Assembly: GCF_041381155.1 (NCBI RefSeq)
Contig: NC_091137.1
Coordinates: 16,797,765 to 16,861,764, forward strand
Reading direction: 5' to 3'
DNA: 64,000 nucleotides
Origin: Argopecten irradians
Lineage: Eukaryota > Mollusca > Bivalvia > Pectinida > Pectinidae
Below are positions 1 through 64,000 of this stretch, in pieces (positions within the stretch are counted from its first letter, which is position 1; each line of letters opens with the position of its first letter). The notes under the pieces are model-generated. The model was not told the DNA's origin. It saw only the letters and a list, made by a program, of their open reading frames with translations, and did not search any database. A program made the position numbers and the translations under genes.

Positions 1-1047
1 TTGTTGAGAAAATGACGTTTTTTGGCGCGACAGATGTAACACGCACCTGTATGCGGTTTCAGTTAAAGTGTCACTGTGGTCATACTGAACACCACATGGC
101 GGTAAAATTTGACAAAGAGATTCCCCAAACACGAACTATCATAATGTCATTTCGTTATAATGAATTGTGACGTCATACTTCAAAATGGTGGACTTTGTTT
201 GTAGACTTGCCGATCGACAGATCCGAAGAGAAAAGATAATAAAGTGAAAAAACACAAATACACACAGTACAAAACGGTACTAATACATGAGATAGAGACA
301 TGAATTGTTAATATAAAAATACGTTTTTCTTCTATTTTAATAACATGTCAGAAAATATAGACTGCGACGTCGTTCTACTTTTTTATCGAACAAAACCTTT
401 GTCTTGCAGAAATGACACAAAATGAAATTTTTAGATTGACTGTTCTATCACGCAAGTTCACGACGTTGAAAAATGACTTTATATTAGGAAGTATGTTTTC
501 TATTCAGAATAAAAAAATACGTTTTTGCTCAAATATACGTGTGCGAAATCTCTACTGAAAATTCAAAAAAGTATTCGAAAAATTGCGTTTTTTCTTTGTC
601 TTGCAGGTTTGCCGAATGTCGGAAATGACGTCAATTGCGCTCGTCATGTTATAAGATAATGACATCTTTTACATTCAATAACGTTACATAAAAGTGACCG
701 AACATTGTGCGCGACGTCACTGTAGTTTTTTTTAAACATAACCATGGTCTTTCGCCATCTTTAGGACTAAAACGACAGATTATGTACGTCTAGAATATTT
801 GTGTATCTTTGCTAGATCTATTACCTTTTCATAATATCCAATATTTTATGAGTCACGTTCGTAAGATATTATGTGAACAAATTCACCGAACAACAAAGCC
901 ATTCTGTTTTAAAATGATACAATCATTACTGTTCCTATTTATCTAACTGTTTGGTAATGACAATATTAAACTTTTAATTACCAATAAACCTTATTCGAAT
1001 ATTTAAATGAGAGCCAGGAAGGTTAGTTTCGTTTAGATTGTACTTAC
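1..1047. other. Left-edge non-coding stretch
   Basis: AT-rich sequence with scattered GACGT/TGACGTCA words and loosely repeated blocks containing TACGTTTTT and TTTGTCTTGCAG. I find no exon here that continues the NRF-like gene, whose remaining C-terminal exons should lie further left, outside the window. Confidence 0.5.
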
Positions 1048-4000
1048 AAATACAGAGGAACAAGCAGCAACGGACTCACTATGTAAAACTGCATATCATT
1101 GGCTAGATACCAAGTTACTCCCAGGCACTGAAACCGTCACATCAAGCCATTACAAATAAAAGGTTTACCCGGATACTATGTTATATCTCAAACAACGATA
1201 TAACATCGATAGCATTTCATTAACATTTAAAAGTTTGATGAGAATTTTCTTATACACCAAGGAAGGAAAATTACAACGAGACAACAATTCAATATACATG
1301 TAATATGAATCGTGGTTACTAAGTAATCGAAAAGAATAACTACACCCACCTGAAAATCAAGTAGTCATTTCATTGGAATAGGTGAGAATACATTATTTGC
1401 ATCGAAAATAATCACAACTTTCCGAAAGAGAATTAATTATTTTCCGTACTTACCATTTTATCAGAGTGAACAAAGTTATTCACATACAGAAGGTTTGTCC
1501 ACCACGTGGTTGAACAGGAATCGATCTCAAATCCGTCTTTCGGCCATTCAGGTCCGTCGCCAAGGTAACGAGTTAGCGTGGCACTGATCATCAATATCAG
1601 CATGTAAGCCGGGGTAAGTCTATGAGAAAAACAGATTAAATGAAATAACGAAGAACAATGAACAACAAATTAGCATCCATTCCATTGCATATATTCGTTA
1701 AAAAGATCATAAGCTGATAATTATTATTTCAATAATCAATTTGATAAAAGGCCTACCTCCAAAATCGATGAAAGTAGAACAAGAACCAGTTAATCCTTCC
1801 CTTTTCTTTCGTCATCTCTTTCATGAACACATACGCCACGAGTAGGCCGCTGTATAGAATTCATGTCAAACGTTAAAGTCACATTGGATAAAAGAAAAGC
1901 AGGGAATATAATGACATTGTTGTGTTAATTTTTTCTTACAACATATCTCATTCCTTTATAATTCAATTTTGCTTGTTACGAGCATTTTCATTGGCTTAAA
2001 AATTTAATACTTTAATTATCAGCCCTTAAAGGAAAAATGACGGCGTAATGATTTCATAGACAAAAGAGTCCCAAAATGAATTTTGAGTATTGAAGAGATT
2101 ATCTATAGTAAATTTGATTATAAGGATTAATTTGAATAAATTTGTTATGTTATGGAGATATAACACAAATATCTGAGTGTGCTCTCATCATAAACGGCTT
2201 TGCGGTTTATTTAGAGTACAATCAGATTTTAATCTTTAAATAAACAAAACAGCTGCAGGTTTGACGTCAATAAGGTTTCTATAGATTAATTTTGATCATT
2301 GAAAACTTCACAGCGGAACTCCTTTATAGAAGAACTTGCTGAAATATACAGAAAATTTGAATATGACAGGAAAAATGAAGATTATGCAAGAACGCTTACC
2401 TCATAGTGAAGAAAGTATCGACGGACATCAAGCCATTGAGTATCACCATGAAGGTCCAGCGGGATACCACAGAGTAGAAATAGGAAAAGTTTTCTGTGCG
2501 CATTCAGAATTCAGAACATTATTATGGAAAGGTTTCTGTGCACATTCACAAATACAGAACAAAATTAGGGGAAGGTTTCTGTGCACATTCACAAATACAG
2601 AACAAAATAAGGGGAAGGTTTCTGTACAAATTCACAAACACAGAACAAAGTTAGGGGAAGGTTTCTGTACAAATTCACAAATACAGAACAAATACAATGT
2701 AAATTTAAAGGGGAAGTTTTTGTACATATTTTTTCAACCGTATTTGTAATAGTACTGAAGAAATCTTTGTGACACAATATGGTATTTTAATTTAAAATCT
2801 TTGTGATTTCAAATAATATGTCGATTGGTAATTTGTAATCTGCGCAAAATTTGGCAAGCAATTCAAATGAGTTTCATAAAATTCCAAAAAAGGGTTTAAT
2901 ATACACTTTATTTCTCAAAATAATATGCATGGATGGTAAAAGTTTATCTTTATTTTGTTGTTTTCAAATATCAACTTTACGTTTCATTTATGTTCTAACG
3001 ATCGAGGTTATTTGATAAGACAAACTTTTGTATATTTTTTTTAGAAAGATACAATAATTTCATTGAGCTACATAAAGCTAGACAAATACAACATAATGTG
3101 ATTTTTTCGAGGTATTTTGATAGCAGAATCCTTGAAGACTTACGGATATAGACGGCGGTAAATGAATACGTGTGTCCGAGAATGACCCAGGCCATGCTGA
3201 GGAAACGTATTCCATTAATGGCCCCGAGGGCACCTCCTTGTTCGGTATTTAACAGCTTTTTCCCATTGGTCCACACGGAGAAGGATAAAAGTAGTTTCAC
3301 CAGGATTCCTAAATAGCAAAATGACACTTCAATGATTAATGTTTTTTTGCAGTATAAATACATATTGCTGACATTATTTGCCATTTTGTATTGGGGCTTT
3401 CATATATTTGCCATTACACACAGCTTACTGAATATGATAAGCTAAAAACAACGATTGAATAAGTTTAAAATAGATGAAAAACGACATAATTAAACAATAT
3501 AAAGAATTCCTCGGATACAATTATTCGTAAAAATAAAATAGCCAACCCGATAGCGTATAGTATCAGTAACCGGATGTAATTTTCTTTTAAGTCGAGTTCA
3601 AGTATTGATATTTTCGTAAATCTTAGATGCTGCGAAAATGGATTTGATTGTAATATTTCTAGAAAAAGAGAGGATAAAAACAATGCTCGAATTATAATGT
3701 TTCTAAATCTATATTGGAAAGTACAGGGTATCCACAATATCATTGTTAGAATATAATACCTCTAAATGGTTCTGTTGTAACAAAAGCTTGGGTACATCGC
3801 TATATGTTATGTCACTGTTTAATATATTTCAAAAACCGGCGACTATTTGTTACTTTGCATTGTTGACGTGAGCAATATCAATTCCTAAGGTATTCTTACA
3901 TGTTATATACATGTGTACATTCAAGAAACATCATGTATAAGCGGTACTTCATACTTTAAGTTCATTACCGTCGACAAATAAAACAAAAGACAGAAAAAAA

Positions 4001-7000
4001 TAATTGTGTAAGCTAACCATCGCTGCAGTTTTGTTCTTTTTGTTTTGGTGGGGCAGTTTCAGGGTCTTCGGTAGGAGCGGTCGGGTATATCTTCGGAACG
4101 TGGTCGGTCATTGCAGACTTTTTGTACTCTTCGGAGTCAATTGAATAGATAATGGAGGGAAATTCCGTCTTTTTTTCACCTTCACTGATCTCAGGTATCG
4201 GAGCTCGAACGTCATGAATTGTCTTCGGGATTTCTTGGCATTTTTCTGTGGTCTTTTTGTTGCTCCGGCATTGACTTCGTAGTATGTCAAAAGCCGTCGA
4301 AATTACCATCAGGAATGCAAAAAATCCGCAAATACTCCTACAAGTAACAGGATACAATGATTAAGTAATTACGGTACAGTTTACATAGAAATATCTTACG
4401 GTTAATTAATTGTTCGCATTCCTTTGCTTTAATAAAATATGTTTACACTTAAATGACTTGTCAGTTTTCTCGACAAAAGTGAGTAGGCAGTAAATAAAAA
4501 GGTGAAAAAAAATTAAAAAGAACCTTAAATGGATAATTTCCTTTTTATTTTTGAATATCGCATCTCTTAGATTATATGTCTCTTATGAAGTATTTAAAAG
4601 AAGGAGAAGGAAGAGAGTTACACGTAGGTTTAGAATGAATATTTCAATGCATGTCTTCAACCCTCTTATTTTATAAAACAGGGGTAGATTTTCGTCGAAC
4701 AGTCGTAATAGATTGTGATTTGACATAAGTTTGACCTATATCTATGTGTTCGCCAAAGGATGAAGATGCTCCACCACTGACAGAGCTTAATCGATTCTCT
4801 TGATTTGACCAATAACTGATATTTAATCGTGTATATACGTGTCTAATTTACACAAAATTACACATTAAATAATTAAATGCGTAATCAGTATTTCATTCCA
4901 TATAGGGCATGATACCATGGATTTTTTATCGGGACGGAAATAATGATTTTATATTCTTATCTTGAATTAAAATAAGTAGCTTTTGTTACTGAAGAAAATT
5001 ACTAATTCATTTGCTGCTGTTTTGATAGAGAAACAATACCATTCGTCAGCGGTGGAGCATCTTTAATTAATCTTCAGCCTTGTTTATTACTTTGCATTTT
5101 CCCTTTCCCTTTTACATAAAGTGCTGTATTTCATTGCATAATTTGAAACTTACAATGCAATGATAGCCTTTGTGTCATATGCAGTTTCAGTGGGGCTGCA
5201 GGATGCTTGTGATGCGTATATAGGGGTATCGCCGGCGGGAATTGATGACAACACTACAAAAACAAGCATGTTATATCGCTTATAATCATCTCATATTATC
5301 AAACATTCACAGGTGTGTCTTTGAAATTCAAAGCTAACTATACAACTTTATATTAACACTCCTTGTACACTAGCTGTAGGCGTTATATATACTCATTTAC
5401 ATAAGCATATAATTCACGGCCGCGAAGTGCAAACAAAGTTACCCAGTATAAAACAGGCGCATGCGTTGAACAAGAGTTGCCACACTTATAGAAAAGAACA
5501 TAGCAGATTCATCATATGGGAGAAGGAGAAATTGACAAAGGCGATATTGACATTTCACTCTAAATCATGATCAAGTGACCCATGTGAATATAGAACGCGC
5601 CAATGCCTTACTGACATTGAATGGTATCAAAATAATCTCCATGGCCACAGGCAGAGATTCACGTTTCAGCTTTGTTAACGATTTATAAAGATTTTTATTT
5701 TTAGTTATGATTGATTTAATCGTATTATAATGGTACATAGTTACTTATGAAAAATAACAATATTCTGACTGTTTCGAAATATTGGAAGCCACTTGATGAC
5801 GTCACAAAAGAAAGAAAATGATACCATATCATATATTACGTCATGGGGTAATATAGGCTGATAAAATGGCGGTTATTCCTTATAACATCAATAATATAAA
5901 AACATTTATACGGAAATTCTATAATTAAAAATATAATGAGACTTGAAAATACATTTTGTAAGTATGCAAATTAATATTAAAGTCTAAGTAATCTGTACAC
6001 TACATTTAATGCACATTCTATATGCGTATGCTATGTTCTTAATGATTCACGGAAAGAGAAAATACATCTTAGCTAAGCTCAAACAGACAAAAGTGGTGAA
6101 ACTTTAGCTGATCGTCTTTTCAACAAAATCGTACATTATATAAACACCCTTAGTGACGTTTCTACATATATATACACGTACATTGTTTTATTTTTTTAGA
6201 TGAGAATTACGCGTTTGCCGCAAGCGCGTTAACTCAACAGTAGTTTACCTCCTTACTGGATACAGAAAATATGTGATCTGGAGCTGTTACATCGAAGTCA
6301 ATGACATTTCATATTAATTATATCACTTACATGCATTGATAAGTGTAATCATATCATATTCGCCACACGTAGCTGGAACACAAAGACCTTCCTTCATAAT
6401 AAGTGGGAATCCCTGTAATGTAAATCATATGACATATCATGCAAAATGTCAAAATATGTGGGGTTTTTTCAGAGTGTCGAAGTGCTTTAAAGCAACTTAT
6501 TTCATTCATTCATGCATTCATTTATTGATTGTTGATTAATTGATTGATTGATTGATTAATTGATTGATTGATTCATTGATTGATTCATTCATTCATTCAT
6601 TCATTTATTAATTAAATCAATCAATCAGTTAATCTTTTAATTAATAAATTAATAAATAAATACCGTATTTTTCATTATTTATGCGCCGGGTTAAAAAATC
6701 ACAAATATCATAATAATGGGATACATTGTATTACTATCAATTAATATCAAAAATTTGTTTTGTTTATTTTATCATTCATTCCATGATTTCAATCAATCCC
6801 TACCTGTATTGATGCCGGGACACTGACTAGGCAGTACCTAGTGGTGAACTCGGAGGCTTCAATGTTAAGACACTGGTCATATCTACCAGGGAAATACACA
6901 TTACCGTCGAGGATGCCCGCCCGGAGCTTTCCCATGCTGTCTAGCACTGCAAAGTAGGGACAGTACATACATTAATAGAAACGTTTGTTTTTGGAACAAT

Positions 7001-8432
7001 CATATTGTGTAACAAACACATCCATAACACTTTTATGGCAAACACTGACAATGTATACTGTACTATTTAGGGACGTATATTTCATATTTTTTATACTGTT
7101 GCGTTAAATTATTTATTTTAATAAAGTTTTTTTTTCGTCTTCTTTTTCATTTGTTGTCATCAGAATGCATTATAGAATATACTGTCTTTATATTTCAATA
7201 GGAATTGACCTTAAACCGAGAAATATCAAGCACATATATTGAAATGAACATGGAATATATTGTATGGATTAGCATTTACTTCATCATCCGATATAGTAGG
7301 TATATAGTACTCTGGCCACAAGTCTTTAGAATATTGAAAACATCATTCTTTGATTATGTGTGTCTCTACTACAGATATATTGATATGATTCATAGGTTTC
7401 AATATTTCCTTATTTGCTTTTTTAATTGAGCTTTTTTTCAAAGAATAAGATTATGTTAGGTTCACTTTGAAAAATATGAAGTGACAAATGGAAGCCTCAA
7501 AAATTAATAACTGAGAATTAATATTATTCGTGGATTTCGTGTCCTTGAAGATATATTTGTCTCTGTGGTTTTCGCGACAACAATATATTTATGACAATTG
7601 TGTACTATACCGAATAAGTTGCTTATTTTTGTATGTTCAACCTAAATCATTACTTTATTACACATCGTATTCCCTCTTTTTCATTCTCGAAGACTCAAGA
7701 CCTATAAACATTCCAAACAATTTGTGTGTTAGAATGATATTTAATGGGCTTACTTTGTATAGCTGTCATCGAGCCTTGTGTAAGTGACGTCATCATTAAT
7801 CCGAGATCCTGGAGACAGAGGGGGGACACACCGAGGGATGCTATCATGGCAGCGGGGTCAACTGTCATATTGCTTAAGTTGGCTGTTTCCAGGAAAGCTT
7901 GAAGGTCAGCGGGACCGTTACCGAGGATTTCAGTGAGGATGTCTGTGACATCTTCACCCGCAGTTAAAGTGAGATTTTGAAGAATATTATCTATAATCGG
8001 TCTGGTGACATCTGTAAATCCCGCACCCATCCCCGTCAGGAGCCCCTCAACGGCAGGTGATGATATTGATGAATCGCCCAATGAAGACAGAAACTGGAGA
8101 AACTTTAGAACATTGTATAACATATCCAAATCTGCACCTTCTACTCCAGGAATTGTGACATTCTTAGATTGAGCGAACTCCAGTAGTTGTAAAATTGTAT
8201 CGAAATCTATCTGGTCTAAAATGTTCGATGTCCTATTCAGGAATGAAAACGAATCCTTTATATTGCTAGAGAAATTCAAACCTGACGAAATGGACGTGGC
8301 GAAATTCATAATTCCTTTTGTATAGATGTCCTGGGGGAAATTGTTAGTGGTGTTAGTCTGGCTAAAGTACTGGCCATTGGTAAAAGTCACTGTGATGGCC
8401 AACGCCAACACAACCTCCAGGAAACGCGACAT
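1048..8432 (-). CDS. NRF-6-like (nose resistant to fluoxetine) membrane acyltransferase, C-terminus missing
   Basis: Ten coding exons, read right to left: 8432-7754, 6946-6804, 6412-6331, 5253-5154, 4337-4018, 3308-3144, 2493-2400, 1849-1757, 1619-1454 and 1127-1048. All have GT-AG borders and consistent phase (about 640 codons, 3' end beyond the left edge). The start is the ATG opening a signal peptide (MSRFLEVVLALAITV). Exon 1 adds an N-glycosylation-rich luminal segment, and exons 1-4 carry the NRF domain (ILDGNVYFPGRYDQCLNI; GLCVPATCGEYD). A transmembrane helix (ICGFFAFLMVI) follows, then a charged cytoplasmic-type linker. The acyltransferase-3 domain then starts (NGIRFLSMAWVILGHTY; SVDTFFTM; WYLANDMQFY). 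The His after the helix matches the family's conserved catalytic-type His. The family is known for multi-pass membrane proteins implicated in lipid or drug uptake in C. elegans; substrate here is unknown. Introns hold a 43-bp array, a MITE and a microsatellite. Confidence 0.93.
1940..2240 (+). repeat. Dispersed repeat family R, copy 1
   Basis: Shares ordered blocks with copies near 38.3-38.7 kb and, inverted, near 40.0-40.3 kb: TTTTGCTTGTTACGAG, GGCGTAATGATTTCAT, then GGAGATATAACACAAAT and TGAGTGTG followed by a GGTTTAT palindrome. It lies in an intron of the NRF-like gene. No coding capacity was seen, so it is probably non-autonomous. Confidence 0.6.
2480..2720. repeat. 43-bp minisatellite abutting NRF exon 7
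   Basis: About five units of 43 bp, with the motif CTGTGCACATTC starting at 2494, 2536, 2579, 2622 and 2665, and a decayed sixth near 2719. The unit contains the splice acceptor of exon 7 (minus strand GCACAG at 2494-2499) plus its first exon bases. The unit nearest the exon is the working acceptor, and the others run upstream into the intron. Confidence 0.85.
4764..5062. mobile_element. TTAA-type MITE, family 1
   Basis: Terminal inverted repeats AGATGCTCCACC at the left and GGTGGAGCATCT at the right, followed by TTAA at 5063-5066; the left TTAA is eroded. It is about 300 bp, has no ORF and lies in an intron of the NRF-like gene. Other copies are at 39.2, 40.3 and 49.1 kb. The TTAA target suggests mobilisation by a piggyBac-like transposase. 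Confidence 0.75.
6501..6662. repeat. Tetranucleotide microsatellite
   Basis: Runs of ATTG/ATTC-type tetramers (ATTCATTCATT, TTGATTGATTG) grading into an AT-rich tail, in an NRF-gene intron. The switch between TTGA and TTCA runs gives it internal inverted symmetry. Confidence 0.9.
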
Positions 8433-8496
8433 CGTCAGTTCCTGAAAATATTACTCCCAAATTTATTTCGAAGACCTAACGATCAAGAATGATCTG

Positions 8497-8535
8497 CCTT
8501 TTTATAGTTCTCTGTGACGTGTCTATCTGACGTCA
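8497..8535 (-). promoter_or_regulatory. TATA box and CRE upstream of the NRF-like gene
   Basis: On the minus strand a TATA motif (CTATAAAAAGG, 8507-8497) lies about 65 bp before the start codon at 8432, which leaves room for a short 5' leader. A perfect palindromic CRE (TGACGTCA, 8528-8535) lies about 20 bp further upstream. The motifs are seen directly; activity is inferred. Confidence 0.6.
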
Positions 8536-11060
8536 TTAACCCTTAAAAGGTAAGGGTTGATGGCCCTGAAGTAGAAAGCATGGTGTTTTTACCACCTTAC
8601 TGTACAGTCTCCATTTTACAATAGTACCGGGGCGTTGTCTGCAATACACATGTATCTGTACGGAAAATAAATGTTCCCGATTAGGGTGGTTGAAGTTAGG
8701 AAGTTAGTTTTCTACACGGGGAGTAATTGCATGACAACTACTCATACTATATATTTCCAAATGAAAGTTAACAATACTCGTTGTCTCGTCATGTCTGTTT
8801 TCATATATTGTCATTTAAATTTGAAAAGACCCAGTAGTTTGATCTTACTTGCGATACCTGGGTGCAGTGACCTAGCTCCACGGAAAGGCTAACAAGTATT
8901 ACTAAATATTTTTGCATATTTAGTAATTCATACGCATGTACTGAAATATTGCCTAATTTGTACACCATGTATTAGAACTTTTATTGATAAAACGTGTTTT
9001 TCTCGGCATAACGCTTAAACTGGCCATATTTATTTTTATTGAATTGTTGATATTGAAGTTTAATATGTGGTAGCCTTTGTTGATGTTTACTTATCTTCAT
9101 ACTTTCCGAGGTTATATTGATTAATATGGAAACCTTAAACATCCATATGAAGATCAACAATTATTCATCGTTGTAATAGAATAGTAATTCATAAACCAGT
9201 TATCAATTGTGAATTGGCGTGATTTGTTTGCGCTTTCTTTTCTTTATTTTATACACACTAGTAAGATTTCGTGGTTGTTTTAGTTTGCCATGTATTACTC
9301 ATTTATATGTGGATATGAAGGGTAGAGATTTTCTAACCAAAGGTAACAAATCGTTAGGCCTCGGGCTTTACAACATTTTGTGATTCCGAGGTTGAAATAC
9401 ACCTTTTTCATATCAACCCAATGTTGCTTGGTGATGAAATGACGTGGTATCAATACTGGCTGGTGATGAAAATAGTGTATTAAAGTCAACCTTGAAAAAT
9501 AACGCACTTTGAAAAATGATTTCAAATTGCGTTTAATATGATGGAAGTCAATTTTTAAATGTTGATGAAATGACATGATGTCACCTTTGGCGTTAAATCA
9601 TATAAATGGAACAGCTTCCGTACCAGGCGATGAGTCACGATTGAATCACTTGGGGATTCTATGACAAAGACGGGATGCGGAGAAGAGATTTAATGGAAAT
9701 ATTTTGCAACAAAACCAGAAAACAGTATAAAAAGGAATACATATTCATTTTATAACTATGTTGAATAACGATGATTGAACCCGTGTAGGTTTTATATAAA
9801 CAAGCTTTAATAAAAATCAGTAAACATCTACATGGAAAAGACTACACGCCACATTGAATTCATGATAAATAGTGTGAGAAAGAGAGATCAGAATATAATT
9901 AAGTCTGGGTGATTTACCTAAGATAAATAAAATTCAATACGAATAACCTTGTCAAATTCATTTAAAAGGGTTTCACCTAAAACAGCTATTTTGCGAATGA
10001 TACGTTTCATGGAGGACAATGTACATGTATGTAAACAGCAGGTTATTTACCGGACGGTCAAGGTGGGTTTGGGGTGAAACTCCGACACAGGTGAAACGGT
10101 CAGTATTAAACATGATGATGGCTTTTGTGTCTGTACATATCAAATTACACATAATCTGAAATTGATCTTATAACATCAACACGTTTTTCGTTGGAATCGT
10201 TTCACAGATCAGGTTTGGAAATCATCATTCATATAACATAAACAAGTTTTCCAGATCACAAAATCAGTCAGATACTTGATAAATGATAAGGATCTTTAAT
10301 TTCAGGCATTTGGAGTATCTGTCAGATTTAACCCGTTGATGATCGTGGTGTATCAATATTGCATTTGTTGCGTGACAACTACGAAATAATAAAATTCAGT
10401 ATCTTTAAATATGTATATTTTATAATGAATGTGTGGTTTTTATTTGTAATATTATCTACAAGAATAGTCCAATTCAATAATCTGTATATAACTTATCACA
10501 AATGTTAAATGATTTAATTAAAAAAAAAACATTTAAAAGAATCCAACGCAAAACTTAAAACGTCAAAAAATAATTAAGTACATGTACAGACTAATTCCGT
10601 TTTCCGCCGTCATTACTAATATCCCGTATGAGTCAGATAACGCCTTTAAGCCAATGCATGTACAGTAGGACTCAAGGTTAAACAACTTACGTCTTTGGAG
10701 CTCTACCAAATTTGGTTAAATATTTGTCATAAGAACAGACCACTTGAAGTTTGTATAGAGAATATTTACTATGAGACATGTCTTTATATGTTTAAGATAT
10801 TTTCTTGTGCCCTACAAGGGGTCATCCTATATCCTGACACAGAATATTACTCAATAACAGATATATGAATATGTCTATATATACCATTGTTACCATAGAA
10901 GGGATATCAACACTCTTACTAAAACGAAATGAAGAAGTACTCTGCTAATCAAGTGTCACGCTAATATCAATCAATACAAAGAAGAATTGTCGAAACAATT
11001 TATGAGTTTCCCTGCTTTATTTCTCATTGTATTTTATGTAACGAGTCTGTAGACGAGCCT
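8536..11060. other. Intergenic, no gene recognised
   Basis: Upstream flank of the NRF-like gene. The short open stretches here (such as 9295-9576) lack splice context, domain signature or composition that would support a gene. I see only AT-rich unique-looking DNA. Confidence 0.5.
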
Positions 11061-11064
11061 CGAA

Positions 11065-11250
11065 GTTCAGCAGTTTAGATGACACGACATATTTCAAAAA
11101 ACATTCCACCTCTGGGTCATGAGTTTGAATCCATGTTTGGCAATTGCTAGGTGATGACTGCTGGTGATTTCTGTTCGGGTACTCAGGTTTTATTCCATCT
11201 CCTAAACACGTCTAAACTTCGTTTAGCAAAAACACTCTCAAAACGAAGGG
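11065..11250 (+). mobile_element. Decayed tRNA-derived SINE
   Basis: Matches the intact SINE at 62.6 kb in order: a B-box-like part (CACCTCTGGGTCATGAG, TTTGAATCC), then the central domain (TTCGGGTACTCAGG). The A-box half and the 3' tail are eroded, so it is an old copy. Confidence 0.6.
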
Positions 11251-12592
11251 AATAAATTTACTTATCAATTCAATACAAATGAAAATCTTACTTATCCTTT
11301 TTTAACGAATTTATTTTAGTGGATACCAAATGCAATATGTCTTTCAAAAGCAAATATTTATGTTCTATTATCGTTATCCACAAACAAAAATAATCCATTG
11401 AATTGGACCGGAGTCATATACATGTACCTTAAATATCTGATCTCATTGTGACCTTCAGTTATGACCAATAAAGACATCCATTTCCATAGTCATCGCTGTG
11501 TTTTAAAATATTTAAACAAGACAATTTAGACGTATAATTTCTACCAATGACATTTGTATTGTAAATGTAATTGATTAATATTAAAATCACTATAATCGAT
11601 AAACAAGGCTAAATATGAACGATATTTGCAATATTGTAATGTGTGGACACTTTGGAAAGTCAATTGCTTTAGAAGGTTTCAAATAAAGGTTTCAGTGAAA
11701 CCAATTTGGATACCATACCAATTGACATGAAACTTGTCTGATCTAATAGCCTAGACTGCACACATATGGTGATCGAGAATGCGGTACCTACTTCATATAC
11801 TTCTTTTACCGGATGTTTTTCAGTCTGATCATTATTTCTAAAGGCAATCGTAAATGTTATAAATGGATATTTAGAAAATATGTTCGGCAACAAAGCCTGT
11901 ATTGTAGAGTTACATGCAAGTAATTGCGCATTTCACAATGTTTTGTTGTCCTTTCTCTAGTTACGTTGCGAAATACCTATCAAGTATTTTGTACATATAT
12001 GGTAAGTTCGATATCAGGGACAGTCTACCTTATACTTAATTAGAGTGTCTCCCTACTTTCGTCTATGTGCGTGCCATCACTAACACACACCAAGGTTCAT
12101 GTATAGGGTAAAACTAGTCTCATCTTATTTTTGCAAACCTATTCATGCTTCTTTCGTTCAATATAATAAAGGAAACCTGATCAATGGTTATTACATGACT
12201 GCATGTCTAATAGTAGACATGCAGTTATTTGTCAAGTTTAGTTTTAATTATGAGGAGATATGCAAACAAGTGTGAGAAGTGATCACACTAGCGTAGATAA
12301 CATGTATTAGTATACCTCACCGATGAGTCACAGTCGCTGATTGGTCGACGCTTCCGTCCGAGGAAATGTATTAATATTCTTATGATAAAGGATACAGATA
12401 ACACAATTACACTCCATATAATGTTTATATAATGTAACATGCTAAAGGGAGTTGATTTGGGCTGAAAGATACGGTAGGTCTAACTTCTGATTTAACTCTA
12501 TCTGTAACGTTAGCCCAATACGGCAACAGTGTTTTGGGCAAACAATACAAGTCTAGCCATTACGTTAGACTTGTATTCTAGTGCGAGTAAAG
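11251..12592. other. Intergenic, no gene recognised
   Basis: AT-rich. A small inverted repeat (CAAGTCTAGCC...TTAGACTTG, 12549-12574) leads into the hairpin that follows. No coding evidence was found. Confidence 0.5.
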
Positions 12593-12664
12593 CAGTTTAC
12601 CCGCGGCAAGTCATATTTCCCTCGGGCTCCGCCCTCGGGAAATATAACATGCCTGGGGTAAACA
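12593..12664. repeat. Hairpin with CCCTCGGG arms
   Basis: Arms of about 35 bp: GTTTACCC and TATTTCCCTCGGGC on the left, then GCCCTCGGGAAATATA and GGGGTAAAC on the right, with a 2-4 base loop. Related GGGAAATAACCCC words occur at 50.5 kb, so this is probably a dispersed repeat. Confidence 0.65.
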
Positions 12665-13690
12665 AAGCGTCATGTCTCCCTACCGTCAGGGCAATAAATG
12701 TATATTGTACCATATATAGTCAGGATTATATTTTATGTATGCTTACGCTTTTATAAACAGGATGTTCAGACATATCTTTGTTCGTCAAGTCTTTTAATAA
12801 TGTGATGGATTTTGCAGTTTAATTTGAAAATATAAATTAACAAACTTGGTATCATATCCCCTCGTTATGCTTATGTTAAAAGTGCACTTTTAATATCATT
12901 GATATGCATTGTCTGGTTTTATAATCCAACGTTGTATAATCAGAACAATGCTCGAGATGAAATACTGACTTTGCTGGTCTGTGAGACTGATATTGATTAT
13001 TTGTTTGTGTGTGAGATTTTGGCCTGAAGAACATGCATATATTTCCATGTGAATGTATTTATAAAAAGTTCATGACACATTTCATCTTTTTATGACACTT
13101 CAATTATGTTTTCCTAATATTTACTAAATGTATCTTTGCATTGCATTGTTCTTGAGCGGAACAGTATCTGTCTGTCAAGTTTTTGCATTTAAGGTATATA
13201 AATGTTATGAGATCACAGAAAGGCATATTGTTATTGAATTTTCAATATTGATACAAATATCGAAGCACTATAGTGAGATTGAATTTTGCTTTTTGAAAAA
13301 AAAAAGTTGTTTTTGTTGTTTTTGTTGTTTCTCGAAGCAGTTTCATTAAGACTTCAATTTGAAAAAGAGAACAGAACAGACAAGAAGGTTGGACGGTACA
13401 TATGTGTCTTAATTCTTCATTCTGTTGAACTATCCACATACGTAAATCTACACAGAGCCTGGATATCAAAATGACGCAAGGAAAAATAAACCAAAACCGA
13501 CCTTAGTGTATGTTTCTATTTGATATGGTATTTAACATGGTTTTACTCACAGTGACTATTACACAGTGAAAACTAACAATGATAATTTTGAATAAAGTAT
13601 ATGTAATACCGTTAGGTAGAAAACGATATAATATCATTATAAAGACGAAAACTGAATAATGAACTTCATTCCAAAAAATTGAAAGATTTG
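12665..13690. other. Intergenic, no gene recognised
   Basis: AT-rich flank downstream of gene A. A TTTTTGTTG run near 13310 yields spurious open frames on both strands. No gene is supported. Confidence 0.5.
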
Positions 13691-13715
13691 TTTATTTGTA
13701 TTTACCATTTACATT

Positions 13716-15915
13716 CTATATTTCTGTTGACATGGTAGTTGTGTGGTGGTGATGTACAGCGGAAACCGTGTAAACAGACGCGCCTGCGCACATGTGCTCT
13801 ACATGCTGACTAAGTTTCAAAACGTCGTCATGTGACATTGGCGTTTTTGTTCCCCTAGCGACCCACAACATCAGCTTTGACTGAAAACAATAAAAACATA
13901 TTTTGTCATATATCTTTATTTCAAAACGTCTACAAAAGCAACTAGGTAACGTTATGTTTTTTTTGCAAACTCCAAATAAAGCTTTTCGGCATTATATTTA
14001 ATTTGTTTGTCAATAACTTAAATGTGTTTCATGTTTCTATATTATATATCAACATGCGGATGGCTTTTCACACACATTGTAGTTCATGTGACAAGTACAA
14101 AACTTAACTAAACAACACTGATTAGATTTTCGTAAAGTTGATATCCTGACACCTTATTATAATCAATACATCGATACTACATGTATATCTTCAGCAACGA
14201 TTCCAATATCGTTAATTTGTTATAATTATTTCATTAATGACGTAAAAACTTATTTTTCTTGTATTTTAAACAATTTTTCAGATATCTCAACATCGGTTTT
14301 TAATTCAACAAGCGATAAATTAGTATGCGATTATGATCACATATAACTACTTTGTGACGGTTTTTCTTTAGAATAAATAATGAGAAGTTACCTCGGCAGC
14401 CCGGAGCCCATCTTCTGTGTGAACATCTATTCCTTGATGTGAGGTTATTCTCTCGATGTAACAGTTGTTTCCCAACTTCATAACGAGGCGGTGCTGTAAA
14501 TACAATGATGATTATTGGCCATTTCATAGGTAGCCGCCATTGTAAGATTTCGCCCATAAATATTATAGATGTTACTATGAAACGTAAACGCGATATGAAT
14601 AGAACATCTTAAAGATAATGTTTCAAGTATGTTTTATTCGATGCACGTGAGTCTAATATAGACAACAACTGAGATAACATTTCTGTGGCATCTGAGGAAA
14701 TATAGTTTCTTTACACAACATTAATTTATATATGCTTGCTCATAAAAATACAACATAAGCAATAAATCTATATTTGCAATTAATATTTAATTACACTATC
14801 ATTTAATCACCTACATGTAATTGGACTGTTATTCCGTATTTCGGAAAGTCAGGATTCGAGAATGGATGGGATTTGTATGCATTGTCTCACTGAAATTCTT
14901 CAAATTGTTGTTCATTGTAAGTGTTTGATTCCATGTATCTACTACTTAATATGTTCATGCGATATTTCATGAAATTCGCTTTGATGTTTTCAGATTTGTT
15001 TGACAAGACTCACAAAAACTACACGTTTAAAACTACTAATTACCGTATGAAATAAATACAACATACTCATTTATGAACCTATATTTACATTTACTTGTAA
15101 CTTCTACTGTATAAACTAACCAAGGCAAATTGAAGGATATGACGGTATAACCGACACCCAAAAGGTGACCTTTATGACGTCACTAATGTTGACGTGGTGA
15201 CGTCAACTGATAACCGTCTAAATGGCTGTTCCATCTTGTTGATTAAATCGTCGTTGATAAACGGTTTTCATGGTCTAGCTTAAACAATGTTAATGCAGAG
15301 ATCCTAAAATGAGTTGATAATGTAAATATAAGCATTAAATTATCTTTCTATGGCATCTATGGTCTATAAAGATGCCAGAGCTTTGCAGACAATCAAAGCT
15401 CTGGCATCTATATAGACCATAGATGCCATAGGAAGATAGTTTAATACTTAAATACGTTTGCATTTCCAAAAATGACAAACATTCGGTAGGTAGCTGCCTA
15501 GATAGAGAACGGTAATATAAGGCAAGCATAAAAACGTGCTCTCGTAACACTTATCACTGTCAGATCATGTGCTTATTTACAAACATAAGTAGATTATATA
15601 TATTCTAGTTTAGCTGTTGATGTTATCCACTCAATACCTACTGTTTGGCCATCGTAGTAGAACAGTGCGGGATCAAGTTCGTTTGCTTCATGGTTGTGTT
15701 GGTGATGTGGTTTTGAGGTGGTAGTCTCGGCGTATATCTGGATACAAAATGGCGATATGTAACAACATTAATACGTCAAAAGTAAAAACATATTCAAGCT
15801 AATATCAAGATAAAATATATTGTCTGAAAATTTTGTTATTTCATTAAATATTGAGACTGAAATGCATCATAACCTGTGCAATGACACAGAGAGCAACAAA
15901 TATAACAGCCTGCAT
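13716..15915 (-). CDS. BRICHOS-like secreted histidine-rich protein, paralogue A
   Basis: Four exons: 15915-15874 (signal peptide MQAVIFVALCVIAQ), 15737-15642, 14493-14392 and 13880-13716, giving 134 aa; every intron is phase 0. The exon 2 donor is taken as GTAGGT by comparison with paralogues. The core has ALFYYD, then KLGNNCYIERI in exon 3, then HVEHMCAG in exon 4, ending in a His run (VHHHHTTT). The order Asp-Tyr, Cys-Tyr-Ile, and a second Cys about 60 residues on resembles BRICHOS domains such as those of gastrokines. That family link is my inference from memory; the gene model rests on clear paralogy with B and C. A signal peptide without a membrane anchor suggests secretion. His clusters at both ends could bind metal. 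AATAAA (minus strand) lies at 13696-13691, so the 3' UTR is very short. Confidence 0.85.
15334..15445. repeat. Near-perfect 52-bp-arm hairpin, TTAA-flanked
   Basis: Arms 15334-15385 and 15394-15445 are complementary with very few mismatches around an 8-base loop (CAGACAAT). TTAA is present at both outer ends (15335-15338 and 15441-15444), so it may be a tiny MITE. It lies in intron 2 of gene A and would be transcribed as a long hairpin. Confidence 0.8.
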
Positions 15916-15984
15916 GTTGGATTTCCAGGATAATGAGATTAGAATTCTCAGGGAATGAGATCTACAACCTGAAAAATGTGTCTA

Positions 15985-16010
15985 CCTCTATATATGGATA
16001 TAAGATAAGG
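15985..16010 (-). promoter_or_regulatory. TATA and GATA motifs of gene A
   Basis: Minus-strand CCATATATAGAGG (15996-15985) lies about 70 bp before the gene A start codon, with a GATA-type site (AGATAAGG on plus, 16003-16010) just upstream. Confidence 0.45.
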
Positions 16011-17205
16011 CGTATGGGGCGCCGTAAAGGGACACAATGTTTGAAAAAAAGTTGCAGATAACAACTATAAAAGATTTGACCTTAAGTTCCATTTCGTGAT
16101 CGTATTCCTTTTCGATGATTATAAAAAAAACCACTTTTTTCTTTAATATTTTTGTAGTTGCAGATAATTGACATATATGAAAAACATTTTCTGCAGACAA
16201 TGCCATGAATGAAAAATCTAAAAATAACAATAATCTGAATACAATGTATATCAAATAGTGTTATGTGAATTAAAAAACAGTCATACACAGCTTCATATTT
16301 TAGAAGAATTACCATTGTACAATGTAGAACACGTTCACATGTGTTCACATATACTACAAATAACGCCTACACTGGAAATGAGGACATCTGTCGATGTTTG
16401 GACTGTCTGTACTGTATTATAATCTATGCTGTGTACATTTCATTTCATTTCAAAATATTTTATTTAAAGATATAATTTTGGATCGGGCAGCAGGCAAAGG
16501 CTATATATGCCCTCTCCACATGCTTGCATGCATGTATTATACATACAATTTAGAAACATATTTTATCTTTACAAGCATATTTGCTCTGGACTGGATGCAT
16601 ATTATGATATTCAATCCTTTTTTTGATTAACAACAATCATACATATTACTGAAAACACTTACAAATAGTTAGTCACATATATAATAAGAAGAAATTACGA
16701 TGAAAAACATGCATATCTTCCTGTTGTATTAAACTTTAATTGATAACGTTCTTACTTGATTAATATTTGATTATTCAAAAGGTTCTGATTTTAACTTAAC
16801 TAAATTTTGATTATAACTTATAACTTAAAACTTAAAACTTAATCCCTCAATGTCACTCTCACTCCGGACATTCATTGTAACTGGACAGCACTAAAATGTC
16901 CATAGTGTTTTACCACTAAGTGCCTACCTAGTCACAAATATACGGAGTATGAGCAACATTGAGGAAGTAAACACACATATATACATATATGCATGTATAT
17001 TCATTTTTACATTCAATTCATATAGGGAAAGGAATTAATCAGTGTTATTTGGTTTATTCTTAACAATAGTGTTTTCATATGTCTTAGAGCCAAGTCACAT
17101 CAACATATATGATACAGTAAAGGGTAAAGTAGGAGTAAATATAGTGTCAGTGCAGTTTAATTAATCAATATGTTAATTTACTTCAAAAATAATTTTAGCT
17201 ATAAA
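16011..17205. other. Intergenic, no gene recognised
   Basis: AT-rich, with a short direct repeat ACTTAAAACTTAAAACTTAA near 16830. Open frames on both strands at 16.0-16.6 kb overlap one another and show no protein signature. Confidence 0.5.
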
Positions 17206-17209
17206 GTCT

Positions 17210-17720
17210 ACCTGTTGATTCAATGTATTTCTGAATGTATGCACACATTGCAGAATTAAGTTCATGACTGAGGTAATTGCTTCCCCTTGTTAGCAAGTTA
17301 AAATTATTTATTAGATGTAGATATATATATTTAAGTTGAGATTCAACTTAAGATTTAGTTGGATATCAATTAAAAGTTGTCTTTCGATTATAAATCTTGG
17401 GCAAAATAGAAAGAAGTGATAAATACCCTCAACAGAACTGCCACAGATACAAGAGAGTAATTATCAAAAAGATGATCTCTATATAAATCTGATTTGAATT
17501 GACTTGATTGGTTTCAAAGTTTGCATAAAATAATATTAAATAATCTAGATTCACTATATCTAAAAGCATCAGTACATAATTCATCAGCATTAGTGGATAT
17601 GGCATGAAAGACTAGCTCCCTCTTAAGTTCACCTGATGATCTCATAGCAAAATAATTACAATCGGGTCTTGTGTACTTTCTGAATAGTCGTAGGTCACCA
17701 GAAGCCTAAAAAGAGAACAT
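17210..17720 (-). mobile_element. Degraded LINE C-terminal remnant
   Basis: Minus-strand translation gives a CxCG...E..H...CP signature (CICGSSVEGIYHFFLFCPRF, about 17455-17395). This is the layout of the Cys/His motif near the end of many LINE reverse-transcriptase ORFs. Upstream, further minus-strand coding-like stretches (SGELKRELVFHAIS) are split by frame changes and stops. Strongly decayed; the clade cannot be assigned. Confidence 0.45.
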
Positions 17721-17975
17721 TTGTTTGTATGAGTACCATTTACTGAAAATCAGGTCACAGAGACCTAAAATCTGACATTTGATATAGAAGTATGGAAATC
17801 AGTAACATCTGTTCTCTTTAATTATTATTTATCAAAATCTTCAAGAGTTAATTTGTACGGCATTTGAGACATACTCGTGTTGCGTCTCCAGGGCAAATGT
17901 CTACTTGTCAGCGACGTAACAGTCGTGTGTATACATGAAGATGGGTTCCTTGTTATTATCTAATTTTATGTTGTA

Positions 17976-18296
17976 CTAACATGAGTTACCAGTCATTAAG
18001 GGGCTGGGAGTGATATTCAGATATACAGAGTAGAGGGACGGATAGCGGACACACCCTGTGTCTGGTCCCATTTCGGGGCCAACCACAGCATTACTCTGTG
18101 TGCTTGTAATAACCATGCTTACACGTACATTGTAAGTTGAAATGTATATATGCATCACAGAATAAAATAAAACGTCGACACAATATTGGAGTCCTTCGTC
18201 TTTCAAGTCTACAACTACATCGACGTGAACCTCAGTTTGGGCCATAACAAGGTGGTAACATGAACAACGGAGGGGTATCAGTTTGGGCCAACACAA
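17976..18296 (-). other. Unrecognised open reading frame of 106 codons
   Basis: Open on the minus strand. Its first 20 or so codons are simply the 46-bp minisatellite. The remainder (TEVHVDVVVDLKDEG onward) is non-repetitive with alternating hydrophobic residues and ends in NITPSPLMTGNSC. No homologue, promoter or splice partner was recognised. It may be a chance frame or an exon fragment. Confidence 0.2.
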
Positions 18297-19687
18297 GGTG
18301 GTAACATGGGCAATGGAGGGGTATCAGTTTATGCCATAACAGGGTGATTACATGGGCAATGGAGGGGTATCAGTTTGGGCCATAACAGGGTGGTAACATG
18401 AATAACGGAAGGGTATCAGCTTGGGCCAAAACAAGGTGGTAACATGGGCAATGAATGGGTATCAGTTTAAGCCATAACATGGTGGTTACATCGGCAAAGG
18501 AGGGGTATCAGTTTGGGCCATAACAGGGTGATTACATGGGCAACGGAGGGGTATCAGTTTGGGCAATAACAGGGTGATTAAATTGGCAACGGAGGGGTAT
18601 CAGTTTGGGCCATAACAGGGTGATTACATTGGCAACGGAGGGGTATCAGTTTGGGCCATAACAGGGTGATTACATGGACAACGGAGGGGTATCAGTTTGG
18701 GCAATAACAGGATGATTACATTGCAAACGGAAGGGTATCAGTTTGGGCCATAACAGGGTGATTACATGGGCAACGAAGGGGTATCAGTTTGGGCCATAAG
18801 AGGGTGATTACATGGGCAACAGAGAGGTATCAGTTTGGGCCATAACAGGGTGGTAACATGAATAACGGAAGGGTATCAGCTTGGGCCAAAACAAGGTGGT
18901 AACATGGGCAATGAATGGGTATCAGTTTAAGCCATAACATGGTGGTTACATGGGCAAAAGAGGGGTATCAGTTTGGGCCATAACAGGGTGATTACATGGG
19001 CAACTGAGGGGTATCAGTTTGGGCAATAACAGGGTGATTACATTGGCAACGGAGGGGTATCAGTTTGGGCCATAACAGGGTGATTACATGGGCAACGGAG
19101 GGGTATCAGTTTGGGCCATAACAGGGTGATTACATGGACAACGGCGGGGTATCAATTTGGGCCATAACAGGGTGATTACATGGGCAACTGAGGGGTATCA
19201 GTTTGGGCAATAACAGGGTGATTACATTGGCAACGGAGGGGTATCAGTTTGGGCCATAACAGGGTGATTACATGGGCAACGGAGGGGTATCAGTTTGGGC
19301 CATAACAGGGTGATTACATGGACAACGGCGGGGTATCAATTTGGGCAATAACAGGGTGATTACATTGGAAACGAAGGGGTATCAGTTTGGGCCGTAACAG
19401 GGTGATTACATTGGAAACGGAGGGGTATCAGTTTGGGCCATAACAGGGTGATTACATTGGCAACGGAGGGGTATCAGTTTAAGCCACAACATGGTGGTTA
19501 CATGGGCAAAGGATGGGTATCAGTTTGGGCCATAACAGGGTGAATACATGGGCAACGGAGGGGTATCAGTTTGGGCCATAACAGGGTGATTACATTGGCA
19601 ACGGAGGGGCATCAGTTTGGGTCATAACAGGGTTATTACATGGACAACGGAGGGGTATCAGTTTGGGCCATAACAGGGTGGTTACTA
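18231..19687. repeat. 46-bp minisatellite with higher-order periods
   Basis: About 31 units built on GGGGTATCAGTTTGGGCCAT followed by AACAGGGTGATTACATGGGC. Variant units recur together: the AACATGAATAACGG variant block at 18391 and 18851 (460 bp apart, ten units), and the GCAACTGAGG block at 19001 and 19185 (184 bp apart, four units). It lies between genes A and B. Confidence 0.95.
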
Positions 19688-19689
19688 GG

Positions 19690-21320
19690 GGATCGACGGG
19701 CTGATTGGCTGCTTCTTTTTCTTCATATACAATGAATAAAAAATCCGAGAATGGCGCGAAAATCCGACGTTATCATGACGTCTCAATAGTGACGTCCACG
19801 TTGCGTATTGAATAAGAAAAAGTAATCCATTGGAAAATCAGTGAAATTGACGTGTAAACGTAATTTATGTAATCAGGTAGTCTGAAATATTAATTATAAG
19901 CATTGATGTAATTATTTATTAACCTTCATCGGGTTAAGAAATACATTTTGTTTGCAAACTTTTGTGAGAATTTGCTTCGCGGATACAAACAGTTTGCAAA
20001 CAAAATTTCTTTCATACCCCTATGAAGTTAAAAAATAGTAACATCAATGCTTAAATATTTACATTTTCACTGCAGTCCCACTATGCGACCTTACCAAGCG
20101 CAGTTTTCATTCTTATAGTCATTGAACTTCAAGCGCTTATTATTATTATTGTAAAGTCATAATTGTCATGCCAGCGATCACGGAAAACGGCTGTTCAAAT
20201 GGCTGTTCCATCCATGACGATAACGAATGATGAATTTATCATAGATGCAAAAAATCCCTTTTAATTGCATCATACAATTGTAACCAAATGTAAATATTAG
20301 CAGCACGCTTCATAGAATTTGCCTCTGTCCAGTTGGCATTCATATTGGCTATGAATGCCAACTGAATGCCGTCCAATGCTTAGGTGCGTATATAGGCAAA
20401 GGAGACGTATCGAGGTTGGCGTCAAGTAATCTAATATAGGGATACAAGCAACTTGGGGTCACGGACATATGAAAAGTTAGCCGAAACATTAACTTTCTTT
20501 CTCCACCCATGATAACATCGGTGGTGGAGTGGGTGTAAAGTTAAATGGAAATATAATAATTATTCATGTTGGTCCAAGTGTAATAATGGAGAAGTTGTTT
20601 TTACAGATTTGTCGAAGGAATCGTATATTCAATATGAAGGTATTTTGTGAGAAGTAAGAAATCATGGACAATATTTGTCACAGTGTTCAATTTTTTAAGC
20701 TGACGTAAAGTCAGATCCTAATAATTCTGCTGCAACCAAACTTGTTTCTCTCCTTTAATAGCGTCAGTGCTACATGTATGTTCTGACAGCACCGTAGACC
20801 ATACTGGTCTGGCAACAATCACTTTATAAACTGAAATCAGGTGTAATATTTGCCATTCAAACTGTAGTTGGTTAAGACGAAACTACCAATTAATCTGGGT
20901 TCTTTCCTTTAGTTGCATCAGGAATTCTTATAGTTGTCAATCATGAAGCTGTTTTGGTTATTTTGTTTTTATTATTATTTCAAACTTATCTTAGTGATTC
21001 ATTGATACTGTGTTTAAATGTTTATACACTTCATATTACGTCGCAATATCCAGGTTAGATACGTGACTTCCCATTGGCTCAATATCTGGGCGTCTTTATT
21101 AAAGACACTAAGTCTGACATGTTTATACACTTTTAAGAAAAATATCTATTTTCTAAATTTCCTGAAATGCGTGCTTTCGTCATATGACGGCTTAGGCAAG
21201 AATGATTTCAGACCTCCACCAATGGGTCACATCTTAATTATGTTTTTTTTCTGTTATAATTATGTTCATTTTCTATAGGTCGTATTGGTGTATTATTACA
21301 ACACTGTATTAGCATTATAT
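19690..21320. other. Intergenic, with a hairpin repeat
   Basis: Contains an inverted repeat at about 19921-20036 (AAGAAATACATTTTGTTTGC on the left, GCAAACAAAATTTCTTTCAT on the right). A short shared phrase, GGCTGTTCCATC, also occurs near 15220, pointing to a dispersed repeat. No gene is supported. Confidence 0.55.
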
Positions 21321-21328
21321 AACTTTAT

Positions 21329-23871
21329 TCAAACAATTGGAGCCATAGTCGTGGTATGATAATGATGAAGAGGTGACACGACGTAAACTGGCAGTCCTGA
21401 GCACATGGTTTCCACGTGTACACTCAAAGCCTTGACGTCATTGTGGTTCATTAGTGTATGGTTTCCCTTGGCAACTAGGATCATGAGGCTATCCTGGAAG
21501 CGACACAATTATAGTTTTGTATTTATTTTGAATTCAACTGCGGTTTGATATGTATTAAACCTTAAGATCACGCTCTTTTATTCACTATGTAGTCAGGAAT
21601 TTCAAAACATTTTCTTAATTCTAACGATATTAAATTGCTATAACATCTTAAAATGCCGCTGACTTTGCTTGTCATCAATCAATTGTAAATCAATTGTAGA
21701 CTGGCCAATCATTTTAGATGGTGTTGCATCTTTAGTTTGTCGTCATATTTAGCGTTAGAAACTTATTAATGATAAGTGATAAACTATATATAGTAATGGC
21801 TCGCAGACCATTCCGTTAACCTATACTTACCTACCTCTAACTTCAGAGACCCACTGACCATTCCGTTAATACCCTATAGTTACATACCTCTAACTTCAGA
21901 GACCCACTGACCATTCCGTTAATAACCTATAATTACATACCTTTAACTTCAGACCCACTGGCCATTCCGTTAATACCTTATACCTTATAGTTACCTACCT
22001 CTAACTTCAGAGACTCACAGACCATTCCGTTAATACCCTATAGTTACATACCTCTTACTTCAGAGACTCACAGACCATTCCGTTAATAACCTATAATTAC
22101 ATACCTTTAACTTCAGAGACTCACAGACCATTCCGTTAATACCCTATAGTAACATACCTCTAACTTCAGAGACTCACAGACCATTCCGTTAATACCTTAT
22201 AGTTACATACCTCTAACTTCAGAGACTCACAGACCATTCCGTTAATACCCTATAGTTACATACCTCTAACTTCAGAGACTCACAGACCATTCCGTTAATA
22301 CCCTATAGTTACATACCTCTAACTTCAGAGACTCACAGACCATTCCGTTAATACCCTATAGTAACATACTTCTAACTTCAGAGACTCACAGACCATTCCG
22401 TTAATACCCTATAGTTACATACCTCTAACTTCAGAGACTCACAGACCATTCCGTTAATACCCTATAGTAACATACCTCTTACTTCAGAGACTCACAGACC
22501 ATTCCATTAATACCCTATAGTTACCTACCTCTAACTTCAGAGACTCACAAACCACTCCGTTAATACCCTATAGTAACATACTTCTAACTTCAGAGACTCA
22601 CAGACCATTCCGTTAATACCCTATAGTTACATACCTCTAACTTCAGAGACTCACAGACCATTCCGTTAATACCCTATAGTAACATACCTCTAACTTCAGA
22701 AGTCCAGCCTCTGTGTGTACCTGCGGTCTAGATGACACTCTCAGTTTCTGTATATAACATTGGTGTCCCCTTTTCATCACCATTTCATGCTGTCAACACA
22801 ATAATGCGCCATTTAAACGATAATCAGACATTAAGATTAATAGAAGTAGATTATGCATGATAATTATTTTGCGGTTACCGTCTTTTAGTGTTGTAGTATA
22901 GGTATTCTTTTCCATAATGCCGTTTTTGCATATTACATTATCTGCCTTCTGATGGATTGTATTGATTATAACTTCATCACCTTTATAAAAATGGGCCTGT
23001 CTAGGTTAGTATGAGAGGAACGACATTAACAAACACATGAGCTACTTGTAACGGTATGTAACTCTATCATATATACTAATTTAGAATTGATAATACTTAT
23101 ACTTATTGATATATGAATAAGTCAATTTTTTTCCAGATATGGTTCCGGGACAAAAGAAAAGTGATAAACACGTCCAAGTCACACAATTAATGTCTGGTTT
23201 ATGGTCGAGTAAGTCTGGCTATCACTAAAGGAGAATACGATACAAAAGTTCTGATAATATCGACATTTTATGATGATCTGCACGTATATACATACCGATA
23301 GAGCGTCATAATAAAACAATGCCTGATCAAACTCGTTTGATTCGTGGATATGGGGACGGTGTGTCGATGGTATTGTAGTCATGGTATATATCTGTAATCA
23401 AATAACATTGTCTAAAGAAGGCATATTAACATTGCTGTCACATGAATTTGGTAAGAGAGCACCTGCTATCTGTCACCAATCTCCATTAATTCAAAATTGA
23501 TGTTTTCTAGAAGTGTTAATTTTTTGTTATCATGTGTATTAAAACGTATTATAATATACAATGTAGGAATTAAATCATAAAAACAACAGTTGTGTACTAA
23601 ATAATGTAAAATGTCATCAAACCCTAAATTGATTCTCGTCACACAGCAGCTCCACGTTAGATGAATGTGAAATACTTTTTACCATTTATATAACACATTT
23701 AATCAAAATAACATCAAAAGCACGCATTTCAGAAAATGTAGAAGATAAATCACCAATGTGTATCAAACTTTTTTTTTCGTTGTCATTTGACATTGTCTAC
23801 TTTCTTTAAACGACTGATTTAACACTTACCTGCCCAATCAGGCACAAGGCTACGGCTAACGCACAGTACAT
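21329..23871 (-). CDS. BRICHOS-like secreted histidine-rich protein, paralogue B
   Basis: Four exons: 23871-23830 (signal peptide MYCALAVALCLIGQ), 23391-23296, 22789-22688 and 21493-21329, giving 134 aa. Exon lengths 42, 96, 102 and 165 equal those of paralogue A, and all introns are phase 0. Core motifs are HESNEFDQALFYYDALS, KRGHQCYIQKLR, RPQVHTEAGLLKLE and SVHVETMCSGLPVYVV. The last has the Cys-x-Gly-x-Pro-x-Tyr flavour of the BRICHOS end. The tail PLHHYHTTT is histidine-rich. Likely secreted. Minus-strand AATAAA (21329-21324) overlaps the TGA stop by one base. Intron 3 is filled by a 53-bp array copied from the exon 3 donor. The BRICHOS label is inference; the exon model is well supported by A and C. 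Confidence 0.87.
21797..22700. repeat. 53-bp minisatellite made of the gene B exon 3 donor junction
   Basis: About 17 units of 53 bp built on CAGACCATTCCGTTAATACC and ACATACCTCTAACTTCAG. On the minus strand each unit reads CTGAAGTTAGAG then GTATGT, the last 12 bases of exon 3 followed by its splice donor. The rightmost unit is the real exon end (22688). Confidence 0.93.
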
Positions 23872-23916
23872 GTTGGTAAGGACTGGCTGGGTTATGTCTC
23901 CACATACTGTCTCACA

Positions 23917-23925
23917 CTTATATAC
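23917..23925 (-). promoter_or_regulatory. TATA box of gene B
   Basis: Minus-strand GTATATAAG about 46 bp before the start codon at 23871, predicting a leader of only about 20 bp. Confidence 0.55.
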
Positions 23926-24430
23926 AACAACACCGCAAGGTTCTTAGGGCAAACTTGATAAAAAGTCGCACATGTAGTTCCAATCTACAGATGGTGACAA
24001 TTGTTATATGTTGTTTAACCGATTTGATACAATTAGGTCCGATAAAGTAATCGATAGGAAGTAATAATTTAAATCACAGGTTTGTCTTAAGCTAACATTT
24101 TCTTTTCTTTGTTTTTCATTATCTGTATCACATAACACGTGCGTGAACAATTTTAACATTACACGAAAATATCAGACAGTTCAACAAATAAATTAACAAA
24201 TAATTTTAGAATTTTGTTATGTATGAGACTAATTACATGTAGTTATTAAATAAGGGAGATAACTCCTATAGCTAAATGTATATTACATGTATCAATATAC
24301 ATTCTATAAAGGTCATATCATTAATTTAGGTTATAGAACATACATGTTTGTTAACATGTTGATTATAAGTAGGGATCTAGAATGATCTATTTCCATCACG
24401 TTCTGTGTGTTTATTTGTTTACTGTGTAAG
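23926..24430. other. Intergenic, no gene recognised
   Basis: AT-rich flank upstream of gene B. No coding or repeat signature was seen. Confidence 0.45.
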
Positions 24431-24590
24431 GGGCCGCGGTGGCCGAGTGGTTAAGATGTCTCGACATATTACCCCCGGGACCCTTTTGACGGAAAAAATA
24501 AAGTTATTTTTATCCTTAAAAAAAGATGTATCGGCATATTACCACAAGCCCTCCACCTCTGGGTCACGGGTTCGAGTCCCATTAAATTAA
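24431..24590 (+). mobile_element. tRNA-derived SINE head with an internal insertion
   Basis: Begins with the SINE head GGGGCCGCGGTGGCCGAGTG (A box) and keeps the B box GGGTTCGAGTCCC. About 65 bp of unrelated sequence (CCCCGGGACCC ... TCCTTAAAAAAAGATG) sits between them, with a duplicated AAGATGT.TCG phrase at its edges. The 3' body is missing. Confidence 0.75.
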
Positions 24591-24940
24591 ATTGTGTTTG
24601 GAATTTAGCTGCTGGTTTCTCATTTCTGTTATTCTTGGTCGTAACAACATCTAAAAATTGACACAACATATACATAGGTGTACATACAGTCAAGAAATAG
24701 TCGGATTTCTCGTAGAAATTCCTGACCTTGCACTTGCGCTCACGAAACACTCCTGCCACAAACATTTTACATAAATAATATCCTTTTAAGCACAGACGTC
24801 GACCAAGATCAGTTTTGTTGTCTTTTTTTTTTTAAATTTCTTGCCAAATGTTGCGAATTCTAATACCAGTTAACATTTTTATACCGATTATCACAATACA
24901 CTATCAGGTTTTTGACTATTTCAAATTCAAGCAATATCAA
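24591..24940. other. No gene recognised
   Basis: AT-rich. The minus-strand open stretch 24765-24469 runs into the SINE head and is not supported as a gene. Confidence 0.4.
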
Positions 24941-25062
24941 AGAAACACAATTTAACAAAGGATGGCAATTTATTGATTATTACTCGTGCCCTATCCGGGT
25001 CTCAATCTGACGATCTACAACACCCCATCGCCTAGCCAAACATACCTGCCGCGCCACATACA
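24941..25062 (-). mobile_element. Second tRNA-like SINE family, copy 1
   Basis: Minus strand: TGTTTGGCTAGGCGATGGGG (A-box-like), then GATCGTCAGATTGAGACC (B-box-like), CCGGATAGGGCACGAGT, and a tail TTTGTTAAATTGTGTTTCTT. The second copy, at 37.9 kb, has the better-preserved B box. Confidence 0.6.
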
Positions 25063-25575
25063 CGTCCCCAAAAAAGGACGTTTCAATATAATGACGAAGT
25101 GGTAGTCGATTCGATATGACAACATGATCACTGTGAAAATTGTCCATTTAATGTTTTTATTTGAATTCCTGGATCGCATTATTTATACATACATGGATAC
25201 GAATTGCACACATTTTATATGAAATTAAAGCAATATTAACATTAAACCTCCTTTTTTTCGGACATTCTAAAAAGATGTACGTATTTCCCACGAGGTATAG
25301 ATACACCTAATATCGAGGTTACTTGTGCATATCATGATTGTCCTGCAGGTAGGGTATTGGAATTGTACCTGCTGGCCCTATTGCATAATCTTAAATGGAG
25401 ACCTAATTTAGAAATCTTATCTTTTCTCGTCTTCCTAACTAACTTATTTTTTCTAATGTCTCCGTTGACACCGCGTCACTTTTGGCCTTCTGTTGACCGC
25501 TAGCCCCTGTGAGGAAGGCTATGGATTCTGTCCCCTAGCCGAGACCAGCCAAAATCTATAAAAATGGTAATTTCT
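25063..25575. other. Intergenic, no gene recognised
   Basis: No coding signature was seen. The stretch just before 25576 may belong to the dispersed repeat that follows. Confidence 0.4.
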
Positions 25576-25840
25576 GCTCTTGGACGACTGGTTTGCCTGT
25601 TGTCAGTATAATGTGACGGGTGGGGTAAAATTGCTTGATGTCTTCGGCGGCATGCATCAGTAATATAGCACTATAAAAAGGCAAGAGTTCCACTATACGA
25701 GAAGAAACAACATGAATATACCGCAGTCTTCCACAACACACACCCGCACTACATACACGCAATATCACATACATAGGAGGCCATCGTTACATGATCCTGG
25801 CTGTTAGTATAGGACGTTAAGTTAGTCGAACAAACAAACA
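25576..25840 (+). mobile_element. Dispersed repeat S, copy 1
   Basis: Shares GACGACTGGTT, GATGTCTTCGGCGGCATGC, ATATAGCACTATAAAAAGGC and TTCCACTATAC with the copy at 56.6 kb. It ends in the SINE-like tail TACATGATCCTGGCTGTTAG ... GGACGTTAA. Non-coding; probably retroposed using the same LINE machinery as the SINE. Confidence 0.7.
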
Positions 25841-26960
25841 GAGCATATCATACATAATACATCAACAAAATCTCAAATATATAATAACTCGACAGATTTG
25901 TTTCGCGAAGCTCAGTCTTTGACAACATAATTAACAAACTTAGTTGCACTTGTGCACACCGTACTACAGATTTTTTATTGCTGAAAAGCCATACTGTATG
26001 ACACTAATTTCACATATAATCGAATGACGCAACTGCCAGCATATGGCTGTTCCCTTCCCGAATATAGCCGAGATCGTGACTTAATTATGTGACACGGTCA
26101 TGGCGGTTCTATAATGTGTTATATAGGTCAGTTGACCACAATACAGGACACACAAGGGAGATTTTCTCGTCACAGACCCTTCTGGAAATTCACATTTTGC
26201 TACATTAACGTCACTTTACAATAGAATATTAAAAACAATAGGATATATGTTGATACTGTAAACTTCTGTATTTTATCGCGTAATTTCACGAGTGAGCTCG
26301 GACTTCAATTCAAAAGTTTCGCGAAGATCTTGAATTAGTGTATTCACGAATCTGTTGAAAATGCCTAAATCGTGAAATATTGTATACGGAAAAATAAAGT
26401 GTTTACAATGACATAAAGGAATAACAATTGATTCCAATTAAAACCTGCTTAAAGAATGACTTAACATGGTCTGTGTATTTGTTATTGCTTTAAATCAATG
26501 AAAAAATACTAAATTAAATGAATTAATAATACTACTGGTATCCAATCAGTTGTCCTGACGGTATAGTAGTTGTGTGCATAGTCTACGATTTCCGAATGTC
26601 TAGAGCTGCTAACGAATATTTCATGATGGTGTTGTTTTGTTTACGTGAAAGTAATGTGTTTCGTGAGATGAAACAATTCATTTTTTCCCAAATCTTGACT
26701 ACTGTTCCTTCACGACTACTGGCAGGGACCTAGTGCATGTTTTATCTATTAATCAATTAAAAAACGAATAGAATAAAAATCATGGTTGAATTTATCTTAT
26801 AAAGATAAAACACATTTCTAATGATATGATTTTACATTATTTATTGGAAACTGTATAGTTTCAATGTGTTTTTTTCCGACACAATTATAAAAAATATATA
26901 CATGATCAGATATAATCTTTCAACATTTCAAAGAGAGACGGGACTAAATTTGACCTTGCT
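25841..26960. other. Intergenic, no gene recognised
   Basis: Unique-looking AT-rich DNA between the repeat and the gene C promoter. Confidence 0.45.
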
Positions 26961-26968
26961 TATCAGCG

Positions 26969-27037
26969 TATAGAGCACTTCAGAACGGGCCGAATTCCCT
27001 GTGAGGACCTCTGTGTATATCAATACATTTATATAAT
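26969..27037 (+). promoter_or_regulatory. TATA and GATA motifs of gene C
   Basis: TTTATATAAT (27028-27037) lies about 60 bp before the start codon at 27095. A CTTATCAG GATA-type site lies near 26969. All three paralogues have a TATA-like motif at 45-75 bp. Confidence 0.5.
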
Positions 27038-27094
27038 CTGTTGTCACTGATAGACCATTCTTGTTGAGCTTGACTCCTTCGTCCTGTCAGCAAG

Positions 27095-29142
27095 ATGTTC
27101 TGCGTGCTGGCTTTAGCCTTTTGCCTTGTTGGGCAGGTATGATTTACACTAAAAATTGAAGAATGATAATGTAGATCGATAATTTAAATGTATTTGCATT
27201 GCTTTTCATGAAAATGTATGAAATATTTCTGTAATTTCAGAAACTTTAAATTGATTAAATACATTTATCTTTGTCACACAATGAACATGTTATGTGAATT
27301 TGACATTTTCCCGCTGTGTCCAATACATGATTGATGTCAGTGATAATAGTCAAATGAGATCAACTTAGGCAAACTGATGTTCTATTTCCTCTAAAACCCA
27401 AACACTTTCGGAATATTTTGCTATATTAAAAGAAATTAAAAAGGCTGGTGTCATGTATTTGTTGTTAATGATTTTATAGAATGACAACATCTCCATAGTT
27501 CATCGACATTTAATAGGTTTTAGCTCTGCACCAATAAGTTATAAGGATATACCCGGTTTGTAAATACAAGTATGATAAAAACGGAAACGTGATTAAAAGT
27601 GAATAATGTCATTTATCTCAGTTGTAAATAACGGTATAATTATCACGTTTAGTACCTAATTGTAAAACTGTTAACTGTTAAAATATATACATGAATCTAA
27701 CAAAATAATAGGAACCCCTTTTACATAAAGACAGGACTAAACTTTCGCCAACCTATAAGCGGGGAGTTAGATATCTATCCAAGTCTCCGGTTATATACCA
27801 CGTATATAGTTTACAAACCAGTGATATGTCACTCATTCCTGCTACGGTTGATTGTCATGTGATGTTGCTCTACCTACCGACCACCATCGCTTGTGTATGT
27901 TATGTTGTCATGTGGGGTATCTACTACTCCTTCTTAAATCAATTAATACCTGTTGTTTTTTTAAGCTTATTAGCGTGTGATGTCTGGTTTTTAGATATGT
28001 GGAATGACTGTAATTCCATATTTAGTTATTATTATGTGATGTCGTTTATAGATATGTGGAATGACTATAATTCTATCTTTGGTTATCACAATGTATTAGT
28101 TGATGTCGTTTAAAAATATGTGGAATAAATACAATTCTATCTTTAGTTATTATATTGTATTATGTGATGTAGTTTATAGATATGTGGAATGACTATAATT
28201 CTATCTTTAGCTATAACACTCTATTATGTAATGTCGTTTATAGATATGTGGAATGACTATAATTCTATCTTTAGCTATAACAATGTATTATGTGATGTCG
28301 TTTATAGATATGTGGAATGACTACTGTTTCGCCTACCGGCCACCACCATGTGCATGAATCGAACGAGTTCGACCAAGGCCTTTTTTATTATGATGCCCGT
28401 TCGGTATGGATTTTATTCAAATACTAACATATTGTAACATGGTTGTCAAGCAATCGTTGCATTTGATTTATTTAGTATGTTAACTTTTAATCGATATATG
28501 TTCAGTGTTTGATATTTTTATTTGAAGAAACCATACCCTAACAATCCTTTTAGATTACGCAGCATTATTCTTTTCATCTTTCAATTTTATATAAAACTAT
28601 AAGAATTCCGTTGCATTTTGTCCACTTTAAACTTAAGACGACACAATAAGTTAATAAATCCCATGATATCTGTGATTCCTTCAGTTGAAGCTGCATACAA
28701 AGTGTTTATATTATTTCTGTGTCTATCAAACTTATTTTGTTTTTAACCTTGAACCCTTAGCATCAAATGGTCCTTAAACTGGGAGGTAAATGCTACATTG
28801 AAAGGTTAAAGGGATCCGTGCGCCCTCAAGTACACACTACCGACGGGCTCATGAAATTAGAGGTAAATACTTAATTGCAAAAATACGTTTCATTTCTTTT
28901 CATTTCATATTTTTCAGACAAGTCGGTAATTAATTTGTATGTGATAATCATCCATTTCCGTTTTCTTTCAGGGTAACCTGATGTATCTCGTAGCCAAGGG
29001 AACTCACACACAAATGTCACATGACGATTTGAATGACTTGAGTGTGCACGTGGAACACATGTGCTCTGGTTTGGACGTATTCACGGTAGCTCATCCCCAT
29101 CATCACACTACCATGCCCACAACAATGGGTGTTATTGGTTAA
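27095..29142 (+). CDS. BRICHOS-like secreted histidine-rich protein, paralogue C
   Basis: Four exons: 27095-27136 (signal peptide MFCVLALAFCLVGQ), 28308-28403, 28761-28862 and 28972-29142, giving 136 aa. The last exon is two codons longer than in A and B. Core motifs are HHHVHESNEFDQGLFYYD, KLGGKCYIERLKGSVRP and SVHVEHMCSGLDVFTV, with a tail AHPHHHTTMPTT. The two core cysteines match A and B and could form the single disulphide typical of BRICHOS folds. Secretion is expected. AATAAA begins at the last base of the TAA stop (29142-29147). The gene is on the opposite strand to A and B and convergent with the thioesterase-like gene. Intron 1 ends in a 64-bp array copied from the exon 2 acceptor. 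Confidence 0.87.
27986..28323. repeat. 64-bp minisatellite made of the gene C exon 2 acceptor junction
   Basis: Units begin GTTTATAG then ATATGTGGAATGACT, with the acceptor-equivalent base at 27994, 28051, 28115, 28179, 28243 and 28307 (spacings 57, 64, 64, 64 and 64). The last is the true exon 2 start. The one at 28115 has lost its AG. Confidence 0.9.
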
Positions 29143-29147
29143 ATAAA

Positions 29148-29904
29148 TCATATGTATATATATATATAAATTTTATTAATTATTGTTTATCTGCAAAGGT
29201 TCGGTCTACATTCGGTACAACTACCAAAAAATGTGCAAACATTTCGGAAACCGACAGTAAAATGAAGATAAACTCTGAAGCGACTCACATAAAAGAAAAC
29301 TTGTGCATTCAGGTCGAAATTTCCATCTGGCTAGTACGCTGGTTAACTTCGAGTCAAATAGGTCAATATCGGTCAAAACCCCGAATGGATTCCGTTTTGT
29401 TCTTTTAGAGTTGATATTCACAAAGCAATCCTTAGAACTACAACGTCCCTTTATGTAGAAAATGAGAACCGCATTATAAATGACAGGTTCTTGAACGGTA
29501 ATGATTACGTCCGCTTTGTCTTGTTTACAGGACTTCAAAAACAATATAATAATGTACGAGATAATGCATTTTATTCGGATACTTGGTGGACAAAGGGAGA
29601 CAACTGTCAATATTTATCGTAATTATTATAACATTTTCATACAAGCAATTATAGAAAAGATTCCTGAAGTTTGTGAAAAAATATAAATATGACAGCATAG
29701 GCTTCAAAATCAAATCTATTGGTTAGAAAAACAAACGTATGCAATTTGATTTTATCTTCTGCTGAAGGACTTCTACCTTATACTCGCTGTGAGTCGTTAG
29801 CACTATATGCTAATCTTAATAAAGTTGATAGCATATAAGGTAACATCGCTTTCTGTATTTCTTGTTGAGAAAACACAGACTGAATTACAACAATAGCTCT
29901 ACTA
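29148..29904. other. Convergent intergenic gap between gene C and thioesterase-like gene 1
   Basis: Overlapping open stretches on both strands (29.06-29.7 kb) have no conserved motifs and are treated as chance. Confidence 0.5.
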
Positions 29905-31501
29905 TTACATTTTTGAAATGCTCTGTTGCGATGATCGTTCCAACCCGTAAAGGAATGAGGCCTGGAATATTCGTTTCTTATTCAAATAAACTGCGAAAAA
30001 GATTTTCTGCACATTAGTTGGGTCCTGCCAGCTGTATACGTCTAATACTACACTAGCCGGCGCTTCTCCAAGATACGAACCTTTAGTTTCTAGAACTGGA
30101 AACCAACACATATCATCTTTATAGTGGCGGTAATGTCCGGCTAGGGCCGCCTCAGTGGCACAGTCCGTACAGAATTTGTAATAGACGGCGTAGTTTACGT
30201 GGAAGTTAATGTCCATGTCACTAGGTCTTGTACGAGTCGTTGTCTTAAAGGCATCAGAAGGAGGAACGATATCTTCTTGTCTTGAGGACATTATTGGAAT
30301 GTCGTGTTTTCCAACATTTGAAACTAGTTCCTTCATCCACGAAGGGAGGCTAACAGGACGTCGTGTTTCCGGGTCAATGTTAACGGCTTTACACTCCACA
30401 TGCACAAGTTGCTCCATGGACGACAAATCAAAAAGGTCTTGGGTTACAGCATAGGAACTGTTGCCGATAGACGCGAACACGACCCTATGGAGAAATTCAC
30501 GGTTTGAATGTGATGTTTGCTGGTGTAATTTGGGAGAATAAACACTGTTGTCTTGAACAGAGAAAGCTCTTAGGTTATCCTCCATGAGTTTTCCAGTGAA
30601 AAATCCCAATCTTTCTGATTCAATATAACAGTCGGTTAACAGACGATTTATTCCATGTATAGAAAAACGGTCTGAAAAGATAAGAAATGTATAACAACAT
30701 CTAGAACGGTATAGAAACATTTCGGATAGCAAATAAATAGGTCTACAGTTTCAAACGATTCCAGAGAAATGATTTAATGTGTTTAATGTATAAAAATCCT
30801 TTAAATGTCTAAATTCTAGGATTTCCTTTCATTTCCCCTTTAGGATCAACAAGTAAATATTTTTGACCACTTTGACCACTTTTGGCAATTGCAACGGGTC
30901 CAGACATCATTTACTTTTAACAAAAGGATTTCGACTTTCAAATTAAAACGTTCATTAATCTATAACAGATTTGCACCAGACCACAATAATGTTACACTGA
31001 TTGATATTCAACAACGTCTATGCAATCATATAACAAATATAACTATAGGAACACTATAAGTGTACATGTAAAACAAATTCATTTTATCACAAATGAACAC
31101 AAAGCACGTTCTTACCAAATTACACAGAATGACGACAATATACACTACAATAAATAACGTACATTTTTGTTTTTTAAAACTTTTGCTGTTTTGGTTTTCG
31201 CCCTTACTATGCATTACTTTTTATCGGATATTTATAGACTAGCCACCAAATATTACATTTACGTGAAAATTTCGAGCCCAAAACCACGACCCAATGGGCC
31301 AATAAAGTACTCATCCCATACAAAGCCAATAGTGGCTGCTAGTAGAAATAAAATGCTACATAATCAGGGCATAATAATAAGGGCATACGATACATGAAGT
31401 TAAATAGCATTAGATTACTTACCTGCCCGGTCGTAGAAAGACCCCGATAACTTTGGTACCACCATGTCCACCTGCTGCTTTGTAGGATGTTTGGTCTCCA
31501 T
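29905..31501 (-). CDS. Double-hotdog acyl-thioesterase-like protein, tandem copy 1
   Basis: Coding exons 31501-31423 and 30671-29905, giving 281 aa, with the intron after the first base of a codon. The start METKHPTKQQVDMVVPKLSG is shared with copy 2, and the preceding acceptor (TCAG before ACAGTATGG) implies a non-coding first exon. The N-terminal half (SFYDRADRFSIHG) looks like a degenerate hotdog. The C-terminal half (about residues 170-281) carries TRTRPSDMDINFHVNYAVYY, the Asp-x-Asn-x-His-Val-Asn signature of acyl-ACP/acyl-CoA thioesterases. That layout resembles the two-hotdog plan of FatA/FatB-type enzymes. Predicted role: hydrolysis of a fatty acyl thioester, substrate unknown. There is no signal peptide, so it is probably cytosolic. 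The 3' third is identical in DNA to copy 2. Confidence 0.88.
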
Positions 31502-32102
31502 ACTGTCTGATCTCAAATAAGTAGAAACAAAATATATCATGATACAGAACATTGATGCTTTTTGAAATGTTCATTCGATATCATACATAAGTTGTAAAGC
31601 TATATCTCCCCTATCTTCTATGTATGTTATATCTTCTAATCTATAAAGCAATACACATAACATTGACATTTTTATATCCTACGTAATACCTAACGAAATA
31701 ATAAATTTGTTACAATAGTAAAACTGCCTCTATGTCGCAATAACATTGCTGTTAACATTTTCAACAAAACCGTTTGTTATAAACCTAACCAATCGTTTGA
31801 GAGGTAGAATGGTTCACCTAAGCGAACCAAGCGACATCGGAAGCTCATCCGGCTTACAATGGAACGACTACCGTACCAGGCATCTCCTGTACCAGATAAT
31901 CTTAAAATATAATTAAAATTTATCAGTATTTTTTTTAATAAAAGTTGATGGAATAATACGAGAACAATACACATGCTCCGTGCATTCTTAATTGACTACA
32001 AACATTCAGAAGACATGAACAGTTAATGCAGAAAGTAAATTAGATATTGCAGAAGTGTCGGGGCGTAGAAATCTCATTTTGGCCCTATGTGAAAGTTCGT
32101 AG
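31502..32102. other. Non-coding, within the inferred 5' UTR intron
   Basis: No gene recognised. AT-rich, ending at the interrupted SINE. Confidence 0.45.
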
Positions 32103-32968
32103 TTTAGTTTGGTTTATTTTGTATTACGTCCTAATACGTAATATCAATAGCCATTGTCATATAAAGTCGTACCAGGTTTGATGGTAGATGAAATCCGGAG
32201 TATCCGGAGAAAAAACCACCGACCTACTGTCAGTAATGCTTGGGTCACAATGATCGGCCGATATCTGGACATAGGGTAATCGGGAGTACACCGCTGATTT
32301 TGGCCATTTTCCCGACATCGGATAATACCAGTAAAAAATGTGTCACACATCATTTACATGAAAAGGAGGCCGTGCGGTAATCGCACGGCGTCTGTTTCCA
32401 AAGAGAATGTTTTGTTGGACAACGAAGCAGTGAATGCCGACCGAGTGTCTAATACTAATCGGCCGATTATCATAAGTTGTCCGGGCGATAACCGGCCTAA
32501 TCTCCGGACACCGTACGAATATCTTACGGATATCTTGCGAATAATGAACGATATTTGTACCAGGCCCGGACGAATGCCGTGTGGTGTGATTGCCACTCGA
32601 TTCCCGACCGGATATCGGACGATACTTAAACAATATGTGAAGGATATGTGGCTGGTTATGGAAATCTACTGGACACCGGAGCGATTTTAACTTCGAGATA
32701 AAACTCTTCGGGTACTTCCATAATGCTGCTTGAGAGCCCCGGCCACCGGCCGGCCATGTCTGGTGTCCGGCCGGGAACCGAGCTAAAATGGCTTTAAATA
32801 GCATGCCGGGAATACATTCTAAGCCTAATCGGAAGGGGTTGTGACCGAAGCATAACTGACAACTGACCGGCACGGGATGCGAAATCGCGATCCAGAGGTG
32901 GAGGACTTGTGATAGTACAGAGTACGTTTGGACATCTTTTAAAAGCACTCGGCCACCGCAGCCCCGAA
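32103..32968 (-). mobile_element. tRNA-derived SINE interrupted by a GC-rich insert
   Basis: The head (minus strand GCTGCGGTGGCCGAGTG, then CCTCCACCTCTGGATCGCG) lies at about 32968-32885. The central domain and tail (CTCCGGATACTCCGG and a GGACGTAATAC tail) lie at about 32225-32103. The two parts match consecutive parts of the SINE at 62.6 kb, separated by about 620 bp of foreign sequence. Confidence 0.8.
32234..32854. mobile_element. GC-rich TIR element inside the SINE
   Basis: Ends are inverted: ATGCTTGGGTCACAA at the left and TTGTGACCGAAGCATAA at the right, next to TA dinucleotides. The interior is rich in CGG, CCGG and GGCCG words, unlike its AT-rich surroundings. Frames open on both strands here reflect stop-poor GC-rich DNA. 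It is probably a non-autonomous DNA transposon with a TA target. Confidence 0.6.
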
Positions 32969-33180
32969 CGGACGTTCAAAGGGAGATAACGTCATCGTCG
33001 TAAAATGTGATTCCTTACATAGAAAACAATTTTAGACTTTTGATTTTCAAACATTCAATTTTAATCTAATTGATCACTGCTATTTATTATTATCATTATG
33101 ATTGTTGTGATATTTTCTTTGATGATGTAACCTTTGTCAAAATATGAGACATAATTCATCCAAATGCAATTGACAATTAA

Positions 33181-33685
33181 AGTTATATGTGCCGTATTTT
33201 TCATACTCACGAATCCAGATGAGCTTTTAATATGTTATTCATTACCAAAAGTAACCATTATTTTGAGAATTACACTACTTTCAATCCATAGGTTTTTATT
33301 TTACAAGCACATATAAGAGCTGAAAATGATTTTTGGCAGTACTGCCAAAAATCATGATATTTACATCTATAGTGAATTGAAATATATACATACAGTCAGA
33401 CCATGAAGCCAAATTGTGGTCTTCAATTTAATTTCACATTTTTACAGTGTTATTAGTAATTGTAAAGTGATATCTGCAGGTATGTTTCCATCTAAACATA
33501 CATAACGCATAAAATACATCAACTTTATAGTATATAATGTATGTGTTGTAGCTAATATTTATAAGGCATCTGAAGCCATTTGAATGACTTTCAAAGCTTA
33601 TTTCATCAAACCATGTGGTTTTCAATAGATTAATGAAGAAAAAATAACATGTCAAAATTTTTGTCCAGTTACGGCACATATAACA
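33181..33685. mobile_element. TTAA-type MITE, family 3
   Basis: TTAA at 33177-33180 and 33686-33689 encloses inverted ends GTTATATGTGCCGTA and TACGGCACATATAAC. The interior contains a perfect 30-bp palindrome (33326-33355, centred on GGCAGTACTGCC). About 505 bp, with no ORF. Confidence 0.78.
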
Positions 33686-33689
33686 TTAA

Positions 33690-34186
33690 GTGTTAAAAAT
33701 TTGATATATCTGTAACTTAATACCTTCATCCAAACTGTATATTATTACACTTCGGCTGATGTATATATCGTTACAAATATCTTATTTATTTGTAATAAGA
33801 CAATCGTTGTGACCGTTTACTTCCACCAAATCCATTTAACAGTACATGTCGGTTAATGTAATTTTAGAATTAAGCAGATATTAATGGAATAAGCCTTCCC
33901 CGTCTACCCGAGTCTACATCTATAATGTATCATTCACTTCACCTGAGAAGTTACGGACGATTTGTCCTCGTATCACATACACATACACCTGTATGACAAG
34001 AACTAGATCTCGATTAATACACTGCTTACTACCTGTACGATCTAGCCTTTCCGCCTTAAAGCTTACTGGCCGTCCGGGCGTGGTTCTTTTGTCTAACTAA
34101 CAAAGTCCTAATACCCGTGTCTGGTCGACCTACCTTTGGGATCTATATCATACCATACATATGACATAAACTACATATGAACATAC
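33690..34186. other. Non-coding, within the inferred 5' UTR intron
   Basis: No gene or clear repeat was seen. Confidence 0.4.
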
Positions 34187-34293
34187 CAGGCTCCTTCGCT
34201 CCCCGTATTGAGGTTTATAACACACGTGACATATATAAACGCGGCAAAAGGTCATATATTAGGGGTCAAAGGTGGACAGGTACGATAACGCAT
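34187..34293 (-). promoter_or_regulatory. Promoter and short leader exon of thioesterase-like gene 1 (inferred)
   Basis: Minus strand, in order: GATAACGCAT on plus (34284-34293), a DR1-like site GGGTCAAAGGTGG (34263-34275), an extra half-site AGGTCA (34249-34254), a TATA-like stretch (34239-34231) and a splice donor CCTG/GTATGT (exon edge at 34187). The same order is found 6.7 kb away before copy 2. DR1 sites bind HNF4/RXR-type receptors, which would suit lipid metabolism, but use here is inferred. Confidence 0.5.
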
Positions 34294-35466
34294 TCTACCT
34301 ATCTAAATAGTACGTCGTAAGTGTATTTATCGTGAGGAATACAGTATGTTTGTAATAGGGTTACGATACATATCTTTTTTAAGTTCGATTCGGACGTATT
34401 CGGTGTTACGTTGTATTTGTTGCTACTGAATCGACCTCATAACCTAGGTGTTAAAATGATATGGTTTGACATAACCTTATCCAATATGGGTCAAAGACGT
34501 AATATCCATGGTATGTTGCTGGTAACAAGGTATACGTACAAACGTAAAATCAATGTCTGTAGGATAGACTTTCTTCGAACAGTAAATATGTAGCAAGTAT
34601 CACGGTCACTAGTATAGCAGGTATGAAAGACAGGTATGAAAGACAGAATCCTTTAGTAGCAAAATTAAGGCATATGAATTGAACATAAATGGAAAATCTT
34701 CAAATTAATAATAATATGAGAATATCTGTTCCACATGAATACTAAATAAATCTGCATATTTTCGCACATTTACCAACAATATCGACAGTATGACAAATGG
34801 AAATCAATTCATGAATACTAAAATGGATCCTTTTGTTGTACTTTAATGGAGATTTATAAACGTGTAAAATGTCGTTTGATAAAGCGTTTACATGAATCTA
34901 ATGTATAGTTGTCACACACATTCAATAAAACTGAGAATCATTTGAAATGTTAAACGAATAAATATTAACTATATCTGATATTTTTGTCTAGTAATATAAT
35001 CAGGTTTGCATTTAAGACACGATAACTTTCATTAAAATAGTATTCAAACAAACAGCAAACCACAGATAGAATTAAGGCGATTTGAGGATAAAGAAGAAAT
35101 TCCCTGGAATCCCGAAGTGGACAAAAGGAGACACAATGATATTGTCAAAGGTACTAAATTTGAAAAGCACCGTGTTTCTGATTACACATTGCGTATGATA
35201 GCAGCAGTAAACGTTTAGAAACCTAGCCTGTTTTATTAGAAGACTTATGTAATAAATGGTATTTTGATAACAGATTTGGAATGAAAACACGAGTTAATTG
35301 AAAACAATTTTATTAGTTGACAAACCGATGAAATTATAACAAAAATTACATAAGTGACTAACTGGGAGCTACATGTATTTCTTGGAGTTTCATATCAATG
35401 AAATATAAAATGGTACCTTGAAATATAAGCCATAAGTTTTCTTCATATATTTAAATTGAATCACTT
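34294..35466. other. Intergenic between the tandem thioesterase-like genes
   Basis: AT-rich. Open stretches at 34.4 and 35.1-35.3 kb show no protein motif. Confidence 0.5.
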
Positions 35467-37707
35467 CTACATTTTTGAAATGCTCAATTGCGATGATCTT
35501 TCCAACCCGTAAAGAAATGAGGCCTGGAATATTCGTTTCTTATTCAAATAAACTGCGAAAAAGATTTTCTGCACATTAGTTGGGTCCTGCCAGCTGTATA
35601 CGTCTAATACTACACTAGCCGGCGCTTCTCCAAGATACGAACCTTTAGTTTCTAGAACTGGAAACCAACACATATCATCTTTATAGTGGCGGTAATGTCC
35701 GGCTAGGGCCGCCTCAGTGGCACAGTCCGTACAGAATTTGTAATAGACGGCATCGTTAACATGGAAATTCATATCCATGTCACTAGGTCTTGTACGAGTC
35801 ATTGTCTTAAAGGCATCAGAAGGAGGAATGATATCTTCTTGTCTTGAGGACATTATTGGAATGTCGTGTTTTACGAAATTTGAAAACATATCCTTTACAA
35901 ATGTAGGAAGCTTAGCAGGACGTCGTGTTTCTGGGTCAATGTTAACTGCTTTAATCTCCAAATGTGCAAGTTGTTCCATGGACGACAATTCAAACAGTTC
36001 CTGTGTTAAACCAAATGAAGTGTTCCCAATAGACGCGAAAACAACCCTGTGGAGAAAAGCGCGGTTTTCTTGTGAAGATTTTCGGTATAATTCAGGAGAA
36101 TAAACGGCGTTCTTCTGCACAGTAAACGCTCTGAAGTTCGTCTCCTTGAATTGTGCAGTACAAAATCCCTTTCTTTGTGATTCAATATAACACTCAATGA
36201 AAACCCAAAGAAGCCCGTGAATCGATAGATGATCTGAAAATACAACAATATATATTATAAGGTTATTAGAATTAAAATATGTTTAAAATACAATAAAAAT
36301 ATTCATAAAGGATTACCACGTATATGAACATTTTGTTCCTTATACTCGCTACATACAATGACAGAACGAAAGATATAGTAATCAATTAAATATTAAATCA
36401 ATTACTTTTTATTCTGTTTTTAAAGGATTAATTTGAACAGATAGTTTATGTTGTGGATATATAAAAAAGTCGGAATACAATTTCAATGAACCTCGAAGCG
36501 GTTTATGATGATAGTTCACTCAAATTTTGTGATCTATCCCGTATCATTAAAAACTCTATTTAAATTAAATCCGTATACATTTTAATTTACTGAAGAAAAT
36601 CTCTTCAAATTCCCGAATTCACTTTGGAATTCTTTTTTTATGAAATCAATACGCACTAATATATCAGTCAATCAGAAGCGACGTTTTCCTTCATAGGATG
36701 ATAAAGTAATTTTTAAACCTATGGAAATGCTTGTGTAAAGCAAAATTGAACTATTCAACAATCAACAAAGCATTGGATGAAAACGCCTTAACAATTTATG
36801 TAAACTGTATATTGCCCAATGTTTGTTTTTTGATTTAATAAAGCTATTTTAATTATCTTTCTGTTGGGATATTCTCGAGGCAAATAAATTGTACGTAAAA
36901 TTCTTATTTGGTTTTATATCAAGGTTACGGTCATAAAAATATCAGGATATTAACGATTGTCAACACCTGTCGAGTACATGTAATTTAAATGTACGCCATG
37001 TAATAAATTAGTGATTTACACGTTTGCCTCATCACACACAACACTTAACACATTACAAGACGATACAATCCTGATATACCTTTTTGATGATTGACACCGA
37101 TCAAATGTTGTTCTCGATAAATAACCGCCTTTATCGAAGGAAGTTAACGCTATGCGACAAAAACATGTTCCAGACGTTGAATACAAATGTAAGTAATGAG
37201 GTTGTATAATATCCGGTAAATCCTAAAACGAATATACGTACCCGGCCTAGTATACCTTTTAGCCGGGTACGAAATGGTCCCTATTTGTCGTAGTGGAGTA
37301 CTGCTTCAGAAAATCACTCGGGAACAATTTTCTATACATGTACTATACTACATTTTTCTTGTATCATAGTTATACGTGAAAAAATAATGTCTCGCCGTGA
37401 ATTCGATATTTTATACGGTTCAGTTTTATTGCCTGGTAGATAAGTGATATAAAACAAGAAGGATAAAATGCTTACAAACGTTTTAACAATGATTGGCACG
37501 ATCATTTCATAGCTCCATTGGCAGTAATAGGCACCAACTGTAGCTCTTAAGACGACACCATTATTTGTCTAAAAGTCTTTTGAGCTATAATATTGCAGCT
37601 AGGTAAATCCGGACATCAGATTACTTACCTGTCCGATCGTAGAAAGACGCCGATAACTTTGGTATTACCATGTCCACCTGCTGCTTTGTAGGATGTTTGG
37701 TCTCCAT
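35467..37707 (-). CDS. Double-hotdog acyl-thioesterase-like protein, tandem copy 2
   Basis: Coding exons 37707-37629 and 36233-35467, giving 281 aa. Exon lengths (79 and 767) equal those of copy 1. Starts METKHPTKQQVDMVIPKLSA. The C-terminal hotdog has TRTRPSDMDMNFHVNDAVYY and CTDCATEAALAGHY. The N-terminal half differs clearly from copy 1 (for example HGLLWVFIECYIESQRKGF against HGINRLLTDCYIESERLGF), while the last 235 or so coding bases are identical. Probable acyl-thioester hydrolase, substrate unknown. Intron 1 contains a small perfect hairpin (CGTACCCGGC...GCCGGGTACG, 37237-37271). Confidence 0.88.
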
Positions 37708-37887
37708 ACCGTCTTATCTCGCGTAATTACATAACAATAGATACACTGGAAAAAAAGGCACACATAATCATTTCCAATGAATTCCATTTAATCCATAACT
37801 TGGCTATAAATCGTGAACGGTTATACCCTTTTAAGATGTAAACTTTATATGCACGAAAGGAGAATCTATCGGATAGAAAAAATATAT

Positions 37888-38012
37888 AGAAACACAATTT
37901 AACAAAGCATGACAATTTATTGACTCGTGCCCTATCCGGGCCTCGAACTCACGATCTACGGCACCCAATCGCCTAGCCAAACATAGCCGCTTTGTTAAAT
38001 TGTGTTTCTTTG
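37888..38012 (-). mobile_element. Second tRNA-like SINE family, copy 2, with inverted tails
   Basis: Minus-strand head TATGTTTGGCTAGGCGATTG and B box GATCGTGAGTTCGAGGCCC. The tail lies at the left (37888-37908), and a perfect inverted copy of it lies at the right (37989-38009; core CTTTGTTAAATTGTGTTTC). The SINE body is therefore flanked by 21-bp inverted repeats. Confidence 0.7.
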
Positions 38013-38279
38013 ATATTTTATAATGTCCATGTAGATGTAGAAATGGCATTGACATGAGACGGCGGTTGTATACTCGGGGACAATAGTTTAACATAAATGG
38101 AAGTGTATTGAATACAAATCAGATGATTTCTCTCTTGGATTTTTTTTGTATAAAAAATAAATACTGATATAACATAAGAGCTATTTAAGAACAACACAGT
38201 TCGCCTAATACATACACAGTTTTGAAAACCGAAGATATTAGTTGTGCAAGAGTATATGCCCTTTTGATTTTGATTTTTT

Positions 38280-38700
38280 TTCTCTGTAATTCAGTTTTGC
38301 TTGTAACGAGTATTTTCGTTCGCGTAAGAATTAATTTATCAACTCACAAAAACAAATGGCGTCAACGCTTGTATGTCGCTCCCGATTCGCTGAGATAACG
38401 GTGAAATGATTTCATTGAAACAAATGACCCAAAATGAATTTAGAATTTTTAAGAGAGTATCATAACTTAGTAAATAGAATTGAAAGGTTCAATTTTAATA
38501 TATTTAATGTAGATATATAACACAAAAATCTTAATATACGGCCTCGCGGCGTTTCCGTTTGTTTATCGCTACTGGTTGGCATGCAGATATATATATATAG
38601 CGGCGTAATTATTTCATTGACAAAATAGTCCAAAAATGAATTTGAAATTTTCAAACATTTAATTGATACATTCCACACTACTAATTTGAACACCTAATTT
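38280..38700 (+). repeat. Dispersed repeat family R, copy 2
   Basis: Shares TTTTGCTTGTAACGAG, GTGAAATGATTTCATTG and the AAATGACCCAAAATGAATTT block with copy 1. A second partial unit (GGCGTAATTATTTCATTGAC) starts near 38602. Confidence 0.6.
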
Positions 38701-38764
38701 AACAAGAAGATGTTTTGATTTTTTGGAATAAAATTTTAATAAAAAGAATATTGTAATTATTTAA

Positions 38765-39162
38765 GGCCCACTACCTTTCCGAAACGGTTTTTGATTTTTA
38801 AAATGGGAATGTAAAACGAGATTAATAATTTTGTCGAGTGGCAAAAGTTATTAACTTAACGTTAATACTACACTTATCATCACCTCCTAAACAATTTAAT
38901 TAAAATAAATAAAATGTTAATTTTCATAACGCGGGTCGTCTTATGTTTTCCCCGTCGTCCTAAATACTGCGCGGTAGTTGACTATCACTGCGGCAGACGG
39001 TAAAACAGCGAAATGACTCTCCATTGTTATCATCATATTACGTAGGAAATTTTGCATATGTTTGGTATTGTAACCTCATCTTAGGCCATCGGTATATATT
39101 TTCTGAGGTAATTAATGTTTTTAAGAAATCTTTATATTTTGCTCCGGAAAGGTAGTGGGCCT
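38765..39162. mobile_element. TTAA-type MITE, family 2
   Basis: TTAA at 38761-38764 and 39163-39166 encloses inverted ends GGCCCACTACCTTTCCG and CGGAAAGGTAGTGGGCC. It is 398 bp, with no ORF. It ends 22 bp before a family 1 copy. Confidence 0.85.
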
Positions 39163-39184
39163 TTAATACTCATCGCAATGTTAA

Positions 39185-39380
39185 AGATGTTCCATCGCTG
39201 ACAAATGGTATTTTTTCTCTATCAAAAAGGAGCAGAAAATTAAGTATTTTTTCTTAGGTTGCAAAAGTTACTTACCACCTTTGAAAAGTTTGAGCTTCTA
39301 ATTTTATTTCAAGATGAAAATATTAAAAATGAATAATTGCATCCCGAAAAAATCCCGAGGCATTATCTCCTTTATCCTTT
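39185..39380. mobile_element. TTAA-type MITE, family 1, truncated
   Basis: Starts after TTAA (39181-39184) with AGATGTTCCATCGCTGAC. It follows the 40.3 and 49.1 kb copies through AGTTTGAGCTTCTAATTTTA and GCATCCCGAAAAAATCCCG, then the match stops. Confidence 0.7.
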
Positions 39381-39989
39381 GGACAGCCGTAACGTATCTA
39401 TGCGTAATTCTGCATTTGCCCCATTTCATGCACCCTTCTGGAGCCCCACTGAGACCATCGAAAACTAAATCCTAGTTTTTTTTGAAAAGGAGATGTTCAT
39501 CACTATATAACATGTCAATATCGATTCGGTCATTGCATTAGTGACGTCACAAATCACCTTTGAACATGCCCAAATAAGTCAAAAATTGAGGTCTGGAGTC
39601 CGGATTTTAGTGTGTACCCGGAAACCTGTCGTTGTGAGTTTAATTGTCAAAATACAGATATGCAGATGGTCTTAGATGATAGAAGAGATCTCAAAGTAAG
39701 AGAAAATAGAGAGAAAGGGGGAAGAAAGGGAAAATAGCACCGATTAAAAAAAACCAAGTCCCATGCGCAGGTTTCTGCCTTCCATGACCCGTGCGCGGTG
39801 ACCTTTAGGGGACTGCCATAACATTAATGCAATGTTTCGGTGCAGTAGATGAATATATTAGTGAATATATTAGTAATATTTACGTTTTTTAAAATGAACA
39901 TGATAGAGTGGAATCTTTCAATATAACCCAGTGCTAATCTAAATAATGTCACAACAGGTGATATTTAAAAACTGCTTATAAATGGCATT

Positions 39990-40270
39990 TCCGTTGGGTT
40001 GAAAATTAACTTTATGATCCCATAAAGGAAACAATGACGTCGCCATTTGTAACATTTCTTTTGATATGCTGATATAACAGCATAATGATCATATTGTAAA
40101 AGAGTTCAAAATTACATAAATATAGAGTTTTGTGGAGATCTAGCAGATTGAATGATGAACATTTCTTTGAATACATGCTCATGTTATTGTGATATATCAC
40201 AAACCTCTTCGCAATCTATTTAGATCACACTCAGATTTTTGTTATATCTCCATAACATAACAAAGACTAT
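39990..40270 (-). repeat. Dispersed repeat family R, inverted partial copy
   Basis: The reverse complement carries GTTATGTTATGGAGATATAAC and the TCTGAGTGTG block seen at 2.15 kb. Confidence 0.5.
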
Positions 40271-40321
40271 TAACGTTAACCCTTGAATAATAATACAGTC
40301 AAATAAAGTACTACCACTTAA

Positions 40322-40674
40322 AGATGCTCCACCGCTGGCAAATGGTTTTTTTAACTATCAAAAATAGGAGCAGATGATTTAGTATTATTCTTCAGTTACA
40401 AAAGCTACTTAGTTTACACCATTACCACCATAGAAAAGTTTGAGCTTCTAATTTCACTTCAAGATAACATATGAAAAATAAATAATTGCATCCCGAAAAA
40501 ATTCCGTGGCACTATTTCCTATATGGAATACAAGAACTGATAGCGCATGCACCAAAGGTGAAATAAATCATTTATGTTATTTTTGTGTTAATTAGGCATA
40601 CATATACACGATTAAACACAAATTATTGTTCAAATAATGAATATCATTTATGCTCTGTCGGCGGACGAGCATAT
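40322..40674. mobile_element. TTAA-type MITE, family 1
   Basis: TTAA (40318-40321) then AGATGCTCCACCGCTGGC. The right end TCGGCGGACGAGCAT is decayed and its TTAA is lost. The interior is closely similar to the 49.1 kb copy. Confidence 0.75.
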
Positions 40675-40854
40675 TCAAATCTGTTATCTGAATGTTTTTA
40701 TTTGCCCTTGTAATTTCTATGACATAGATATTTTGTATAGCCGCACAGTCACACTTATTATATAAACGATTGATCACACAATTAGACTTAACATCATCAG
40801 CCTAAATGTCTGTCCTACCTTTTGGATGTCTGTATAAACACCACCCCTGCTTAC

Positions 40855-40970
40855 CTTGATGGAGACAGAATTCATTTACTCAAATGGTCACATGTTTAGT
40901 ATGAGGTTATTATTTAAACGCCGTAATGAATCAAAGGTCAGGGGTCAGAGAGCGATATATGATAACGCAT
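40855..40970 (-). promoter_or_regulatory. Promoter and short leader exon of thioesterase-like gene 2 (inferred)
   Basis: Same order as for copy 1: GATAACGCAT (40961-40970), an exact DR1 (AGGTCA G GGGTCA, 40935-40947), a TATA-like TTTAAATA (40918-40911, minus) and a donor CAAG/GTAAGC (exon edge at 40855). It lies about 3.1 kb upstream of the start codon. Confidence 0.5.
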
Positions 40971-40974
40971 ACTG

Positions 40975-41857
40975 GTATTTATGTCACCACTCTCCCTTGG
41001 TCTATTTTTACACTGTTGAGAGCAGCATGCCTTAGACATATATACAGATGTATATCTAATGAATACCATTGTATCATAATCTGCTATTGAATGTATGTGC
41101 AGGCCTTCTGCTTCCAGGTATTCTTGAACACATTGTATTGCATGCTACTGAAGCTTATTTGAACAAACACATTTTTATCAAATGAGCGAATGTGAACATG
41201 AGCAGTGACCATGAATTCTAGCGGGGTTCATCCAAAAATTACATGCCATAACAACCAGCTGTTGAGCGATAGATGTCTTCTTTGTTATACAAATCATCAA
41301 TTGTAAATATAAACTTACAATAACCTAAATATATAGCATCTAATAGTTCGGAGAGACGAGAACTGGATCTGGCATGGGTAAGGATCCCCCAGAACTGAAA
41401 TGTAGGCTACCTGTAAGTTGATTCTAGATTTCAAGGATTTCAACAATATTTAATTCCAGGATTACGCCTAGTGGAAGAAAATGTTGAAATATTGAAAAAA
41501 AAAACCAAAAAAAAACATAACAGATTTTAACCCGCAGTTAGAATAGAAGTAAAACTAGACTGACATGGTATTACCATCGTCATCACGGAATAATTTGATA
41601 AGTAGAATATAAGATTCTATAATAAAATGTTAAAGACTGCTTTTTTAATCTGGCCATTGCATGAGCGGGACATATAGCGTAAAAGACAAATTCATCGTTT
41701 ACTCAAATTATAGCAATGAAGTTTTACCTTGAACTTTAACATTACAATTGGTAAGTCCCTGGATATCAGAAACATGCTGTATCCCTCAACCCTTTAATTT
41801 AAATTATACTAATGACCGGCGCCCTGATATGACATTGATTTACTTACTAATAAGATT
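40975..41857. other. Intergenic, no gene recognised
   Basis: AT-rich with poly-A patches near 41500, leading into the 29-bp array. Confidence 0.45.
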
Positions 41858-43665
41858 CGCTTTTATATATGGCATACCTCGTCCAAATCACTTTTACATG
41901 GCATACCTCGTCCAAATCAATTTTACATGGCATACCTCGTCCAAATGACTTTTACATGGCATACCTCGTCCAAATCACTTTTACATGGCATACATCGTCG
42001 AAATCACTTTTATATGGCATACCTCGTCCGAATCACTTTTATATGGCATACCTCGTCCAAATCACTTTTATATGGCATACCTCGTCCAAATCACTTTTCT
42101 ATGACAAACCTCGTCCAAATCACTTTTACATGGCATACCTCGTCCAAATCACTTTTATATGGCATACCTCGTCCAAATCACTTTTATATTACAAACCTCG
42201 CCCAAATCACTTTTATATGACAAACCTCGTCCAAATCACTTTTATATGACAAACCTCGTCCAAATAACTTTTATATGGCATACCTCGTCCAAATCACTTT
42301 TATATGGCATACCTCGTCCAAATCACTTTCATATGGCATACCTCGTTGAAATCACTTTTATATGGCATACCTCGTCCAAATCACTTTTACATGGCATACC
42401 TCGTCCAAATTACCTTTTTATGGAATACCTCGTCCAAATCACTTTTATATGGCATACCTCGTCCAAATCACTTTTATATGGCATACCTCGTCCAAATCAC
42501 TTTTATATGGCATACCTCGTCCAAATCATTTTTATATGGCATACCTCGTCCAAATCACTTTTACATGGCATACCTTGTCCAAATCACTTTTATATGACAA
42601 ACCTTGTCCAAATCACTTTTATATGGCATACCTCGTCCAAATCACTTTTATATGGCATACCTCGTCCAAATCACTTTTATATGACAAACCTCGTCCAAAT
42701 CACTTTTACATGGCATACCTCGTCCAAATTACTTTTATATGGCATACCTCGTCCAAATTACTTTTATATTACAAACCTCGCCCTAATCACTTTTATATGA
42801 CAAACCTCGTCCAAAACACTTTTATATGACAAACCTCGTCCAAATCACTTTTATATGGCATACCTCGTCCAAATCACTTTTATATGGCATACCTCGTCCA
42901 AATCACTTTCATATGGCATACCTCGTCCAAATCACTTTTATATGGCATACCCCGTCTAAATTACTTTTATATGGCAGGCCTCGTCCAAATCACTTTTATA
43001 TGGCATACCTCGTCCAAATCACTTTTATATGGCATACCTCGTCTAAATTACTTTTACATGGCATAACTTGTCCAAATCACTTTTATATGACAGACCTCGT
43101 CCAAATCACTTTAATATGGCATACCTCGTCCAAATAACTTTTACATGGCATACCTCGTCCAAATTACGTTTATATGGCATACCTCGTCCAAATTACGTTT
43201 ATATGGCATCACTCGTCTAAATCACTTTTATATGGCATACCTCGTCCAAATAACTTTTTTATGACAGACCTCGTCCAAATCAATTTTATATGGCACACCT
43301 CGTCCAAATTACTTTTATATGGCATACCTCGTCCAAAATACGTTTATATGGCATACCTCGTCCAAATCACTTTTATATGGCATACCTCGTCCAAATTACT
43401 TTTATATGGCATACCTCGTCCAAATCACTTTTACATGGCATACCTCGTCCAAATCACTTTTACATGGCATACCTCGTCCAAATCACTTTTGCATGGCATA
43501 CCTCGTCCAAATCACTTTTATATGGCATACATCGTCCAAATTACTTTTATATGGCATACCTCGTCCAAATTACTTTTATATGGCATACCTCGTCTTAATC
43601 ACCTTTATATGGCATACCTTGTCCAAATCACTTTTATATGGCATACCTTGTCCAAATCACTTTTG
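41858..43665. repeat. 29-bp minisatellite, about 62 copies
   Basis: Unit: GGCATACCTCGTCCAAATCA followed by CTTTTATAT. Variants with GACAAACCTCG are interspersed, and the ATATTACAAACCTCG variant recurs at 42191 and 42771, exactly 20 units apart. The unit has no stop in any forward frame, so the array gives overlapping long open frames with a 29-residue period; these are repeat artefacts. A lone related phrase (ACCTCGTCCAAAACC) occurs near 44000. Confidence 0.96.
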
Positions 43666-44592
43666 TAAAACAAAAGCTAAATGTAAAATTATTGAATATT
43701 AATGATATTGATTCAATATAAATAGAAAGTTATTGAATATGGATATCTATAGTTATTGAATAATACATCGCTTGACATGGCACACTTAAACTTGTTTTAG
43801 TTTAATCTTTCAAATTGACGATAAGATGATATTTAATGGTTTAATGCCTTTATTGAATCATTTCACACTTAAAATCAAAAACAATTTAAAACAGATTTAA
43901 GCGAAAATAGTACAGAAACATTGGTATCAATCATCTATGCAATTATATGTTATCGTTAAAGTTATCCCTTGTTGGCCCCCAAATCCAAAGTGCAAAACCT
44001 ACCTCGTCCAAAACCTATAGCCTATAATCCATGGTAGGTTTTGTAACAGCGAGCGGTCAGCTTATCAACATTACGTAACTGACATGTACAAAAAGTGGTG
44101 GGTATTATCAGTGTTTAATGGGTATTTATGATAAGATCTTACTAATGACATGCGACATGAACAAAGTTCAAACTGAACTGTTGTATTACATGCGATCGGG
44201 TCGAGTTGTAGCTACCTGTAGCCTATATGACAGACTCATTTCAATGCACACCGAGTAAGTGATGTTAGGTGTTTTTACGGAAATCGTTTATTATAAACTG
44301 TAAATGCATCGCTAATACATACCTTACATGCAAGTACACTTGTCAGTAGGGACAGAGTTAGGCTATCCACACTCTCTGAAGAAGTATTTCACCAACAACC
44401 GGATGTTTACCATTGTCGGGGCACCATAGGGATATTCTATACTTCTATATGGTCAACATACTACTGCCTACATAGAAGATGAAGCCATAGTTTATTATGG
44501 TACCGATAAAAGTACAAAACCGTAATGCTTGAGTAGGGCATTTTGTCATTTTCAAATGCCATACATTATTTAATAAATAGTAGCTTTAAATG
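43666..44592. other. Intergenic, no gene recognised
   Basis: AT-rich. Contains the stray 29-bp-like phrase near 44000. No gene was seen. Confidence 0.45.
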
Positions 44593-45802
44593 ATGAGTGT
44601 CAATTTGGGCCCTCTGGTGGCCTTGACCGATAAGCATTATTTTTTGTTTACAGATACCTGGGGGTTAGGACATCATGATATGACGTTTGATTAAGGTCAG
44701 GTCGGAGTCCCTTATGAGTTATGGGGGTTAAACAGCAGGGACAATTTTCTGTTTTGTCCCGTTTTGTTGGAACCAGATTATATTTTTGAATGTTTTTTTT
44801 ATGAATTACAATGCATTTATTTGTTAAAAATAAAACATTTTGGAAACTATAACTTAGTGTAAAAAAATAAGGTCACAGTGACATAATTTTATACAATGTT
44901 AATTATGTAAAAAAATTGTATCTGGTACCATAATATAGCAGAAAAAAGTTATATATCATATTAGATTGCATCGAACAATACATTTTTATATTATATACTT
45001 AGGCAAAAAATATGTTGTGGATGAGATGGAATTGGGGAGGGGGAGCAGGGGGGAGAGGAGGATTTTTTTTAATATTTTAAACTTTAAAATACCAATAAAT
45101 GTATTGCTTTGTTCAGAAGTAAGATAAACTGACTCGAATAGTATTATTTTTCTGAAATAAATCGCATTTGAGAGAATGTAATTATATATAATACAATGCA
45201 TATTTAAAACATTTACAAAATCATTATTGCATTTGAAAATTTTATAGTAAAGTATTTGAGCAAGTATATGACCCTCTGAACATAAGCAAAAACATTTATT
45301 GGTGTTTTAAAGTTTCAAAAATAAAAATCCCCCTCACCTCTCCCCCCTGCTCCCCCTCCCCAATCCTTTCTAATCCACGTTCTTCTTTGCTTAAGTTTAT
45401 AATATGCAAATATATTGCTCAATGCAATATAATATAATGTATATAGCATTTTGTCAGGTATATTATGGCACCAGATGAACTTTATTCTTAATTAATTAAC
45501 ATTTTACAAAATTAGGTCACTGTGACCTGTTTTTTGACATTAAAATTTTTTTTCCAAAATCTTTACATTTTAACATATGAATGCATTATAACTCTTAAAA
45601 ATAATTCAAATATATAATTTGGTTCGAACAAAACGGGACAAAACAGAAAATTGCCCCTCCTGTAACCCCCCATAACCTACAAGGGACTCCGATCTGACCT
45701 TAATAACATGTCATATCATGATGTCCTATAACCCCGGATATCTGTACACAAAAATAATGCATATCGGTCATGGCCACCAGAAGGCCCAAATTGACACTCA
45801 TC
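44593..45802. mobile_element. 1.2-kb foldback element (near-palindrome)
   Basis: The left arm starts GATGAGTGTCAATTTGGGCC and the right arm ends GGCCCAAATTGACACTCATC. The arms stay complementary inward: TTATGGGGGTTAAACAGCAG against the CCCCCCATAAC region, GGGACAA...TTTTGTCCCG against CGGGACAAAACAG, and GGGGAGGGGGAGCAGGGGGG against CCCCCCTGCTCCCCCTCCCC. The centre is near 45200. Non-coding. Confidence 0.85.
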
Positions 45803-46814
45803 CTTTGTGACTTATAAAGGAAAATTTCTCAAAAACGATATCAGGGTTTGGGATACTTTGTAACTCAACTGCAGCATAAATAACTAAAATTGTGGAAGCA
45901 ATATTTTTTTGTTAAATTAAAAAAGGTGTTTTTTGATTTTTTCGTGAAATTAAGTGTGGTTTGAGGTCATACATGCCATGTTGAGCTTCACCGGCCCCGA
46001 GATCACGTTGTGCAGACGAGTTCTACACTGCGAAAGATTGCGCATTCACGCATTCTTAAATTAATTTACGGTTTCCGTGAATTCTCGAAATAAACTAACC
46101 TACTCTTCAATGGACTTTGGTTAGATAAAATATGTTTGTACATTTTATTTCCCTGGAAATGTATTGATCTGGTGTATAGCCAATGTATACTAACATTGTA
46201 ACGTAAAATGTTAGAATATAGTTACTAAATACCTTTTTCATCACAATTACATAACTTTATCGTTCTATAGCTATCCACAATACTGTTACTCACTGGTCGA
46301 ATGTTGTTAATGGATTACTTTTAGATTATCAAAACAACAGCATGTGATATGTGATAGTATCGATAAAACGTGACAGAAGTATGACTTGATTACCAGCATG
46401 ACAGAGTAATGTGAATGGTTTATCAATGATTTATAACATATTCAGATTAATCTAGTAATTATCGAAGGTATTTTTACCAATTTAAGTCGTAAATCTGAAA
46501 GTAAACTTGTGGCAATATAAGCACATAAATATCAAATCATTAACAAGGAAGTGCAAAAAATAATTGTTGTAATTAACTTGAATAGCATTACTTCTGTATT
46601 AACGTAAATTCATCGGAGCACCCGCCTATACAAAGAAGTCAGATACACCCCACAAGGGATTACTGGGTTTAGTGTCTATGGCATCCAATAACCAACTCTA
46701 CAAACATAACCTAACTACAATTTTTATACAAACATGTACATGCAATCACACACAGATAACAATTAATTTAGCTATTACCATATACGCCCATCTCCCCAAG
46801 AATGCATTGACACT
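45803..46814. other. Intergenic, no gene recognised
   Basis: AT-rich, with no clear exon or repeat. Confidence 0.45.
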
Positions 46815-47875
46815 TGTTGTAGTAGAAGTGGTTGATGATTTTAATTATCTAGGTATGTTTTTTTAAATTATATTGGTAAATTTAACAAAACTCAACAACA
46901 AGTAACTGAAAAGGGCAGAAAAGCATATTTTGCATTATCAAATAAATTAAAAAGTCATAGTTTTAACACTGAAACATTATGTTCAGTATTTGACACTTAC
47001 GTAAGAAGTGTATTAGTCTATGCACGTGAAGTATGGGGTTTTCATAGAGCACTTGAGGTTGAAAAAGTACATGTTACTTTTTGTAAAAGAATTCTAGGCG
47101 TCGGTAAAAACACTTGTAACGATCTTGTATACTATGAGCTAGGTAGATTGCCTATGCATATTATCCGGAAAATGAAAATATTGAAATACTGGGTAAAACT
47201 TAACGAAACCGATAATTGTATATTAAAAGCATGCTATGATCAAAGAATATTAGATAATGATGATTGGATCATGAATATACAAGCCGAACTGAATAAGCTA
47301 GGATTGGGGTATTTGTGGAATAGTACGTATGAGAGTAATATTGTATATAAACTAATTGAACAAAAATTTTATGATGTTTGTACTCAAGAAATTTTAAACA
47401 GGATACAGAATTCCTCAAAAGGAATTTTATATCAACATCTAGTAGACAATTTTGGTTTACAATATTATTTAAAGAAACCCATTCATCATATATATATCAT
47501 ACGTATAAAAACAGTATTACAAGTATACGATTAAGTAGTCATAAGTTAAATATTGAAAGTGGTAGGTTTCAAAATGTAGCACGACCTAATAGAATCTGTA
47601 CAGTTTGTAATACCAATGATATAGAAGATGAGTTTCACTTCATCCTTAAATGTCCTCTTCATACCCAACTACGAGTTAGATATCTGAAACCTTATTATTT
47701 TTATCATCCAAGTGTGTTCAAACTTGTTCAATTACTCAGTGTAAATAATGTCAAAGTTTTAAATAATCTCGGAAAATTCTTAAAACTTGCATTTCAGAAT
47801 AGTGTGGGCTTTTTTATTAATCGGAATTACAATTCCAGAGTGGTCTTGCATTTAAACTTTCCCCAAATATAAAGT
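46815..47875 (+). mobile_element. LINE 3' fragment (end of reverse-transcriptase ORF)
   Basis: The translated pieces follow the usual order after a LINE RT domain: VEVVDDFNYLG, KGRKAYFALSNKLKSHSF, CKRILGVGKNT, LGRLPMHIIRKMKILKYW, and the Cys/His motif CTVCNTNDIEDEFHFILKCP. The 5' end is truncated and the reading frame shifts twice (in a T run near 46860 and near 47505), so it is dead. The clade was not assigned. Confidence 0.85.
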
Positions 47876-48889
47876 AATTTGACCATGCATAATTTCAAGT
47901 TATCTGTGTGTTATTTTTTTAAAATCATTTGTTGTATTATTGTTAAACATGCTAATTGTATTTCAAATTGACAAAGCATATCCAAAAATTCGTTTTTTTT
48001 CATATTTATTAACCATTTTTCGGCACAAAATGTCAAATTATAATAGTTACGATATTTTTCAGTACATAATTAATTGCTTTAAAACTTGTTTTACCTAACG
48101 TATACAAAATTAAATCTGCTATTTAGAATTATCTGCCTTTCAATATCTTAAAATACTTGCCCAAGAATTATGTAGATTATTAAATATGGATTCAATATAG
48201 CATGAAATTGATATGATCGGTCGAATTTGAAGGTTCCAGTTTATTTGCGTCATGTGAATGCACCGTCCTAAATGTAATGATACTAGACAAAAGGTCATGT
48301 CTGAAGAATCTTATCACAAACTAATTTTGTTCAGGGTAAAATATTAATGTTATCTGTATCTGAAGAGGGCTTAAAAGTAAAAAATAACCATATCTCAACA
48401 GGTACTTCTCCATTATGATTGTTTAATTATTTTTCGTTCAATTGATTATTTTCTCCGTTTCAGCTTATAAGTACTATACTAAAGTCGGCTCCTCATGCAG
48501 TTAATTTTACAAATGAGGCAAACATCACTCTTTCAAATTTTGACTTTCCAATATTTAATTCCTGTTATGGTACTGAGAACGTCTTATCTGAAATGCAAAA
48601 AAGAATAATAAAAAACTACTGTTGCAATTATATCTAAGTCAGGCTTATATTTTCACTAAATTGACTGGACTGAATCTGTTTCTATCAATAGCTGTATACT
48701 GTAGTTTATTACTCTCCTACTGTTACTCGATACTCCAGGGGTTACTATCACTACCTCATATCAACCCAGAGTCAACAACTGTGTACCGTTATATAATTTC
48801 TTTGGTGTACAATAAATGATCAAATTTTATATAACCTGTTTCTTCTGTTGCTTCCAGTTTTACTATGATATACTAGTCAAGGGATAGAT
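47876..48889. other. Intergenic, no gene recognised
   Basis: May include LINE 3' UTR at first. The rest is AT-rich without features. Confidence 0.4.
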
Positions 48890-49117
48890 ATTGCGTCAGT
48901 GACAGTCACCCCTGGTGTATCGAGGATGTAGACACCCCAACAACCCCACTCCCACCCATCACCCTTGGTTAAGATGTCCAGACATTTGACAAAACATCCC
49001 CAACCTCTTGGTCGCGAGTTCGAATCCAATCTGGGGCTGTTGCCAGTAAGTGACCGTAGGTCGGTGTTTTCACTAAGTTACTCCAGCTTTCCTCAAACAC
49101 ATAAACCTGCCATGTCC
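48890..49117 (+). mobile_element. tRNA-derived SINE, diverged, 3' end lost at a MITE
   Basis: Contains TTGGTTAAGATGTCC (A-box side), GGTCGCGAGTTCGAATCC (B box), GGTCGGTGTTTTCAC, CTCCAGCTTTCCTC and AACCTGCCATGTCCTTA. It stops at the TTAA that begins the family 1 MITE, consistent with insertion into the SINE tail. Confidence 0.75.
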
Positions 49118-49121
49118 TTAA

Positions 49122-49479
49122 AGATGCTCCACCGCTGATAAATGTATTTTTTCACTATCAAAAACAAGAGTAGGCGATTTAGTATTTTTCTTTAGTTACA
49201 AAAGTTACTTATGTTACACCATTACCACCATTGAAAAGTTAGAGCTTCTAATTTTACTTCAAGTTCAAAATATGAAAAATAATTAATTGCATCCCGAAAA
49301 AATTCCGTGGCACTATATCCTATATGGAATGAAGTAATGATTGCGCATGCACCAAAGGCGAAATACGTTATTTTATGTATTTTTTGTGTGTGTTAATTAG
49401 GCATACATATACACGATTAAACACCAAATATTGTTCAAGTGATGAACACCATTTATGCTCTGTCGGCGATGGAGCATCT
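49122..49479. mobile_element. TTAA-type MITE, family 1, best-preserved copy
   Basis: TTAA at 49118-49121 and 49480-49483 encloses AGATGCTCCACCGCTGA and TCGGCGATGGAGCATCT. It is 358 bp, with no ORF. Confidence 0.88.
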
Positions 49480-50028
49480 TTAAAGGGAAAATTCAGTGAG
49501 GCTAATTCTGTTACATAATCACAAATCAAAATATGATATAAATGTATTGTTCTACATTCCATATGAAACAAAAAATATTGAGAAATTTCACGACAGTATT
49601 AAGTATTTTGATTGATACCGTTGAAATTGGAAATCGTTGATCAATACGACTAAGCAGGTACAACATGTACGCTGTACCCATACATTATGTACCCGAGCCA
49701 AAGTCACGCACGTTAAACAAATGCAATAAATTACCACTGAGAAGTTGATGCAATTATTTTTAGACAAGAACATGCATGTAATAAGGTAAATGCACTACTG
49801 TAAGACCGATTTGAGTAATTCTAGACAAAAATTCCTTTACCACACTGGCAAGGGCAAGTGTTCGGAATACAAGACATCTGACCACTATAAGTAATGGCGG
49901 GCGTTAAGTGAGTTTGAACATTTCACATACATTTCACTAATCTGACTAATCTAATTTCTACTATAACTGTTTTGGTTCCGAAAATGTGCAAATTTCAATG
50001 TACTCTTAGACTGAATTGTCCTTTTTTT
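49480..50028. other. Intergenic, no gene recognised
   Basis: AT-rich. No exon or clear repeat. Confidence 0.4.
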
Positions 50029-50475
50029 AGATGACCCTGGCTGTTCATAGGACGTTAAAATAATCAAACCACACCCAATGTTCGATCCTGGTTGTTACCG
50101 TCCTTTAAAACAACTCAAATTGACCCTGGTAGCTGCCGTCACTTAGACATCAACTCTAGTTCGGCCTTTGGTATTTCCGCCCTTTATATTTGACATTGGC
50201 TGTTGCCGTCTACTAGACAATAACTTTGAATTCTGGTTGATGACATGTCTTAGACAACTCTAATTTGCCCCTGGATGTTGCCGTTCAATAAACAACTCCT
50301 GTTTGATTCGTGTTGTTTCCGTCCAATACACAACAGCTCCTCTCTGGCCAGGGTTGTTAACGTCCAATATACAACGACTCCTGTTTGGCCCTGGTTGTTG
50401 CCGTCCGATAGACCACAACTCCTGTTTGGCCCTGGTTGTTGCCGTCCAATATGCAACAACTCCTGTTTAGCCGGT
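50029..50475 (+). repeat. Tandem array of the SINE 3' tail
   Basis: The first unit reads GACCCTGGCTGTTCATAGGA then CGTTAA, the 3' tail of the SINE at 62.6 kb. About ten diverging units of roughly 40-45 bp follow (TTTGGCCCTGGTTGTTGCCG, TCCAATA, CAACAACTCC). Confidence 0.8.
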
Positions 50476-52000
50476 TATTGGTACCCCTACATCAACAGTT
50501 ATTATAAGACTTAGCTTTCATTTTGAATTTCCCCGGAATTGGAAGGCGAGGGAAATAACCCCAGGGAAATAAACCCCGAGGGAAATAACCCTTGGAAGCT
50601 CCGCACGTGACCAGAAGTTTACGTCAATTATAACGTCAAGAAACAATGGCAACGCTGTTGCTTATTTTTGGCAGCCCGACGAATGTAGCAATGATTGGAA
50701 ATATCTTCATGAGTTCTTTTACCAGAGATATTTCTCTTTTGATTTTGCTCGGTATTTTAAAATAATTATGTCCCTATGTGTCGTGATACATCTAAAATTG
50801 TCTCCCTGGAAAACCCTCGGAAAAATTACTCTTTCCAGGAAGACAATTTTAGTTGTATCCCTCCACAAATGGCCGTAATTGTATATTATTATCTGGCTAT
50901 CTATTACTTATTTTTACTGTTTTCCTGAAAATCACATTTAACTGTAGCTTATCATTTACTCCAGTAGGATTGTTGTATAACTTTGTTCACCGGATCTCTT
51001 AGTCCCCATTCAAGTGATACAGAGTAGTTTGCATTTGTCCAATTTCAGATATAGCATATTTTTTGGTAATAAAGTCCTATTATCAAATGCTTATTTACAT
51101 CGAGAGTCAGCCTTCAGCCTCGATCTAAATTTCCCTACGTCCACGCAGCTACCTTGATAAATAGAGGTTCCCCAACAAGTGACTGTCGTTTATCATGCTT
51201 ATCAAACTCGTGTTAGTTAATTTTAAAGTTTTGATAAGACACCAGCTTTAGCGAGCGTCTTTTAAAATTTTGAAAATTAGCTAGCATGAGTTTAGATAAA
51301 CATGATAAAAAATAATCACACGTTTGGGAACTTTTTGATCCCATATCGTAGCTCCATATTTATACCGTAGTGACCTTTTTTCGTCTTCATTCAGGGAAAC
51401 TTACCACCATACAGTATGTAATGATATCTTCCCTCCATGAAATATAGTGCCTAAATAGAGAGCCAATATTCTGTTGTTGAATACTTTGAATAAGCAATTA
51501 CATGTTTATATAGTAAATACAATGTTATTTTAAAAAAATGCGCTATGAACAGTAGTCAAAAGTTGAAAGCCAATCGGAATCAAAAGATGTTGGGGTTGAA
51601 TAATCAGAGGCGCTTTAGGTGTTTACACACTGGGATGTACAAACATAAACGATAACCAACTGCTAAGGAATTCATCACATGATTTTTCCATTGTAAAACA
51701 TGCATAGTTACGGGATAAAATGTTTTGCTTCCCCTTAGTACCGATTTAGTGCAGATAATTTGTCTGTACGGAGCATTGTAAAACTGGTTTTGACTGCAGA
51801 ACACCCCCCCCCGAAGAGCATTGTCTTTTGCAGCAGATCAGACCTCTACCAGAATGGTCATATGATGGCATTTGTCGTACAGATCTCGTGCTCGCTCACA
51901 CCGGAAGTTCATTTGATATCAAAATACCAGAAACCGGAAATCAAATTGGCAATGTCCACATCCCTCCATCATCCATCATATAGGTAATACTTTATACAGC
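50476..52000. other. Intergenic, with CCCCGAGGGAAATAA repeat words
   Basis: At 50530-50830, GAGGGAAATAACCCC-type words are followed by an inverted pair (AAAATTGTCTCCCTGGAAA and TCCAGGAAGACAATTTT), a probable dispersed repeat. An open stretch at 51760-51987 precedes the thioesterase relic but does not resemble the paralogues. Confidence 0.45.
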
Positions 52001-52538
52001 ATGTTGACAACAATGTCCAATCATTATATTAAAAAGAAATTTGGTGAGGTTTTCATTAAGTTTGTCTTAGTGAACAGAGGTACAAGGAAATCTAGTCCTA
52101 TACCTAAATCATTTCCTTTAGTGCAATTAAAGGACAGATCATTATTTGATGCCAACCGTCCGTATCAGATGCCAGCTATACTGGCACTGCCCAAATCCAC
52201 CTTTGATATAACTGTGACTCCGCGTCATAGACACCTTGACGTGAACCAGCACGTGACCACGCATAGGTATATCCAGTTCTTTACCGACTGCGCTACGGAG
52301 GCAGCTCAGTGCGGATTTTATAAACATTTCAATGGGGACATGTGTCGGTATCCGGTAGAGAAGTATGACATCACGTTACTGGGGGAGAGTAAAGTTGGCG
52401 ACACGTGTTTGCACATGGCAAGATAGTAAGGATATGAAGACTATATATTTCAGCTGTCTTAAAGGTAGTTCATGTGTGAAGAAGGCAGTGTTTGTAAATA
52501 CCCCCTCACCATATGTAACTTATCAAAATATAGACTAA
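52001..52538 (+). pseudogene. Frameshifted relic of a thioesterase-like paralogue
   Basis: The plus strand encodes the C-terminal half of the same family: RHRHLDVNQHVTTHRYIQFF then TDCATEAAQCGFYKHF and GDMCRYPV, aligning with the hotdog of the two intact genes (Asp-x-Asn-x-His-Val). The first frame stops at 52426. The homologous continuation (TWQDSKDMKTIYFSCL, then KKAVFVN) is in another frame and stops at 52536, so a small indel lies near 52390-52410. No METKHPT-type first exon was found. It is either a decayed duplicate or an assembly error in a living gene. Confidence 0.75.
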
Positions 52539-53281
52539 ACTCTGCTAATATTAGAATAATTACATTATATCTGCCCTCATATATTTGGTTCAGGAAAGAG
52601 ATGAGAATTATTGAACTAGTATTAAATACCTTTATGCCTACAATTTAAGCTGCTGCCTGTTATCGTGTCCATCATGAGAAAAGTACAACCAAACATTCCT
52701 GAAATATCAACAAGAACCCACAAAAAAACGTGTTTTCTTCAACACGATGCTTTATATTAATTTGTACAAATGCGAGCATTTAAGAACAAAATGAGACATG
52801 TTTGTCATTTGCATTCAATTAGCCAAATGATCTCATGAGATAATTAAATGAAAAGTCTTTTCTTACATGTATACTAATGGAGTTCATATTGATCAAATTA
52901 ATTATTCTGTTGTTTTGAATATTCCATTTATGGTTCCTAGATTCGTGTATTGAATAAAATGTTGAAAATTGTAAGTAAATTGTTTATTTTTTTACATGGA
53001 ATCAAATAACAAAACAGAACACTTCAGGTGTATTTTATTGGTTTCTTTTCAGTTCTTTTTTCGAAGACATTCGTAGAATAAGTAAAAAAATGATTATTTA
53101 ATTATTTCAGAATAAAGTTATCCTCTTAATACGCTCCTCTATAGTATAAGTTAAGTTTTATTACAATGAATGTTTCACGTGGCTTTAATAAATACAACAT
53201 GTGTACATCGCCGAATATGGAACAGTCGATGGTTGTGTAACAGTTATCATCACGTAAGTCCTATTATCCACCCATGAGAAA
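52539..53281. other. Intergenic, no gene recognised
   Basis: AT-rich. Ends at the start of the 60-bp satellite. Confidence 0.45.
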
Positions 53282-53354
53282 ATGTTATAGAAACTGTGTG
53301 TGGAGTGATTGTCATAATGTTTTATTTTTATACTAGATACGCTGTTATAGAAAC
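53282..53354. repeat. 60-bp satellite, left part
   Basis: About one unit: TTATAGAAACTGTGTGTGGA then GTGATTGTCATAA and TTTTTATACTAGATACGCTG. It is continuous in sequence with the array resuming at 62231, split by the LTR element. Confidence 0.85.
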
Positions 53355-53531
53355 TGTTGATTGTCATTGACGTATTGGTAGTTCTTTAGTAGAAGTAAGA
53401 TGCGGAGCCAGGCTGAAAACATGACATGCTTTAATGGCGTCAACTTCCGTGAGTACCTAGGATTCTGGGAGTAAACTCTAAGGGTAATACTAATATACAG
53501 TCTGATACGGAGAATCCGGATATTATTAACA
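53355..53531 (-). repeat. 3' LTR (left end)
   Basis: 177 bp, TGTTGATTGTCATTGACG to CCGGATATTATTAACA. It differs from its partner by one base and two length differences. Confidence 0.92.
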
Positions 53532-53818
53532 TCCTCCCTTCTTTAAAGAAAGATTATTTTATCTTTTAAAATTACTAGAAATAGATCTAGACTGTAATTA
53601 ATATCTTAACTTTGAGTTATCACTTAATAATCAAAACTTTACTTTATGACCTGATTTGCTATAGACACTGTCCTTCACTGTAACTGTCACTTAAACTGGT
53701 AATAAACTTTAAACTCGAAAAAACACAACCTAAATTGAACACTGAAATCATATCCACAAGTTAAATGCATGCAAATGTTCATGACCATTGCATCACTTGG
53801 TGACGAAGTCCTTGAACT

Positions 53819-55184
53819 TTACAGGTGCGCGTATTTCACGTTTGGGTCTACTATTTGCGATAGAGTTTTCTTGCTTTGGGTCCTGAGTGTCTGGCTTACT
53901 GATGATAACCTTGCGTCGGTCCTCCAGTATGTTTTTCTCATTTTAGCACTGCTGGTACTGCTGCTAGTTTGCACACTCGAACGCGATATTACATCTGGTA
54001 CCCTAACTCGCAACGGGGATCTATCACGCATATGCACATCAATGGCCGTTGGTCTAATGTGTACACGATTACGTTTATATACACCACCATCCTGTCTCTT
54101 TAGCTCATACGTACGCTGACCGAGAATTCCGACAACTTTCCCGCGTTTCCACTGTTGCCCTTCGGAATGCTGATAATACACAGATTGGTCAATTTCAAGT
54201 TGGGACAAGTTTTTGGTTTTCTTGTCATAACACTTCTTCACAGACTGTTTACGTTTTTCGCGTTTTACCTTTGTGTGACTGGCGTCATTCTGCGTTTTGT
54301 GAAGATATGGCAAGGATGTTCGTGTAGGCCTCTGAAATAGCATTTCTGCTGGGCTAAGTCCAGTGTCTTGTCTTGGAGTGTTTCTCTGCTCCAATATAGC
54401 CACATAGGGATCTCCTCCCTCTTTCTTGGTTTTGATAAGTAGAGTTTTCATGATTCTTACCGCAGATTCTGCCTTACCATTCTCCCTTTGGTGCATTGGT
54501 GATGAAATAGAGTGGCTTATTCCCCAGTCTGTCACGAATGATTTGAACTCCTGACTTGTGAACTGCGGTCCTCCATCGGATACTATCGATTGTGGTATTC
54601 CATAGCGAGCAAAATGTTTCTTGAGTAGAGATATCACTTGAGAACTAGTGGTTTTTGTAAGTAGATCTACCTCAATGAAGCTAGAATAGTAGTCTACGGT
54701 GATAAGGTATTGCTTCCCTGCAATTTCAAACAAATCCAGACCAACTTTCTGGAAAGCAAAATCACCATCACAGTGCTGCTTAATGGGTTCCGCAGCAGGT
54801 TTAGCTTTCATTCCTTGACAGATTTCACAGGCATCAGCTATTTGTCTAATGTCTTGTGCCATGCTTGGCCAATATACTGTGCCTCGAGCACGACGCATCA
54901 TACTATCATATCCAAGATGTGCACTATGTAACCTTTGTTTGATATTCGCTCGTAGTGCTGACGGAATAATGACAGACTCGCCTTTGACCACTAGTCCATC
55001 TTCTACACTTAAGGTGTCGCGAATGTCGTAGTATGGCAATATACAGTGTGGTACTTTGTACTTGTCACTTGGCCATCCCTCAAGCACAACACTGACCAAA
55101 GTTTGTAGATTTCCATCCTTTTGAACTTCCCGTCTGATTTCTTCTAGTCTAATGTCTGGGATGCTTTCAAAAGTTTGGACTGAC
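53819..55184 (-). mobile_element. Integrase region of the LTR element (fossil)
   Basis: An HHCC-type zinc-binding part (HSAHLGYDSMMRRARG, CEICQ) is followed by a DDE core (VGLDLFEIAGKQYLITVDYY, IVSDGGPQFTS). Separated from RNase H by the 4.1-kb insertion. Confidence 0.9.
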
Positions 55185-55189
55185 AGAAT

Positions 55190-58100
55190 AGACCAGTCAA
55201 TCTAGCCATAAAAATAGCTGAACCTCAAACTAATTGCAACAGAAGCAACTATACATTTTTCTTACTCCCTGATATGTAGTAAATGATGTATTAAAATTCC
55301 CAAATAATCCCAAAAGGGGAAAATTGAAAAATATCAGCTTTTCTAAGACCTATATAGCCTCGCAGATAAGCACTGTAGATTAAGGGGGTAGGGTAATAAA
55401 ATTATTCTTTCTTGGAAAGTATTTATATGTATACATTATATACTTGCAATATTACAATAAAGATAGATTAAACTTTGTTATGATATTTGTTTCTGTAAAA
55501 ATCATTCTATTATGAAGGTCAAATAAAGGTCAAAACTGACGAATTGGTGAAAAAATGATGAAAAACCAGCAGTGCTTTCAGATTTACTCTCTTGTAGGTT
55601 TATAATGCATTTATATCACTTATACCATTTTCATCTTTGCACAAAGTTAAAATAAATTCATACACACTACAAAATATAACCATGGCAACTGTATAATGTC
55701 CCATTACATTGTTAGCTCGCTACTCGGAACTTACGGAATCACTTTGGTGTCAGTGTCGGCGTCGGTGTTAGAAATCCCATGTTAAGGTTTTGGTTGTGTG
55801 TTGTAATATATACTGCTATTTTTAACAACTGACAATAATTTCTACAATATACTTGAATTAAAATTGTTATGATAAGTATGGACAAGCATTTAAAGAAGGA
55901 CAATGCTGGATTTGGAGAATTTCAAGAGGCCCAATTGGCCGAAGTATGCAGGTTAAGGTTTTGGTGCAAGTGTTGTAATACTGTCATATGTCAGAACTGA
56001 CATTTATTTCTGCAATAATTTTGGTTTATAATTGTGGTGTATTGACAATGACTTAAAGGGGGAAATGCTGGATTTCGATAATTTCAAAAGGCTCAATGGA
56101 CCAAAAAGTTAAATTACATAATAACATTGCTATATTTTTTACTTTGGCCAATGGCATTTCTTTGATGAATGTAGTATAATACCAAGGTTGTATCTTTCCC
56201 AGCCTTTCGCACATGGACTTCGAACATTCTTTGTGTTGTCATTGGTAATATAATAGACCTCAGTGGCGTGATAACTAAAATCACATAAAAATGAACATCA
56301 ACTACAGAATATCTATTTATTAATTACCATATCCACCGTAATTAGCGCCCATTTTTACTCTTTCCACACTCATGGCACATTAATCTGTCACAGTAAACAT
56401 ACAAACGCCTTCTTTCCTTTGATTACGCATTAGTACGTAATGATTCACATGTGGAAGACTCACAAGTTCATGGAATACGATGCCTGTAAGCATCACACAG
56501 TTGTACAGTGAACTGCGTTCAAGCGTCCGGAATTGCTTTTCGGATCGTTCAAACCACAAATCACATCGTTAAATTCATCGGATGATGAGGGCATTTATAT
56601 TAACTTCAGCATTAAGGGAGTGGGACGACTGGTTCACCCGTCAGTATAATGTCTTCGGCGGAATGCTTCAGTGATATAGCACTATAAAAAGGCCAAGACT
56701 TCCACTATACAACACGAATATACAACAGTCTCCCAAAGCTGCCACCACGCTCTTCATACACACAACACACAGCATACATGGGATGTCATCCCTACATGAT
56801 CTTAGCTGTTAATAGGACGTTAATTTAATCAAACAAACAAGCAAGTAAACAAACAAACAGACAAACAAATCAATTCCTCCAGAAGAGGGGAGAAGGCGCC
56901 AATTACGGCGAATACAGCATGTATATAAAGAACTAAAATGATTATGAAGCGGAACCTATATATGACGTCAAATTGTTTAAAATGTAATTAGCGGAGTGAT
57001 GTGGCAGTATTGTCCTTGTACCAATAGCTTACCTTCAAATAATACAGCCTCATATATGCATGTATATTATGGTTTGGGGATTGGTTGTGGTCTACAACAT
57101 TACGTTGACGTTGTATAAAGTGATATTCTAAAAAAATAAGAACAGTTTATATTTTTGGCGGGAACCCACTGGTTACATTATACGTTAACTTCCATATGTA
57201 CATGTGTGTAGAAAATCGAAGTTCAATTTTCATCTATACTTTAAAATAAACTTTAATCAAATCTAATTACAATCAGACTTGGGACCAGAGGAAAAAATTT
57301 GTTATGACAGAAATTTGATATAGAGTTTCTGAAACTATAAGTTAATTAAAGTTATAGGCCGATTGCAACCCGATTCAACATAGTTATCAAGCTAACTCAC
57401 AAATTCTGAAGTCAGCAACAATGTCTTCTTTGACAGATTTTCCATTATCGACAATTAATTGTACACTTGTTTGATCGCATTTGATTTTCTATAAATTAAT
57501 TCCCTTTTTAAACCCCAAGTTTCAATTTAAAACAAGGCTACATCCAACACTTTCTGGGAAAAAAATTGTTATAGAGCAAACATTTTCTTGAAGGGACCAC
57601 GAAATCACTCCTATCAAAAGATAATTCGTTATAAGGAAATCCGCTATACGTTTCTCAAAGAAGTATAAATAAAGAGGAGCCATAAACCCAAGATTTGAAT
57701 TTACTTCGTAATAAATAAAAATGCGTATAAAGCAAATTCGTCTTAAGGAAGTTTTACTGTATATTGACTTTATTCATCACTGTGTGTATTTACTACTTAT
57801 TCAGAGCGACATCTATATGCCCTTTGACATTTGTTTGTTAAAATACTTATTTCATTTGCTTGATATTGTTGTTTCTGTTATTAATAATAAGGTGTAAAAG
57901 TCTATAACATGATGACTAGTTTTCACTGTAAAGTCATTTTTCAATATGTATCCATAAAGAACATGTAGAAGTTGATTATCATATACATGTATGTACATGT
58001 AGTTATAGATTAATTGGAAACATACATACATGTACATCCCCAACCCGGCAAGTTCACTTTTTAATTCTGCTTCTTCCAGTTTCATTTCTAAATATTTCCT

Positions 58101-59297
58101 CAAATATATAATTGTTTTACCGTCTTTGAGAATTTGGTAACCGAACTCCGCTAAAAGAGTTTATACAAAAGTTTTACCATACAAATTAACATTTAATTGT
58201 GGTTTAAAGGAGCCCCATAGGTCCATTAAATATCGCAGATTTTAATAACGCTTTATTAGAGCTTTATGCTCCGTTAACTTTTATGGACATTTGTGCAACA
58301 TCATATTTTCTGGAAATGACGTCATCAAGTTAATTACGGTTTAATGAAGGTTTAATCCTCGATTAACTTTTAATAGACCTTTGAACAACTGGCCCCAGAT
58401 AAATAAATACATGGAACTAACTGACCATTAGTATAAGTATCAGTATCTGTTATGTAGAGCTATGACACGTATTAAGAAATAAAATGGCAATAAAGTAAAA
58501 TAATTACAAAATTAAAGAAAATAGTACATATTAAATACACAGTTAAAAACAAAAACAATAATGAGGTCACAAAAATCCAAACCACTCTTCGGAATAAGTA
58601 TTAAATATTGAATTTTATCGGAAATACAAAATGTATGTGTAAAATGGAAATTTTGATCAATATCGCGCTAGTACAAACAGGCTTCCATACTTTTTTCGTC
58701 AATGAAAACAGGGTTATCAAAACTGGCAAACTTTTAAAACTTAAATACATCGTAATGACAGAACCATTACTCATTAAAGATAAATTAAAGCATACACTGA
58801 CAAAATATCGAAATTCAGATATGTTTTATTTAACATAAATACAATATTATGTCGTCGTCAAATTGTACTTCCATCGGGTAGGTTACCGTCACCGATCGCT
58901 AACCATTTCAACACTTATAGACATCTGTGAAGTACATGGTACTATGTATAATATAACTTAAAATAATCATGAACTTAGCTCACACTATCATAAAACCTGC
59001 CAATGATGCACGATTGTCAATAATCAGCGCTTTTATTTATGTGAATTTTCCACTCACGCCAACATTGTAGCTCTTTCCCGCCTCCTTTGTGGAACTCTTC
59101 CGATCTACGGCGTCCCATACGGGACACACTTACCGGCGGTGTGGATGGCTTTATAAATAGGTAAAATTAACCACTTTCCCCTTATGGGATTTTTTGGGAA
59201 TTTTTACCAGTTACTTATAGTCGAAATCTAAAAACATTCCAACACAAATAATTTCTGTTGCAATTAGTTTGACGTTGAAACCTAGTTTGACTGGACT
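55190..59297. mobile_element. 4.1-kb TIR element inserted in the LTR element
   Basis: Ends are inverted: AGACCAGTCAATCTAG at the left against AGTCCAGTCAAACTAG (reverse complement of the right end). Both are followed by TCAAACTAATTGCAACAGAA and, further in, an AAAATTCCCAAA / GGGGAAA block, about 110 bp of diverged TIR. Target duplication AGAAT (55185-55189 and 59298-59302). No transposase, polymerase or capsid gene was recognised, and the superfamily is unassigned. Confidence 0.8.
56617..56830 (+). mobile_element. Dispersed repeat S, copy 2
   Basis: Same as the 25.6 kb copy: GGGACGACTGGTTCACCC, ATGTCTTCGGCGGAATGC, ATATAGCACTATAAAAAGGC and the tail TACATGATCTTAGCTGTTAA. It is nested inside the 4.1-kb TIR element. 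Confidence 0.72.
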
Positions 59298-59302
59298 AGA
59301 AT

Positions 59303-61080
59303 GCGTGGACGTGCATTCTCACAACTGCTCAGATGAGCCCTACTGAGCGTGTCGGCTAGAAATAGATGCTCTCCCTTGACAAAACAGAACGTCACATCAT
59401 ATCTGTACATACGCACCATAATGTCCTGTATTCTATTTGGTGCCAGGTTCAGAGGTTTCTGTAGGATTGAAGCAAGGGGTTTGTGGTCGTTTTCAATTGT
59501 AACACTACGGCCATACGTGTATTGGTCAAATCGTTCTAGACCAAATAATACGGCGAGCGCCTCCTTTTCTATTTGTGCCCATCTGCGTTCGCATGGAGTA
59601 AGTGCACGAGAGGCGTACTCGATAGGTCTCCCTTCCTGCATTAAACATGCACCTATACCAGTTCCCGAGGCATCACATTGTACAACAACAGGTTTCTTTT
59701 CATCAAAGTATTGCAAGACAGGTGAGTGAGTTAACATGTGTTTCAGTGAAGAAAACGCCTCCTCACACTCAGCTGACCATTCAAATGGAGTATTCTTGCA
59801 GGTAAGTAGACGGATAGGCTCAATCCTGTCTGAGAGATCTGGCAGGAAACGGGACATGTATTGTACCATTCCACAAAGTCGTTTGACACCTGACACATCA
59901 CTTGGTGCAGGCATTTCAAGTATTGCTTTGACTTTTGATTCGTCAACTTTCACTCCATCTTTAGTGATACGATGGCCATGGAATCTTACTTCCGATAGCC
60001 CTACTTCTTGCTTGTCTTTATTCAAAATAATATTTCTTTCAGAGCAACGATTCAGCACAGCTGCTAATTTCTCGTCATTATCTTTCTTGGCCTCTTCATC
60101 AGAATTACCATGTCCAGCGATGATTATGTCGTCAATGACACAGAAAGTTCCCTCAAGGTCGCCTAGAGCTTCATCCAGTTTGTGTTGGAATATATATATC
60201 TCGCTTGAGACTTTGAGGCCAAATGGAAGTCTGTTCCAACGGTATCGTCCAAAAGGTGTCATCATAGTTGTGAGATAACTTGAATCTTCATCAAGTCGAA
60301 CATGCCAGAATGCCTCTTTGATATCCAGCTTACTAAATATTCTAGTGTTGGCTAGTTTTGGCAAGACATCCTCCAGAGTGGGAAGTTTGTAGTGCTGTCT
60401 CCTTAGAGCGACATTGAGAGGTTGAGGGTCTATGCATATTCTCAGTTTGCCATTAGCTTTATGAACAATGGCCATCTGACTAACCCATTTGGTTGGTTCA
60501 GACACAGGTATCAGTATTTCTCTATCTACTAAACTGTCAAGTTCCTGTTTGACTTTATCCTGTAGTGCTATGGGAATCTTACGACAGGGTAATACCTTTG
60601 GAGGTACAGTCTCATCAACATGTAGGGTTGCCTCCCCTAGATCACCTAGTGTTGTGGTCTCAACTTTTGACACCAAACGATCCTCGTGTATGGTTACGAA
60701 ACCAAGCTGCTTGATAGTAGTTAGTCCTAGCAAGTTGGTATATCCGTTCTTGACAACAACAAAGGTTATGTTGGAGACCTCTCTGTTCCATGGGTTGTAA
60801 ACCGGAAGTCGACATTCTCCTAGTGGTTTCAGGTTTGTGTTGTTCCACATGTTTAGTCTAACCTTAGTTGGGGTCACCTGATCTTTACGGACATATCTCT
60901 GGCAGATAGTATTTATGTCTGCTCCACTATCAACTTGGAAGGAAACGTCAATATCATTCACGATGAGTGTAGCCTTGATACGGTTCGAGTTGTTCTTCTT
61001 TAACGCCATGAGCCAATTATCATCATAATCAGATTCATCACTGTCTTTCAGCTCCGACACAGCATTTATTTTCTTACACT
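59303..61080 (-). mobile_element. Protease, reverse transcriptase and RNase H of the LTR element (fossil)
   Basis: Protease motif VDSGADINTI, RT motifs GKLRICIDPQPLN and FCVIDDIIIAG, and an RNase H region (VVVQCDASGTGIGACL) occur in that order, as in Ty3/gypsy pol. Confidence 0.92.
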
Positions 61081-61904
61081 GTGACTTAAAGTGATTGTTA
61101 CCATGACAATGATCACATTTCTTTCCCCATGCCGGACATTTTTCCCGTTGTTTCTTATGTTTAAATCCACAGAATTTGCAGTTGAATTTTAGTGTCTCTC
61201 CAGACTCTTTACTCTGACTTACAGTCTTCTTATATTTTTGAGTTGAGTGGTGTTGGCTTTTCTTTCTGTTTGGACCTTTCTGATGTCCAACTGCATTAAC
61301 TTTATTAGAAGATGCTGTAGACTGGTTACGAAATTCCTTCGCCTGTTGGTTGGACTGTTCAAAGGCCCTACAGAATTTGACAGCCTTATTGAGATCTAAG
61401 TCGTCATCTCTCAGTAAAAGTTCTTGCAATTTACCAGAAACTGAAAATACGATTTTGTCACGTATCGTGCGGTCTTTTCCACTGAAATTACAAGCACCCC
61501 GCACGCGTTTTCAGTTCTGTCAGAAACTTATCAAAGGGCTCGTGGTACACAGTGTTCCAGAAACGATGGGTTTCTAATACCTCATTTTTCCTGCTGGGGT
61601 TACAATAGTTCTCTATTGCTTGTAAAACCTTTTGTGGGTCATGCTGGTCAGTATCAGTATCCCATGTAAGATTGTCATATACTTCCACTACTCGTGGCCC
61701 AGCACAGTTGAGAATAACTGCCGTCTGCACTTTTTGGCTTTTCTCAGAGACACCGGAAGCGTCGACGTAAATGTCTATCTGTCTTCTCCATCGCTTAAAA
61801 TTTTCGGCGATGTTCCCCGTGGATATATCAAGAGGGGGTGGGGTTCTTAAGGACGCAGCAAAACTCACGTTTTCTGTCGCTGCAGGTTGGACAGGATCAG
61901 CCAT
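61080..61904 (-). mobile_element. gag region of the LTR element (fossil)
   Basis: Encodes a capsid-like segment near the start and a Cys/His nucleic-acid-binding part (CKFCGFKHKKQREKCPAWGK then CDHCHGNNHFKSQC), typical of gypsy-type nucleocapsids. Confidence 0.8.
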
Positions 61905-62077
61905 GTCGAGAAGTTAATAAGTACACGTGGTATCAAGATCTAGCCACGAGCACGTGTGTATCACGAGTATAGAAAACACGGCATAGATGAGGAGAATTTG
62001 TGATCATTCAAACAATTCATCAGAAAGTTTATATTGCCTGGTCGTTGCTATATCATAGTTCCTTACCGCTGCCACCA

Positions 62078-62230
62078 TGTTGATTGTCATTGACGTATTG
62101 GTAGTTGTTTAGTAGAAGTGACATGCTTTAATGGCGTCAACTTCCGTGAGTACCTAGGATTCTGGGAGTAAACTCTAAGGGTAATACTAATATACAGAGT
62201 CTGATACGGAGAATCCGGATATTATTAACA
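62078..62230 (-). repeat. 5' LTR (right end)
   Basis: 153 bp partner of the left LTR. A primer-binding site lies directly inside it. Confidence 0.92.
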
Positions 62231-62872
62231 GAAACTGTGTGTTGAGTGATTGTCATAAAGTTCTATTTTTATACTAGATACGCTGTTATAGAAACTGTGT
62301 GTGGAGTGATTGTCGTAAAGTTCTATTTTTATGCTAGATACGCTGTTATAGAAACTGTGTGTGGAGTGATTGGCATAAAGTTCTATTTTTATACTAGATA
62401 CGCTGTTATAGAAACTGTGTGTGGAGTGATTGCCATAAAGTTCTAGTTTATACTAGATACGCTGTTATAGAAACTGTGTGTGGAGTGATTGTCGTAAAGT
62501 TCTATTTTTATACTAGATACGCTGTTATAGAAACTGTGTGCGGAGTGATTGCCATAAAATTATATGAGGGGCCGCGGTGGCCGAGTGGTTAAGATGTCCC
62601 GACATATTACCACAAGCCGTCCACTTCTGGGATGCGGGTTCGAATCCCATGTGGGGCAGTTGCCAGGTACTGGCCGCTGGTCGATGGTTTTTCTCCGGAT
62701 ACTCCGGCTTTCCTCCACCAACAAACCTGGCACGTCCTTACATGACCCTGGCTGTTAATAGGACGTAAAAATAAATAAAAAAAATTATATGTTTATACTA
62801 GATACGCTGTTTTAGAAACTGTGTGTTGAGTTATTGCCATAAAGTTCTATTTTTATACTAGATACGCTGTTT
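62231..62872. repeat. 60-bp satellite, right part
   Basis: About six and a half units of GAAACTGTGTGTGGAGTGAT then TGTCATAAAGTTC and TATTTTTATACTAGATACGC, split by a SINE at 62566-62780. Confidence 0.93.
62566..62780 (+). mobile_element. Intact tRNA-derived SINE
   Basis: Head GGGGCCGCGGTGGCCGAGTG (A box TGGCCGAGTGGTTAAG) and B box GGGTTCGAATCCC, a leucine/serine-tRNA-like start. The central domain is GGTTTTTCTCCGGATACTCC then GGCTTTCCTCC, and the tail is GACCCTGGCTGTTAATAGGA then CGTAAAAATAAATAAA. A perfect 10-bp target duplication AAAATTATAT (62556-62565 and 62781-62790) shows a complete insertion. The central domain resembles that of the MetaSINE group (from memory). Confidence 0.93.
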
Positions 62873-63818
62873 CCGGATGTGATGATGTAGTGTGGTTGCG
62901 CTCTGTCGTGACGAGCAACAGCACAGTCTTTTATTTTGTATTCACCTAGGTTGTCTGTTTGATATGTTATAAAAGTTAGATACTAATCAAAGTATTTTAT
63001 CAAACACATTTAACGATTCCTCCTAAAAGCATTGTTGTGTATAATGTTGTAGGTATACTTTATTATGTCCCAAAGTTAACTCACAGCTTACGTTGATAAT
63101 TTTCGCTCCAGTATATTTAGGTTATTCAGAATTAAATAGTCATTGAATGATATCGGTATTCAGTGGGCCGTTTTGGTACTAGTATCATTGGCATATCTAA
63201 TCAGTCTACATCGTTTAAAATGTTGTCGAATTCTCTGGTGTTTAATTTACAAATAGCAAGTTACTTTTATAGTCGATATTATTTGCTAAAATATTCATCC
63301 AAATCGTTGACAGATAAAAAACTATAATGTGGGGAAATTATTATTGATTCAATGCATCTATCAATATTAAAGGTAGGTTTCGCCCAATGAAATATAAAGA
63401 CTACGAATTAAAATTTACCATATACATAGATATAACCTTCAGATCATTTTTAATGTATACAGCGAAAAATATAGGTGGTCAGTTGCCTAGCTTGACCAGG
63501 AAAATACTCCTCTAAAATAGAGCGAAGTCAAGCTTTACATAGAACATGACGTATTTTTTTCCAAAACGAGGCCGCATCAACAAACGGAAGCTTGCAAAAA
63601 AAAGTCAGATAGCAGTGACAGTCTTGCCATGGCATGTTTAGTAAAAATAACAACAACAAATCGAATCGAAGTGTGGTGGACTGTTTATACATATATCATC
63701 TAAAACACTTCATGTTACTTACATACGCTCGCTAGCTTAGTACATCATACATATATCTAGTAAGTCTGTCGCTGTATGTGAACTGACATACAAATGTATG
63801 TGTTAAAATTTAACTCAC
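62873..63818. other. Intergenic or intron, no gene recognised
   Basis: AT-rich. It probably includes the first intron of the gene at the right edge. Confidence 0.45.
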
Positions 63819-63993
63819 CATGCACGTGTAACAGAATCCGGGCAAGTTCCGCTTGAGACATGGCTTCTGTTTCTTCTATTACTACATGCCATCTCTGAAT
63901 TTCATTCCCTAAAATATCATAGGGTGCTACCGATTCAATTCTTTGTTGCCGATTCAGATACATATTTTTTCTCAAACGCTTTCGTTCAGCCAT
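63819..63993 (-). CDS. First coding exon of an unrecognised gene
   Basis: Starts MAERKRLRKNMYLNRQQRIE at 63993 and reads 58 complete codons to a strong donor (CATG/GTGAGT, exon edge 63819, ending after the first base of a codon). It is basic at the N-terminus, then acidic (VVIEETEAMSQAELARILLH), with no signal peptide. Later exons were not found to the left within the window. I do not recognise the family. Coding is supported by composition and the donor only. Confidence 0.5.
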
Positions 63994-64000
63994 TTTGTTT

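Follow-up and report, generated by a model that had tools for sequence, protein, structure and literature searches.

Why would a minisatellite in an intron be made of copies of the splice junction beside it? We considered this question for a 64,000-nucleotide stretch of contig NC_091137.1 from the scallop Argopecten irradians (the window). Two myosin pieces agree with a scallop source, matching scallop muscle myosin at 208/208 residues. A first-pass annotation had reported that three of its introns contain minisatellites seeded by exon-intron junctions. TRF and a reading of the junctions confirm this: in each intron, the tandem unit is a copy of the adjoining splice junction, and the real exon is the end unit (Table 1). 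On the gene strand, exon 7 of NRF (a nose-resistant-to-fluoxetine-like acyltransferase) begins with AAAACTTTTCC after the acceptor GCACAG, and exon 2 of BRICHOS-like gene C begins with ATATGTGGAATGACTA after TTTATAG. In BRICHOS-like gene B, exon 3 ends with TCTGAAGTTAGAG, and the donor is GTATGT. The array in C has one extra copy ahead of the start called by TRF.

Table 1. Junction arrays in the window and the exons that bear on them
Feature	Position	Strand	Evidence
NRF exon 7, phase 1; first bases are the array's end unit	2400..2493	-	exon finder 13.2 (another frame); joined PF01757 match
43-bp minisatellite (x4.8), NRF exon 7 acceptor as seed	2487..2692	-	TRF, junction reading
NRF exon 6, last base C before donor GTAAGT	3144..3308	-	exon finder; part of joined NRF reading
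BRICHOS-like A exon 3, homologous donor (AAE, then GTAACT), array-free	14392..14493	-	exon finder, paralog comparison
BRICHOS-like B exon 4, predicted; true end may be further	21380..21493	-	exon finder, translation
53-bp minisatellite (x17), BRICHOS-like B exon 3 donor as seed	21800..22700	-	TRF, junction reading
BRICHOS-like B exon 3, terminus LLKLE, then GTATGT	22688..22789	-	A/B/C exon 3 comparison; translation
BRICHOS-like C exon 1, signal-peptide-like	27095..27136	+	exon finder, translation
64-bp minisatellite (x4.6), BRICHOS-like C exon 2 acceptor as seed	28030..28323	+	TRF, junction reading
BRICHOS-like C exon 2, array end unit	28308..28403	+	A/B exon start comparison; joined BRICHOS match; exon finder only 8.3
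BRICHOS-like C exon 3, homologous donor (KLE, then GTAAAT), array-free	28761..28862	+	paralog comparison

By eye, the units include about 10-11 exon bases in NRF (with differences), 13 in B, and 16 in C, which is close to the original figure of 12-15 or so. The three unit sequences are unrelated to one another, and genome searches with each locus (which skip very common words) returned only the locus itself, so the three cases are independent, as had been claimed. TRF reports seven arrays with scores above 200 in the window, including these three. Our exon finder gave no candidate exon edge scoring above 9.4 for the arrays at 18232 and 50264 and none at all for the array at 41866-43664, which has a donor-like unit and flanks without an exon. 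The array at 62230 has one candidate exon edge, with a score of 13.5, and its sequence resembles a dispersed repeat. Genes A and B flank the array at 18232.

The exon borders are supported by protein families and by paralogs. (The exon finder is home-made and imprecise: above a score of 20, it found 80 exons vs. 11 in the reversed sequence.) The joined NRF reading matches PF01757 from Pfam across the border (E = 4e-12); the part from exons 6 and 7 alone has no Pfam match. Another NRF exon, at 6804-6946, matches the NRF domain PF20146 (E = 3e-10). The joined C gene matches BRICHOS (PF04089, E = 1e-4, which is under Pfam's cut-off), and two joined exons of A have no BRICHOS match. Whole-genome family searches with PF01757 and PF04089 gave no matches. 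The start of C exon 2 is common to A and B, which have no array there, and the positions of intron 3 in B and of intron 1 in C recur in array-free paralogs. The Pfam match and the A/B/C comparison uphold the exon borders that had been proposed, and judging from the paralogs' sequences, the border in B and C predates the array.

Beyond the window, junction seeding looks widespread in the scallop genome. An ENPP6-like gene contains two more donor arrays, which we placed by alignment to the solved ENPP6. Seven arrays are visible among the donor-word matches listed: four adjoin a coding exon (three of these four have family support), one probably does, one does not, and for one, the end was not reached. 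Altogether, arrays at donor borders are found in B, the ENPP6-like gene (two), and loci L036, L037, L043, and L044, and arrays at acceptor borders are found in NRF and C. This makes nine junction arrays, spread over eight genes, and there are two probable cases besides. We downgraded the acceptor array L041 from confirmed to probable because the exon-like reading has just 20 residues, has no family match, and has an internal duplication that shifts the frame. The donor array L034 has no exon in view, and its flanks are repeat-like.

Most of the units carry splice signals. The donor's GT is intact in all 15 units of the B array; we used the donor motif to delimit these units, and the regular spacing of the donors (53-58 bases) shows that no unit was skipped. 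GT is also intact in 18/18 units in guanylate cyclase and 25/25 in mitofusin, but this is built in because those arrays were retrieved by the exact donor word. An ENPP6-like array kept GT in 30 of 42 units and lost it in 12. Among the decoy acceptors, 4/4 in NRF and 4/5 in C have AG. In L043, the exon-proximal donor (GTTAGT) is weaker than its own decoys. As judged by translation, using a decoy would lead to a premature stop for all four decoys in NRF, the four intact decoys in C, and the first five in B, which are the ones we checked. Use of the first decoy in the ENPP6-like gene would keep the frame, extending the exon by 63 bases and adding 21 residues.

The first-pass annotation knew of no named system of this kind, but the same anatomy has been named "mirages" in lancelets. 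The accessible portions of two papers describe junction minisatellites in Adh3 (with units of 10-72 bp; PMC3087553), globins BflGb6 and BflGb9, PGBD5, and troponin C, with regular splicing and length instability (PMC3087553; PMC3902484). As in the mirages, the scallop units span the exon-intron border, both in the window and elsewhere; donor and acceptor borders are both duplicated; and the units carry splice signals. The lancelet cases, as far as those portions go, are single genes of cephalochordates, whereas in the scallop we have arrays in eight genes as well as genome-wide word counts (below). The scallop arrays are a known kind, mirages, in another phylum.

Some other systems are similar in part. 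Zhuo et al. 2007 reportedly described human introns that arose from tandem arrays, as new introns with matching sequence at their borders; the scallop arrays instead reside in existing introns. The available text of PMC2812944 describes internal tandem repeats at exon-intron borders in duplicated human genes. There too a minisatellite expands at an exon border, but exons are altered or new introns are made, while the scallop exon is retained, and the array-bearing introns of B and C are old. In potato RdRp, an intron was reportedly gained by tandem genomic duplication (PMC4974935). This is also a tandem duplication within a gene that is tied to splice sites, but there it creates the intron, whereas the scallop has many copies in an old one. 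Earthworm metallothionein genes have minisatellites in their first introns, so intronic arrays are known from another spiralian, but the accessible text (PMC12783039) does not mention units copied from a splice junction. Neither that text nor the available part of PMC4732748 describes junction minisatellites, and we found no report of them in the mollusc literature, as judged mostly by titles and the openings of abstracts.

How might such arrays arise? We consider it probable that they are junction-spanning duplicates that expanded inside the intron. A segment across the exon-intron border would undergo local tandem duplication, giving birth to a minisatellite, which slippage or unequal exchange would then expand within the intron. 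Because selection keeps the exon, its copy would remain as the fixed end unit, and the copies on the intron side would be free to multiply and drift. We infer that splicing is normal and that the arrays are tolerated: provided that splicing uses the site nearest the exon, the protein would be unaltered, and the remaining copies would be decoys.

Alternatively, minisatellites might start anywhere in introns, and if the introns are short, some seeds will cover a junction by coincidence. If we place the seed unit uniformly within each intron, then 0.46 of the three window arrays are expected to lie on a junction, and seeing 3/3 has P = 0.003, which is biased because the window was chosen for this pattern. 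Six arrays lie in introns whose exons are established; each has a 10-38% chance of being seeded at a junction, and five are on a junction vs. 1.06 expected (P = 5e-4, although three were picked by the first-pass annotation). In the ENPP6-like gene alone, 2/3 arrays are on a junction (P = 0.08). The three window cases do argue against chance, as claimed, but given the short introns, they are modest evidence. When we compared 40 arrays from 314 kb to exon edges by permutation, we found an excess at a threshold of 8 (19 observed vs. 12.9 expected, P = 0.03) but not at 14 (4 vs. 5.5, P = 0.81) or 16 (2 vs. 4.8, P = 0.95); this test used raw exon candidates, and decoy exons in long ORFs inflate the null.

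The genome-wide counts are harder to explain by coincidence. The donor word CAGGTAAGT forms 4,532 tandem pairs, vs. 161 for the reversed word. With 19,404 and 5,409 single occurrences, respectively, this is 23.4% vs. 3.0% pairs per occurrence, or 7.8 times. If genes make up some 38% of the genome (our own estimate from the gene number and transcript length in the accessible part of PMC7090048), an excess of about 2.6-fold could come from confinement of arrays to genes. Another donor word, AAGGTAAGT, has 2,092 tandem pairs vs. 300, but pair counts are weighted toward big arrays: one AAGGTAAGT array accounts for 97 of the 100 places listed. Acceptor words show little tandem excess (159 vs. 108). 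Similarly, among 38 unit consensuses, a set that includes the junction arrays themselves, donor scores are weakly enriched (8/38 below p = 0.1; Fisher p = 0.01, KS p = 0.04) and acceptor scores are not (6/38, Fisher p = 0.71). That donors exceed random sequence points to a mutational bias or to better persistence at these sites. The tandem excess supports the proposed favoring of junctions where donors are concerned, a bias at acceptors was not borne out, and we consider coincidence unlikely.

It is quite unlikely that selection maintains the arrays, with the extra donors recruiting U1 snRNP and thereby aiding splicing or suppressing premature polyadenylation, or with the arrays regulating isoforms. 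The intact GTs and the in-frame ENPP6-like decoy would fit, but the intactness partly reflects how units were retrieved or cut, and all of the other decoys that we checked lead to stops. Also, the donor hexamer is barely more conserved than the rest of the unit in B (0.978 vs. 0.962) and is less conserved in the ENPP6-like array (0.897 vs. 0.949). Another idea is that the arrays mark recent introns, gained by tandem duplication of exon sequence; this model was put forward from the lancelet mirages, in the available part of PMC3087553. The array-free paralogs with the same intron positions rule this out for B and C, and we find it very improbable overall. Tandem repeats in bivalves can be parts of mobile elements, so a dispersed, introner-like family might have inserted at junctions, and the L034 array, with its repeat-like flanks, would be consistent with this. 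However, the units are mutually unrelated and include their own exon's bases, and the single-locus searches, which skip very common words, returned no other place for the three window loci, for which we reject a mobile origin; this explanation is hardly credible.

A broader possibility, which we raise tentatively and would not bet on, is that donors are birthplaces of minisatellites genome-wide via a mutational process tied to the donor's sequence, to U1 binding, or to R-loops at exon ends. Several percent of strong donors would then have an array, and the process would be common to molluscs and lancelets and perhaps ancestral.

In the portions of the literature available to us, mirages were oddities of lancelet genes; the excess in the scallop makes them a countable phenomenon and the question of minisatellite birthplaces a testable one. 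The arrays are also natural series of identical, competing splice sites, which could be used to study how the spliceosome chooses the exon-proximal one. Repeated exon ends can mislead gene predictors and assemblers. For comparing array lengths between haplotypes, our searches returned no second copy of the NRF, B, or C loci. Another array has 5.6 units in one copy of a block and 13.3 units in the other copy.

TRF located the three arrays in the window exactly where the first-pass annotation had put them, and its unit lengths and borders were correct, as judged by TRF and by the junctions read on the gene strands. As it had claimed, the unit of each array is a copy of the adjoining splice junction, and the end unit is the real exon. 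On the gene strand (the slash marks the border), the junctions are the acceptor ..GCACAG/AAAACTTTTCC in the nose-resistant-to-fluoxetine-like acyltransferase gene (NRF), the donor ..TCTGAAGTTAGAG/GTATGT in BRICHOS-like gene B, and the acceptor ..TTTATAG/ATATGTGGAATGACTA in BRICHOS-like gene C. By eye, the exon bases common to unit and exon number about 10–11 (NRF), 13 (B), and 16 (C). When we searched the scallop's own genome (845.8 Mb of DNA), the NRF and C queries were each found at one place, and the B query was found only inside B's own array. No dispersed family of these units was seen in this search, which skipped very common words and so is not absolute.

The genes for BRICHOS-like secreted proteins are three neighbours, with A and B on the minus strand and C on the plus strand. 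The four joined exons of C match BRICHOS with E = 1e-4 (weaker than the curated cut-off), joining two exons of A produced no BRICHOS match, and the protein search had only weak matches elsewhere (E = 0.0075 and 0.06). In all three genes, exon 2 starts with ATAT after AG and exon 3 ends in GAG/GTA. Because these borders are common to A, B, and C, while the exon 2 acceptor carries an array in C alone and the exon 3 donor in B alone, the border predates the array in both; this shows, at the sequence level, that the junction existed first and now stands repeated on the intron side. For NRF, exons 6 and 7 joined alone had no Pfam match; the reading extended by the next exons matches Acyl_transf_3 (E = 4e-12), and another exon matches the NRF domain (E = 3e-10). 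Two myosin exon pieces from this assembly (L031), with their ends trimmed by eye, match the striated-muscle myosin chains 1dfk, 1dfl, 1b7t, and 1kk7 at 208 of 208 residues, and the next chains have lower scores; the four chains come from the bay scallop Argopecten irradians. Bay scallop introns average 1.7 kb, according to PMC7090048.

An ENPP6-like gene (PF01663, E = 4e-80; ENPP6 5ege, E = 2e-102) was found in the 200 kb on the left side of the window. After one of its exons, which ends in ..WWDDGEPLWVTAEKQ/GTAACT, comes a 61-bp array of 43 units, and the unit includes 45 exon bases plus the donor. A 45-bp array of 71 units stands after the next exon. We infer that this exon's donor is at ..GAAGTCGTAG/GTCTGT, which puts 7–9 of its bases into the unit, on the grounds that the phase suits the exon that comes next and that two residues missing from the ENPP6 alignment are then supplied. 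The gene's third array (34 bp, 134 units) is away from any junction.

Among six array-bearing introns with established exons, five seeds cover a junction, versus 1.06 expected (P = 5e-4), with three of the cases being picks of the first-pass annotation; the ENPP6-like gene by itself has two of three seeds at a junction (P = 0.08). This count leaves out arrays of less certain gene models, including 4 of 40 test arrays (six by TRF) that lie between lectin-like exons. Candidate edges at two of these lectin-region arrays have scores of 12.8 (opposite strand) and 10.4. More broadly, the idea that arrays overlap exon edges more often than a permuted null was not borne out at strict thresholds: for the 40 arrays and the candidate exon edges in 314 kb, there was an excess at threshold 8 (19 observed vs. 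12.9, p = 0.03) but none at 14 (4 vs. 5.5, p = 0.81) or 16 (2 vs. 4.8, p = 0.95). Among 38 unit consensuses, a set that includes the junction arrays themselves, strong donors were mildly commoner (Fisher p = 0.01) and acceptors were not enriched (p = 0.71).

Genome-wide, the donor word CAGGTAAGT occurs 19,404 times, versus 5,409 for the reversed word, and it forms 4,532 pairs spaced 31–61 bases, versus 161. Per occurrence, this is 23.4% vs. 3.0%, or 7.8-fold, although large arrays weigh heavily in all of these pair counts. A second donor word, AAGGTAAGT, forms 2,092 pairs vs. 300 (a count of pairs only), and one array accounts for 97 of the 100 matches listed. The acceptor word forms 159 pairs vs. 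108; its singles number 5 vs. 5 in 340 kb, so it is a poor test of acceptors. The 100 CAGGTAAGT matches listed (first 5.4 Mb of contig 1) represent 64 distinct places, of which four are arrays. Since about 35 of the 64 are expected by chance and two of the four arrays adjoin an exon, an array would be carried by roughly 7% of the functional donors of this kind in that region, an estimate from a small sample.

We inspected all seven donor arrays among the matches listed for the donor words, all of them on contig 1. Four have a coding exon at the 5' end (L036, L037, L043, and L044), one shows a candidate 62-base open exon between an acceptor-like array and the donor array (L042), one has no exon beside it (L034), and one extends beyond both stretches that cover it (L035 and L045). 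In L043, the exon-proximal donor is GTTAGT, which is weaker than the GTAAGT decoys (splice-site copies inside the intron). Of at least five multi-copy acceptor arrays among the matches listed, we inspected three. One of these, L041, was picked for its exonic look; the sequence it adjoins reads like an exon for 20 residues, with no family match, and we class L041 as a probable acceptor junction array. No exon was found beside the other two.

Arrays and other features (window positions unless stated; L-numbers are stretches of the same assembly; joined coordinates are the left flank, L005-L024, plus the window)
Place	Feature	Exon or reading	Family match
2487-2692	NRF exon 7 acceptor array		
21800-22700	B exon 3 donor array		
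28030-28323	C exon 2 acceptor array		
L036	donor array	guanylate cyclase exon	PF00211, E 1.5e-6
L037	donor array	mitofusin exon, read by eye	PF04799, E 5e-9
L043	donor array	sepiapterin-reductase-like gene	E 7e-4
L044	donor array	unnamed exon, score 23	none
L042 (G000:C1:493350-494250)	donor array	candidate 62-base open exon between acceptor-like array and donor array	none
6804-6946	NRF-domain exon		
13719-29139	BRICHOS-like genes A, B, C		
29908-31506; 35470-37677	thioesterase-like gene, two neighbouring copies		4HBT_2
41866-43664	29-bp array, 62 units		
53822-61913, minus strand	long open frames		
62230-62765	array beside dispersed repeat		
joined 25061-25176	recurrence of that repeat's reading		
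joined 39.7-45.4 kb	arrays between lectin-like exons		
joined 77095-102657; 103158-128826 (G000:C4, L012-L017)	~26 kb block, twice in tandem		

All 15 aligned B units have an intact donor GT, as do 30 of 42 units of the ENPP6-like array. Predicted use of a decoy leads to a premature stop in NRF (4/4), in C (4/4 intact ones), and in B (the first five checked), so the exon-proximal site would be required for normal products. In the ENPP6-like gene, the first decoy keeps the reading frame, and its use is predicted to add 21 residues. Comparisons of the units gave no consistent sign of selection to keep decoys.

The first-pass annotation knew of no named system of this kind, but lancelet "mirages", tandem repeats whose unit spans an exon-intron border, have the same anatomy, and we file the scallop arrays with them on that basis, now in a mollusc. 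PMC3902484 adds PGBD5 and troponin C to the lancelet cases. The scallop tally is nine arrays in eight genes (NRF, B, C, the ENPP6-like gene twice, L036, L037, L043, and L044), with L041 and L042 as two further probable arrays. The over-representation of donors might arise from a mutational bias at donors. Alternatively, arrays may survive better when one of their ends is fixed by lying in selected sequence. A step in composition at an exon edge would affect acceptors too, and acceptors are poorly measurable with one word.

Other features were seen in the window and its left flank. The 29-bp array has a minus-strand unit with a strong donor-like GACGAG/GTATGC, and no exon was visible in its flanks. 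The long open frames read like what we take to be an LTR retrotransposon. The two copies of the ~26 kb block are 97–98% identical, which could reflect either a genuine duplication or an assembly that contains both haplotypes; a 39-bp array inside the block is 5.6 units long in one copy and 13.3 units long in the second. Counting every period, TRF arrays make up about 14% of the 264-kb joined stretch, versus 1.5% of 50 kb from contig 1, and several of those in the joined stretch are over 2.5 kb long.
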